From NCBI GenBank assembly GCA_947561395.2, contig OX387184.1, positions 17,464,205 through 17,528,204 on the forward strand: 64,000 bases of DNA, read 5' to 3'. How positions within the stretch are numbered: position 1 is the first letter of the stretch; every line of letters starts with the position of its first letter. This DNA is from Buxus sempervirens. Taxonomy: Eukaryota; Streptophyta; Magnoliopsida; Buxales; Buxaceae. Below the pieces are notes generated by a model. That model worked only from the letters and a program-made list of their open reading frames with translations, searched no databases and was not told the origin of the DNA. Positions 1 through 64,000 of the stretch are shown in pieces. The translations under genes and the position numbers were made by a program.

Positions 1-367
1 CGATGGACGACCCGCTGACCCGTTTATTTGGTGAATGGTGAGGTTTTCCTCACCTTCACCCACGGGGGTCCGGGGGCTCCGCCCCCGGCCGACCCGACCC
101 GATTCATGGTGGGTTCTGACCCGACCCGGTTCGTGTATGTTATGGGTCTTTTGATATTAGGGGTTTTGAGAGCCAGAGAGCTCATACTGTAATCTCTTCG
201 TTTTTTCCTTCTCATAGTGAAAGCTTGTTCCGATCTTCGCCCGTGGACGTAGGCTTCGTGCCGAACCACGTAAATCGTTGTGTGCTTGTGATCTCTGTTT
301 TCTTTTCTCTATTTGTTTCTTGCTTCTTGGCTATTATCAGATCCAGATCTAGGGTTTAATCACAACA
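1..367 (+). mobile_element. 3' part of a copia-like LTR (cut by window edge)
   Basis: GC-rich repeats of a GACCCGACCCG type are followed by a leader-like stretch (CTCATACTGTAATCTCTTCG, then CCGTGGACGTAGGCTTCGTG and CGAACCACGTAAATC) ending in ...TAATCACAACA. This order resembles the R-U5 end of plant Ty1/copia LTRs. No primer binding site follows at 368, so it would be a solo LTR or a 3' LTR. The 5' side lies outside the window, so no target duplication can be checked. The assignment is from pattern memory only. Confidence 0.45.
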
Positions 368-639
368 GAAAAGATTCAAATAACCCATTAGCCTCAACCA
401 AATCCACAGCTCGACAGAGTAAAATGAATATTGTGAATTTTAATAGGAGAAAGAGGAAAATAGAGCAAAGAATAGAAAATATGAGAGTTGACTACCCAGT
501 ATAACAATGCCATTAAAACAGGATAACATCAAAAACAAAAATGACACAAAAAAAGGGAAAAAAATCACCAAAATGAAACAAAAATGTAAATTGCAAAAGG
601 GAAAAAAGAAAGGTACAAAACATGACAGTATCATGTAAT

Positions 640-1463
640 TTAAATAATACCACAAGGGAAATCCTTTTTATGGATGTGCAGGTATGGGTATGGCTGCGGA
701 AAGAAAAAAACAACAGGAAGAGAAGGAAAAAAGTGTTAAATAGAAAACAGTAAAACTTTAAGGGACTTCAATAAATCGTAACAACAATGTAACAACATAA
801 ATTTTTAAATTTCATGCCTGATTTGCCAAGGTTATTTCATGAGAAGAAATAAATTAAGAAAAAATGAGTAAATGAAGAAAAGCTTACAGGAGGCTCTTCA
901 TAATGACGATGACCCTTTGATGGGTTGTAAATAGCTAAGACTAATTCCTGCAAAGGTTATCTTCTTCCATTTCTCAGCCTCATCTGGTTAAACCAAAAAT
1001 GTTTATTCATTCAAATTGGGAAAAAGAAGCAAAACAAGGGAAGATCTCAAAAAGGTAACAGCAGTAGCCAATATTTGATTTTTAGACAAATGAAGAAAAA
1101 CTGCTTAATAAGTCCGCATTTAAAGAAAGGAGAAAGAGAAAAATATAAACATGAAAATGACATGGAAGAAGAAGGAAAACCAAAGAAACCCAGCACACAA
1201 GAAAGCTACATAAAACCATAACTAATCAAACTGAACGGGGAGTCTAGCTACAGGAAAACCAGAATCTCATTTATTGAAATATAATGACTACGTAGAAGAA
1301 AAAGGATTACATGAAATGCGAAAATGAAAGAGAATATGAGAAAGGGAAAATTTCTGACATTCATCGTCGTGATGAGCGGAGGTTGCGATACTCCTACCCA
1401 AAGGAGCGGTTCGTGAACCTCTCTGCGAAGGGCAGTTTGGAAGCCTTTTCTCATCATTGACAT
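640..1463 (-). pseudogene. COX6A: Cytochrome c oxidase subunit 6a, three-exon gene copy with frameshifts
   Basis: COX6a is a small nuclear-encoded subunit of mitochondrial complex IV. Three exons with GT-AG borders are visible on the minus strand: 1463-1359, 983-888 and 693-640. Exon 1 starts MSMMRKGFQTALR; after a shift of frame it reads SIATSAHHDDE. Spliced to exon 2 this gives HHDDEYEAEKWKKITFAG, matching the plant family's SSAHHDDAYEAAKW region. Exon 2 then changes frame again and reads LAIYNPSKGHRHYEEPP; exon 3 gives PYPYLHIHKKDFPCG and stops, short of the usual WGPDGLFE tail. Because introns are kept it is a duplicated, not a processed, copy. The two one-base frame changes and lost C-terminus make it a likely pseudogene; assembly errors are the alternative. 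Confidence 0.85.
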
Positions 1464-2693
1464 TCCCCTTCTGTGGCGAAGTCCAAGGATGGTCGCTTTT
1501 TCTCCAGGACATCCAAATCCAACGCACAAGCATGATCGTCCCAGAAGTGTCCACTCTCCAGTGTTCCAGAAGGAACCAGGTATAAAACTACAGAAAAAGA
1601 TTGCGCAAACGAGAGGAAAAAGATTGTGCGCCAATCTTTGAAATTTTCGAACGGGGTGTTCAAAATTTTCGATTATTTGAATCGTTCGCATACGAACGAG
1701 ACGTCGAGAGGGAACGGAGCGCCAAGAAATTAACGGCGTCGAGAGGAAACAGACGTTGCCTTCACTGAGGAGAGAGGAAAGGAACGTTGGACGCGTATCG
1801 CGTGCTGATCGTTCGAAAGACCGTTGGGTGGAGAGGAAATCGGTCACAATTGAGGAGTGGGCCCGACAGTCGAGTCGGGGTAAACGATTTAACGCCGTGA
1901 TAGTATAAAGTAAGTGAGGTGGCGCAGATAACTGGGTAGGGGTTATAGCAAGTTACGAGTTCGACCTTGGAGGATCCCATTCCCTCTTTAATATATATAC
2001 GAAGAACTTCCTTTTTGTCATTGCCCTTGTTCATCTGATATTCTGCACGTCTTGAATTTTTGAATCTTCTGATCATTTCTACATTTTCTTGTCAACCAAC
2101 ACCAGGATTTCAAACCTGTGATTTTCAGAATTAAAAATATGTGAACATTCTCTTTGTGCAAACTGCAAGCTATTCATATCAAATTACTATTGAATAAACA
2201 AAGTCAGCTAAGAAATGGAACTATCAAAAACTAACCAGACAAGTGATTCTCTTTTCTAATTGGTACAATCTTCACCATAAAAAATAAAAAATAAACAGAT
2301 TGATGCCTAAAGAGATGAAGCAAGCATAAGAATTTAGTATCCATTCCTATGCAGACACTTTCTTGTCAAATGAATAGGAAGGGAAAAAATAACCAACTAA
2401 TATCTGCATATGAGGAGAATTATATATTAAACATAACGCAATGACATATTCATACTCCAACAAAACATATGAATTTTTAATAAACGGATTAAAAATACGA
2501 ACTCAAACATAAGACATCATCGACCCATTATAACCTACCAAACTCTTTTAACTTCTTGTTATAATAAATATAAAAAAACTGTTTTATAATTAACTAAATT
2601 TGTGCTTTAACATGAAAAAAAAAAAGAATAATTGGCTATAGAGTTAAAATGCAAATGAGCTATGTGAGTCAAGAAAGGGGAAATTGGTTTTTA
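1464..2693. other. Upstream flank of the COX6A copy; no supported gene
   Basis: The stretch holds short open frames only, none with recognisable domains. The part next to the COX6A start (about 1464-1900) is rich in CG dinucleotides and may be the former promoter. The remainder is AT-rich with no repeat structure that I can define. Confidence 0.4.
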
Positions 2694-2902
2694 GTGATAC
2701 TTGTCTCAAATAATTGGGATTCAATATCATTTTACCGTTCATAGAGATTTTCTTCTGGCGATGCCCTCAAAAGACTTTAAAAACCTTTTCACTGATTTAG
2801 GTACAAGTGAGGTTCGCAGGTCTTTTTGAGGGTATTTTTGGAAGAAATTCTTTATGAATAGTAAAATGATACTAAATCTTAATTATTTGAAAAAAGTATC
2901 AT
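2694..2902. mobile_element. Small MITE with ~44-bp terminal inverted repeats
   Basis: The left end (GTGATACTTGTCTCAAATAA...) reappears as reverse complement at 2865-2902 (...TTATTTGAAAAAAGTATCAT) with several substitutions. It has about 209 bp in total and no coding capacity. I cannot decide a target duplication, so the superfamily is open. Confidence 0.6.
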
Positions 2903-3014
2903 TAATTCTCAATTTTAAAGAATTAATGGATTGAATCTCAATTATTTGAAAAAAATTATTTTAAAGAGACCTAGCAAACGCAATGGTTTGTTAACATATT
3001 AACCTTTGTAAAAC

Positions 3015-3751
3015 TTAGGTGGCGTTTGGTGGGCATTATAGAATTTGGATTAGGATTCTAATCCTAGATTCTATAACCCAGATTATATTTCCTCGATTTT
3101 AGAAAACCAAAATCCTATTTGGATAACTTGGATTGTGAATTCAGATTTTTAAATTAAAATTTGGAATCTTGTTTGGCTGACACCGATTATTGAGATTAAA
3201 TTTGGAGTTTTTCTTATTAAAAATTACATAAAATAATATAATATATATAGAAAAATTAAAGTCTTATTTAAAATCATATATATTATTACGTAGTATGTAT
3301 ATTTTTATATAATATATAAATTTATATATAATATTATTATATCTAATATAATAATATTATTTATATTATGCATAATACAATAACACTCATATTATTTTAA
3401 TAATATTATAATAATATATACTATATTATAATAATATTATGTATTATTATTATAATATTATATGATTTTATAAATATTATATAATATATAATAGTTATAA
3501 TAGTATTATAATTTATAATATATATAAACTATATTATAATTTAGAATATAAACTATATTATAATTTAGAATATAAACTATATTATAATATATAATTTTAT
3601 AATAATTTAATGTATGTTTATTATAACTCAAAATTTATGTATATTATATATAATATTATAATAAATTTATTCTAATACTAAATTTAATAAAATATAATAT
3701 ATTATAATATTAAATTTGTTAAATATATTAATATATATATTATTATGTTAA

Positions 3752-3805
<54 letters not shown>

Positions 3806-4379
3806 GATATAATAATATGTTTATTATAATAATATAATATTATAAAATATTATATTATTATAATAATAATATAATAAAATATTTGTTTATTATAACATAA
3901 GTTCTAATATAAGTTATATTATAGTTTGTTATTATTATAATAATAATTAATTATAATGTACATTATATTGAAATTTATAATTTATTATATGTAATAAAAT
4001 AATGTATAATATTATTATAATATTGATATTTATGTTAATAATATTTATATTACGTGTAATATAATTTAATATTGTATTATCAATTATATATCATATAACA
4101 AAATATATTATATTATAATACTTATAATGTTATTATTTATTGTAATATGTTTTATATAATATGTTACACATAATCTCTAGAATCACAAATTTTGGAAATA
4201 TAAGCACCAATGCCCATAATCCCTATAATCACCAAAAAAGGAGATTCTGATTATGGGCTTGATTATACAATCGGATAGTAGAATCCGGCCCTAAAATCCC
4301 AACCAAACACACATTTTGGATTATGGAATCGGATTCTATTAGAATCCAGATTCTATAATGCCCACCAAACGCCCCCTTA
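3015..4379. mobile_element. PIF/Harbinger-like non-autonomous element with TTA target duplication
   Basis: The element is 3018-4376. Its left end reads GGTGGCGTTTGGTGGGCATT and its right end is the reverse complement of GGGGGCGTTTGGTGGGCATT. TTA flanks both sides (3015-3017 and 4377-4379), the 3-bp target duplication typical of PIF/Harbinger. The subterminal parts also mirror each other (GGATTAGGATTCTAATCC and GGATTCTATTAGAATCC). The core is extremely AT-rich and non-coding. At about 1.36 kb it is long for a MITE. Confidence 0.8.
3225..4170. repeat. AT-rich core with (TA)n microsatellite
   Basis: Almost pure A/T sequence forms the core of the PIF/Harbinger-like element, with a perfect TA run at about 3754-3800. 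It probably expanded after insertion. No coding potential. Confidence 0.85.
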
Positions 4380-4829
4380 GTCCAAACATGTTAAAATTAG
4401 AGTTCTAAATGGGATGGTTATGCTGGGTTTAATGTGTTCAGACTTAACCCAATATAAAATTTGTTTGCCCAAACTCAACTTTGCTTGCCATTAACTCAAA
4501 TTCCTCGAACCCAAATCCAATCATAAAACTATTCTTAAGTTTGAATTGGTCTATATGATATACCAGTCAGGGCATCCCAACCATATGATATCACGTGTCA
4601 TACACGTGACTAACAATAAAGACGCTAACAATGCGGGACTGAACTCATCCAAACTCGTCCATCTGCCTACCAGAAAAAAACAAAAATCAAAACTCGTCCA
4701 AAATTTCGTCCTTTGGCGCCAAACGAAAGCAGCACCGTTTTAGGTTTAAAATATTCCAAAAATAAAATAAAATAAAAGGCCTGAGAACTAGACGTTTGCA
4801 TCTACTTTCGTTGGACCAATGTTCTACTA

Positions 4830-4915
4830 TGTTTTGTGTATTACATTTTTACTACATTACATCTACCCCTGTACGACACGTGTTCTAAGCATTTAATAAC
4901 TGGGCCCACCAAACT
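4830..4915 (-). repeat. Inverted copy of the dispersed TTATTAAATGC block
   Basis: Read on the minus strand this matches the block at 11878-11945 and 13014-13075: GGTGGGYCCAGTTATTAAATG, then a CGTGT motif and GATGTAGTAAAAA. Three copies in one window mark it as a local repeat family. Its nature, duplicated flank or transposon relic, is unknown. Confidence 0.55.
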
Positions 4916-4922
4916 CGTCCTC

Positions 4923-5100
4923 AACTTCTGCCGCTCCGCACCGCACCGCACCTTATTACCAAAAAAAAAAACTTCTGCCGCACCGCATTACCGAAAACAA
5001 ACTTCTGCCACACCGCACCATCGTTACCAAAAAAAAAACTTCTGCCACGCCATTTCCCCCCAAAAAAAAAAAAAACCACTTCTGCCGCACACCTCCGTCA
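4923..5100. repeat. Degenerate tandem repeat, ACTTCTGCCGCACCGCA unit
   Basis: About five copies of ACTTCTGCCRCACCGCA-like sequence are separated by A-runs of 3 to 13 bases, with 30-48 bp spacing. The open frame over this stretch is a by-product of the repeat. From 5101 to 5496 I see nothing that can be named. Confidence 0.6.
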
Positions 5101-5762
5101 AAACGTCTAACAAACTACCACCATCAACTCTACTTTAACGGAGGTAAAGAACTTTTGTGGAGATTCTTCCTTTTCATATTTTCTTCTTAATACCGTTGGA
5201 CATTTTCTAGTCTCCCGCCCAAAGACACATTTTTTGCCTCCAGCAAGAGATAGAACGTCCTGCACTTCCTGACCCTATTTGCTGCCGAAAGAAAGAAAAC
5301 ATCTAAGAATCTATTTGTACCTGCATTCTTTTAAAACTATTGAAAAACCATAGGGTATCTTCTTCCACTCATTATTGTCATCCTCAACCACAAACAAGGA
5401 AGCCATTTGTGCGCTCAAGAGATAGCCATTAGCTTTGGAGGTGGTGTGATGCCCAATGCCAATCTACTTTCCTGTGATTTTTGTGAGCTGTGAAACTATA
5501 ACGTCTTGGACCCATACCCAGCAAGATATTTTCTACTCTAAGCCCAATGAGCTCTCATAGATTTAAAGAATAACACGAGAAAACTTCCTCATGGTCACCT
5601 ATCCTAGCACTACTCTCACAAGACTACTCATAACATCCCCGAGCGATGTGGGATCTCAACCATATGCACATCCTTGTCTGGTAGCTCGCCAAATAAGATT
5701 ACCCATTCATCTACCCACTCGGAAAGTGTGGGGCCGAACCACCACACTTTCCGGTCGTGGCA

Positions 5763-5775
5763 GGCTCTGATACCA
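5763..5775 (-). promoter_or_regulatory. tRNA-Met primer binding site of the TRIM
   Basis: Minus-strand TGGTATCAGAGCC, two bases after the LTR end at 5778. It is complementary to the 3' end of initiator tRNA-Met, the usual primer of plant TRIM and copia elements. Confidence 0.85.
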
Positions 5776-5857
5776 TATGTAACACCCTGGATCCATACCC
5801 AGCAAGATATTGTCTACTCTAGGCCCAATAGGCCCTTACGGATTTGTTCTCAAGGGA

Positions 5858-5925
5858 TAGCACGAGAAAACTTCCCAGTGGTTACCCATCCTAGCACTGT
5901 TCTCACCCGAGCACGCTTAATTTGA
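5858..5925 (-). other. 5S rRNA-derived domain within the LTR (not a functional 5S gene)
   Basis: Minus-strand sequence AAGCGTGCTCGGGTGAGAAC, then AGTGCTAGGATGGGTAACCA, parallels the 3' half of plant 5S rRNA, including the internal control regions (A-box AAGCGTGCT and C-box GGATGGGTGAC). The 5' half of the 5S sequence is not recognisable, so this is an LTR domain, not an rRNA gene. The other LTR keeps a shorter version at about 5570-5625. Confidence 0.8.
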
Positions 5926-6082
5926 GGGTTCAAAGAGGATTTAGTTCCGTGTTATGGCCTCTTGCTTTGTAATGGATCACAAAACTATTTATAGCATCCC
6001 CGAGCGATGTGTGATTCCAACCATATGCACATCCTCATATGGTAGTTCATCAAGTGAGATTACCCATTCACCCGTCCACTCA

Positions 6083-6488
6083 AACAGCCAAAATGTCATA
6101 GAAACACCTCCAAAAGAATTTACTATTACCATTGGAGCCTGCTATGTGCTGGGCCCCACTTTTCAAAAAAATAATAATAAAAAATACAATAATAATAATT
6201 AAAATTTTTTTTTGAATGGGTCGTGCACATGCACAACCCATGAAATGGGGGACTTCACCCACGTCCCCCCTCCTCTTCAATTAACAAAAAAGAGAGGAGA
6301 TAATTTAAAAAAAAAAAGAGAGGATAATTAAAATGTGCACGACCCTTGAAAAGCCTTGAAAAGGGGGGGCTCATCAACAAACCCCTCCTTTTCAATTAAA
6401 AAAATATATTCATATATAAAAGGAGGATGATTAAAAAGTAAATAAATAAATAAAATATAAATAAAACAAAATTGATTGGAGCTTGAAC
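6083..6488. other. Non-coding stretch with GTGCACGACCC motifs
   Basis: Two short inverted motifs around GGGTCGTGCAC (near 6218 and 6333), A-rich tracts and CCCACG/CCCCCC tracts are present. It may be part of an old element that was the target of the solo LTR. No gene is visible. Confidence 0.35.
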
Positions 6489-7074
6489 GTGGGTGTAGAC
6501 ACCTGATTTTTGCACCCCAAAAATGAAGAAAATGAAATTTTCAATTAAAAAGTCAAACCCTGTGGGGGTCAAAATTTGACTTTTTTTATCCAAAGAGAAT
6601 TGGCCATCAAACTTCATCTCATTGAAAAGAGCGTTTCGACACGGTTCCAACGCAATTAAGTTTGCTAGAATCGGAGTCCGGATGAGGAAATTATGAGTCT
6701 GTCAAACTTTTGGAGGAGCGAAAGTTGATTTTTTGCTCGACCCCAATTCAGCCAGCAAACTTAATCCCAGTGGATAGTGGGTTTTGAGCCGATTCCAACG
6801 ACAATAAGTTTGCTGAAATCGGACGTCGGACGGAAAAGTTATGGGCAGTTGAAGTTTCAAGAAAACTGCCCATGTGGCAAAAACAGAAGCAAAAAGCAGA
6901 AAAATGAATAAAATAAATAAAATAATTGTTTTTAGAAAATATCTTAATTTTTAATAATATTTTAATAAATATCTAAAGATATTTAAAATAAAATAATAAT
7001 AAATCGGAATAAAATCTTTTCAAAAAATCAAATTTAATAAAAGACTTCATATCCGGCATTTAAAAAACGTGCGC

Positions 7075-7299
7075 AACCGCACTTGAAGTGCGGTTGAGTC
7101 TGAACCGCACTTCAAATATGGTTTTGATCTTCTAGAAGGTAGACGCGTGTCATGTATGGCGACAGCTGGCAGATCCGCGCAGATTCGCACGTTTTTAATG
7201 CCAACCGCACTTGAAGTGCGGTTTTTGCATTTTTAGTGTAATTTGGCAAAAACCGCACTTGAAGTGCGGTTGTGACCAAACCGCACTTAAAGTACGGTT
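7075..7299 (+). repeat. Cluster of 21-nt palindromes upstream of the LTR TATA box
   Basis: Five 21-nt units of form AACCGCACTT-N-AAGTGCGGTT start at 7075, 7103, 7203, 7251 and 7279. Three are perfect and two (7103, 7279) are partly decayed. Adjacent units are exactly 28 nt apart. The last ends 16 bp before the TATA box. Confidence 0.95.
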
Positions 7300-7315
7300 C
7301 CGGCCAATTTTTGCC

Positions 7316-7323
7316 TATAAAAG
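7316..7323 (+). promoter_or_regulatory. TATA box of the solo LTR
   Basis: TATAAAAG in the context TTTGCCTATAAAAGGGGGCC. The same context (GCCTATAAATAG plus G-rich sequence) occurs in the other LTRs of the window at 30342 and 56995, and less exactly at 41656. Confidence 0.75.
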
Positions 7324-8152
7324 GGGGCCAGCCCCCCATTTGGAGCAAGCTGGCCCCCTTGATGGTCCCCCCTCTCCTTCTCCGGCCCCTGCTCGTCCAA
7401 CACCCTGCTAAAGACCCTCTGCCCTTTTAAACCCAAATTTCATTCCCAAAATACCCTTAGGCTCCACCCATTCTTATCACCTTCCATCCCTTTCAATCCT
7501 GAAAGCAAGGAACCCCTTTTCAAACCCATTTCGGAGAACCAACAAGAGTGCGGGAACGCTGCCAAAATCTTCCGGAGAACCTCCACACCTCAGAACAAGG
7601 TGAAAATAGCACTGTAAGCTTTTAATTAGCTTTTGTATTTAACATACATTCTTATCAAAAGTTCTTTGAATAAGCTTTCTTCTGGTTATTTTAAGGCTGT
7701 TCATCATTTTATTTTCTAACCAATTCGTTTACTTGGTGCATATAAGTGGGGCTCCCCGAGAGGAGAGCTCCCCCCATGCAAAATAACAGAAGAAAAGAGA
7801 TTCCTTGTTCAGGGAAGAGTCTAATTAGACATCTTCAAACTAACCCCTTTTATGTCCATTTGTTTTATTTTAAAAAGGGGTTTTTGTCCCCTTCAAAGTC
7901 TAATGTACCCTTAACCCTCTATTCCCTCTTTCCCTTCTCGATTAAGTCTCTGCAGTTTTGTGATTTAAGCAAACGTTGAAGAATTGGGCGCTTTCCTTTT
8001 GACGAAACGCCAAGAGAAGAGGGTGTGCGAATCAAGCGCAAAAACAGCGGTGGAAGCCGGTGAAATCATCAACTAAAAGCGGTGGAAGACAAAAAGGATC
8101 AAACGAACCAAATCCCGAGGTCGTCGCAATGTTTTTTGGGAAATCGGGCCGA

Positions 8153-8201
8153 AACCGTATTTGGAATACGGTTCAGTTCATACCGTGATTAGAATACGGT
8201 C
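8153..8201 (+). repeat. Second palindrome pair of the solo LTR
   Basis: Units at 8153-8173 (AACCGTATT, three bases, AATACGGTT) and 8181-8201 stand 28 nt apart, as in the first cluster about 0.9 kb upstream. Two stem positions differ from the first cluster and in both the partner base has changed too. Confidence 0.9.
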
Positions 8202-8999
8202 AAGTTTGCAAATAACTTAAAAATCCATTTTTTCTAACCCGGTCGGACCCAATCCAACCCAAATAAACTTAACCCGACCAATTGGGCTTCTTGGGCAATT
8301 CCAAGCCAATTTTTGAGACTGTGGGCCCAACTGGCCCACCAAGGCTTCGTGGGCCCCTCAATAGGGCCCACATCCAGTCCGGCCCAACCAAAGCCCGTTT
8401 TGATAAACGGACTAAAGGCCACATGATTTACCGCCCGTGGGCCAAATCCAAGTCCAATGGGCCATACAAAACTCAAACCCGCTAAATTGCGTAAATATAA
8501 ATCAACTTTTAAACCAAATAACCAAAATCCAGTAAGGGTTACCCAATAACCCGAACTGGGCCTTGGGCTTGACTTAAGCCCAACTTGGAATCCTTTGGGC
8601 CTTCCAACGGGGCCCATACCAGACCCATTTCATTAATTGTTAAAAAGATAAAATCAAATAAAAAAGGAGACCCACACCATCAATGGTCCTCGTTCAGACC
8701 AAATAAGTGTGCATGCTGGCCTAAGAAGGGTAAGACTTAAGTTGACTCAGAACCAAGGAGACCCATGGGACCTGTCAATCGACGAGGCGGGCTAGGGTGT
8801 TTTCGGACTTCCCTAGACGTAACCGAGAACTTGCTCATAACTCTAATAAGCCGCAAACCAGAATAATTACGCCCGAATAGGTGCCCTCTTTTGTGTCTGC
8901 CTGCACCTCTTAGGCAGTGGCGACTCCAAACAATCCCGAGGCGAGCATCACTTCGCATGCACCTCGTCGTGCGATCCGAAATCGGGTGCGCACAGTGGG

Positions 9000-10061
9000 T
9001 TTAATTCATGTCACAACCACTTTGAGTGGGGTAGTTTCATAACTGCCCCACGTCCAATGCTTTATATAAAAAGGATGTTGGAGAAAAAAGAGAGAGGTGA
9101 GAAGGCTAGAGTTTAGAAGATCGAGGAGAAGATCAGAGAAAGAAATCAGAGAGATTTTAGCAGATAAAGGTGTGAAAGACTTCTAGGAGATAAAGGAGGT
9201 AAGATATGTTTCAATCTGTTATTTGAATTCTCTCTAAAAACTAACGTCCAGGTTCTAAAGGAAATGAGCAAAAGGGGATGGGATAAGGATTGGAAGATAT
9301 ACCTGATCTTTATCTGCAAATCCATATATGGGAGAACGACAAGGCAAGGAAAAAATGGAAGATGCAAGAAGAAAAAGAATAATCCGTTTTGTTCAACCTC
9401 CACTACTTGAAGTGCATTTAAGACACTTTGGTAGCGCTCAGGTGCAAATTCCTAGCATGTTCGTCCACTTGGGAGTGCCTGAGGCGCCATAGTAGTGCTT
9501 AACAACATTTTCAAGCGAACACAGTGGTTTTCTGGCCAAAATATGGATGCTGCAAGAGTTTTTCCGAAGAAAACAGGCCAAACAAGCCCTTAGAAGTGCT
9601 AGACCAGGCTCTGGGCCGGGTACAAAAGACCTGCGCGAGTCAATTCGCCCCACAGATCGAGACCAAGCGCGGAAGACCCGCGCGACCCAAGAACAAAAAA
9701 AGGCGCGGGCCTTGAAACCGGGCCCGCATACACCCCGCAGCCCGTGCTCCTCCAGTTCGACCAGAACCGTGGGTCTGAACCGACCCGCCTACCCCATATG
9801 ACCCATAAAGCTTTATTTATGGGTTTTGACCCATTTTCAAGCCCCAAAAAAAATTCCCAAAAATCCTTGAAGCCTTCTAAAACCCAAATCTACCTAAATT
9901 GCACCCAAAGCATTGGTGGAAAAATCAAATACCTCTCTTTCCTTCATTAAAAGTGGTTCAAAGTGTCCTAAAATGGACCGACCTCTTTTGCGATTGAACC
10001 AAAGTCCTCAATTGGACCAATCCTCTTGCAATTGAACCAAAGTTCCCCATGTTAAACCAAA
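9000..10061. other. No supported gene; transposon-like non-coding DNA
   Basis: A TATA-like TTTATATAAAAA at about 9060 and a purine-rich stretch (9080-9200) follow the solo LTR. A GC-rich stretch (9590-9790) has open frames on both strands without a recognisable domain. From about 9960 there are repeats of TCCTAAAATGGACCGA and AATCGTCCTAAA type. It could be 3' sequence of the LINE relic at 10062-11334; I cannot support more. Confidence 0.35.
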
Positions 10062-11334
10062 TCATTCGAAAATCGGACCAGAATCGTCCTTTAAATTAAA
10101 ATGGATCGGAATCGTCCTAAAACTAAATCGAACCGAAATCGTCCTAAGAAGATTAGGTGGGTTTAAAGAGTTGGGGGTAATAGGGTCGGACTTAGGGTAC
10201 AAGCCAGATTTCAAGCTTGAGAACAGGCCGGATTTCATGCTCGGGTACGGGTCGGAATTCATACTTGGGTATGGGTTGTGGTGCTGGTCATTTGACATGG
10301 GTGGAAGGGTCGGGTTGAAGGAAATGAGGGTTTGGTCTAGAGGGTTCAGGTCGAGAGACGGATTTAGCTTAACCCGGCTTTCGTACAGATGAGGGTCTAA
10401 CGAAATCATGGGTGAGCTGCTCGAGATGGTCCTTTTGACCAATGGATTTGACAGGAGGGAAGGTTTTGGGCTCAAGGCATCACTCTAACGTTGGGAGGAG
10501 ATGGCAGTGAGTTGACTTGCTGAGATGGGCTTCGAGTTGGTCGCTTCCTGACTTGGAAGCTTTGGAATCACTCTTAGCAGAGTGTTTCTTCTTCTCACCG
10601 GAGCAGCATGAATAGTAGGACTATAAAATCTTTCACCTGACGGAGCTGTCATATCCATACTTTCAGAGAGAAACGGGTTAGACCAATCAACCAGATTATG
10701 ATCAAGGAATCCGCAAGAAAAACATATAGGGGACAGATATTCAAATTTAAAATCTATCCAGACTTTTTTAACTGCATCTTCCTCAAATAATAGCCCCGAA
10801 GGGATGGGTTTATTTATAGGGATAGAGCTACGAACCGAGGGGAAACCGTCGATGGAGTCACCCGAGAACTCGATCTCCCAAACCTTACCTATGTTCATCA
10901 GCATCTACTCTATAATGTCTTTCTCCTTGTATTTAAGGGGGATGTTGTGAATCTACATCCATAAAGTGATGGAGTCAAGCTTGGCCGAGGAAGCTTCCTT
11001 GTCTTCGTCAATCTCTTTCAATCTCATGAGTTGCCCGTTAATGGTCCAAGGTTGAGCAGAAGAGATGCAGGTTCTTTCTTGTTTGCTTTTGAAACTGAGC
11101 AGGAATTGAACCCCCGATATTTGAGTGATGGAGATCAGGTCTATGGGTTTCCAACTCCTCTTTGCAAAATTCCTAAGAATGTTGATGTGCAGGAGGGTCC
11201 CAGGGATTTCGCAGATGAGGAGGGCTCCCCATTTTTTCTCCACTCTCGCCTTATTAGCTGCAGATGGTTTGAAAGTGATGGTGGGACTAGGGGGGAGTAT
11301 GATAAGGTTTTTGAGTTTTTTTTAAAGGTCTTCC
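10062..11334 (-). pseudogene. LINE ORF1-like protein (DUF4283 plus zinc-knuckle type), with in-frame stops
   Basis: Plant L1-type ORF1 proteins bind the element's RNA. A likely start at 11334 reads MEDL, then a stop. The DUF4283-like part follows: WGALLICEIPG, LRNFAKRSWKPIDLISITQI, then AQPWTINGQLMRLKEIDED. After two in-frame TAG codons (near 10950 and 10905) the same frame continues KVWEIEFSGDS and the knuckle region FKFEYLSPICFSCGFLDHN, where the final cysteine is replaced (LVDW). A third stop near 10485 is followed by a proline/serine-rich tail to 10062. No endonuclease or reverse transcriptase follows, so only the 5' part of the LINE is here and it is dead. Confidence 0.75.
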
Positions 11335-11756
11335 ATAGTAGTAGTACAAGTAAGGAGGCGGATAGAAGGCAGGCAACAAAAAGGAGGGGGATGAAAAGCG
11401 AGGGTTTGAAGGCTGGCAACAAAGGACAGAAGAAACAAAGAAAGGAAAAAGGGGGGGGGGGGGGGGGACGAAAAGCAAGGAAAGAAGAACCATGGAGAGA
11501 AACTAAGGATAAAGCCGAAGAGCTGAAGAAAAAGGAATGAAGGAGCGAACAAAAAGACACACAAAAGACACAAACCAGCAGATGGGGAGAGAGGCAAAGA
11601 ACCACGCGAGGGGACGAGCAGGCGAACACTGAATGGAGCAGAACCGAGCAGAGCAAACCACAACCAGGGAAAAGGGAAGGAAGTCCAAGGGTTTTAGCCA
11701 GCCATTAACGGAGAGAACGCAATCGTCAATCTCAGGGAAGCGCTTTTCACCCAAAT
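11335..11756 (-). other. Probable 5' leader of the LINE relic
   Basis: Purine-rich on the plus strand (CT-rich on the LINE strand), with a G run at about 11451-11467. Long overlapping open frames on both strands result from low complexity. This fits a LINE 5' UTR, but that is inferred from position only. Confidence 0.35.
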
Positions 11757-11990
11757 CTTTACGACTACAAGTAGCATTTAACAAGGCGATTTCTATGTTT
11801 TACCCAGATACCCACCCTCTAGCTGAAGCATTTAATAGTGAAAACAAAAACAAGACGTTTTGACGGAGGACAGTATGGTGGGTCCCAGTTATTAAATGCC
11901 TCAAGAAAACTTGTCGTGTGAGGGTGGATGTAGTAAAAACGGAGTAGACGAAAAATAGCAGAAGATGTAAACTCGGTTTGGAGACAATTG
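11757..11990 (+). repeat. Duplicated block, copy A
   Basis: Matches 12607-13330 after removal of insertions. Shared runs are CTACAAGTAG, GAAGCATTTA, GTGAAAACAAAAACAA, ACGTTTTGACGGAGGAC, GTTATTAAATGCCT and GAGTAGACGAAA. Copy A lacks the LINE and MITE found in copy B, so it shows the pre-insertion state. From 12000 to 12606 I see nothing nameable apart from short AACCCA-rich stretches. Confidence 0.75.
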
Positions 11991-12639
11991 AGTTTGGGTT
12001 GGGCTTATGTTTACATCTCATAACCCAAAAAACCCAAAAATCTTGAACTATATAAAGCCAAGGTTAAATGACTTACCCCAAACCCCATCTTCTTCCTAAG
12101 TTTTTCCAAACTCCAAGCCCTTCCTCTCTATTTTTCCAATCAATTCCCCAATAAATAAGGTTCCATAGAATTGAGTATAAACTTCAAAACTAGAACCTTT
12201 CAAGATTTAGGAATGTTGATAATGTTGACCTTTGTATGGATAATGACTTGAGATTTACAAAGGACCACATTTTCAGTAATTATTTCTTTCATAATGTTGA
12301 ATGTGTTGTCTTATAATTTGTTCAATAAATCTTAGAAATGTTATAATTTAAAAACTCAATTTTTTGCTTTCCTATACTAAAAACATTATAGACTTGTTAC
12401 CTTTGCTATTATATTTCATTAGATCCTTGATAGATCCTATTAATTTGGGTGAACTCGAACCCAACCCAAACTCGAGAAATAATTTGAGGGTTGGGTTTGG
12501 ATTCAAATGGTTTGGGTTTATGGCAGGCTAAGGTGAGTTTGGGCCAATTGATTTTCGATTGGGTTGAGCCCAAACTCATCATAACCCAGCCCAACCTACC
12601 CTACTTAAAGCTCTAGCTACAAGTAGATTTTTATGTTTT

Positions 12640-12958
12640 ATCATTTTTTTATAACAAATTTAGCGTACTTTCATTAATAATGGATAAAACGCAGCAATGC
12701 TCTGCCTACAAAGTCATACCTCACCAGAGGAGATCAGGTACTGGGAACTTGGTTTAACCAGAAACAAGAGTAATGGTCTAAGACGAACTTTTTCAAACCA
12801 TCCGCTACAGTATTGGCTTCTCTAAAAAATTTTGGAGAAGAGGAGAGGAGAGAAGTGACAGGCTTCATCAAGAATATGGTCAATCTTCCATATGCTTCTA
12901 TTGTTGTCTTTAATGCAATTAACAATCACTTGGGAGTCACTCAAAATTATAATGTTCT
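12640..12958 (-). pseudogene. 3' terminal fragment of a LINE: RNase H-like domain
   Basis: Minus-strand frames give SDSQVIVNCIKDNNRSIWKI, DHILDEACHF and, after a frame change, FREANTVADGLKKFVLDHYS. This is the end of the RVT_3-type RNase H of plant L1 LINEs (QVIVNCI strand, REANTVAD motif with the late Asp). The 3' end is marked by TTATTAATGAAAGTACGC near 12660 on the minus strand and a T-run on the plus strand. It is 5'-truncated, as usual for LINE copies, and non-functional. Confidence 0.75.
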
Positions 12959-13070
12959 GGGTGAAGCATTTATCAGTGAAAACAAAAACAACACGTTTTG
13001 ACGGAGGACGGTAAGGTGGGTCCCAGTTATTAAATGCCTTGAGATAACGTCTCGTGTTAGAGTGGACATG

Positions 13071-13275
13071 GTAAAAAAGAATGGGATCATTTACATAAAT
13101 GGGTTCAACCGTATCCAATGCTTGCTTGCCAAGTAAGCAAGTAAACACCTCCTAAAAAAGTGAAAACCACTTTTTTCATTTCCCCATGTAAAAAAGAGAG
13201 GAGAAAAGCAAGCATCGACTACGGTTGAGCTCATTTACGGGCTCAACCGTAGAGGATTTCATCCCTAGTAAAAAA
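13071..13275. mobile_element. MITE (189 bp) with 8-bp GTAAAAAA duplication
   Basis: The element is 13079-13267. GTAAAAAA flanks both sides (13071-13078 and 13268-13275); copy A at 11930-11945 has the uninterrupted site. The ends are imperfect inverted repeats (GAATGGGATC... and the complement of ...TTTCATCCCTA). Inside, CTACGGTTGAGC is mirrored by GCTCAACCGTAG. An 8-bp duplication suggests hAT. Confidence 0.7.
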
Positions 13276-13352
13276 GGAGTAGACGAAATATTGGAGAAGA
13301 TGTGAACTGAGTTTGGAGACAATTGAAATTGACCCTCGACTGTCACTGTCGG

Positions 13353-13545
13353 TCAGCCAACATAGAAACTTATAAGCTCCTACAAGTTTTCCACACGTCA
13401 ATGGACTTCTAATAGGGTTCTAAGTTGTGGGGCCTAACTTGATCATATCTTCTTTTTTTTCCATAAAAAAAAAAGGAGACAGAATCTTGTTCTTCCAGTA
13501 CCATGATTGCTTTTGTTCTAATGGTCTTCGTATACGATAAAGTTA
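13353..13545 (+). pseudogene. LecRK leader and first codons, fragment 1
   Basis: Same module as upstream of the plus-strand LecRK: CATAGAAACTT, CTCCTACAAGTTTTCCACAC, CAATGGACTTCTAATAG, TTGATCATATCTTCT, then CTTGTTCTTCCAGTACCATG. The start codon at about 13503 opens MIAFVLMVFVYDK, like the signal peptide of the LecRKs, but the lectin domain is missing. The break lies just left of the peptide deformylase inverted repeat. Confidence 0.7.
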
Positions 13546-13697
13546 GATATTTAACTGATTTCCCCTAATGTTAAAAAGAAATGTGGCAAATTATAAACTG
13601 TTCTTTTAATTATTTTTTCGTCTTATGATTTTTGGAAATATTAGAAACTAAAATCGGAGAAAAGTATACTTGTTTTGAAAAATAAACCATAAATTAG

Positions 13698-14868
13698 ACA
13701 GTCGTTTTCCTCTACGGAGGTTCCTCTTTGGAACAGTCTTGGGACAAACCGGTGGACGACACGCGTCCTTCTCATTTTAAAACCCAAAACGTATATAGCA
13801 ACTGACGGAGACAGCAACTGACGGAAAAAAAGTAACGTCGAACAATGACGTCTAACAACGCTATTCCGTCGTTCGACCTGTAATCCCAACTTAAAATAAT
13901 TGCGCGCATTTTCTGAAAATTTCAAACGTTGTCTTCCTCCCTCTCGCTTTTGAGGGTTTTAGGTTTGGATGGGGTTCTGCGTCGAAACCTCAAAGGAGGG
14001 TTTTGCATCGGATCATACTAACCAGGTTGCTTGCCGCTCATGAAACATTTCCTCATAAGTCCTCAAAATCGTGTGATCTTACTCGTGAATATTTCCCATT
14101 TTCGATAAAACTTTGAGAATCGATTGTTTCAGAGAAATCTCAAAAGCTCGGATCGCAACTCACTCATCCGGCTTTTAGCACTTGCTACTTTTGGTGCTGG
14201 TGTTCTATGTTTGAACAATAATGACACAGCGAGTAAGTACTGTTTTTCTTAAAAAGTTGAAATTCATTGATCTGGAATTTACATTAAGGCATATCGTTTC
14301 TTCTTATCTGAACCCCATAATAATGAATGTTTTCTTCTGTAAACAACAATATAAGTGTCGGTCTCGGAACCGTTCCGCAAATTGATGCTGCTTCCTAGGC
14401 GGATTACGGAAGAAATTCTTTCTTCACGGTTGTCTATGGGCACTTCACGTTCAAGTTTGGGATTTTCCGACTCTTTCTGAATGTAATTGTGTTTCTTGCG
14501 TTGTTCATGTAGTTTATATTGTTCGTGGTATTCTTTGAAAAATCTTTAGGCTTTAATGCGCTCAGTGTTTAAAATTTTTAAGGCTTTATAGGGTCCATGT
14601 AAGTGTTTTTTTTTTCAAGTTGACCCCCACCTTAAACATTTGCAAAAATGAAAAAAATTGGCCGTGAGATCTCAAGGCCAAAACACGAACAATCTTGATG
14701 AGGTGGCTCTGCTTATCTTGTTACTTCAGCAGAGCAGGTTTTTTTTTTTCTTATCCCGCTTAAGCAAACGCCGCTTGTTCTGCTACCATTTCTTGAATCT
14801 CTGTAAGCTTAAGTCAAATGAGGATGTGAGATCTCAAGGCCAAAGCACTACATTGCAGAAGATTTCAG
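13698..14868 (+). repeat. Left arm of a ~1.2-kb inverted repeat, with exon-like sequence
   Basis: This arm is the reverse complement of 15771-16925 with a small percentage of differences. It contains parts of an unrecognised plant gene. A putative exon ends HRIILTR before CAG|GT near 14022. A second exon (about 14133-14232, TTTCAG acceptor, GTAAGT donor) reads RNLKSSDRNSLIRLLALATF then GAGVLCLNNND. A third (about 14358-14481) gives EPFRKLMLLPRRITEEILSS and stops. I do not recognise the protein. The hydrophobic stretch LLALATFGAGVLCL could be a membrane or transit segment. Confidence 0.75.
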
Positions 14869-15006
14869 GATTTCAAGGATCCTCTAAGCATTAAATTTTT
14901 AAAAATGGTTATGATGATATTATCTGAGAGCAGCAGCAGAGGAGAGTGTAATGGAGAGCATTGACAGGCTTTCTTATTATCCACAACTAATCTTCATTGC
15001 CGACAA

Positions 15007-15770
15007 ATGCTGCAAAAGCTTGAAAAGCAATCGACTCTTAAGAAACCCAGTTGTCGATTTCCGCCAAAATCCAGAAAATTGGATCGGAAAAAAATCCAGA
15101 AAATCATCCATGATATGATCAATGTCATGAGGAAAGCACCTGGGATTGGTCTCGCTGCTACCCAGATAGGAGTTCCCTTGAAGGTTTAATCAAACTTCCA
15201 TCCTTTTTATGCTGTGCAAGTAATGTATAGAGCTGTGGATTGGAGCTATATTGAATTTGGCTTTATTTTGGAAATCTCCTCATGAAGTTTGTTTACCTCG
15301 AGAATTAATGTAAAGCAAAGTGAGAGTTAGTAATTATACTACTTGATCTGTACATGTGCTCCAAATGTGATAGTAGAACTGTAAGAATTATCTGTAGTCT
15401 ATGCTGCACTATTTTTCTCTTGTGTGTGCCTATGAAATGGGCATCAATAATCATGTGAATTAAGGAGGAGGCATGACTTTAAGGAGGAGTCATGACTTAT
15501 GTTCAGGAGAAAGCAGTGAATTTGTAACAGTTCAAGTGCCATGCTATCTATAGTTTGAGTTGTATGTAACAGACACGTTCTTATCCAGAACCATTTTTAA
15601 GATGCTGAAAAAATGACACCATTTCATGGTAGAGCCCCCTATTCTAGATGCAAAACACAGAAATACATCTCAATAACAGGTTTGTCATATATCATTGTGC
15701 AGATTATTGTTTTGGAAGACAGGAAAGAATGCATCAGTTTTGCTCCAAAAGAAGAAATTAAAGCTCAAGA
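15007..15770 (+). pseudogene. PDF1A: Peptide deformylase (PDF1A type), two exons only
   Basis: Peptide deformylase removes the N-formyl group from new proteins in mitochondria and plastids. Exon 1 ends at 15183 with [20 protein letters not shown] then TQIGVPLK. The family motif 1 is GxGLAAPQ; here proline is threonine. After GTTTAA...GTGCAG an exon at 15703 continues IIVLEDRKECISFAPKEEIK then AQD, exactly in the family's order. It stops at the border of the inverted repeat (15771). Motif 2 (EGCLS) and the HEXXH zinc site are missing, so no active enzyme can be made. The N-terminal part before RKKIQKII does not match the usual GDPVLHE segment. It lies in the loop between the two arms. Confidence 0.85.
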
Positions 15771-16925
15771 CTGACATCTTCTGCAATGCAGTGCTTTGGC
15801 CTTGAGATCTCACATCCTCATTTGACTTAAGCTTACAGAGATTCAAGAAATGGTAGCAGAACAAGCGGCGTTCGCTTAAGCGGGATAAGAAAAAAAAACC
15901 TGCTCTGCTGAAGTAACAAGAGAAGCAGAGCCACCTCATCAAGATTGTTCGTGCTTTGGCCTTGAGATCTCACGGCCAATTTTTTTCATTTTTGCAAATG
16001 TTTAAGGTGGGGGTCAACTTGAAAAAAAAAACACTTACAAGCCTTAAAAATTTTAAACACTGAGTGCATTAAAGCCTAAAGATTTTTCAAAGAATACCAC
16101 GAACAATCTAAACTACATGAACAACGCAAGAAACACAATTACATTCAGAAAGAGTCGGAAAATCCCAAACCTGAACGTGAAGTGCCCATAGACAACCGTG
16201 AAGAAAGAATTTCTTCCGTAATCCACCTAGGAAGCAGCATCAATTCGCGGAACGGTTCCGAGACCGACACTTATATTGTTGTTTACAGAAGAAAACATTC
16301 ATTATTATGGTTTCAGATAAGAGAAAGGGGATGCCTTAATGTAAATTCCAGATCAATGAATTTCAACTTTTTAAGAAAAACAGTACTTACTCGCTGTGTC
16401 ATGGTTGTTCAAATATAGAACACCAGCTCCAAAAGTAGCAAGTGCTAAAAGCCGGATGAGCGAGTTGCGATCTGAGCTTCTGAGATTTCTCTAAAACAAT
16501 CAATTCTCAAAGTTTTATCGAAAATGGGAAATATTCACAAGTAAGATCACACGATTTTGAGGACTTACGAGGAAATGTTTCATGAGCGGCAAGCAACCTG
16601 GTTAGTATGATCCGATGCAAAACCCTCCTTCGAGGTTTCGACGCAGAACCCCATCCAAACCTAAAACCCTCAAAAGCGAGAGGGAGGAAGACAGCGTTTA
16701 AAATTTTCAGAAAATGTGCGCAATTATTTTAAGTTGGGATTACAGGTCGAACAACGGAATAGCGTTGTTAGACGTCGTCGTTCGACGTTACTTTTTTTCC
16801 GTTAATTGCTATCTCCGTCAGTTGCTTTATACGTTTTGGGTTTTAAAATGAGAAGGACGCGTGTCGTCCACCGGTTTGTCCAAGACCGTTCCAAAGAGGA
16901 ACCTCTCGTAGAGGAAAACGACTGT
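15771..16925 (-). repeat. Right arm of the ~1.2-kb inverted repeat
   Basis: Reverse complement of 13698-14868. It carries the same exon-like pieces on the minus strand: the AGAAATCTC exon near 16490 and the CGGAACCGTTCC exon near 16240. The inner border coincides with the end of the deformylase exon, and the outer border (ACTGTAAATTAG) with the LecRK-side sequence. The arms differ by scattered substitutions and small indels, so the duplication is not brand new. Confidence 0.8.
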
Positions 16926-17104
16926 AAATTAGAACCCCACAAACCTTCAACCACGGCCAACGTTTCAAAAGAATGCTAACAATAAAACTCCACACATGTT
17001 GCGCGTTCTTAATTACGAACCTAACCGGAACCCGTAACAAAAAGACAGAGATATGTCCATACAGGCCATTAAAAAAACACAAGAAAGACGGAGATAGTTT
17101 GGAG

Positions 17105-17527
17105 AAAATTGACCCTCCACTGCCACTGTCGCTCGGTCATCATAGAAACTTGTCATCTCGTACAAGTTTTCCACACGTCAATGGACTTTTAATAAGGTTC
17201 TAAGTTGCGGGGCCTAACTTGATCAAATCTTCTATAGGGACGGAGTCCTTTGAACGAAACAGAACCTTGTTCTTCCAGTCTCATGCCTGCTTTCGTTGTA
17301 ATGGTCCCCGTATTCCTGTTGGAATTCTGTGTGCTCACTTCAGGGCCGTCGCCTTCTGGTCGTTTAGAATTTGGATTCTACTGGCAAAGCATATGGCTTC
17401 GCTGTCGGAGTTTGGTTGGTGGGTAATACCACAAATACCGTCGCTTGGACTGCAGATCGAGATGACCCACTCTAAATCAGTTGCACTAAACTCAGTCCAA
17501 CTTTCAAACCAATCTGCAGAAGTCTAG
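17105..17527 (+). pseudogene. LecRK fragment 2: leader plus broken start of the B-lectin domain
   Basis: The leader matches the LecRK module (GACCCTCCACTGCCACTGTC, CAAGTTTTCCACACGTCAATG, TATAGGGACGGAGTCCTTTG). It is followed by ATG at 17283 and a damaged lectin start. GGCCGTCGCCTTCTGGTC and TTGGATTCTACTGGCAAAG equal the functional SPSGLFKFGFYRQ region of the gene at 24956, but 57 codons are deleted and the frame is broken. It ends at about 17490 after GCAGATCGAGATGACCCA (ANRDDP). A dead 5' fragment. Confidence 0.8.
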
Positions 17528-18073
17528 CTCAAGCAATAACAGAGCTGATCACCATCCTTGATTAGTGCAATTTGTTTTATTTGTTTCCTTGTAAAATTCT
17601 TCCTTCTATTAATTGTTTGTTACTTTGTATATCGATCTAATTGGCTATATGAAAAAACTAGCATCCACAATTATGGCACGGAGAGATTTCTATACTTCAT
17701 CATTTTATCACTTTCTTCTAATCTCACCATACCTTCTGAGGTTTCTAAAGTATCGGTTTATCAACTTAATGTTTCCTGTGTGTAACAATCTCCCCCTCTT
17801 ATTTACATTTATTAAAAAAAAAAAAAAAGAGCCAGATTTCATTTGAGCATTTGTAAACATTGAATCGACCTGGTAGCTTTGGTATTCAATGTCATACAAT
17901 CAAAATAAGGAGCAAAATAGTCAATGTATGTTTTCCTCTTGCGGAGCTCTAAGCAGGAGGTGATTGTTACACATAACAAATCTCCAGATGGTAATTAAAT
18001 TGATTATTTCAAAAACATCAAGGAGTAATTGGGATTGTCTAAAATCAAGACATTTTTTTTTTTACGTTTGTCT
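17528..18073. other. Intergenic, nothing supported
   Basis: AT-rich sequence with an A-run at about 17813-17828 and no recognisable domain or repeat. Its right end is the hAT target site. Confidence 0.4.
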
Positions 18074-20680
18074 GTTGGAAGTAGGGGTGGCAACGGGTCG
18101 AATACGGTACGGATCTACCAGGATCCGAATATAATTATCCGATATCCAAATTCGATCCGATATCCGACGGATCTTTAATACCTATATCCGAATTCGAAAT
18201 TCGATGAATATTCGAAATCCGAATTCGATCCGATATCCGATTTTAAATCCGATATCCGATTCTAAATCCGAATTCGAACCTGAAATCCGAATTCTAACCA
18301 GTAAAAATCCGAATTCACCTGTAAAAATCTACCTATAAAAATCCAAATTCACCTGTAAAAACCTATAAAAATCCACTTATAAAAATCCAAATTCACCTGT
18401 AAAAATCCATCTATAAAAATCCAAATTCACATCCAAATTCACCTGTAAAAATCCACTTATAAAAATCCAAATTCACTTGTAAAAATCCAGCATCAAGGCA
18501 TAAATATTAAAAATCCAAATTCACCTATAAAAATCCACCACCATTTAACTATGAATTTTAACACATATCTAAATGTCTAACACAAATATTAAAACTCAAA
18601 ACATAAATACAAGCCCATAAATATAGTCTAAGTGTCTAAACTCCATAACACAAATCCTTAATACATAAATACAAATCCACCATCAAGGCATCAACTCCAC
18701 CATCAACTCCACCATCAAGGCATCAACATCCAAAGAAGCTTGATCCATCCAATAACTAACCTACAAGAAAAATATTTTTATTAGAACCTCATAAAACAAT
18801 TAGGTTCCGACGACATACCCGACACCTTCTAAAAGAAATATAAGTAATTAAGATGTAGCAACTAGCAAGCAAGAGGAACATTTGGCATAAATAATTCTGC
18901 AAAAATTGATAGCATGTTTCTACAAAAAGCACAGCAATTTGTCACCAAAAAAATTCAAAAACAGCATTAAGTCTGGGAAGGAAACAACCCCTGACATCCT
19001 CCCAAACAATAAATATCAGATCTTTACTCTAAGAACTTAAAATATCATCATTGATACAAGTTCAATTAATGGTCAAAAAACTGCATGCTCATTTTCTTGT
19101 CAAAAAGTATAAGTCACTTAAAAAATAACAAAAGACAATAGCCATTATCATTACATCATTTACAAGGTTCCAAATCCTCTATCGGGGCTGACAATATATC
19201 ATGAATTTAATAAAACAGTAGAAGCCACAACACCAGATACCATATTTCCTATCATTTTCACATGATGCACCATTTCATATGCAATTTGCTCAGTTTTTTC
19301 TAGACCACAGAATTAAATTTGCATCAATGACTAGGGCTTATCTTACCTGTCAGCACCAAATATGAGTTTTGCGCTCAATTTGTTAAAATCCGCCAATCCA
19401 GTGATAGGAAGATAGTCGATACTCCTTTACTCGGAGTCGGGACCTGAATCACATAAAAAAATGAAAGTTAAATTTCTATTTAAAACAAAATTATAGGCAA
19501 ATCATAGATAACAGTAAAAAACAGCAAGTATTTGAACATCTATTTAAAATCCATGGAAATCACAGCAAGTATTTGATTTCTTTCTGTGTCTATGTTGTGA
19601 TAAAAAGTCTTAATCAAATTCATTTTGGTTCTCTGTTCCATTTAAAATCATTATCAATAAAACTCTGTTTCTCTACATTGAATCAAACAATCACCATGCC
19701 CCGTCTGTTCCTGTGTAAGTAATCTATCGTTCTGTTCTGGATGAGAACAGAACGACAGATTACTTGGTAAAGAAGAAAGTTCATGGTCATCATATTATCT
19801 TTGAGAGCAAACTGAATTCAGGAAGAGTTAATAAGATTGCGTGGGAATTGGTAAAGAAGCTCAAAAACGTCTTTACCGAACATACTTAAGATTTCTAAAG
19901 TAAGAGCGAAGAAAGCCATTTAAAAAAAAAAATCGCCAAAATGGCAGCCCTTAAGTTGTAAGTTATAAAATATATAGGGAAGGTAGGTATCATAACGTTA
20001 CCATGATAACCAAAAAAAAAATGAAGAACTTTTGAACTCCACAAAGACTTTTGAACTCATTTTATCACAAAAATGAGTTCGTTTTGACCTTGTCAGAGAA
20101 GATGAGTTCAAAATTTCAACCTGGGTTGAGAGACTTACAGATAACAGAGGAACCCCCCAATCGCACAGTCATCGAACGGAGTTAGGGCATAAGATGAGAC
20201 AATCGTTTTTTGGGGTTGGTCGACGCCTCCACGGCAGTGGCGTTCGTAGTTGGCGCAGCGAATGGAGAAAACCCCCCCAAAATCGCAGTCGGCGGGAGTT
20301 AGGGCATGAGAGGAGAAGAGAAGAGTTAGGGCATGAGAGGAGAAGAGAAGAGACGATCGATTTGGGTTAGGTTTTTTTTTTGGTAATGTCGATTTGGGTT
20401 AGGTTAGGGCAAAAGGTTTTTAGATTTTACTTTTATTTTAGGGTCGAACCATGGTTTAACTTAGATTGAACCATGGTCTAGGACTCTGGGCTAAGTTTAT
20501 ACATATTGTAAATATTTTTTCGGTTCGGATCTTTTTCGGATCGAATACATGTATATCCGAATTCGGATCCGAAATTCGAGATCCGTATCCGAACCGTGGA
20601 TCTTAATCCTATATCCGAATTCGGGATTTTCGGATTGGATTCGGATATATATCCGACCCATTGCCAGCCCTAGTTGGAAG
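18074..20680. mobile_element. Non-autonomous hAT element (2.6 kb) with 8-bp GTTGGAAG duplication
   Basis: The element is 18082-20672. Its ends are TAGGGGTGGCAACGGGTCG and the complement of TAGGGCTGGCAATGGGTCG (17 of 19 equal). GTTGGAAG flanks both sides (18074-18081 and 20673-20680). An 8-bp duplication and a TAGGG(G/C)TGGCAA terminus are hAT features. Both subterminal regions are packed with CGAATTCGGAT / ATATCCGA motifs (18105-18300 and 20515-20655), likely transposase binding sites. No transposase frame is visible. It sits between LecRK fragment 2 and the minus-strand LecRK. Confidence 0.9.
18300..18545. repeat. Tandem AAATCCAAATTCACCTGTAA repeats inside the hAT
   Basis: Irregular tandem array of AAAAATCCAMATTCACCTGT and AAAAATCCACTTATA variants following the left subterminal motif region. 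Non-coding. Confidence 0.8.
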
Positions 20681-20854
20681 GTAATTATTCCATTAATATG
20701 AACAAAATCTAAGGAGGTACTCCACGGCCAAGCCTCTAAAGCAAATTAATGCTACTACATTAGAGAACAAAAAACTAGGACTTTCACGGACATAAAAGTA
20801 ACATCTTTTCTCTCTCAACTAAACTGGAGTTTATCAATTATCACGATTCATGAA

Positions 20855-23204
20855 TCATGACACGTTATGTGATGATGGAGGTGGAGGAATGTGCACCTCC
20901 TTGATCCCTTCTAACATCAGGATCACGTACTTGATAGAAGGACGAAGAGCTGGTTCATCCTGAATACACCATAATCCAACCTTAACCATTTTCTCCAGTG
21001 TGTTCTTGTCTACTTCTTCTCCATACACAAGCCTATCCAACTGTCTCGCCACAAAGCATTTATACACCCAGGAAGAAAGAACAATTTCATCGGGATTTGA
21101 TGTATTGACCTCAAGGTTCCTTCTGCAGCATACAATCTCCAATAGCACCACCCCCAAGCTATAGATGTCAGCCTTCACTGATATTGGGGTATTTTTCTGC
21201 CATTCTGGTGCTAAGTACCCTCTAGTTCCTCTAACCCCGGTGAAGGTTCTGGTCTGATCTGGCATCAGTAGTTTTGACAACCCGAAATCAGAAATCTTGG
21301 CTGTCCAAAAATCATCCATTAATATGTTTTGAGGCTTTATATCGCAGTGGAAGATGGGGTTGTCGCACTCTTCATGAAGATAATGGATTCCTCTAGCTAT
21401 GTCAAGTGCAATTCTCACTCTTTCATCCCAGTGGGGGCGTCTTTCGGACCTGAAAAGAAGGTCTGCGAGTGAGCCATTGCTCATATACTCGTAAACCAAA
21501 ACCCTCTTGGAGTTCTCCATGCAGTAGCCGAGCAATCGAACCAAGTTCCGGTGATGAGTTCTTCCTATGGCTTTCATCTCAGCCCGAAACTCCCTTTCTC
21601 CTTCTTCCACTACTTTCTCTAGCCTCTTTACTGCAACGGTTTTGTTACCTTTGGATAAAATCCCTTTATAAACTGCTCCAAAAGATCCTCTACCCAGCTC
21701 TTCACTGAAATTTTTGGTTGCTTTACGGAGGTCACTGTAAGAGAACAAACACAAGGTGACCTCACTCAGACCCAGATGCCCACTTTCTGACAGTCTTCTG
21801 TACCTCATTGCTTGATGCTTGCAGATGTAGAAACCAGAGATTACAATTCCAGCACATGAAATTGTGACAAGGCCTATACTTACAAGAAGAGTTCGAACCC
21901 ATGATTTCTTGCTTTCAATTTCGAGTTGTGGTGGGGGCTTCTTCAGCAGGGCAGCCGGCTGTGGGGTGAGTGACTTCACCAAGGGAATGTCAGGGTCTTC
22001 AGAAGGATCTACCCTTCTGATATGTCTCAGTGGAAAGCTATGTTTCATGCAATTCCCACTCCGAAACAGAGCTGCCCCGCAGTTACAATCTTCCAAACAA
22101 GAGTAGCTGCAATCATCTTTGGACATTGAAGATTGGTAATAAGGAATGTCTTCCCAATTCAAAGGACCCAAAGGTGTGATGTTGTAGTATAGTGCCCTGC
22201 TCCCTTCCTTGTTCTCAATACATTTTTCTTGGGTGAAGTCGTTGACGCAGCCAAGGGACTCGCGATCTTGGTCAATGAAATTGAATCCAGGAAGGCACTG
22301 GCAGACTTGTTTCTGGTCATTGTACGTGCAGTAACTGTTGAAGCCGCAGATGCCCTTTACCTTACACTTATCCTTGGGCTCAAACCACAAAATTGACGTC
22401 GTGTAGCTGTTATTGGTGTTGCACGGTAGACGCTCATCTCGTTCTTGGAAGATGACACATTGACACGTAGTACAAATCTCTTACAATGGAAGCATTAGCG
22501 TGGCGAATGACCAGCCCACCATTACTATCATTAAGAAACAATTCTAATTCTTGCCCGCCCACAGTGTTGGAAGCCCAGTAAGCATCTATCGACACATTTG
22601 GTTTGTTCACAGGGTAGAGGACAAGGTTGCCATCAATCTGCATCAAGAGGCGAAACAGTCCTGTTGAGGGAGTGGTTTCCGATAGATTAGAAACCAATCC
22701 ATGGCTCGGCAGCAGCGTCTGACCGCCCAGTATGGTATCAGTTGGGTAATCAAAGCTTCTCCAGATGATATTATGGCCACCGTCGTAGAGCACAAGATTT
22801 CCAGAATCAAGCATTGACGCAGAGGACGCGATGCTTTGTCCATTGGCGACGCGCTTTTTCGTGCCTTGTTCGTCTATAACAAGAAGCTGACCATCCAATG
22901 TTAGATTCAGGGTAGCATTAGAGGTGACCGGCGGGTCATCTCGATATGCCGTCCACACAACCGTTCTGCTCTCAGGATTCCCCGCAATCCAAATTCCAAC
23001 CTTGAAGCCATCACCTACTGGGTAGAACCCAAATCTGAATCGGCCAGAAGGCGATTGCCATGAAGTTGAATGAATATTCGGGGAAAGTGAAGACCCGGGG
23101 GTTATCAAAACGGACTGATCGTCGGCAGCTGTTGCAACTTTAGTTAAAATACATGATATTACTATTAGTAATACCAGAACAATAGAAGACTCTGTGGACG
23201 CCAT
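20855..23204 (-). pseudogene. G-type lectin S-receptor-like Ser/Thr kinase (LecRK), minus-strand gene with a broken hinge
   Basis: Plasma-membrane receptor kinase type. Start at 23204: signal peptide (ASTESSIVLVLLIVISCILT), then B-lectin domain (SPSGRFRFGFYPVGDGFKVG; TVVWTAYRDDPP). The frame breaks near 22480; another frame carries KNEMSVYRAT, then about 40 bp are missing before the EGF-like part (CKVKGICGFNSYCTYNDQKQ). From about 22390 the frame is open: PAN-like Cys cluster (DDCSYSCLEDCNCGAALF), membrane span (LVSIGLVTISCAGIVISGFY), kinase with glycine loop GRGSFGAVYKG, VAVKRLEK, HCDIKPQNIL, DFGLSK and GTRGYLAPEW. HCD instead of HRD marks a non-RD kinase. The gene is intronless. One frameshift plus a small deletion disrupt the extracellular part; an assembly error is the alternative. 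Upstream lies a leader array and the divergent sister gene. Confidence 0.88.
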
Positions 23205-23856
23205 GAGAGAGCTGCTCGTTTGTCTTTCATGGACAAATTTTTAAGGTCCCTTAATTGATCTCACTTGTTTGCCTTCTAAAGCGCGTAAAGAATCTAGAGA
23301 TACATTGCATAAGGCATGATTGGGGATTGGGATCACCTACTGTACGGTATCTAACCCGATTGGGGACTACTCACACAATTTTTCTAAAGTTGCATTTACG
23401 GCAACTTTATTGTCTTTTTGACTTCGAAGTGGTTCTTATAACCGTTACCCAAAGAAAAAAGAAGTGGTTCTTATAACGGGGAAAGGAAGACGTCGGTGGA
23501 GACAACCTACCCTGGATTGTCAAGACTTGTCAGCCAGTCAACATAGAAACTTCTCTGCTCCTACAAGTTTTCCACACGCCAATGGAGTTCTAATAGAATT
23601 CTGAGTTGTGGGGTCTATCTAACTTGATCATATCTTCTATTGGGACCGAGTCCTTTGAACGAAACGGAACCCAACCTTGCTCTTCCAGTATCATGGGTGC
23701 TTTATCTGTAACCCTGGATTGTCAAGGCCGTCAGTCAACATAGAAACTTCTCTGCTCCTACGAGCTCTCCATACGGCAATGGACTTCTAATAGGATTCTG
23801 AGCTGTGGGGTCTATCTAACTTGATCGTTTCTTCTATTGGAACGGAATCCTTTGAA

Positions 23857-23972
23857 CAAATCTGCTGGTCCTACGGTGACACACATAGGTGCATGAAGCC
23901 TATGTGTACACAATCTCTATCGTTGGACCAACAAATGCTCCTGCGTAAAGGACCAGCCGATATGGTCTCGAA
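23857..23972. mobile_element. Short insertion with hairpin in leader copy 2; related sequence in copy 3
   Basis: The sequence CTACGGTGACACACATAGG, TGCATGAAG, CCTATGTGTACACAA forms a hairpin and breaks the leader between CCTTTGAAC and CGAACCCAACC. A longer form with a partial tandem duplication is in copy 3 (about 24209-24402). It may be a MITE shared by two leader copies before or during their duplication. I could not define target duplications. Confidence 0.5.
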
Positions 23973-24437
23973 CCCAACCTTGCTCTTCCAGTGTCATAGC
24001 TGCTTCATCTCTAACCCTGGATTGTCAAGACTTGTCAGTCAGTCAACATAGAAACTTTCTCTTTTGTCAGTCAGTCAGCATAGAAACTTCTCTACTCCTG
24101 CAAGTTTTCTACACTGCAATGGACTTCTAATAGGATTCTGAGTTGTGGGGTCTATCTAACTTGATCGTGTCTTCTATGGGGACGGAATCCTTTGAACGAA
24201 ACGGAACCCAACGACTTCAAGTCTGTTAGAGCCCTTAGCCGGAAGATCTGCTAGTCCTACGGTGACACACATAGGTGCCCTAAGCTGGAAGATCTGCTAC
24301 TCCTACGGTGACACACATAGGTGCATGAAGCCTATGTGTACACAACTTCCACCGTTGGACCAGCAGATGCTCCAGCGTGAGGGACAAGCCGATATGGCCT
24401 CAAACCCAACCTTGCTCTTCCAGTGTCATGGCTGCTT

Positions 24438-24567
24438 TATCTGTAGGACTCACATCCCCTACATCATTTGCTGTATACACCCCTTCACATTCAGTGGGGG
24501 GTTCACCATGGAATGATATCCTCTACGGTTAAGCCCGTAAACGTAGAGGATCTCATTCCTATCTGTA
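24438..24567. mobile_element. hAT-like MITE (114 bp) with TATCTGTA duplication
   Basis: The element is 24446-24559. Its left end GGACTCACATCCCCTAC and the complement of its right end GGAATGAGATCCTCTAC agree at 13 of 17. TATCTGTA flanks both sides (24438-24445 and 24560-24567). It interrupts the leader module right after the start codon (GCTGCTTTATCTGTA|ACC). Its right half resembles the MITE at 13079-13267 (GTAGAGGAT, ACGGGCT). Confidence 0.8.
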
Positions 24568-24955
24568 ACCTGGATTGTCAGGACTTATCAGTCAGTCAAC
24601 ATAAAAACTTCTCTGATCCTACAAGTTTTCCACACGGCAATGGACTTCTAATAGGATTCTGAGTTGTGGGGTCTATCTAACATGATCATATCTTCAATTG
24701 GGACGGAGTCCTTTGAACGAAACGGAACCCAACCTTGCTCTCCCAGTGCATGGCTGCTTTATTTGTAAACCTGGATTGTCAAGACTTGTCAGTCAACATA
24801 GAAACTTCTCTGCTCCTACAAGTTTTCCACACCGCAATGGACTTCTAATAGGATTCTGAGTTGTGGGTTCTATTCTATGATTTCTATCTAACTTGATCAT
24901 TATCTTTTATTGGGGCGGAGTCCTTAACGAAGCAGAACCTTGCTCTTCCATTGTC

Positions 24956-27297
24956 ATGGCTGCTTTATTTGTAATGGTTTCAGTATTTCTTTTGTCATTC
25001 TCTGTGAATAAGGGAGCAGGTTCTCAAGAGATAAGACTGGGCTCTTCACTCTCCCCTATCACTCCTCCCACTTCATGGCCGTCGCCTTCTGGTCTTTTCA
25101 AATTTGGATTCTACCGGCAAGGAGATGGCTTCGCCGTCGGAGTTTGGTTGGTGGGTAATCCCAGAAATACGATCGTTTGGACTGCAAATCGAGATGACCC
25201 ACCGGTCCCCTCAAATTCTACACTGCACCTAACCGACAATGGTAAACTTCTTCTGAAGCGTGAGCCAGGTCAGGAGAAGCTCATCGCCAATATTTCCATC
25301 CTTGCATCCTCAGCTTCAATGCTAGACTCCGGCAACTTAGTGCTGAATGACAGTAATAGTACCATTATCTGGTCGACTTTCAGCAATCCAACTGACACTA
25401 TACTAGGAGGCCAAAATATATCATCAGGGAATTCACTTGTTTCCAGTGAATCAAACACAAGCCACCGGACAGGACGGTTTTGTCTCAATCTTCAGACCGA
25501 CGGGAATCTTGTGGCGTACCCATTATACTCTCCCACGCAACCCACTGACGCTTACTGGTCAACCAATACATATAGTGAAAGCTATGCTATCCAGTACTTG
25601 AATCTCAAAGAAAGCGGATTTCTATGCCTCCAGAATTCTTCAGGTTTTGACAGACTTGTTTTGGCCAACACGGGCGATTATGGCAGTAAAACCGAAAGAA
25701 ACAACAAGACGATTATTTACCGTGCAACACTTGATGTGGATGGGATTTTCCGGTTATATTCTCATGGATTAGACGGCAATGGTAGCTCTACTTCCATGTC
25801 CATTGAGTGGTCGGCACTGCGAGACCCATGTGACGTGCGTGGCATCTGCGGCGTCAACAGCTTCTGCACTCTGAAGGGAACCGATCCTCAATGCATTTGT
25901 TTCCCTGGTTTTGATTTCATCGATCAAAATCAGAAGTTTCGAGGGTGTTACACAACCGTCCCATACAAAAACTGTGTCCCTGTCAATGAAGAAATGGCTA
26001 TCCTTCCGGAAATTACGAGCAGAGAGAATATGGAATGGGGAGACTCTCCTTACTTCATAGAACCAATGAAGAAAGAAAATTGCAATAAGTCTTGCTTAAA
26101 TGACTGTTACTGTGGTGCGGCATTGCATGCAAAAGGAAGTTGCTCAAAATTTAAGCTTCCACTCAGATACGGAAGACAAAAATACGAGCCGGCTCCCATG
26201 GCTTTCTTCAAGACTTTCAGGTCCACCTCCGAAGCCAATAATCGTCAAAAAAAAGCAGGAAAAAGTTGTTTATAAGTTTGGAATCATTTGCATCTTCATG
26301 TGTTGCCATTGCAATCCTATGTTTCTATCTTTACAGATACGAAGTTCAGAAGTACACGAGGCTGTCCGGTAATTTAAATCAGTCGGAGTTGGCTGAAGAG
26401 GTTACGCTGCGAACGTTTTCTTACGAAGAGCTCGAGAAAGTAACAGAAGGCTTCAAGGAAGAGCTGGGTTCGGGTTCTACTGGAGCAGTTTATAAAGGAG
26501 CTTTGTTTGAAGATAATAAAATTGTTGCTGTAAAGAGGCTAGACAAAGTCGTGGGAGGAGGAGAAAGGGAGTTTCGAGCGGAAATGAGCACAGTAGGCAG
26601 GACCCATCACAGGAACTTGGTTAGATTGCTAGGTTTCTGTGTAGAGAGCTCTAGGAGGCTTCTTGTTTATGAGTACATGAGAAATGGTTCGCTTGCAGAT
26701 CTTTTATTCAAGGCTGAAAGAACCCCACTTTGGACAGAAAGAATGAAAATTGCACTAGATGTAGCCAGAGGGGTTCTCTATCTACACGAAGAGTGCGAGA
26801 CGACAATCATTCACTGCGACATTAAGCCTCAAAACATATTGATGGATGACTCTTGGACTGCCAAGATTTCCGACTTCGGACTGGCAAAGCTTTTGATGCC
26901 CTATCAAACAAGAACCTTTACCAGGGTCCGAGGAACTAGAGGCTACTTGGCGCCGGAATGGCAGAAGAACGATCCCATAACGGTGAAGGCTGATGTTTAC
27001 AGCTTTGGGATTGTGTTGCTGGAGATTATATGTTGTAGAAGCAATATGGAGATTGATGTATCAACAGCAGATGAAATAATTCTTTCGTCTTGGGTTTATA
27101 ACTGTTTCGTAGCAGGAGAGTTGGGAAAACTCGTTGGCGATGAAGAAGTGGAGCAGAAGACTCTGGAAAGGATGGTTAAGTTGAGCCTGTGGTGTATTCA
27201 AGAAGAACCAGCTCTGCGTCCTTGTATGAAGGATGTAATCCTGATTGTAGAAGGGATTAATGTGGATGTACCAAACCCTCCGTGTCCAATACTCTGA
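24956..27297 (+). pseudogene. G-type lectin S-receptor-like Ser/Thr kinase (LecRK), plus-strand gene with frameshifts before the membrane span
   Basis: I choose the ATG at 24956 because a signal peptide starts there (MAALFVMVSVFLLSFSVNKG), not the upstream in-frame codon at 24893. Order: B-lectin (SPSGLFKFGFYRQGDGFAVG; TIVWTANRDDPP), EGF-like part (CDVRGICGVNSFCTLKGTDP), PAN-like part (CNKSCLNDCYCGAAL), then a double frame change at 26210-26270, one of them in an A8 run. After it come the membrane span (SCVAIAILCFYLY) and kinase: GSGSTGAVYKG, VAVKRLDK, HCDIKPQNIL (non-RD), DFGLAKLL, GTRGYLAPEW, ending at 27297. Both the lectin and the kinase halves are otherwise complete and intronless. Two indels in 60 bp make this a pseudogene unless the A8 run is an assembly error. 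Confidence 0.85.
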
Positions 27298-29016
27298 ATA
27301 TATAGTTTCATTATAGCTCTGTCTGTTTCATCCGAAAATATTTCCAAGAAAAAGTTTTCCTTCTGTATTTTTTCGATGTAACATAGAAAATGTTTTAGAA
27401 TTTTATTCTTTTTCTTTTCTTATACAAATGCAACTAAAAACACCTCTCCTCGGAACTGAAGTAGCTTGAGCACTTATTTTCCATGCGAATTTTAAATCCT
27501 TCGCTTCCATAGAGTTTCTACTCTCTTCTAAAAACAACTCTTATCTAGCTCCAGCAAGTTGGATATGCAATGGATAATGGTATTATCATCCACGATACAT
27601 ATAAGTTGGATGGCATATTCAAACCCCGCACTGTTGTTATTTGTTAAAAGGTGGTGGTAGCATAAGAACCTTCAAAGTGAATCAATACAAGTAAAAAAAA
27701 AAAATGACCAACTAATTACATGTGGATTCTTCTCAACAAAAGAGATAGTCTTTATCAGAGTAACACTAATAAACTGCAAACAATCTGTATCATTCATTGG
27801 ATAGAGAGCACCTAATAGCATATTGACAGACAAAATATCATGTGAATCACAACTGTACAAGGATGTTAAAAAAGATAAGAACCAACCATTCTAAGCAAAA
27901 GAAATAAGTCTCAATGCATATAAGAGCATGAAATCTCTAAAATCCATGACTGATACATATTCAGACTATAGTCAACCAAATGTAAATATAAAAAACAAGA
28001 AGTATTTAAAATATTATAAAAAGAAATAAGTCAAGACGTATATAAACCAAAACCTAGTCTAAACTAGCACTAGCTTCATTCACCTTAAAATCTGAGGATG
28101 CAAAGGGGTTCAACAGTCACACCCCTGATATAAATTGTTATCCTTGAGTAAGTAGCAAACAACTGAGAGGTGAATAACCCATAACTCAAATTTTTTGAAT
28201 GTTATAAGAGTAGATGACATGAAGAAGCAAGGGGAATAAAAGTAGTATATGTTTATAACAGTGGGCATCTCACCTTAACTAAGATTTTGAATTGATTAGA
28301 ACATTAGATCAAACGAGCTGTATTGTTCAATCTGTGTACTCAAATTTGTTAGAAACCCAGATGTCAATTCAGGTTATGGATAGTTAATAATGATTTTGAA
28401 TATATACGGAGCTTTTGAATGCAATAAAGAAATTGTGGCTAGAGAATATCTGACGTCCTCTTGTCCACATGATGCCATGTGATCTACATCTCCCAAACCT
28501 CAACGCCATTGGCATTTTATAACAGTGGAATTTTGAAGATCGGACTAGTTATAATTAAAGAATTGAGAGAGATCTAGAGAAAGAGAGTTGGGTTAATCTT
28601 ACTTAGAAAGCCATTCTAGTGCATCCTATCAATCGGAAATAGATAAAAACATGGCAAGAGAAATTGATAAACTGTTGGCACCAATCTCCATAACCAAATT
28701 CAATATATTGGAATGATAACAAAGACCACTGATCAATCATCCCAATCAATTATCAAACACTTCAATTACCTAACACCCAGAAGAAGCAATGATCTCCTAA
28801 TCATAGCAGCAGCAAAGATTACAAAGCTATCATTACCCATCAAGGAAAAAAAAGGAAACACTGAATCAAAGAAGGAATTCGTAAACCCAACAGAAAATTA
28901 AAAAATAATAATAATAAGAAAAGAAGGAAACTTTAAATGGAGATCAGACCTCCTTCTCACCAAATTGCAGCAATAGTTCTTCGTAGGATATTTTCCATAA
29001 AGCCTCAGAAACCTAG
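27298..29016. other. Intergenic, nothing supported
   Basis: AT-rich sequence with short open frames only. No splice-linked exons, terminal repeats or tandem repeats that I can define. Confidence 0.5.
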
Positions 29017-29940
29017 TGTAGACACCCCAAATTGGACTACAATATGAGAAAATAAATGAAAATGTGTTTAAATCACTTTAATTGAGTTTTGACACATGTC
29101 AGAACTTCAAAATTAGCCACACATGAGGAGTCGCCACCATTCAATTTTAGGTGTGAATGGACACCAAAATAATCAAATAAAATACAAAATGGCCAAACTA
29201 GAGTAAAAATAACTCTACTTTAAAATAAAAAATAACAAATAACAAAAGAAACTAGAGATAGATAAGGGGATTAGGTTATGAATAGGGAAAGGTATTAGGC
29301 ACCCATATTCATCCACACAAGGTGGTTGCCAAGTATTGTTCATGCTTTGAAAAAGGCTTGCTAAAATCCAAATTAAAATAGAGAAAAAGAATAAATAAAA
29401 ATGTATGGCTTTTTCTGTATGAATGGCCCAATTAATTCTGGACCCTTCATATAAATATGCCATCTCTAGGGTTTCATGATTGAATAAAATCAAGATAAAG
29501 AAAACAAACCTAAAGTAAAAAAACATCAAAAAGACTAGATTTAAGTTAAATCTTTGAAATAAAAATTAAAATCAAGATATTAAGGAATTAAACCTGAACA
29601 ATCTAGGGTACAAATCTGTCATTAATTGAGAGATCTAAACCAAATACACCCATGTTGATGAAAAAACATCAAAAAGGGAGAGTTTAGACCATAGGATCTT
29701 CTCTAAAAAATAAAATAACTCAAAAATCACTTCATGATGTTGAAGAATGAATCCAAACCATCTAGAGCACAGATCTGATCCAGATTTCTCATTGGTTGAG
29801 AGATATAAACCAGATTCACCCATGTTGATGAAAAACATCAAAAAGAGAGAGTTTAGACCATATGATCTTCTCTCAAAAATTAAAATAACTCAATAATCAT
29901 CTCATGATGTTGAAGAATGAATCTGAACCATCTAGGGTAC
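29017..29940 (-). mobile_element. Inverted piece of LTR 3' half adjoining the gypsy 5' LTR
   Basis: From about 29125 the minus strand matches the 3' part of the 29942-32250 LTR and of the 55023 element: GAATGGTGGCGACTCC, then upstream GGTGCCTAATACC, CTATTCATAACCTAATCCCC. At 29017 it begins TGTAGACACCCCAAATTG, identical to the start of the neighbouring LTR at 29942. So two copies of the LTR start bracket a reversed LTR end. Confidence 0.65.
29594..29935. repeat. Tandem duplication, ~180-bp unit, two copies
   Basis: The pieces CACCCATGTTGATGAAAAA, GGGAGAGTTTAGACCATA, GATCTTCTCT and TGATGTTGAAGAATGAATC occur twice about 180 bp apart, both within the reversed LTR piece. A single related copy is in the LTR at about 56310-56460. 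Confidence 0.8.
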
Positions 29941-30032
29941 CTGTAGACACCCCAAATTGCATAAACAATCATAAAAAATCATTATCTCCTTGAAAACCAG
30001 CACAGATTTTGAAGAAAATAAGTTTTTTACCT

Positions 30033-30174
30033 GTATCCGGTTACTCAGACCGGATACAAGTACTCCTCTGTGTATCCGGTAGAACATACCGGATACAAGC
30101 GGTACTTAGTATATCCGGTATCATATACCGGATACCTTAAGGCCCTTGTGTATCCGGTCTGATATACCGGATAC
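30033..30174 (+). repeat. Four 25-nt hairpins at exactly 39-nt pitch (U3 region)
   Basis: Units start at 30033, 30072, 30111 and 30150, each of form GTATCCGGT-N7-ACCGGATAC (first base of the third differs). Spacers are 14 nt. Loops differ (TACTCAG, AGAACAT, ATCATAT, CTGATAT), so the inverted arms are conserved better than the loops. Confidence 0.95.
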
Positions 30175-30341
30175 ATAAGTTTTGCTCAATGTTAGGGTTT
30201 TCCGAGAGCTTTTCACTTTTACCATTATATCCCTCATTAAATGAGGGGAAATCTCGGAAATAGCCTTAGGGTTAAGGTTGGTGGGCTATAGACCTTAGGT
30301 TGTGTCTACCATTCTCACCAACCCTAACCCTAATCTTTGCC

Positions 30342-30349
30342 TATAAATA
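30342..30349 (+). promoter_or_regulatory. TATA box of the gypsy 5' LTR
   Basis: TATAAATA in GCCTATAAATAGGAGG, the context shared with the other LTRs. Confidence 0.75.
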
Positions 30350-32252
30350 GGAGGCTCCTCCTTAAGCAAAAAAACGAACTCTTGTTTTGAATTCTCGCAA
30401 AGAAGAACTCCAAGAGAAGAAGAAGATCGCTGCGGGAGTGCTTCCAGAATCCAGGTAAGCCTCAAACCTCTCTTTGATTTCTGTATTTACATTCCTAGAT
30501 CTAGATCTCTTCTTCTACCTTTCTGTAGAATAAAGCTTCTTTTTGTGTGTGGAAATCCTTCCCCGGCTCAAAGTATCTCAAGACTCCCCCTAGCCGTAAA
30601 ACGAGAAGGCGGGATCTAGGAGAAACGAGACTGGGGATTGACCTTAGTACTAGAACCTATGTAGCATAAGGCCTTTTGATTGATTGCAAACCGTTCCATA
30701 TTCAAAGTACCCTTGATTATCTTGAAGAACCGTGTTTAACGGGGAGAAAGAACAGAGGGAAACGATAATGGAACAGAACCCTAGGCTATTTTAGAACCTC
30801 ATTTTGATGAAGATATATGCATGCTATGTTGTTCTATTGATCTTGTATGTTTTTTCAAGCTTGCACATACATAGCACTTTTTTGGCGAATAGGCTCACAT
30901 TTGGGGATTTATTACATTCATTGTGATAAATCTCCAATAAATGGCCTCAATCAAATTCTGGAATGTTTTAAATGTTTTTCAAAGGTTTTGAATTCATCCC
31001 ACATGAATCTCACACACTTGATCACAGTTTTGAGTCGGTTTTACTCAAAAAGGGCCTAATTGGACAGCACCTGTACCCTTACTTCGGACGCTCATAACTT
31101 CATCGTCCGGATGAATTTTGGAGCGATTCCAAAACCATGGGAAAGGTGAGGCTGTCTAGTTTATGTCCACCAAATTTCATAAATTTCCATCTAACGGATT
31201 TTTGACACCTCTCTGTCGAAGTTAAGTGGACATTTCAGGTTCAAATACAGAACTTGTCACTTCGACGGAGTGCCATGTATTCTTTTTAAGTCCGATTCGA
31301 GTGATTTTTGTTTCTGAGTACTTATTTATGAGTCTATTTTCAAATCCAGTTGGTTTCATAATTTTTGGATTCCATTTGAATTATTGGTAGCCGATTTACT
31401 CAGAACTGCTCAATGGCATTTTCTGGGTAAATCTGTGATCTTCGGGGCCTGTTCGGGAGACCACCCAAGGCACATCCGAAGGGATTTTTGTATGAGACTA
31501 GTTTCTTTTGAAATATAGCCATACAGACTTCAATCACACCAAATTTCATGGATTTTTATGGAGTGGATTGTTCTATGCAATTTCCCAAAGTTGCCCACTT
31601 ATCACTTTTAAAAATCCCCAGCAGCAACTTCAAAGGAGCATAACTCCTAGGATTTTAATCGGAATGAAGTGAAATTTTGCATGAGGCTTTTATTTACTGT
31701 AATCTTTCAAATGGATTTAGTTTGGTTCAATTTAAAATTGTATTTGAATGATTTCAAGACAAATGTCTTTACTTTTCACTAAATTTTCCGGATTTGATTC
31801 AACTTGGTTTTTTGAGTAACTTGTGCTTTGATTTCCATCTTTTGAGATATTCCAGAAATGATATTGACATAAGAGAGGATCTAGAATCCATTTAGATCTT
31901 CATGTGAAAATATCATACATTGGTCCTTTTTCAAGGTTTTCTATGATTTTAGCAAGCTTTCTATTTTTGCATGAATATACACTTGGCAACCACTTTGTGT
32001 GGATGAATGGGGGTGCCTAACACCTTCCCCCGTTCATAATCTAATCCCCTTACCCATCTCTGGATTTGATTTTCAAGTAGGGTTATTTTTACCTTAGAAT
32101 TTGCCTTTTTTACACTTTTTAATATTTTTGAACTCTTTGGTGCCCATTCTCACCTCAAAATCATGAATGGTGGCGACTCTCCAACTTTTATTTCGAGCCC
32201 CGTGTGTTGACGGAGGGATGATCATTCTGGTGATTTTCCCATGTCTCACAAC

Positions 32253-32271
32253 TGGCGACTCTGCTGGGGAC
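32253..32271 (+). promoter_or_regulatory. Primer binding site of the gypsy element
   Basis: TGGCGACTCTGCTGGGGAC starts two bases after the LTR end. TGG start and position fit a tRNA 3'-end complement. Tat/Ogre elements often use a tRNA-Arg type site of this form, but I state the tRNA only as likely. Confidence 0.75.
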
Positions 32272-34190
32272 TTGTGGATTTAAGCCATTTTGTGTATTTG
32301 TTCATGCTTTTTATTCATTTGGAATGCTTGCTATTTTGATTGTGCATATTGTTGTATTTTGAAATCTGATGAGGATGCTTTATTGGATTATGCCTAGGAT
32401 CATGTTTATGGGCTTATCTTGGTGTGCATGCCTACTTGTTATATTCTTGTACCATGTCTTGTGAGGTTTTAGTGCCATATTTTGAGCATGAAAATAAAGT
32501 GCAAAAATCCAATAGCTCAATGTATATTTTTGGGGTTTCCAAGCATGTTTACCCCCAATTCAAACCTTTCTTGTGCCATACTTTAGGTATTAAATTTCTA
32601 GGCCTTGATTTGGATATGAATGAAGCATGTCGAGTACCAAAGATGAAGAATACTAAACCTGAAAATTCAGTAGATATTTTGGGCCTTTCAAGCATATTTT
32701 CCTCAACAAAACACCTCTTGTACAATACATTTAGGTGCTATATTTTTAGGCTTTGGTTTGGGCATAAAACAATGTCACTTGAGCACAAAAAATGAAGAAC
32801 AAAAATCTGGAAATTTCAGTGTATATTTTGGGGTTTTCAAGCATGTTTCAACCATCAAAACCTTTCTCATATCATGTCAAGTAGTTGTTAAAATTTTTAG
32901 GCTTCAATTTGGATAGAAAGGGTACACTTTGAGCATGAGAAAAAGCATGAAAATCTGGAAATTTGGGGTAATACTTTTGGAGTTTCAAGTATGCCTTCCA
33001 TGTTTTAATTGGTTTGTACAATAACATGCTTTGGGTGTCACTTTTGGTCATAAGCAGGTTTGGGTGTTTACCATCTTGATTGGCTTGTATTTTGCTTTCA
33101 ATATGATAATTGTTTATGCCTTGGCTTGAAATTGAATGCATGGCTACGAAAAGGAGTGGCAAGGGGCTGGGACGTTGTGAATGTTCCCACAATTTTAAAT
33201 TGCACTTGAGCACAATAAACACTTTGCACAACCTACCCTTTTACCTATAGGAAGTTGAACCATGAATGTGTAGCTTGGCGCACCGAGGTCGTGACTTCGA
33301 AAAGCGAAAGTGAAAAAATTCACCTTAGAATTTGAGTCAATGATGTGATGACAATGGGATCTGTGATTCGATTCCGGGCATCACTAGACTTGAATTCTAA
33401 GTTGCCAATTAAGCCAAAACCCAAAAACCATACGCTTGAAGGTGGAGGAACACGTTTTCAGCTAAAAGTACACAATTGCGTTTGGGGAATTGGGTGTAAA
33501 TGTGGGAAGGCCGTTTGCATGTTTTACAGGCCAAGGTATAATGTGAATACCATATTGAATGAAGGTAATACAAGGTGGCAAGGTAAAGCCATGTTCTTTT
33601 CATGAATGTATGAATTGTGGCAAGTATGATGTCCAAGCCCAATCTGGGGCAAGTTTTGAGGGTCAAGTTAAGGTGAACATCAAGTGGGAATGAAAAAAAA
33701 CCTAATCTGGTAAAAAAATGAGTCAAAAATGGCCATTTCGGCATTTACCGGCAACTCAGGCCGGTTAAGAACAATTCTCTTCATATCCGGTATGAAGTAC
33801 CGGATACAAAGGCTTATGCGTATATCCGGTTATTGTTACCGGATACAATAAGCCATAGCCTTATCCGGTACTTCAGACCGGATACATTCAAAAAATGCAC
33901 AAATTGGCTTTTCAGCCCAAATTTTCAGAATAAAATGCCTAAAACACTGTGGATAATCCTTAGGCACCCTGAAAAGAACATAAAAAATGTTCCAAAAATA
34001 CAAAATCAAAAACAAAAAAAAAGACAAAAAAAATAAATAAAATATTCTTTCAAGATTTAACCTAATTTCGAAACTCAAAGAAGGAACCAAGGTGTCATAT
34101 TTTTTGATACCAACTCAATTCAAACATATGTCAGTCAAACTTTTGAACTTGAAAACTGAGAAAATTCAGCAAATTTGAAAAAAAAATAAT
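32272..34190 (+). other. Long untranslated leader of the gypsy element
   Basis: No long frames. It contains repeated phrases around TTTTGGGGTTTCAAGCATGTTT (near 32525, 32690, 32830 and 32985) that suggest an old 150-bp-scale tandem structure, and the second hairpin cluster. Long leaders before gag are typical of Tat/Ogre elements. Confidence 0.6.
33744..33885 (+). repeat. Second hairpin cluster of the gypsy element, 39-nt pitch
   Basis: Units start at 33744 (diverged, TTACCGGC...GCCGGTTAA type), 33783, 33822 and 33861. The last three have TATCCGGT-N7-ACCGGATAC. The same 25-nt unit and 39-nt pitch as at 30033-30174, but outside the LTR and 1.3 kb before gag. Confidence 0.95.
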
Positions 34191-34199
34191 AAAAAAAAG

Positions 34200-34876
34200 A
34201 AACCTTTGGTTGGTTATTTTTACCAATCAAATCAAATCTTTTTGGGACACTTGGAAGCCCTAGAATATTCCAAGAAACCTTTGGTTGGTTATTTTTATCA
34301 ATCAAATCAAAACATTTGTGGGACACTTGGAAGCCCTAGAATATTCCATGAAAACCTTGGTTGGTTATTTTTATCAATCAAATCAAAAAAATAGGACATT
34401 TGGAAGCATCAGAATATTCCAAAAACCTTTGGTTGGTTATTTTTATCAATCAAAGTCAAAAATTTTTAGGACATTTGGAAGCCTCAGAATATTCCAAGAA
34501 CCTTTGTTTGGTCACGAGAATCACTCAAAGTCAAATCTTTTTAGAACATTTGGAAGCCTCAGAATATTCCAAGAACCTTTGTTTGGTCACGAGTACCACT
34601 CAAAGTCAAATCTTTTTAGGACATTTGGAAGCCTCAGAATATTCCAAGAACCTTTGTTTGGTCACGAGAACCACTCAAAGTCAATTTTTTTTAGGATCTT
34701 TGGAAGCCTCAGAATATTCCAAAAACCTTTGTTTGGTCACGAGTACCACTCAAAGTCAATTTTTTTTAGGACCTTTGGAAGCCTCAGAATATTCCAAAAA
34801 CCTTTGTTTGGTCACGAGTACCACTCAAAGTCAAATCTTTTTAGGACATTTGGAAGCCTCAGAATATTCCAAGCAA
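34200..34876 (+). repeat. 75-bp tandem repeat, nine copies, before gag
   Basis: Unit contains GAACCTTTGTTTGGTCACGA, GTACCACTCAAAGTCAAATC, TTTTTAGGACATTTGGAAGC and CTCAGAATATTCCAA. Copies repeat every 73-76 bp. The first three or four carry GGTTGGTTATTTTTATCAA instead of the GTCACGAG part. Because 75 is a multiple of three, a frame of about 200 codons with a 25-residue repeat (FRTFGSLRIFQEPLFGHEYH) stays open. I do not call it a gene. Confidence 0.92.
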
Positions 34877-35059
34877 AAAAAAATATATAAAAAAATAAAA
34901 AACAAAAAAATCTGGGCTGGTGTTCACCTGACCTACTTATCTACATTTATAGGTGTGTGACTCAGATTAAATGGGAGCTGACATGTTTCTTTGCTTTTCT
35001 TTCACCAGGTACATTTATTTGCAACCATTGCTCCCGTGACCAGATCTAAAGCGAGAGCC

Positions 35060-37311
35060 ATGAATACGGAGGAGAACCAAGCCCAAGCCACCGTACCTAC
35101 TCAGGACTTTGCTCAGCTGCAAGAGCAGGTGGCCGGTCTGGCCAAGATGCTGGGAGACTTACTGGCAGCTCAGGCCCAACAGGCTCAAGCCCAAAATCAA
35201 GCATCGACTTCTCATCAGGCACCACCATCGCAGGCCTACATGCCGCCTCCGGCTCAACCCATGCCTGAGCCCGTTTCTGAACCGGTCCCTGAACCCATTC
35301 TGATCAGGGAAAATACCGCAGAATCTGAGAAAGAGCTGGAGAAAGAAAAGGCTAGGGAAGAAATGGAAAAGAAAATGCTACTCAGGATAGAAAGAATCCA
35401 GGCAGAGCTGAAGGAGGTGAAGGGGGGAAGCAGCCATGGAGGCACCACCTTTGAAGATCTATGCATGTATCCTGACGTATGTCTACCGGCCAAGTTCAGG
35501 TGCCTGGACTTCGACAAATTTGATGGCACGGGCTGCCCATTGAGCCACTTGAAGTTATACTGCGGGGCCTTGTGCCAATTTGGCCGGGATGACGGCATAC
35601 CGATCCAACTCTTCCAAAGGAGTCTGACCGGGTCAGCTCTTAGGTGGTTCGCTACAGTGGACCATGGAAGGATCAGGAGGTGGAAGGACTTAGCCAACGC
35701 CTTCTTAGACCAATATAAATTCAACTCGGAGATTGTGCCAGACCGGTACGACATGATGAGGATGAGCAAGGGGAAGGATGAGCCGGTACGGCAGTACGCC
35801 AAGAGGTGGAGAGAGGCCGCCTCCCAGGTCAGGCCACCTATGCAAGAACCGGAGATGATCTCCACATTCATGGGCACACTGGGGCAGCCTTTCTACAACC
35901 ATCTGGTGGGCCAAATCACCACCAACTTTGCAGCCTTGGTACAGGTGGCGGACCGGATCGAAGAAGGGGTCAGGTCACGAAGGCTGATAGACTACTCTAC
36001 TCTGACTGGGCAGTCTGATTCCTCGGCCTCCATGGCCCAGAAGAAGGGAACCGGGTTCAAGAAGACAGGGGCCCGAAAAGAAGGGGAGGTGAACCTGGTC
36101 CAGGCTCCTCCAGCCAAGAAGCCACTTCATGTGAACATCTCGGCACCCCAACAAGCCCAGCAGGCCCAGCAATCGTACAAAACCCTGCACAATGTCAATT
36201 TCTCCCCTTCCGTGCCTGCAAACCAGAGGAGGGTCTTTACTAAGGAGGAACGGGAGGCCTGGGTGGCAGCAAGGAGGAATAGAGTCTTTACTCCTCTCCC
36301 GATATCGCTGTCCCAACTGCTGCCAACCCTGCTGAAGGGGGAGTATTTAACTCTGAAAGAGCCCAACCCGAATGCCCCGAAGGGGAGGAATTTTGATCCA
36401 GCAATCACATGCGATTATCACATGGGTGCACTGGGGCATTCTACTAACACTTGTTGGATGCTGAAGCATGCGGTCCAGGACTTGTTGGACCAAAAGGCTT
36501 GGTCTTTAACACTGCTGCACCCGCCCCGTCGGGAAATGATATTGGGCAGAACCCTCTGCCATACCACAATGGGGCAGGCCCATCCAACTCCATCACCGCC
36601 ATATCCACCACGAGAAGGGCCTTTGACCCATCTCAGCTTATAGCACCAGTGGGGACCACAGTCCAGGTCCATTTCTTCCAAGAGGAGGAGGAAGAGGAGA
36701 TCAACATGGTCTCCCAAAAAAATAATAATCCTGCTGCTGAGGACATAAGTTCCTCTCTAAACCGGGTCTCTTCACTCATGGTCCAGATGAATACTGCAAG
36801 GCCCCCATTGGTCTTCAATTGCAGTCCACCCATCTATTCACCATCCAAGCCGTCCAAGGCTCCACTGGTCATCAACCTTAACCCCACCACTGCTTCCATC
36901 ACTTCTTCTGTCCCCACAAAATCCAAACTTCAACCCTTGGTTGTAAATGTTCAGCCAGCCCAAACTATCCCTAAACCGGCCCATACATCCCGGTCCAAAC
37001 TCCAGCCGTTGGTGGTCAACATCCCTAAATTAGCCTATTCTGAGGCCGCTGTACCATGGAATTACAGCGAGGGAATCACGGCTACGGTTCCAGTGGTTAG
37101 GAACCAGAACCAGGAGGAGGTGAACCTCATGACGAGGTCGGGGAGATGTGCAGGGGGTGAAGAGAAAGAGAAGGAGACAGAAGTAGAAAAAGAAAAAAAA
37201 GAAAATGAAGAAAAAAGAAAACAGAAAGGAAAAACAAAAATAGGAGAAGACATCCCCAAGGGTGCAGAAAATGAGGCAGCAGACCTCATTAAAATAATTA
37301 AGAAAAGTTAA
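35060..37311 (+). pseudogene. gag: Gag of a Tat/Ogre-type Ty3/gypsy element, frameshifted
   Basis: Start ATG 35060 (MNTEENQAQ) follows APVTRSKARA, the usual TRS motif near the gag start. There is a coiled, Gln/Pro-rich N-terminus, a charged helix (residues about 85-130), then the retrotransposon gag core: FDGTGCPLSHLKLYCGALCQ, SLTGSALRWFATVD, YAKRWREAASQVRPPMQEPE. Next comes the knuckle-like CDYHMGALGHSTNTCWMLKH. At about 36490 the frame changes, and the continuing frame (GLVFNTAAPAPSGNDIGQNP) runs to TAA at 37311 through a linker with EEVNLMTRSGR and an E/K-rich tail. Gag forms the virus-like particle. One frameshift and later stops show a dead copy. Confidence 0.85.
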
Positions 37312-37938
37312 TTCAATCTTGTGGATCAGCTGAACAAGGTCCCGGCCCAGATTTCAATACTGGGCCTTTTGCTCAATTCTGAAAAGCACAGGGATGCATT
37401 GTTAAGGGTGCTACAGAGTGCACATGTATCCCAGACCATTGATCCAGACCAGCTTGGCAAAATGGTTGGTCAAATCTTGTCACATAATGTGATAAGTTTC
37501 TCAGAGGGTGAGATCAGCCCAGGTGGGTGCTATCATGTTGACCCTTTGCACATCACAGTGCTTTGTAAGGGCTGCATGATCGCACGGGTTTTAATTGACA
37601 ACGGGTCGGCATTAAACGTTTGCCCGTTAATCACTTTTACCAAGCTGGGTCTGGACCAGTCAAGGATCAAACGAAATGGGCGGATAGTGAGGGCTTTCGA
37701 TAGCTCCAAGACCCACTCCCTAGGGGAGATTGAACTGCCGGTCACAATTGGGCCGAATATCTTCAACATCACATTTGAGGTGATGGATATACCCGCAGCC
37801 TTCAATCTGCTCCTAGGAAGGCCATGGATACATTCGGCTAGGGCAATACCATCCACGCTCCACCAAAGGGTGAAATATGTAAGAGGGCAAAGGGTGATAA
37901 CAGTCCTAGCCGAAAACTTGGTGCCTCCCATTGTGTAA
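37312..37938 (+). pseudogene. Aspartic protease region of the gypsy polyprotein
   Basis: Continues the gag-linker frame after the TAA at 37309-37311. A conserved helix region LLLNSEKHRDALLRVLQSAH is followed by the retropepsin fold: GCMIARVLIDNGSALNVCPL with DNGS in place of D(T/S)G, and FNLLLGRPWIHSARAIPSTL. This arrangement is typical of the Tat/Ogre lineage. It ends at TAA 37938. Confidence 0.85.
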
Positions 37939-38765
37939 CCTGACGTACCCTTGATAAATGTAGACTTGACTGTCGACAAGATTGCATTTCACTCATTTCA
38001 ATTTGAGGCGGTCAATTACATACCTGGGGGGTGTGAGAAAGAAAAAAGAAAATGAACAACTGCAGAAAATATGGTGAAGAAAGTGATGGAAAAATACCAC
38101 TTTCACCCGGGGAAAGGCCTGGGGATCAATCTGCAGGGGATGGTGGAGCCAATCACGGCTAAGAAATTGATCCCCAAGGTAGGGTTGGGCTTCAAGCCCA
38201 GAGGTTGGAGGAGAATGAAGCATGAGGAGGGGGAGAGCAGAAGCAAAGGAAAACTCCCACATCTGAGGGTGAATTTTCCAAGACCCTCCTATACAATCCA
38301 ACTGTCTCCTCCCATGGACCAGTCCAAACCCTCGTACCGAAACATCAACCCATTTCAAAAGCCTTCTGTTTCAGCCTTGCAGCCATATAGCCCATCCCCA
38401 ATATAGGGAGCAACAGATGGGCCTGGGCCACAGCCCGAGCAGCAGGTGGACTTTTCTGAGGATGTTGGTGCATTCTTCACTATGACTGAGGGCGATGAAA
38501 CTGGTAGTGACAACGAGCTACCTTTCATTGACTGGGCCGCAGTAAAGATTCCGGATGAGGTTGTATCTGGATTGGGCCCCGTAGCAGAAAAGGGCAGTAC
38601 CCACCCGATGATGATGGCATCAGATGCTGGGCTTGAGGGGCAGGCTTTCCCTATTTCCCTCGCTCCCCAAAATTTTGTATTAAACAATTGGGAGGAAACT
38701 CCTGTTACCTTTGAAGCAGCGTTAGTTCGGCAAACTGACGCGGCTTCCAAAAAAAAACTCCAATA
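37939..38765 (+). pseudogene. Protease-RT linker of the gypsy polyprotein, broken
   Basis: Frames at 38071-38406 (KYHFHPGKGLGINLQGMVEP, a G-patch-like segment) and 38446-38766 (acidic, EDVGAFFTMTEGDE) are separated by stop codons. Such a linker precedes RT in this lineage. No catalytic motif is expected or seen. Confidence 0.65.
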
Positions 38766-40530
38766 GTGGAATGCCATTTCCCTGAAGGTTTTAACGGGCC
38801 TTCGTCTTCAGGGGGATTATGTTTAGAGGGCCCACAAAAAACCCAAAAAGATTTTTCTATTTTTTCCAGGAAATTTAATTTTTTCAAAAAGGTCCAAACC
38901 ACTTATGAACCATATAATCAAACCGAATTGGACCAGGTTGAATATGACTTCGACCTTGAGCTCGACTTTGATCTCATGGGGATCGAAGAAGAGACCGAGG
39001 TCAAAGAAGAAGACATTCCAAAAGAAATTGAATACCAATTAGAACGTCATGAAAATGGGGTCCAACCTAATATTGAGGAGACCATATCCATAAATCTTGG
39101 GACCGAAGATGACCAAAAAATTGTGAAAATCGGGTCATGCTTGTCTAATGTGCAGCAAAATGAAATGACACAGTTCTTGGCAGACTACAAAGATGTGTTC
39201 GCTTGGTCATATCGGGACATGCCGGGGTTGGACACTGACATGGTGGTGCATAAGTTGCCAATTTTTCCAGGGGTTAATCCGATTAAGCAGAAGCTGAGAA
39301 GATTGAAGCCGAAATGGACCTTAAAGGTCAAGGACGAAGTGGTCAAACAATTTCAAGCCGGATTTTTGGCAGTCCCTACGTACCTGGAGTGGCTCGCAAA
39401 CATAGTGCCGGTACCAAAGAAGAACGGGAAAGTCCGAATGTGCGTGGATTATAGAGACTTAAACAGGGCAAGCCCAAAGGACGATTTTCCGCTTCCACAC
39501 ATCGACATTCTGGTCGATAATACTGCGGTACATAGCCTGTTCTCTTTCATGGATGGGTTCTCGGGATATAATCAGATCAAGATGGCTAAGGAGGATCAAG
39601 AAAAAATGGCATTTATCACACCTTGGGGCACATTCCACTACACAGTCATGCCATTTGGGCTTAAAAACGCTGGGGCAACATACCAGCGGGCCATGACTGC
39701 ACTATTCCATGACATGATCCATAAGGAGATGGAGGTCTACGTGGATGATATGATTGCCAAATCATGCAAATAGGAGGACCACTTGATCAATCTGAAGAAA
39801 GTGTTTGATCGGCTCAGGAAGTACAGTCTACGGCTTAACCCGGCTAAGTGCGTCTTTGGGGCTACATTAGGGAAGTTACTGGGGTTTATAGTGAGCCGAA
39901 GAGGAATTGAAATTGACCCGGCAAAAGCCAAGGCCATAATTGAAATGCCAGCACCCAGAACTGAGAAGGAGGTCAGGGGTTTTCTTGGAAGGATTCAATA
40001 CATAAGCCGGTTCATAGCACAGCTCACTGCTATCTGTGAACCAATTTTCAAACTTTTGAGGAAAGATAACCCGACGGTCTGGAATGAGGACTGCCAGCAA
40101 GCATTTGGCACAATAAAGAGGTATTTGCTGAACCCACCTGTGCTAGTGCCACCAACTCCAGGAAGACCGTTGATCCTGTACTTGTCAGTGTTGGAAACGT
40201 CGATGGGATGTGTCTTGGGGCAGCATGATGAGACTGGTAGAAAAGAAAGGGCAATTTACTATCTGAGTAAAAAATTCACAGAATATGAAGCCAAATACTC
40301 ACCATTGGAGAAGACTTGCTGTGCTCTAGTGTGGGCCACTTAGAGGCTAAGGCATTACTTCCTTAGTCACTCCACACTATTGATATCCCGGATGGACCCG
40401 TTGAAATATTTATTTGAGAAACCAGCACTAACTGGCAGGATGGCAAAGTGGCAACTACTACTGTCCGAATTTGATCTCACGTACGTCACTCAGAAGGCAA
40501 TCAAGGGTCAAGCCATAGAGGATTCCGATG
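38766..40530 (+). pseudogene. pol: Reverse transcriptase and RNase H of the gypsy element, with two TAG codons
   Basis: One frame throughout. RT shows SYRDMPGLDTDMVVHKLPIF, MCVDYRDLNRASPKDDFPLP, FMDGFSGYNQIKMAKEDQEK, TVMPFGLKNAGATYQRAM and the catalytic YVDD (MEVYVDDMIAKS). The attached RNase H gives ETSMGCVLGQHDE, AIYYLSKKFTEYEAKYSPLE and WQLLLSEFDLTYVTQKAIKG. Two in-frame TAG stops lie at 39771 and 40341; the second stands where WATQRL is usual. After QKAIKGQAI the sequence leaves the element at about 40530; integrase and the 3' LTR are missing. Lineage Tat/Ogre is judged from the RT motifs and the long leader. Confidence 0.9.
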
Positions 40531-41571
40531 CGAATCAGCCACCAAACTTCATATCATTGATAGAGGATTCCGATATGGTTCTAATGGCATCAAGTTTTCC
40601 CAAATCGGAGTCCAGATGAAGAAGTCATGAGCTGGTCAAATCTGGGAATAGTAGAAATCGACTTTACGCTAAACCTCAGATTAGCTGTCTGATCTGGCCC
40701 CGGCAGAATAAGTACTTCGACACGATTCTAACGCAACCAAGTTTGCTGGAATCGGGGTCCCGGATCAGGAGATATGAGCAAAACCGGCTCCCGGGGAGCA
40801 TTTTTTACTTTCCGCTAAAAACTGATTTAGTAGCCCAATTTTGTCCCCGCAGGTAGAGATTTCTGACACGATTCCAACGCAACTGAGTTTTCTGGAATCA
40901 AAGTCCCGAATAAAGAAGTTATGGGCCAGTAAAACCTGGAAATAGCAGAAATTGGTTTTCTGCTAAACCCCAGATCAATCACCCAAACTTATGTCAACCA
41001 AAAGAGCATCTCGACACGATTCCAACACAACTGAATTTGCTGGAATCGGGGTATCGGATTAAAAGATATGAGCAAAACTGTCTTTGGAGGAGCAGTTTCG
41101 CATTTCTGCTAAAAATCCGAATTTTCTACTAAACTTTGGCTCAGTGGGTAAAGCATTTCGTATTGATTCCAATGCCACTAAGTTTGCTGGAATCGAATAC
41201 CAAATGGGAGAGTTATGAGCAGTCAAAATTTCGGAAAATCTGCACACGTGGCAAATATTGAAACAAAAGCAATAAAGTAAAAAGTTTTGAATTAAAAAAT
41301 AATATTTTTATTAAAAATCTAATTAAGGTATTTAATTTAAATAAAAAAGAAAATAAAAAAGGCAAAGCACGCATGTGCGTCAAAACAAAAAAAATCTCTC
41401 ATTAAAATAATTAATAAAATCAAATAATATCTAACAATTTAAATAAATATAAAATAAAAGAAAAAGAAAAATTAATAAAAAATTTGAATTCAGCACATGG
41501 GGGATGAGATGTCCCCCATGAGCTATCCAAGATAAGAACAAGACTGGATGCGTGTGAACATTTCAGGGTTC

Positions 41572-41638
41572 TATGTGTAACCAAAATTTAATTTCGGTTA
41601 CACATAAAACCCTCTTAACCGACATATACTGTCGGATC
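41572..41638 (+). repeat. Hairpins upstream of the TATA box in the truncated LTR
   Basis: First hairpin 41572-41606 has arms TATGTGTAACC and GGTTACACATA around an A/T core. The second (CCGACATA-TA-CTGTCGG, 41619-41635) is weaker. Their centres are 38 nt apart and the TATA box follows 18 bp later. Confidence 0.85.
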
Positions 41639-41655
41639 ACTTTTTTTTTTTTGTT

Positions 41656-41663
41656 TATAAATA
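41656..41663 (+). promoter_or_regulatory. TATA box of the truncated LTR
   Basis: TATAAATA, followed by GGGGGCCCAGCCCCCC, the same layout as the solo LTR (TATAAAAGGGGGCCAGCCCCCC). Confidence 0.75.
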
Positions 41664-42154
41664 GGGGGCCCAGCCCCCCGTCCTTCACTCCTGGCTCCCT
41701 CATTTTCTCCAGCCGCCTCACCCTGTCCGAATCATCCCAAAACCACTTTCAAACCCCATTTCAAGCCCCAAATCATTCTTAAACCACATTCAATTTCTTT
41801 TCCTTCTTCACCCTTTTATTTCAAGCACCAAGAAGGGGCCTAGAAGAGCCTTTGGAGAGGAGGAGGTGCTATCCAAGTCCAAAGGAAGATCAAGAGTACT
41901 CCAAACAATTTTGTAAACCCAAGGTGAGTTCCCTTGTGCTATTTCATTCAACATATATAAATGTGAGTCCATTTGGAGCATGTAGGTCCTCATACATGCT
42001 GTAATATTCTGTTTGTGTATGGTATGTGTGTTTTCTTCTCATTTTATTATCTCTTCATGTCTTTTATGGACCATCACCCTTCTAAGGTAAGAAAGGTAAG
42101 CTTCCGGTAGTTTAAAGTGAGGAAGAGAGGACTTCTTAGTTGATCTAAATGGTC

Positions 42155-42829
42155 TAAGGCTGTGTTTGGAACCCTGGATTTGGGGAGAAAAGAAAAGAAA
42201 ATGCTAAAATTTTTTTTTCTCTTGTTTAGTTTAGATGAGGAAAATGAGATTTTCTCTCCAAATTTTCCCTCGCTTTTTCTCTCCAATGTAAAAAATTTTC
42301 TCTCCAAAAAGGTGGGAATTTTGAAAGAAAAGAAAATTTACCATCACTTATCACTATTCATACCACCCACCCATCCCACTACTATCACCATCCACCACCA
42401 CCATAACCCATCACCCACCACCACCGCAACCCACCATCGCCCGCCACCACCCATCACCACCACCATTTGTCACCACCGCCCACCAGCCACCACCACCACC
42501 CACCAGACGCCACCACCGCCCACCACCAACACCGACCACCACCACCACCACCAACCACCGCCAACCACCACCACCACCAACAACTGCCACCACCACCACC
42601 CACTGCCACCCATCGCCACCATCACCCACTACCACCCGGCACCAACGCCCACCACCCCAACCCATCATCTTTACTACAATATATATATTTTTCTTCTCAT
42701 TTCTCATCTCATCCAAACATCAGAAAAGAAAAGAAAATCAGTATTTTTCTTTTCTTTTCTCTTCTTTTCTTTTCCTTTTTAGCTTTATTTTCTTTTCTCC
42801 CCAAATCCAAGATTCCAAACACAGCCTAA
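42155..42829. mobile_element. PIF/Harbinger-like MITE with TAA duplication and a CCA-repeat core
   Basis: The element is 42158-42826. Ends are GGCTGTGTTTGGAACCCTGG and the complement of GGCTGTGTTTGGAATCTTGG, extended by GATTTGGGGAGAAAAGAAAA on both sides. TAA flanks at 42155-42157 and 42827-42829. The core (about 42365-42665) is a CACCAC/CCA-rich minisatellite that keeps all frames open. No transposase. Confidence 0.88.
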
Positions 42830-43388
42830 AGGTCACTGTAGAATTGCTGTATTTTTTTAGTATAAAGTTGCTGTATTTTTTTTTTCTTTGTAGTTGTTTC
42901 TTTCCATTTAAAAGAGGAGTGTGTTCCTCTTATATCAATCTAATGTACCCCTCCAAATAACCCCCATTTCTCTTCCTTTCTTTGAATGTTCTTTTCTAAA
43001 GCTAAGTGGTAAGGTAGGTTAATATGATCATGATCAAGACCATGTGTGATGCATGCTAGGTTCACTTTTTTTATTCTGGTTATACATGGTTAAGTGTTTA
43101 TTTTGTCTATGTATGAATTTTTCACCATTTAGAGCATGCATATGGTTATTATTGGACTATGTGAGCATCCTTTTATCTACTGTTTTATATATGTTTTACC
43201 TTGGTATTTAGTCTAGTTGCTGTTCTATTCATTACCTAAAGTTACCTCATTGGGTTTCATATAAGTTAGCATGTTTATTCTTGCATTAGAAACTTGTCTA
43301 AGTGCCTTACATGCACCACCGTTTAGTATGATATTTGAGCATACATAAAATCAGTTTTTTTTTTGGTTTCACAACACAATAAGCACAT
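42830..43388 (+). other. Continuing LTR sequence, no gene
   Basis: AT-rich non-coding part of the truncated LTR between the PIF element and the CACTA. No feature beyond poly-T runs. Confidence 0.5.
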
Positions 43389-43837
43389 ACGCACAACAAA
43401 AAAAGGAACTTTTAGTGACGGACCAAGACCGCCGCTAAAAGTCCAGCCTAACAACGCCTGTCCACCGAAGATTCCTCTGTCGTTGATTCTTTCAGCGGCC
43501 GACCACCGCTAAAGCCTCTTTTTGTTTTTTTCTGCTATAAATCGACCCTATACCCTCTTTTTTCTAATTTTTACCCGCCGCCACCACACACCCCCCCAAC
43601 CCCCCAAAACAAAAACACTCGCACGCATTAGGGCGCCCCCAAACCCGTACCCTCTCTACCCGTACCCGACCCCCACCACCCCTCCTCTTTCTCTCTTACT
43701 CGCAATCGCCTAAATTACACTAGATTAATTAAAAAAAATTAATTTGCAAATTAAGAAAAAAAAACATTAATTTGAAACTTGTAGTTTCCGTTACAATATT
43801 AGTACCAAGCAAAAAAAAAAACATGTTTTGTGACATT

Positions 43838-44241
43838 TGATGGTTCAAAATTCATCTACAAACCTTCAAGCTCCACTGCGGAAACAGTCATCTTCATCTA
43901 AACGTTCCAACACAAGGACTAAATTAAGAACAATAATCAAAACAAGGAGACCATTGGCAACTAATAGAATCAAGCAAATTCCCAACTGGAGTCCAATTAC
44001 AATTTTAACTTACAGCATACATTGTGATGAAGCTTGTGATATGAAGGCCGAACTAGCAAATTCCCAACTGGAGTGCTCTTGTGTTACTTCAATATGATCA
44101 TTGCTTCAGCAACCTGATCAACTCCTCATCTCTGAAATTAAAGAAACATATGGTTAGATTAATACCTTAATAGGGTCCAATACAATACCAAAAGGAAATT
44201 TATAAAAAAAACAACAAAGCCTTCGTATAGAGCCATGATAC
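43838..44241. other. Interior of the CACTA left part, no supported gene
   Basis: A short open frame at 43837-44097 has no recognisable domain; basic residues dominate its first half. A/T-rich remainder. Confidence 0.3.
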
Positions 44242-44796
44242 AATCACTACTAAAATTTGGTGAATTAGTTGCGAAATATTACTCGTGACTTCGTGAAAGC
44301 GCCAGTAATTTTGGATATAGGGGCGCTCTCCTTCCGAGCGCCCGAAAACCCGTGTACATGACGTTTGAGGGACTTATACAGCGGCACTTATTTGAGAAAG
44401 CGCCATAAATAATTTTAGGTTTTTTAAATCGAGCTACAGTTCTCCACTTCTCCTTGTTCTTCGCTTCGTTCTTATTCACGCGTTACATCTCGACCACCTT
44501 GCACGTAGCTCAGGATGCAGAGGATTCGGCAATAAAGGAGGGGATGAAGCGATTGTCAGTTCTAGATCTGTTAAAGAGGTAAAAAAAATGAATTCTATGG
44601 AAATAGATCGGGATCTTTGGGAAAATAGAGCGCAGAAGCAAGATTTGATATTGATTGTGGCAGAATGTTCATGATCGATCAGCATAAAAAACGGAGATTT
44701 GGTTGATCGGGTGGAGGAGGTGATCTCTCATGGATCCAAAGAAAAACAGAGGTGATCTTCAAGATTCAAAGGCCTTGAAGTTCTCCACTTCTCCTT

Positions 44797-44844
<48 letters not shown>

Positions 44845-47698
44845 TTCTCTTGGCTGATGCATACGAGATGGTGCTATGATGGGGAATTGGTTATTGAGAG
44901 CTTATTCGTCATCCAAGATTGGCCTTTCCAAATCTGAAGCATAGAGAAGGAACCGCATCTTGCGCAGCTTGAAAGCTAGCAATTCTAAGAACCCTAACCA
45001 TTCTACTGCAAACAGATCCTCTCTTTCCCGTTCTCATTTTTAGGTATTTCATCTTTTGATTTTCTAGAGACGCTTTTGCTAGCAAACACTAAAACATCAA
45101 GCTTCATCTTTCTTCATGTTCTTGTTAGGTTTAACCGTAGTTCACATATGCAGGTGCATTCTGGAGTTTGCGTCTAGTCAGTCTACCAAGCGGATCCCAA
45201 GGCAGATTACTAGTCAGGCACGTCATGTATACTTGCCCTGATTGCTTTTCATCCTTTGCAGTAGCATAGTGACTAATCGATCTCTGTTTTGTGTTTTTAT
45301 TGAGTTTTTTCAAACCCACACAGACATGGAATGAACGACAAGCAACGAAACCTAATAGTCAACGACGGCAAAAAAGAAGGTTAAGCCTCAAAACCTACTA
45401 GTGGTCCAGTCGGTCTCAATATGTATCCAAGTCATATAAGAGCAAATCCTTTCTTCAATGCCTTCTAATATTCTATACAATAGTTTAGGGTTTTTATTTT
45501 CAGCTAAAACCGACTCTATTTCACTGAACTATCAATCTCCAAATCGACTTGAATGACGAGGACAGGAAACAAGAACATACAGGCCAAGCTGGTGAGAGTC
45601 TCCTCTCTTTTCGTTTCTATTCCTTGGCATTTTCATGGATTTCTTCACAAGTATATGCAATTCTTCGTCTATGTCGATTTTTCTCCCAACTTGTAGATTT
45701 ATCAGAGTCTATCAATAAAAGCCACCATGATTACTTCAGGAAGTTGGTGCACTTTATGTTATTGTTGTATCCAAAGTGACGATGATGGAAACCTTCAAAT
45801 TCAAGTAGATCGTTTGATTTATTAATTGGGGCAAGATGGTTTCGTTGCATGCAATAACCAAATCAGATTGTTTAATAGTCGCTGCCGGAACATATAATTG
45901 ATTAATTATGCCCCAAAAAAAGGGCTTTCTCATGTGTTTTTATGGTTTTGTTTAATTAGATTAATAGTTTAGATTTATGGGTCATTACTATGAATGTGTT
46001 TGGGATTTCTTGGTAGGTCCTAGTGCTTCATCAGTTGGAGTTGGTGCATTCATGGAGCATGGACCATTTAAACCATAGGGAGAGATTTTGATCAAACTGG
46101 AATAAAGGTACCAACTTAACCTCTATCTTTTTGTTCTCTCTATACATCAATGGTGTTTCATCTTATTGGTAACCATGAAGTAATTAAAGAGAACTGATTT
46201 TATATTCTGATTTAACTAAATTGTAGAAGCAAACATGTTATATGTGGATTTGTGAGAACACTTCAATTTTACTTCAGTTCTCATTGTTATTTTGTTTTCT
46301 GGTTATGTTTCCTGTGCGAACTCTCATGAATCATTCTTTTTATGAGAACTGATGGCTGTTGAAGAAGTAGTTATTGTAAATGGGATAGGAAAAAACACTG
46401 AAAAGGTTGAGCTCCATTTTTTCGACAGATTACTAGTGGGCTATCCAGTATTATTTGGAACCACTTTGAATGTGTTTAGGTTGATCAAAATGTTCCTAGA
46501 GCAACATTGAACATTTCAGATTCACCATTGCTACTAATTCCATTCATCTTTAATTAGCAACATTGTCAGCTTATTTGCTTCATCTTTTTCCCTTTTCCCA
46601 TTCATCTCTAATTAGCAATGCCTGTCCCTTTACAGTAGGGATAGACACTTTTTCTATTCTGTATATGTCAACAGAATGGCCAGGCATTCATTTAATTCGA
46701 CAAAATGGAAAATAGCAGTTAAACATTAATTGATCTTCTTTAGTTCTTTACATTTAATCCTTTCGCTCATTTCTATCTTGCAGGTGATGCTGAAAATGAG
46801 GAGCAAACATGTAGCTGGGAACCTCACCAAAAAGAAAAAGAGTGAGTTTCGTCTTTTGCTCTTTACCGTATATTATAGTCTCTAATGTGAACATAAAGAG
46901 GACATGGCAATAATAAAGTGTTAAAGGGGTTGTTAGTGGCTGTTTGAATTTATCTCTTTTGTTGAACTGCAGATGTTCAAACATTGTTCCCAATGGATTA
47001 GAAAGCACCAACTGGAAGCATCCATTAGAACTGCAGACAACAAGAACTACGACATTGTATTGCTGATAAAAATCAAAAGCACTCTGTGATCTGGAAAACA
47101 AACTGTCTAAGATAAAACGATTACCTTCCGAAGCCAAAGGGATGTTAGATGAGGAAAGGCCTAAGTCGGGATCAAGCTGAAACAGAGGGAAACAGGGTAG
47201 TGATGAGGTTTATATCCCCTGATGGGTATCTATGAGGACCAATGACAGAGAGTTACAGGTGGCTGTTGATTTGGGTTGGAAAGGGGCTCCTATTAGATCG
47301 TGTAAGTGTTGATCCTGTAGTGTTAAAATATGCCCCCAAAAAAGTGTTTTTAAATGTATATATTAATTAAAAATATATAAAGGCGATTAACTTTCTATTT
47401 TGTTCATAATTAGAACTGAATTAACGTCAAGGGAAGATGTGGGAGCGCTGGACCATTTTTTTAAAAAAAATAAAAAAATATAATTACCGGCGGTCATAGA
47501 GAAAACAAGTTAGCACCAGCAAAGTCAATTTTTATTACCGGTGCTTCTAAAAACGCCGCTTAAAGCGCCGCAGATACAATCTGCGACGCTTGATTTAGTG
47601 GGATTTGTGGAAACGCCAGCAAATGAATCAGCGGAGGTTTATTATTTTTACCGGCGGTTTAAAAACCGCTGGTAAAAATGAATTTGTTAGTAGTGAAT
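44242..47698. mobile_element. Second CACTA element nested in the first, with AAT duplication
   Basis: The element is 44245-47695. Left end CACTACTAAAATTTGGTGAA; the right end is the complement of CACTACTAACAAATTCATTT. AAT flanks at 44242-44244 and 47696-47698. Subterminal regions hold GCGGCGCTT / ACCGGCGGTTT motifs (47490-47680) and AAAGCGCC (44296, 44400). The interior has exon-like pieces (for example WEPHQKEKE at 46815-46842) but no protein I can name. It differs in terminus from the outer element, so a different CACTA family. Confidence 0.82.
44799..44842. repeat. (CT)n microsatellite
   Basis: Twenty-two CT units in a row inside the inner CACTA, next to CT-rich leader-like sequence. Such runs are frequent in plant 5' UTRs, so a captured gene leader is possible. 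Confidence 0.95.
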
Positions 47699-49365
47699 TC
47701 TACACCTGCATGTCATCTCTGCAGAGCAGCTGAAGTGCAGTGTGAGCTGAACATTGTCAAATTCTTTATTGTAAATAAAACAGGAAATGGGGTTCGCAGT
47801 AAAAAGGCCATAAGCTGAAATATGTTCCTCAAAGCATATAACCCAACAGAAAATCAAAAATTTCCATGGAAATCATGAACAAGATGTAAACCCAACAGAA
47901 AATCAAAATAATGAAGAGTATAACATCACTCAATCTTCACCAAGGTCTAATCCAACTTCAACATCAAGATCTGTGCATGGCTGTTAGACTGAAGACTCCA
48001 TCACATATAAAGCTACAAAAAAGATTATTATGTAGGTCACCCATGAATGCATGGTTGATCTACCACGAGTCATTAAGTCTGCAGGTACTCACTAGGTGGG
48101 TGGGAATTGGCGGAGAGACAAAGTTACAACCAGAAAAGAACCCAATTGCCTTTCCTTCAAGTGAAGGGACAATGATCGAGTCTCATTAATGTCATCAAAC
48201 AAAATAAATAAATGTGTATAAAGCAGGTATTCTCATGATTTTAGTCAAAACTCAACACCACCAACTCCACTCTCTATTATACCAAAGTCCACTAAACTTC
48301 TTGCTATGTGGTTTCCACCCAATTAATTTTTTTCTTTTTCCACACCAATCATGAATTTTTGTAATGAGATTCTTGAGGCCTTTGACCCACTGCTGGAGTG
48401 GGTAGGTAGATTGATGAAGAAACCTATAAGTAATTACGTCTTTGTTCACCTACCATTTACTAGCTGGAAGGAAGCATCAAGCAAAGTTTAAAAAAGGGCA
48501 GCAAACAAATTTCAAATATGAGAGAGATTGATGGTCCAATAGGCAGCAAACAAAGACTAATTAAAACTTCGTTCAGTTTGGCTTCCCATTAGTAAAGTTT
48601 AGTTCTCTGAATGGACTCATCTTTCTTCTCTGGTCATGCGTTCCCAGCACTTTTATTCCTTTGTGTTGAGGAGAAGAGCCTTCACTTGCAAGCTTGGTGA
48701 AACTTTCAAAGAGATAGTCAAAGCATATTCTAAGAGAACTCAAATCAGTATTCTCTATCGTCGTAATCAGTCATATGGCTAATATGCAAACCTATATAAA
48801 CACCATTATATATATTAGTAGTTGAGTAATAGATTTTGTCATTAATAATACTGGACACCTAATTCTTTAACGTTTTCCAAGTCTTGCACAAGTTAGTCTT
48901 AAGGGAGCCCTTCACATGAAAATTTTTATTGGGCTGAAACTTAGTATGTGGAATTGATCAGTTGCCCTTTACTTGGGGCATTTAAACAACCTGAAATTAT
49001 TTAAGGACCAAAACTACCAAGATTAGATAGTTTTCACTGGAATTTCAATCTAATCACAATCTTTTTCATCTTCTCTTTATACCAATTGACCTTGCCAGAA
49101 TAGAACCTATATTAACAAGTATGTTTATCTTCTTAAACTTTAGTTTTTTGTGCAAATATTTATCATCTTAACCAGTGATGGCGATCATATGCTGTGTATT
49201 TGAAAATCAATTATAAACAAGAACAAAAAATAATTGTTGATGTAAACATTTAGTAAATGATTATAATTAGGAATAAAAAACAAAATATTGAAGATAAAGG
49301 ACCAAAGGGAGAAGGGGAGTGGGTGTTGAGGAAAATTACCTTCATTGTAGTTGTGGGGTCACCAG
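47699..49365. other. Interior of the outer CACTA, no supported gene
   Basis: AT-rich with short open frames (such as 47911-48189) that show no known domain. The CCCAACAGAAAATCAAAA phrase is repeated at 47840 and 47890. Confidence 0.35.
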
Positions 49366-50038
49366 ATAGTATACCCGTGTTTCAAGAGGACCTCATTGAA
49401 CCAAGGAAGAATCAACTTCAGTAACTAATTGCTTCTTCTTCTCCCACCAAGTTTATGTGATTAGATTCATCTATATCTTTATCTCCACTGATGTGGTTTT
49501 GCAGAAAATAAGAAGGAAATGATAAGAAATATAAATGTACCAAAATTTTGTCTTTCCTTTTCCGTTTAAAAAAAATTGATGATGGAATATGGAAAGTTAC
49601 CTGCAGATAATGGATCTGCGGAGAGACATTGCAGACAGATATAGAAGGCCCATATAGGAAATTGCAGAAATTAAGCTGTAAAAAAAAGGGAAGATCGATC
49701 AATAGAGTTTTTGCTTTAAAACAGTAAGCCAGTGAAGAGAAGTCAGTTCTTTTGGTAGTTTTTTATTACCTTACGTTGAAATCTTCAATGTAGGAAGAAA
49801 AGAGCAGGATAAATGATCCAATTCCAAACACAAATGCTGTTTTGGGTATATCTCTCCACATTACCAAGTCCACTGAATAGATATGCAGAGATCAAAGGCC
49901 AAATATAAAATTAGGAACTTTAACCTCAAAAGGTTAAGAATTGAAGCTATAGAATCTGATTCATAAATCAAAACTCACCAATGCTTTGTAGTCTGTTTTG
50001 GATTGCTTGGATTTTCTTGCGTTCCTCTTCAACTGTAA
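49366..50038 (-). pseudogene. Reticulon-like protein (RTNLB) fragment captured by the CACTA, four exons
   Basis: Reticulons shape tubular endoplasmic reticulum with hydrophobic hairpins. Minus-strand exons with GT-AG sites: 50038-49979 (VEEERKKIQAIQNRLQSI), 49872-49770 (VDLVMWRDIPKTAFVFGIGS then FILLFSSYIEDFNV), 49675-49601 (SLISAISYMGLLYLSAMSLR) and 49487-49418 (GDKDIDESNHINLVGEEEA). The joins keep the frame: SI|VDLVMW and NV|SLISAIS. After EEEA the frame is shifted; another frame continues LLKLILPWFNEVLLK, the usual next part, to about 49366. The N-terminal region of a normal reticulon and the end are missing. Lying inside the CACTA with introns, it is best read as transduplicated host sequence. 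The last frameshift suggests no full product. Confidence 0.82.
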
Positions 50039-50320
50039 CTGCAACTGAAAGTAGACAATTGAGGTAAAAATACAAGAATGATTTAAGCATCAACTAATAA
50101 CCCCAAATCCAGACACCAAAAAAATCAACAAATAAGTACAGAGATCGAGGGGGTTGTTCGAACCTCCACCGTCGAATCACCTTAAGCAACAATCTTCAAT
50201 CACCTTAGCAACAAACTGCAAAATCATTGGAAACAAAACAAAGATCATAACAAAACCCTAACAGATCGGAATATGAAAAAAAAATTTCCAGGGGCAGAGA
50301 GCGAGCGAGATGCAAACAAC

Positions 50321-50323
<3 letters not shown>

Positions 50324-50365
<42 letters not shown>
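50324..50365. repeat. (GA)n microsatellite
   Basis: Twenty-one GA units; on the reticulon strand this is a (CT)n run about 290 bp upstream of the first exon, as in a gene leader. Confidence 0.95.
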
Positions 50366-50367
<2 letters not shown>

Positions 50368-50922
50368 AATGAGAATCGGATTACATGCATGAATCTAAAC
50401 TATATGCTCGAATCTCTATCATTGGATTTCTGCGCTTGTCGAGTCACTTTAAGCGATGAACTGGAATCACCTAAGCCAACGAAATGCAAGATCAATGAAA
50501 AAACACACGCACACGTGCGAATCAGAATGTCAACAAAATCCAAAGAGATTAGATCGGCAAACAAAATCCAAAGAGAAATTTACCTCTTTGATTTTGCTTT
50601 GAAGAGCAAGAGATTGAAAATAATGGCCTGCGAGAGGGAAGATCGGAAGGAAGAGAGAGATGAGTCACAGGGCAGAGTAGCAGATTGGAAGGTGCTTTGA
50701 TTTTGCTTTGAAGGCCAATAGATTCAAAGAGATGGAGAGAATAGGATTAGGGCAGAGTCAAACGAGATGAAGAAAATAGGATTAGTGCAGGGTGGAGTCG
50801 CATGGGCTCTCATTAGGGCGGAGTGGGGGTCGACAAAATAATTACTTTTAGCAGCGGTCTTTAAATGAACGCTGCTGAAGGTGTCTTAATCCCCGCCGCT
50901 AGAGACCCTTTTTTTTGTAGTG
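50366..50922. other. Right subterminal part of the outer CACTA
   Basis: A short open frame at 50389-50700 without known domain. Repeated phrases TTTGATTTTGCTTTGAAG (50588, 50697) and GATTAGGGCAGAGT / GATTAGTGCAGGGT, then the GCTGCTAAAAG subterminal motif and terminus. Confidence 0.4.
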
Positions 50923-51482
50923 ACATATGCACTTTGATGCAAAGCATGTCTAATGGAGCATGTCTCATCATGGTTTAGCTTCAACTAAGATGCTATTTTT
51001 CTATTGTATGAGATCACTCCATTAAGTTCTGTACACATCTTATTTGCATTTGTTTAGATAAAGTGTGCATGCATGGAAATCATATTTTGATTCTTAAGTT
51101 GCCTATTTTGTTATTTAGTTCAATCTTATCTTGAAAGTGTGTTATTTTATTTATTTTTTATTTTTTTTGTGATATTCTTGCATGTGTATGAAGGTTTGTT
51201 TCTTTTGAGAGCAAAAGACCAAAACAGGGATGCTTGATCCCTGTTTATGTGTTGGGTTCAGTCCAAAAGAAAGGAAAGGGAGGAAGTCCCCATCCATCTT
51301 CCTTAGATTGATCTTAAGAACCCCAAAGGTGAGGTAGGTTGACTTCATCTAGACCATTGTGGGCCCACACAGACCTTATGCATGCCCACAAACACCAAGG
51401 ATTAGTTCTTTGTCGAAAATTGCAAAAAAATGATTTTTTACAATTAACCAAAAACTCAGATCGGATATGGGGATTTTCTAGC

Positions 51483-51585
51483 TTAGCCGAAATTTATTTT
51501 CGACTAAACTAGAAATGCAATATAGCCGAAATTAATTTTCGGCTATATTGTATCCCTTGTATATCCGAAATAAATTTTCGGATAC
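51483..51585 (+). repeat. Hairpin cluster in the 3' half of the truncated LTR, 39-nt pitch
   Basis: Three inverted repeats are centred at 51495, 51534 and 51573, exactly 39 nt apart: TTAGCCGAAA...TTTCGACTAA, ATAGCCGAAA...TTTCGGCTAT, TATCCGAAA...TTTCGGATA. The core CCGAAAT/ATTTCGG is shared, but the outer bases differ between units, and both arms of a unit usually change together. Confidence 0.95.
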
Positions 51586-52667
51586 ATTTAAAAATTTACT
51601 AATAAATCAGATTTTTAAATGTTTATTAATTAATTGATTTGTTCAACTTAACCAGGTGAACCAACAGGGTTTCTGGGTCAACCGCAAACCCGAAATGGCC
51701 CACGGGCTGGTAAGCCCAATTTAATTCCTTAGTGGGCCTTCCAACGAGGCCCACCCAGCCCAAGATCATTTTTGAAAATAAATAAGATAATTAAAACAAG
51801 TTAAATGGGCCAAACCCTTTGAGGCCCATCAAAAACCCAAATGAATGCATGCAGGCTTAGCATAAGCATGGTTTGGCCGAGACCATGGGCTAGGGCCTGT
51901 CGGGCCCACCAAGCCCACTAACCCAATCAAGAAGGGTTCAATACCCTTACTCATCCAATATTAGACCACCTGGTCCAAGTCTCGGCTATGGGCCCCAAGC
52001 CTAAGGTCCAGCTCACTTTGGAAATTAAATAAGATAAATAAATAAAATAATTTTGGGTAACTATGGTGAAGCCCACCCAATGGGCCCACCAAACTATTCA
52101 AACCAACGTGGAATAAAATTTAATTTAAATCCTACTTAAACCATAATTAAAAATGAATTAAATTAACCAAAGCCCAAAGGGCCTTTTTAGGTTTAGTTAA
52201 GGCCCATTAGGGGACATGTGGGCTGTATCAAGTCCACCAGGGTATCCGTGGACCTGCCAGCGGGATCCACCCAATCCGACCCAGGTAACTTAAATAATTA
52301 AGATAAAATAAAATAAATGGGACCACACTTGCAGAAAGATCCCCATTCAAACCTAATAAAAATATATACTGGTTTAGGACAAAAAGGGTGAGTATAGAGT
52401 TGACTTGATAACTAGGAAGACCCGAGGGACCCGTCAACCGATGGGGTGGACCGGGGTATCTTCAGACTTCCCCGGACCGTAACCGAGAGCTTAGCCGGAA
52501 TCTCAAAAAATTGCAGACCAACCAAAGTAGACAAACTTAGGGCACCCTGGTGTCCGCCTGCACCCCATCAGGCGGTGGCGATTCCTATTTCCCCATTTTC
52601 CCTTCGGAGGTACGCACATAGTGGAAAACCACCCATGCGCCTCGCCGTGAAATCTCACATGCGCACA

Positions 52668-53095
52668 GATGCCATATGATTAGGTGAAGGGATGTCTGCT
52701 TCATTATAAGGATATATAGGCTCAAGAACTCTGGGTATCCCTAATATCTGAGAGATGACATCAGGGGTGATCGAAAATGTTTGACCACGAACATAAATTG
52801 AAAATGCTGGAGGGGTAATGGACCAAGCAAGCATGTTTGCGTAGAACTCCCGAACTATGATGGGTTGAGGAGGTGTAAGATCTTTGAGCATAGGACCCCA
52901 ACCCCTAGAAGTAAAAACTGAAGTAATATCGGGATCAAGCTCCTTGATTATTACCTCCTACTCAAACAAAAGAGGCTGGTTGTGAAGGTAATTACGAAAC
53001 CTATCCTATGTAGGGCAGTCTAAGAAAATTGACTCATCTAGTGGAGGAAGTGTGTTAGACCTAGACCAACTGGTGAATTTACGTTTTTTAGGCAT
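52668..53095 (-). pseudogene. Putative plant transposon protein domain fragment, cut by the LTR
   Basis: Minus strand from ATG 53095: MPKKRKFTSWSRSN, then after two in-frame stops SVFTSRGWGPMLKDLTPPQP, IIVREFYANMLAWSITPPAF, YVRGQTFSITPDVISQILGI. This is the pattern of the plant transposon protein domain (often annotated Transposase_32) found in many retroelement-derived ORFs: VREFYANM followed by a VRGxxFxxxPxxIxxxLGIP segment. The frame ends at 52667 where the LTR end joins. It is 3'-truncated and carries stops. Confidence 0.7.
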
Positions 53096-54089
53096 CTGCA
53101 AAAAAAATATAGAACAACATCCTGTTAAAGCAATTAATAAAAAATGCATGTATTTACTTGTAAACAAGACATTGGCATATAGAAAATCACAGAGCTATGG
53201 GAAAATTTTAATAATGTTTACGTACTCAATGGACTATTGAGTATGTAAAGTTATGGGACTAAGTTCTTATTGAAGCCATAAAAGAGAAGGTTAGCAACAA
53301 ATTGTAAATAAAATTGAAAGACAAGTTCGCTACGAAATGAAGAATTGCAATTTACATTAGTGGGTTCTAGGCTTTTGTTAATTTTATTTCCATGGTGAGT
53401 TCATTTTTTAAGAAAGATGTTAAACACTCCAACCAAAAGAAAACGAAAAAAAAAATTGCCATAACAGATACAATCCACTCAAAAAATTTTTAATGGAGAT
53501 TAGAATTAAACAAATTTTTACTAAGTCTAAGATTTCACTCTTTCCATATCCCTTTGTTTTTTGGTAAACACTCTTCCCATATCACACTAAGTAAAATTGC
53601 TAGCAATGTAGGTTCAGAAGCACTAGAAACATTCGAAACTTATCACTAACAAAAACCGTTTGGCAAAAAACTACTCTATTCAAAACAGAAAACATCACAA
53701 GACGGGAAAAAAATACGCAACAATAACGAGGCCCCCAAATGCAGAAAGGTAAAAAGGCAAAAAAAAAATCAATCAGACATGATTCTCTCTCTGTAATGCA
53801 TCACCCTCAAGTATAATAACATATAAACAGAACTAAATCAAAACTTAAAACATGAAAAAAAAAGAAATATCTGCACATACCTTGGACGAAAGCAAAAAGG
53901 CCCTAGATCTGATCCCAACAAGAACATCGAAGACGTTGAGAGCTATAGGAAAAAAATTTAAGTTGAGATTGAGGAGAGGTGAGTTGGAAGGCAATGACTT
54001 GGAAGATGAATGGAAGTGAAATGACGCAATGCGAATAAAATGCAGCGCACAAAAGTCTTTAGGAATTTTTTTTTGGTTGTTTTTTAGTT
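53096..54089. other. Upstream flank of the transposon-protein fragment, no gene
   Basis: AT-rich, no domain or defined repeat. A purine-rich stretch at 53930-54020 could be a leader of the fragment on the minus strand. Confidence 0.35.
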
Positions 54090-54475
54090 TTCACGCTTGA
54101 GCGGGCACAAATCGCCCCAATCATGTCACTCTCGGGTTTCTGAGTTTTTCAAAAAAAATTTGAATTAATGCTCGAGCAGGCACAAATCGCCCGAATCACG
54201 TCACTCTCGGGTTTTTGGGTTTTTTAAAAAATTGCCTTGATGTTCAAGCGGGTGCAAATCACCCCAATAATGTCACTCTTGGGTTTCTGGGTTTTTTCAA
54301 AAAATTGCCTTGACGCTTGAACGGGCGCAAATCATCCCAATCATGTCACTCTCAGGTTTCCGAGTTTTTTCAAAAAATTTCCTTAACGCTCGAGCGGGTG
54401 CAAATGGCCCCAGTAACATCACTCTCAAGTTTTTTGAGTTTTTTAAAACCTCCTTGTTGCTCGAGTGGCTGTAAA
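54090..54475. repeat. 73-bp tandem repeat, about five copies
   Basis: Units at 54101, 54176, 54248, 54321 and 54394 share GCTYGAGCGGGCRCAAATCG, CCCCAATCATGTCACTCTCG and GGTTTYTGRGTTTTTT. Divergence of about one in six bases, non-coding. Confidence 0.92.
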
Positions 54476-54569
54476 TCTTCCAGAAATTGGTAAAAAAAGT
54501 ATGAGAATTGAGTTTTGCTGCTCAAGTGATCACAAAATGTGAAGTAATCGTCACCCTTGGGTTTTTGAG

Positions 54570-55022
54570 AAATCTTTATACATGAGGGGACTTGTAACCA
54601 AACATGAGTGAACTAATAACAAGGCTTTGGTGGACTTGTAACCAAGCATAAGTGAACTTGTGAAACACATGAGCATGTGTGGACTTGTAACCAAGCATGG
54701 GTGGACTTGTAACCATGCATATGAGGACTTGTAACCAGGCATACATGGACTTGTAACTAGGTATGAGTGAACTTGTGAAACACATGAGCATGAGTGGACT
54801 TGTAACCACGCATAAGAGGACTTGTCATGAAGCATGAGTGGACTTGTAACCAAGCATGAGAATGAACTGACTTGTAACAAGGCATGAGTGGACTTGTTAC
54901 CAAGCATGTGAGGAATTGTAACCAAGTATGCATTGACTTGTGACCAATCATGAGTGAACTTGTGAAACGCATGAGCATGGGTGGACTTGTAACCATGCAT
55001 GTGAGGGCTTGTAAGCAGGCAT
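54570..55022. repeat. 22-bp satellite array, left part
   Basis: About 20 copies of a unit with core GTGGACTTGTAACCAAGC plus ATGA, with some units longer by the 6-bp ATGAGC. Because three units (66 bp) are divisible by three, all minus-strand frames stay open in long stretches; these are not genes. The array resumes at 58131 after the insertion. Confidence 0.95.
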
Positions 55023-56987
55023 TGTGAGACATGGAAAATCACCTAGATGACTTCCTAATCATCACACGGGGTTCATAGAAGGTTGGAGTCACCACCATTC
55101 AATTTAAGGTGTAAATGGACACCAGAGGGAGCATAAAAATGTAAAAAAAAAAATAGAGCCAAAGTAGCTCTTATGGTTAAATCCAGAGATCAGGTAAGAG
55201 GATTAGGTTATGAGTAGGGGAAGGTGTTAGGCACCACCACTCATCCACACAGGGTGATTGCCATATGTTGTTCATATTTTAAAGTGCTTGCTAACAAAAT
55301 CAATCAACAGGGCTTGAAAAGAACCAAATACATGCGTGATTTCTCCATATGAGTAGTCCAATGGATCCCGGACGCTCTCTATGGATGTATCACCTCTAGG
55401 ACTTCATAATCAAGTAAAAAAACAAATTCAAAACCTGAAGAAATTCAAATGAAAACAAATTTGAAAAATCAACTCAAGATTAAATCATAAGCTTGAAAAC
55501 TTCAATCAATTATAAATCCTTCGATTCAAACTTAAATTGAATGAAACCAAAGCCATTTGAAAGCTGGTATGAAACAGAAGACTCAGTAAAATTTTTAATT
55601 AAATCTGATTCAAATCAGAAGAGATATACTTGTTTGAAATCTGCTGTTGTAAACCAGTAAAAGTGACAAGTAGGCAACTTTCAAAACCTATTTGTGGAGA
55701 TCGGCTTCATATAAATCCTTAAAAATTTTCATGAATGAAGTATGAAGTGTCATATTTCAAATGAAATAGGCCTCACACAAACTTCATCCATTAGTGGCTT
55801 GTGTGCCCTCTCAAACATGCTCAGAGGATCACAGATTGACTCTGTTTTCTGCTACTGAGCAGTTCTTTAGAGTCAATCAAACACACAGAACTCAAATCAA
55901 AGTGAAAACTCTTAAAACCAATGAATTTGAAAATATACTCATAATGGAAAACACAGAGATTAAAATCACTTAAATCGGAGTTAAAATGAGCAATTAGCGC
56001 TCAATAAAAGTGTCAAGTTCAGTAGTCTAATATGAACTGACCTATCAACTTTGATCAGGTGGTATCAAAAATTGGCTCCATATAAATTGCTCAAATTTGC
56101 CAATAACTAAACATCGTCACTTATCACATACCTTTTGAATCACTTAAAAATTCATCCGAATGATGAAGTTATGAACAATCTAAGACAGGGTACAGATTCA
56201 GTCCAGATTTGAAAACTTAGAGTAAAAGTGAGACAAAATAGTGAGTGTGTGAACTTGATTCGATTGATCAGAATTGAAAACACTTGTAAAGAATTGGAAA
56301 ACCTTCAAAACAACTTTAAGGTAAGGATTTAGCTCAAACCTCTCATTGATTGGAAAGGAGGAGCCAAATCTATCCACATTGAGGCAAAAAGCCCAAAATG
56401 AAGAGTTTGAACCATGGGGTCTCTATTGAAGATGAAATTGCTTGAAAATAACTCATGAAGTCCTAAGGGATTATTCTAAGGCCCCCCGATCTCAGATCTA
56501 CCATATTGAGCATGGTAGATCCAAGATCTAAGCATACTTTGACAAAAATCAAGTGATACTTGTGTGGTTGTGTAGGAAATCTAATTTTTAGGAGAAGATT
56601 GGGATCCAATGCTATAGAGAGCATTGATCCTTGTATCCTCTCCAGATTTAGAAATCAAAACAATCACAAACATCAACCATACACAAATCCATATAATCAT
56701 ACCATTCCCATACTCGTTTCCCCTAGCTCTCTCTTCACGTTTTACAACTAGAGATGGTGATTGAGGTGCTTTGAGAGAGGTTTAGGGTTTCAAACACAAT
56801 CAAGCCTTATGCCACAAAAAGGAAGAAGATGAGAGAATGATTGTAATGAAGTAAAAAGGAGAGAAAAAGTATAGGAGCTCACCTTAAGTACTTGAAAGAC
56901 TTGAGCAAAGAATTGGGTAGAGCTTCCCTTCTTCTTCAAGAGCCTTAGACTTCAAATTTACCAGCCATTTGCAAGAGCAGGGCCTTC

Positions 56988-56995
56988 TATTTATA
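56988..56995 (-). promoter_or_regulatory. TATA box of the LTR inside the fold-back
   Basis: Minus-strand TATAAATA in TTTGCCTATAAATAGAAGGCCC, the layout shared by the other LTRs. Confidence 0.75.
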
Positions 56996-57191
56996 GGCAA
57001 AGCCAAGGGTTGGATAGTCACAAGGGCAGATACAAAAATGTGTCTAGAACCTTCAAACTCATCTCTAAAGCATGAATTGGGGTAATTTGGCCAATTTCGA
57101 AGGTCAAATTGGACAATTCCCACCTCCTAGATAGAGGTATGGCTGTAAATAAAAGAGATACCACGGGGTTTTTCAATTTGAAGTAAAAACA

Positions 57192-57294
57192 GTATAACCG
57201 AAAACACAGTTCGATTATACTAAACAACCCTTATAACCGAAATAAAATTTCAGTTATAGGCGAAACAAAGCTTAACTGAAATTACATTTTGGTT
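57192..57294 (-). repeat. Three hairpins at 39-nt pitch in the fold-back LTR
   Basis: Centres at 57206, 57245 and 57284, exactly 39 nt apart. Arms: GTATAACCGAA / TTCGATTATAC, TATAACCGAAAT / ATTTCAGTTATA, and AACTGAAAT / ATTTTGGTT. On the LTR's own strand they lie about 200-300 bp upstream of the TATA box. Confidence 0.92.
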
Positions 57295-58130
57295 TCAATT
57301 CTGTTACACCCACGTGAAATCAATGATGAGGCTTAACAACCAAATATTCGCCAGATCTTTCCAGAAAGAATTTTGTGTGAGGCCTATTTCATTTGAAATA
57401 TGGCACTTCATACTTAATTCATGCAAATTTTCAAGGATTTGTATGGAGCCAATCTCCACAAATAGGTTTTCAAAGTTGCCTACTTGTCACTTTTACTGAT
57501 ATACAACAGCAGATTTCAAACAAGTATATCTCTTCTGATTTGAATTGGATTTAATTGAAATTTTTACTAAGTCTTCTATTTCATACCAGCTTTCAAATGG
57601 CTTTGGTTTCATTCAACTTGAGTTTGAATCGAAGGATTTATAATTGATTGAACTTTTCAAGCTCTTATGGTTTAATCTTGAGTTGATTTTTCAGATTTGT
57701 TTTAGTTTGACTTTCTTCAGGTTTTACTTTGTTTTTTTACTTGATCATGAAGTCCTAGCGGTGATACATCCATAGAAAGAGTCCAGGATCCATTGGATTA
57801 CTCATATGGAGAAATCACACATGTGTTTGGTTCTTTTAAAGCACTTTTGATTGATTTTGTTAGCAAGCACTTTTAAAATATGAACAGCATATGGCAACCA
57901 CCCTGTGTGGATGAGTGGGGGTGCCTAACACCTTCCCCTACTCATAACCTAATCCCCTTACCTGATCTCTGGATTTAACCAAGAATTAGAGCTACTTTGG
58001 CTCTATTTTTTTTTTTTACATTTTTATGCGGTGTCCATTCACACCTTAAACTGAATGGTGGCAACTCCAACCTTATATGAACCCTGTGTGATGATTAGGA
58101 AGTCATCTAAGTGATTTTCCATGTCTCACA

Positions 58131-58805
58131 GGCATGCATGGACTTGTAACCATGCATGAGAGGATTTGTAACCAAGCATGAGCATGAGCTAACTCAACAA
58201 GACATGGGTGGACTTGTAACCAAGCATGTGAGCACTTGTAACCAGGGATGCATGGACTTATAACCAAGTTTGTGAGCACTTGTAACCAGGGATGCATGGA
58301 CTTGTAACCAAGCATGAGTGGACTTGTAACCAAGCATGAGTGAACTTGTGAAACACATGAGCATGGGTGGACTTATAACCATGCATGTGAGGACTTGTAA
58401 CCAGGAATGAATGGCCTTGTAACCTCTAATGAATGGACTTGTAACCAAGCATGTGAGGACTTGTAACGAAGCATACATGGACTTGTAACCAAGCATAGAT
58501 TGACTTGTAATGAAGCATGAGTGGACATTTAACCAAGCATGAGTATGAGTTGACTTGTAACCAAGCATGGGTGGACTTGTAACCACGCATGCGTGGACTT
58601 GTAACCAAGCATGAGCATGGGTGGACTTGTAACAAAGCAAGAATTGATTTGTAACGAAGCATGAATGGACTTATAACCAAGCATGGGTGGACTTGTAACC
58701 AAGCATGGGAGGACTTGTAACCAAGCATGCGTGGATTTGTAACCAAGCATGAAAGGACTTGTAACAAATCATACGTGGACTTGTAACCAAGCATAGGTGG
58801 ACTTA
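58131..58805. repeat. 22-bp satellite array, right part
   Basis: About 30 further copies of the GTGGACTTGTAACCAAGC unit, directly continuing the array at 54570-55022. It ends abruptly at GGTGGACTTAACTTATATTA. Confidence 0.95.
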
Positions 58806-60020
58806 ACTTATATTATAAAAACAACATCATTTAGAAGGCCATGTTTGCTTATGTCCTAAAATTTTATAGCATAAAATTGTGTTAGGTTTAGTTTGTTTTG
58901 GCTTTATTCCGTGTCAAAAAGGTCTTTTAAATATGGTCAATGTATTTGGGATAGGTTATAGGTATTACGGTCCAAACGGGGTTTTGATCGGAGTCAAATT
59001 GACAAAGTTATGACCAACGTTCGCTGAACGTTAGCTGAACGTTCGACCGTTGGTGACACACAGAGAAACCCGAGAGCAGCGTGAGCTGAACGTTTGCTGA
59101 ACGTTCGACCGTTGGTGACACACAGAGAAACCCGATAGCAGCGTGAGCTAAACGTTCGCTGAACGTTTGACCAGTGGTGACACACAGAGAAACCCGAGAG
59201 CAGCGTGAGCCGAATGTTCGCTGAACGTTCTACCGGTGGTGACACTCAGAGAAACCAGAGAGCAGCGTTCGCTGAGCGTTTTCTGACCGTTTGAACGAGA
59301 AGAAGAAAAGTGAGTTTTTGCCTTGAACATTCGAGCCGCGTTCGCTGAACGTTCGAACGTTCATTAACAAACTTCAGTTTTAGAAGTCCGATCTTTTCCG
59401 ATTTGTTTCCTTTTCTTCTTCTACCTTCTCCCAATCTATTTAAGGAGTGTCTAGGTTATTGTGAGGGTTACCCAAGACGTTTTTGAGAACCCTAAAAACA
59501 TGTGCAAGAGAGAGAGATCTTCTTCCTCTTTCCTCTTCTTCTTTGAGCCATCAAAACCAGTCTTCTTCTTTCTTTTCTACCTTGGAGTTCCGGGTTGAAG
59601 AGTTTGCTCGTGGGAGTTCCTACGGTTGCTGAGCGAGTTCGTTTGGCACTTCACTAATGAGATATTCAGAGTTCTGAATCGTTGCAAGGATGCAAATCTG
59701 AAGAGTTCTTCAGATATTTACATTGTGAGTCAGAGTCATTGTTGGGTCGTCTGAACCACTATTGTAAGTCTTCTTCTTATAGTGATTTCCAGAGGTGGCA
59801 CCTTGTAGCCCGGAGGGTTTTTCTCTTTGAGAGTTCTCTTAGAGTTTTCCCTTCGTCACCAAATTGCTTGTGTTGTCTCTTCTCTACTTTGCAATTGTGT
59901 GTGATGAATTGATATTTGTTCAGACTTGTGCATGCCTATTAATTAAGAACTTGTTTTTAATTGATAGATTTTTTATTCCGCAATCGGTTTCACCTATTCA
60001 CCCCCTCTAGGTGATTTAGA
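58806..60020 (+). mobile_element. LTR-like sequence of another element
   Basis: After a 62-bp repeat array comes a promoter-like CTATTTAAGG (about 59437) and a leader-like stretch. The end TTTCACCTATTCACCCCCTC then TAGGTGATTTAGAG resembles the U5 end of plant copia LTRs. No primer site or target duplication was found, so the borders are uncertain. Confidence 0.45.
59000..59300. repeat. 62-bp tandem repeat, four copies, rich in GAACGTTC
   Basis: Units (GTTCGACCGTTGGTGACACA, CAGAGAAACCCGAGAGCAGC, GTGAGCTGAACGTTYGCTGA) start at 59041, 59103, 59165 and 59227, exactly 62 bp apart. They carry repeated GAACGTTC palindromes. Similar GCTGAACGTTCG pieces extend to about 59365. Confidence 0.95.
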
Positions 60021-60229
60021 GTCTAAACTGTGTTTTTCAAATTGGCTTTAGGAAAAAAACCAACTCCTCCACATCAAATTAAGGCCTAGACAATCTTGGT
60101 GTGAAAGATGCTTGCAACTAACTTTATAGCCTAAAATTAAGTACAAATATAGTGATATTAATGGGAAAAGACAAAAGCCATATATTACAAAAGGTGGGTT
60201 AGAAATACAACCACATTGCATGTGGGGTT

Positions 60230-63200
60230 GTAACACCCGGAATCCGGGTCTTTTTTTTTTTTTTTTGACTCAGATCAAGGCATTAACTTGTGGTACATTA
60301 CAATCAGCTCAAAAGATAAAGAATAAAAGAACTAAGATTTATCAAAGTGCTAGGAAGCTTAAATTATTCATTAGAACTTAAATCTTTTTATTACATCAAT
60401 TAATCAAATGAAAGGCAACTACAATTTAACTAACTCTTAAATTTTACTAAATCATCTATCATTGATCCAAGACAATAAATACATCTATATAAATATCCTA
60501 CTCTCGTCTTCTAGATTTTCTAACTTGCAAACCCACTATCAGTCTAACCCAAGGTGTCCTCCCCAAGATGTCCTGAAAACAAAACATTTAAAAGCAGGGG
60601 TGAGATATGAATATCTCAGTGGGTAACACTATGCATGAAGAAAAATAGTTTATATATATATGGAAAATAACAGTGGTTTCATGCTCGGTAAAATAAACGA
60701 GTAATCATGGTCGACAATATAAATGAATAATCACGATACAAACAAACATTAAATTAGTGTTTGAATTAAAGAAAGTTTATCATGTAAATTTCATTTCAAT
60801 TAGAAGGACAATGTATTAAAAATCATAATCACCCGGTTTCCAATTTATTTCAATTTGTATCTCCCTACAAACAATTCTACATTTTACTCATGTTTCAATA
60901 ATATTCAATTTTAACAATTCAAATCAAGTCACAGCAATTCCGTTCAATTATGTCATATTAATATTTCATTTAAACCATTCTTTGTCAAACAAGACTAAAT
61001 CGCTCCATCAATCGGAAAACAACCATAGATAATTAGTAGCAAAAACCCACCTTCAGGTAGTAGCCTACCTCTACTGCAGGACTTCAACACATAGTATCCA
61101 CACTTCCTCCGCAAGAGAATGCACATCTCTAAGACTACAGGTACCCCCTGTAGGAGATAGTATAAATCTACCGCAGGATGTGAACACATAGCATCTACCT
61201 CTACCGCAGGAGATAGCTTTCTCACCTTCCAGTGGTAACTTACACACCCATCTCTCATGTGGGATGCAATCATGAATAATCACATCTCCCCACATGAGGT
61301 ATCTCTCCTGTAGGATGCAATCCCATCGGAACTACATCTCCCCTACAGGAGGTAATACGTCTCTCCCGCAGGAGGTAATATCTCTGCCACCAAGCGGGTA
61401 AAGGTCTCTGCCACCAAGCGGGTAAAGGGTCTCTGCCACCAAGCGGGTAAAGGTCTCCGCCACCAAGCAGGTAAAGGGTCTTCGCCACCAAGCGGGTAAT
61501 GTCTCCACCACCAAGTGGGTAAGGGTCTCCGCCACCAAGCGGATATACAATTAATTCTCATTCCAATATTATTCATAACATAGTAGGTTCATGTTCAATT
61601 GTTAATCCAAAGTCTTGTTCCAAAATCAGTTCCTCAGTTTATTTATCATAATATTTTGTTCTATACAGAAACATATGCTTAATGTGATAACTTGATTTAA
61701 TGTTAGACAGATATTTAATCATATAAGAAATTAGACCCATAATACACACGCTAAGGTGTGGGTCTAATAGTGTATTAATTATATTAATATAAAATTCAAT
61801 TGTTTAATGATATGGTGGGGTCATTTTAAAGTAATAGGAATTAATTAAGGTTTGGGTAAGATATCAAAAGTTATTAAGGTTTGGATTTAGTGGAGGAGAA
61901 TTTTACGTATACAATTTAATTTAGGTTTGGGCTAAGTTTTAAAAATTATTATGAAAGTTATTAAGTTTTAGTTTTATTCATTAAAGTAAAGAAAAATATT
62001 TAAGATTTAGGTTTGTATGATTACAAGCCTTTTGTTGCTTTTACGTTTTGGACGCTTACCTACGCTTGCCTTGGTCTCCTAAGCGCCCACTGGGCGGAAA
62101 TCACGTGTTTTGTTTAAATATAAGGGGCACCTACCCAGTGCCTAGGTAATGGGGGTAGGCAATCCATGCACAGCAGCTAATTTCGAATATAAACAATCGT
62201 GATTTCTCATTTTCAATCGAGTTCTACGTGTATATATACAACAATAATCCAACGAAATACACATATACACTACGATTAAGCATGCTTTTATGATCAAACA
62301 CGAAGAAAACACAAATCAACGACCTACCTCTGTTTCGAACTGTTCCTTCTCCCTCCTCTTTCTCCTTGCGTTGGTGACAATCCTTTACTCTTCACAGACA
62401 CGAAACTCCTTCTGGAATGCAGGGAAAACAGAAGATCACGCACCACTCTCCTCCTTTCCTCCTCCTTCTTCCTTTCTCTCTCTCGGTCTCTATTTCATTT
62501 TTTTTTCTCTTCAGCCGCCAGAAACCAAAACACCCAAATACAATCAGTCCCAATTAGAAAGCCCTATTTTATTCTCCTCTGATCCCATGCATCTCCCTAT
62601 GATCATGTTCTATACTTATCCACCAATCATATTTAAAAAATTGACTTTTAATCCACTCTTTCCTTGATATCTCACGATCCAACGGTCAGATCTGCATCAA
62701 ACTCCTGATCTCCTCTATCAATGTGATCATCTGTAATTATAATTAAAATCCCTCAATAAAATTCTCATATCCTCAACTTAAGGCTCCAAATCAACTATAA
62801 TTACCATTATACCCTTATTCCACTTATTAAGCTATAAATATCATTGTTAACAGGCAATTTGAATCCCAACTTAAGTCTATCATCATTTCTTAAGTCCAGT
62901 AATAATTTAATTTATTTATTTAATTATTTACCGATAATTAGTAGGAATTGACCAAAATGCCCTTCTCTTGACAATTTTATATCTACGCATTCGATTGCTA
63001 CTAAAATTTCAAAATTTATTCCCTATAGTATTCTTTGCTATAATACACACTTGGATTAATATATATCTTTCCTAAACTTCATTTTTAACTTACTTTCTCA
63101 TTTGTTATAAATTAATTCATCACTTTTCCTATAACTATTAATTAAGGTCAAATCTAAAATTAATCTTCTAATTAATTTAATTACTATTCCGATTCCCAGT

Positions 63201-63385
63201 AAGTCGTAATTACGATCATTTATTTAATTTCTAATATACATATACTTGGAACATATTGCTAATCCTCCAATAATTGGATTTTTTTTTAAATTCCTTAATT
63301 CTTTTTAGGTTTATCTAACTTATTTTTCCAATAATTAGATTTTATTTATTATATTATTATATTCAAAAATTCGGGGTTTTACATT
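60230..63385. mobile_element. Possible element with TGTAACACCC...GGGGTTTTACA ends
   Basis: TGTAACACCCGGAATCCGGG at 60232 and AAAATTCGGGGTTTTACA at about 63368-63385 are imperfect complements with TG...CA limits. That could be an LTR or a terminal-inverted-repeat element of 3.15 kb. No target duplication is visible, and the interior is non-coding apart from the minisatellite, so this is tentative. Confidence 0.35.
61300..61555. repeat. 24-25-bp minisatellite (GCCACCAAGCGGGTAAAGG)
   Basis: About seven copies of GTCTCYGCCACCAAGCGGGT plus AAAG(G) at 61384-61550, preceded by two or three copies of a related CAGGAGGTAATA unit from 61335. Three open frames on the minus strand are a by-product. From 61556 to 63385 I see only AT-rich sequence with short frames. 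Confidence 0.9.
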
Positions 63386-64000
63386 ATTCTCATACACATG
63401 GACTTGTAAATAATATAAAATGGACAGTAAAAATTATTGGTCTTCCAATGTAGTTCCAAGACACTCTTCTTCGATTGTACAACAAGATTTGAGAAATAAG
63501 GAACCAATTGGAATCCTTGTGCTTCAGACTTGCCGTTACACTTGGATATTCAAGATGGCCTTCAGCTTTTTCACCTTCTTGTCAAGCCAAGAATGTTGGA
63601 GTAGTCAATTGTACCTATAAACAATGCAAAATAATAAACAAGTCATTATAATGTTACTAGTTTCAGAGAATCATTTTATTGAAGATGATGATTAGTAAGT
63701 GCATAAAAAATGGCTTGTGGGATATATGTTCTTATAAAGAAATGGATTAAACAAGTGACAGATAGATCTTACATCTTCATCTTCTTCCCCTGGCCAACCA
63801 TTTGCTAGTTATTCATCATTACATTGGTCTCCATATAATTGGTGTTCGCTACATTAGACAGAATGATGTCTCGCACTTGGTTTGAAGGGTGCATAACAAA
63901 GTCAACAAGAAAACTTATCCCTGAAGTGTGCCATATGACTTTGAATTCATAGAAGCCGTACTTGTGTGTTACTAGCAAAGTAGTTGCTTACTATAATTAT
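63386..64000. other. Right edge of the window, no supported gene
   Basis: A plus-strand frame (63420-63620) and a minus-strand frame (about 63990-63790, FEFKVIWHTSGISFLVDF...HPSNQVRD, followed by a stop) look somewhat protein-like, but I recognise neither. The second may be the edge of an exon outside the window. Confidence 0.3.

What the first reader, a model, noticed from the sequence alone, without database searches (positions are those of the whole stretch)
30033..57294. Periodic hairpin arrays with a fixed 39-nt pitch in three different LTR sequences
Direct count: inverted repeats of about 25 nt are centred at 30045, 30084, 30123, 30162 (gypsy U3); 33756, 33795, 33834, 33873 (gypsy leader); 51495, 51534, 51573 (truncated LTR); 57206, 57245, 57284 (fold-back LTR). 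Every neighbouring distance is exactly 39 nt. The stem sequences are different (GTATCCGGT, AGCCGAAAT, TATAACCGAA), so the regular spacing is conserved while the sequence is not. I know of no named element feature of this kind. Inference: the geometry itself is under selection, for example paired binding sites for a dimeric protein, folded RNA in the leader, or a small-RNA source or decoy.
Basis: partly seen in the sequence, partly recalled or inferred. Interest (0 to 1): 0.92.

Follow-up and report, generated by a model that had tools for sequence, protein, structure and literature searches.

The report
Four-palindrome operator arrays in plant retrotransposons
A large family of plant jumping genes carries sets of four short mirror-image DNA sites, almost always 39 letters apart, beside both its main promoter and a backwards-facing promoter, which looks like a control switch for a paired DNA-binding protein, possibly one the element makes itself.

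Summary
In the window 9 pairs of palindrome centres lie 39 nt apart; 100 shuffles give at most 1. In the 676-Mb host genome 5657 of 5767 neighbouring TATCCGGT-type arms (gaps 1-31) have exactly this pitch; CCGAA-type stems also peak at 39 (962 of 1574), with a satellite at 38. The stems are related: all share a CCG-N11-CGG dyad, and the arrays are homologous. Arms are kept while loops and spacers drift, and stem letters change together within an array.

The carrier is an Ogre-like Tat retrotransposon. In five elements read at all three sites, arrays lie in U3, leader, and before an antisense plant-mobile-domain (PMD) gene. Of 20 such genes sampled, 19 have four units ending 25 nt from the TATA box. 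A second family has CCGA stems at all three sites.

Best reading: operators for a sequence-specific dimeric DNA-binding protein governing sense and antisense transcription, perhaps the element's own PMD protein. Binding is untested. I found no description within the searches made.

The parts
29942..32249 (+). LTR of the first element (starts TGTAGACACC; end approximate)
   Evidence: TG start and PBS-like motif after its end; 86% identical to a genomic LTR whose pair is identical
30032..30175 (+). Array 1 in U3: four palindromic units centred 30045, 30084, 30123, 30162
   Evidence: all four pair 8/8
30342..30349 (+). Presumed sense TATA box, 180 nt after the last unit centre
   Evidence: TATAAATA; not tested experimentally
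32253..32270 (+). Primer-binding-site-like motif
   Evidence: 18/18 match to a motif recalled from memory
33743..33886 (+). Array 2 in the leader: units centred 33756, 33795, 33834, 33873
   Evidence: 7/8, 8/8, 8/8, 8/8 pairs
34982..36643 (+). gag reading frame
   Evidence: PF03732 E 3.2e-11
38739..40343 (+). Reverse transcriptase and RNase H reading frames; pol open only to here
   Evidence: PF00078, PF17919, PF17917
51443..51586 (.). Array 3: units centred 51456 (decayed), 51495, 51534, 51573, in LTR-like or leader-like sequence of another element
   Evidence: 5, 7, 8, 8 of 8 pairs; aligns in register with arrays 1 and 2
55021..57305 (-). Minus-strand LTR of a related element, one arm of a fold-back
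   Evidence: 67% identical to the first LTR over 1340 columns
56988..56995 (-). Presumed TATA box of that LTR
   Evidence: sequence TATAAATA on minus strand in an aligned stretch
57193..57297 (-). Array 4 in U3: units centred 57284 (decayed), 57245, 57206
   Evidence: 5, 7, 7 of 8 pairs

Best explanation
The clusters are operator arrays: four palindromic sites (half-site about TA-N-CCG, dyad CCG-N11-CGG), 39 bp centre to centre, recognised as double-stranded DNA by a sequence-specific dimeric protein. An Ogre-like element carries one array in U3 upstream of its sense TATA box, one in the leader, and one ending about 25 bp from the TATA box of an antisense PMD gene. One factor would thus govern sense transcription and the antisense gene together. 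My preferred candidate is an antisense PMD protein of the element itself (gene Y, whose later frame reads by eye as a coiled coil), giving autoregulation or anti-silencing. SHOWN: arrays, pitch, positions, stems that change together. INFERRED: protein binding, dimer, identity of the factor, effect on transcription.
For: Pitch 39 in 5657 of 5767 and 962 of 1574 neighbours. Arms conserved (0.90), loops (0.38) and spacers (0.39) not, in 19 arrays. Variable stem letters agree within arrays beyond all of 2000 permutations at offsets 4, 5 and 9. In a CCGA family all three sites carry A:T at offset 5 in 11 of 12 units, against G:C in 23 of 24 units of two CCGGT elements. 19 of 20 sampled antisense PMD genes have four units ending exactly 25 nt from a TATA box. 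In the second family the U3 and leader arrays were looked for at forecast places and found.
Against: No binding, expression or methylation data. The PMD proteins show no recognised DNA-binding domain in Pfam and no PDB relative beyond weak esterase matches. The leader array has no TATA box seen beside it. 39 bp is about 3.7 turns at 10.5 bp per turn, so the sites do not face one side. One of 20 PMD genes sampled has no array (L067). No array was found at the start of the second PMD gene, X. In a third family with arrays no PMD gene was found within 6 kb.
Confidence: 0.5

Rival explanations
1. The same operator arrays, but read by a host transcription factor; the element has recruited a host dimer to both promoters and the PMD gene is only one of the driven genes.
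For: All DNA-level evidence above holds equally; arrays exist in a family where no PMD gene was found nearby.
Against: Stem letters differ between families inside one genome and change together at three sites, which is easier with a factor that each family carries itself.
Confidence: 0.22
2. The arrays work as RNA hairpins: in the leader and the 3' end of the genomic RNA (packaging, translation, export), or as a source of small RNAs.
For: Very stable predicted folds (z -8.95 and -10.2); the leader array is transcribed in the genomic RNA and the U3 array would be at its 3' end.
Against: The predicted folds of arrays 1 and 2 pair units with each other rather than forming four separate hairpins. 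G.U-type mismatches (18) are no commoner than A.C-type (19). The third array lies upstream of the antisense TATA box, outside the presumed antisense transcript. Hairpins alone would not need one stem sequence in all units. No Rfam match.
Confidence: 0.12
3. No function: an old 39-bp tandem duplication whose palindromes are kept perfect by template switching between arms during reverse transcription or replication.
For: All arrays are homologous. Whole-hairpin inversions seem to occur: the first-unit loop is found in both orientations (L023 against L036).
Against: Arm correction would not hold the pitch across diverged spacers, place arrays 25 nt from an antisense TATA box, or make units and sites of one element share stem letters.
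Confidence: 0.08

Closest known systems
Ogre clade of Tat (Ty3/gypsy) retrotransposons with PMD extra ORFs (PMC6317226, passages)
   Different: No palindrome arrays are mentioned in the passages seen
Retand elements with antisense TRP28 ORFs (PMC11963269, passages); maize Grande gene23 (PMC7264820, passages)
   Same: Antisense gene between pol and 3' LTR with its own promoter (Grande), predicted DNA-binding or nuclear protein, regulatory role proposed
   Different: Other protein domain (TRP28, PF04195); no target sites named in the passages seen
VANDAL/VANC anti-silencing system of Arabidopsis (PMC5735166, passages)
   Same: Element-encoded protein with repeated short target motifs in non-coding DNA that change together between families
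   Different: DNA transposon, 9-base motif in tandem repeats of variable number, unrelated protein; here palindromes, four units, fixed pitch
MAIN/MAIL1 plant mobile domain proteins (PMC7156037, PMC9899485, passages)
   Same: Same Pfam domain family; linked to promoters and to silencing
   Different: Linked motif CATGCAGTTT does not resemble these stems; direct DNA contact not known there
EBNA1 family of repeats (recalled, not looked up)
   Same: Several palindromic dimer sites at constant pitch controlling an element's own DNA
   Different: Unrelated element, sequence, pitch and protein; analogy only

Membership tests
Ogre clade of Tat retrotransposons | Additional RNase H between RH and integrase | tested here: met
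   RVT_1, RT_RNaseH, RVT_3, rve in this order in a genomic copy, scanned in two pieces
Ogre clade of Tat retrotransposons | PMD extra ORF (57% of Ogre elements, PMC6317226) | tested here: met
   PF10536 in two antisense genes, E 5.9e-13 and 4.6e-14
[quoted passage not shown]
   separate frames seen; splicing not examined
Ogre clade of Tat retrotransposons | Position in an RT tree | not tested
   no tree built
VANC-like element-encoded regulation (works like) | Repeated target motif in the element's own non-coding regions, changing together between families | tested here: met
   two families compared at three sites
VANC-like element-encoded regulation (works like) | Element-encoded protein binds the motif and removes methylation | not testable with these tools
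   no binding or methylation data
known structured RNA family (Rfam 15) | match at gathering score | tested here: not met
   0 matches in window 29000-58500

The most novel reading that the evidence does not exclude
A retrotransposon-encoded, dimeric plant-mobile-domain protein is a sequence-specific DNA regulator. The 39-bp four-site arrays are its operators at the sense promoter, the leader and its own antisense promoter, and protein and sites have co-evolved across families. That would give the plant mobile domain a biochemical target and Ogre elements a built-in transcriptional circuit.
Probability: 0.35. Interest if true: 0.9.

Novelty: new variant of a known kind. Interest (0 to 1): 0.76.

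Why it matters
Antisense genes of plant Tat-lineage retrotransposons (PMD in Ogre, TRP28 in Retand, gene23 in Grande) have no established target; the passages read call their function unknown or undetermined. This finding supplies a precise candidate: four palindromes at 39-bp pitch ending 25 bp from the antisense TATA box, with thousands of such sites in one genome, and a natural change of stem (CCGGT against CCGA) to test against the protein of each family. It also bears on what domesticated PMD proteins such as MAIN/MAIL1 recognise, reported as unknown in 2023.

Tried and rejected
Relatives in viral contigs: the palindrome pattern gave 7 stretches with one site each, not followed up; gag and RT queries found no relative. 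Protein database: no relative of gene Y; gene X found 3 PMD proteins (only the 8000 candidates sharing most words were scored), two of them named MAIN-LIKE 1-like, from Camellia sinensis, 23-28% identical. PDB by sequence: four weak esterase matches for Y (best E 0.092), none for X. The PMD-linked 'DOWN' motif CATGCAGTTT (PMC9899485 passage) was compared by eye and does not resemble the stems. A TATA box beside the leader array was looked for by eye and not seen. Third family (TAACCG stems, L058/L064): no PMD gene in the next 6 kb, inconclusive. Rfam: none. Rows dropped: one search lists only centres lying in chains; one search left out L047 and L053 (they overlap L046 and L052), E3-E5 (close copies of E1) and the single-unit L054b; arrays were entered by hand. 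Selection bias: most arrays were found by patterns that demand perfect arms in one unit or unit pair; free of that are the window arrays, the second family's U3 and leader arrays and the PMD-gene sample. Papers: passages seen in PMC11963269, PMC7156037, PMC9899485, PMC7264820, PMC5735166 and PMC6317226; all others only as search listings. 'Not found in print' rests on the searches (open-licence papers only).
Full report
OBSERVATION. With 8 arm pairs scored, 9 of 14 units pair 8/8, 4 pair 7/8 and one is decayed at 5/8. A further decayed unit (51456) makes the third cluster four units. In the window without its AT microsatellite, 9 centre pairs lie at 39 nt; 100 dinucleotide shuffles give mean 0.02, maximum 1.

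WHAT IT SITS IN. 29942-~32249 is an LTR; a PBS-like motif follows at 32253, gag (PF03732) starts at 34982, and RT and RNase H follow, the open pol frames ending at 40343. So cluster 1 is in U3 and cluster 2 in the leader of one element. The fourth cluster is in a minus-strand LTR (57305 to 55021), 67% identical to the first over 1340 columns. The third cluster lies in LTR-like or leader-like sequence whose type I did not settle. In a genomic copy of the first element the order is RT, RH, additional RH (RVT_3), integrase, with antisense plant-mobile-domain genes between pol and the 3' LTR. This is the layout of the Ogre clade of Tat elements, where PMD was found in 57% of elements (PMC6317226, passages).

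GENOME-WIDE TEST OF THE PITCH. The host genome (676.5 Mb) holds 8968 exact TATCCGGT-N7-ACCGGATA palindromes, control (pattern read backwards) 0. Neighbouring arms ACCGGATA...TATCCGGT with any gap of 1-31 occur 5767 times, 5657 of them (98%) with the gap of 16 that means pitch 39. For other stems, TTCGGNTA...TANCCGAA: 1574 with gaps 1-31 (control 189), 962 at pitch 39 (control 2). Of the 50 places listed, by my count 29 are at 39, 16 at 38, 4 at 27 and 1 at 29. So there is a sharp peak at 39 with a satellite at 38. Many of these are copies of one another, so the counts are not independent events. In the 20 stretches, 63 of 68 neighbouring distances were 39, 3 were 38, one 83 and one 174.

WHAT IS CONSERVED. 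In 19 arrays from nine elements or remnants, identity between units of one array averages 0.90 in arms, 0.38 in loops and 0.39 in spacers; in 27 arrays pooled over unit pairs it is 0.874, 0.429 and 0.456. In the window alone, where no pattern chose the arrays, the U3 array has arms 1.00, loop 0.40, spacer 0.42; the other three have arms 0.79-0.84, loops 0.29-0.57, spacers 0.28-0.33; random background is 0.26. Palindromy survives change: over 91 distinct units, 91% of arm pairs are Watson-Crick against a mean of 74% in shuffles, and 100 paired cells differ on both sides from the commonest pair against mean 34, maximum 47. Shuffles ignore relatedness, and most of these arrays were found by patterns that demand perfect arms in at least one unit or unit pair; the window arrays are free of that bias. 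Within an array the stem letters at offsets 4, 5 and 9 agree more than in any of 2000 permutations; offsets 12 and 18 agree somewhat (2 and 4 of 2000), the other loop and spacer offsets tested do not stand out. Offset 5 is partly fixed by the CCGAA pattern; offsets 4 and 9 are not. Of 22 mismatches in the CCG core, 19 are C-to-T or G-to-A changes, as expected from decay of methylated cytosines (general knowledge).

THREE SITES PER ELEMENT. In five elements read at all three sites (E1, E2, E4, E5, E7) arrays lie in U3, in the leader (3.7 kb after the U3 array in E1 and E2), and in the post-pol region. The third array ends about 25 nt from a TATA box that faces antisense gene Y (PMD/DUF7745, then a stretch that reads by eye as a coiled coil). 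To sample without a palindrome pattern I searched the genome with the Y protein: 144 scored matches (of 8186 candidates), 128 without a stop by my count. I took the stretch upstream of 20 of the 144, about every sixth row from the second. 19 of 20 have exactly four units, 45 of 57 distances are 39 and 12 are 38, and the TATA box lies 25 nt from the last centre in all 19; one (L067) shows no array. The copies are close to one another (92-97% identical to the query), so this shows regularity, not independent origins. Gene X, a second antisense PMD gene, has no array at its start.

A SECOND FAMILY. L055 has CCGAAAT stems, a Y homologue 71-84% identical over its matched pieces and a TATA box 23 nt from the last unit. 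From its orientation I forecast where its 3' LTR array and leader array should lie; the first was found in the one stretch asked for (L060), the second after a first stretch had located gag (L061, then L062). A stretch taken for its 5' LTR array (L063) showed none in the part read. The offset-5 pair is A:T in 11 of 12 units at the three sites (one C:T), and G:C in 23 of 24 units of two elements of the first family (one A:C). Its leader array is decayed (arm scores 5, 4, 7, 7 of 8). A third family gave no PMD gene within 6 kb and is inconclusive.

MECHANISM. Shared stems in all units with free loops and spacers, stem letters that differ between families together at sites kilobases apart, dyad symmetry, constant pitch, and a fixed distance to a TATA box are what one expects of operators for a sequence-specific dimeric DNA-binding protein. 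G.U-type mismatches (18) are no commoner than A.C-type (19), so there is no sign of RNA-level tolerance, although most mismatches may be neutral decay. RNA folding is strong, but the predicted folds pair units with one another. An antisense PMD protein of the element is the most economical candidate, because the element carries it and an array lies at its promoter; that is inference. PMD proteins are linked to gene control and silencing in Arabidopsis (PMC7156037, PMC9899485, passages), but contact with chromatin was not known there.

KNOWN OR NEW. Element-encoded proteins with co-evolving repeated target motifs are known for VANDAL/VANC (PMC5735166, passages). Antisense genes in this lineage are known without targets (PMC11963269, PMC7264820, passages). 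I found no description of four-palindrome arrays of this pitch in the searches made, which cover open-licence papers only. I rate it a new variant of a known kind.

AGE. LTR stretches of six copies are 99.4-100% identical between the two LTRs (680-2271 bp compared), so the family was active recently.

Noticed in passing
L043:472-1708 and L024:6917-7348: A second antisense PMD gene (X) lies upstream of gene Y; its nearest homologues found include two named MAIN-LIKE 1-like. No array was found at its start.
   Followed up: partly
L023 unit at 397 against L036 unit at 324: The first-unit hairpin occurs in both orientations in sister copies (exact reverse complements), as if whole hairpins invert.
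   Followed up: no
window 30028-30180 and 33740-33890: The loops of unit 1 (ACTCAG) and unit 4 (CTGA) are partly complementary, so predicted RNA folds pair unit 1 with unit 4 (array 1) or unit 2 with unit 4 (array 2).
   Followed up: no
L046, L048, L058: In TAACCG-type families further units lie 95-206 nt upstream of the U3 array, outside the LTR by alignment in L048 and L058.
   Followed up: partly
window 55023-58130: Fold-back: the 3' halves of two LTRs in inverted orientation, about 84-96% complementary, flanked on both sides by arrays of a 22-bp tandem repeat in the same direction.
   Followed up: no
window 13742-16881: Large inverted repeat, arms over 1.1 kb in several blocks of 96-99% complementarity around a 0.9-kb centre.
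   Followed up: no
window 34221-34873: 75-bp tandem repeats, nearly 9 copies, in the leader just upstream of gag; similar repeats sit upstream of gag in the second family.
   Followed up: no
window 7074-7299: Cluster of AACCGCACTTGAAGTGCGGTT palindromes, unrelated in pitch to the arrays.
   Followed up: no
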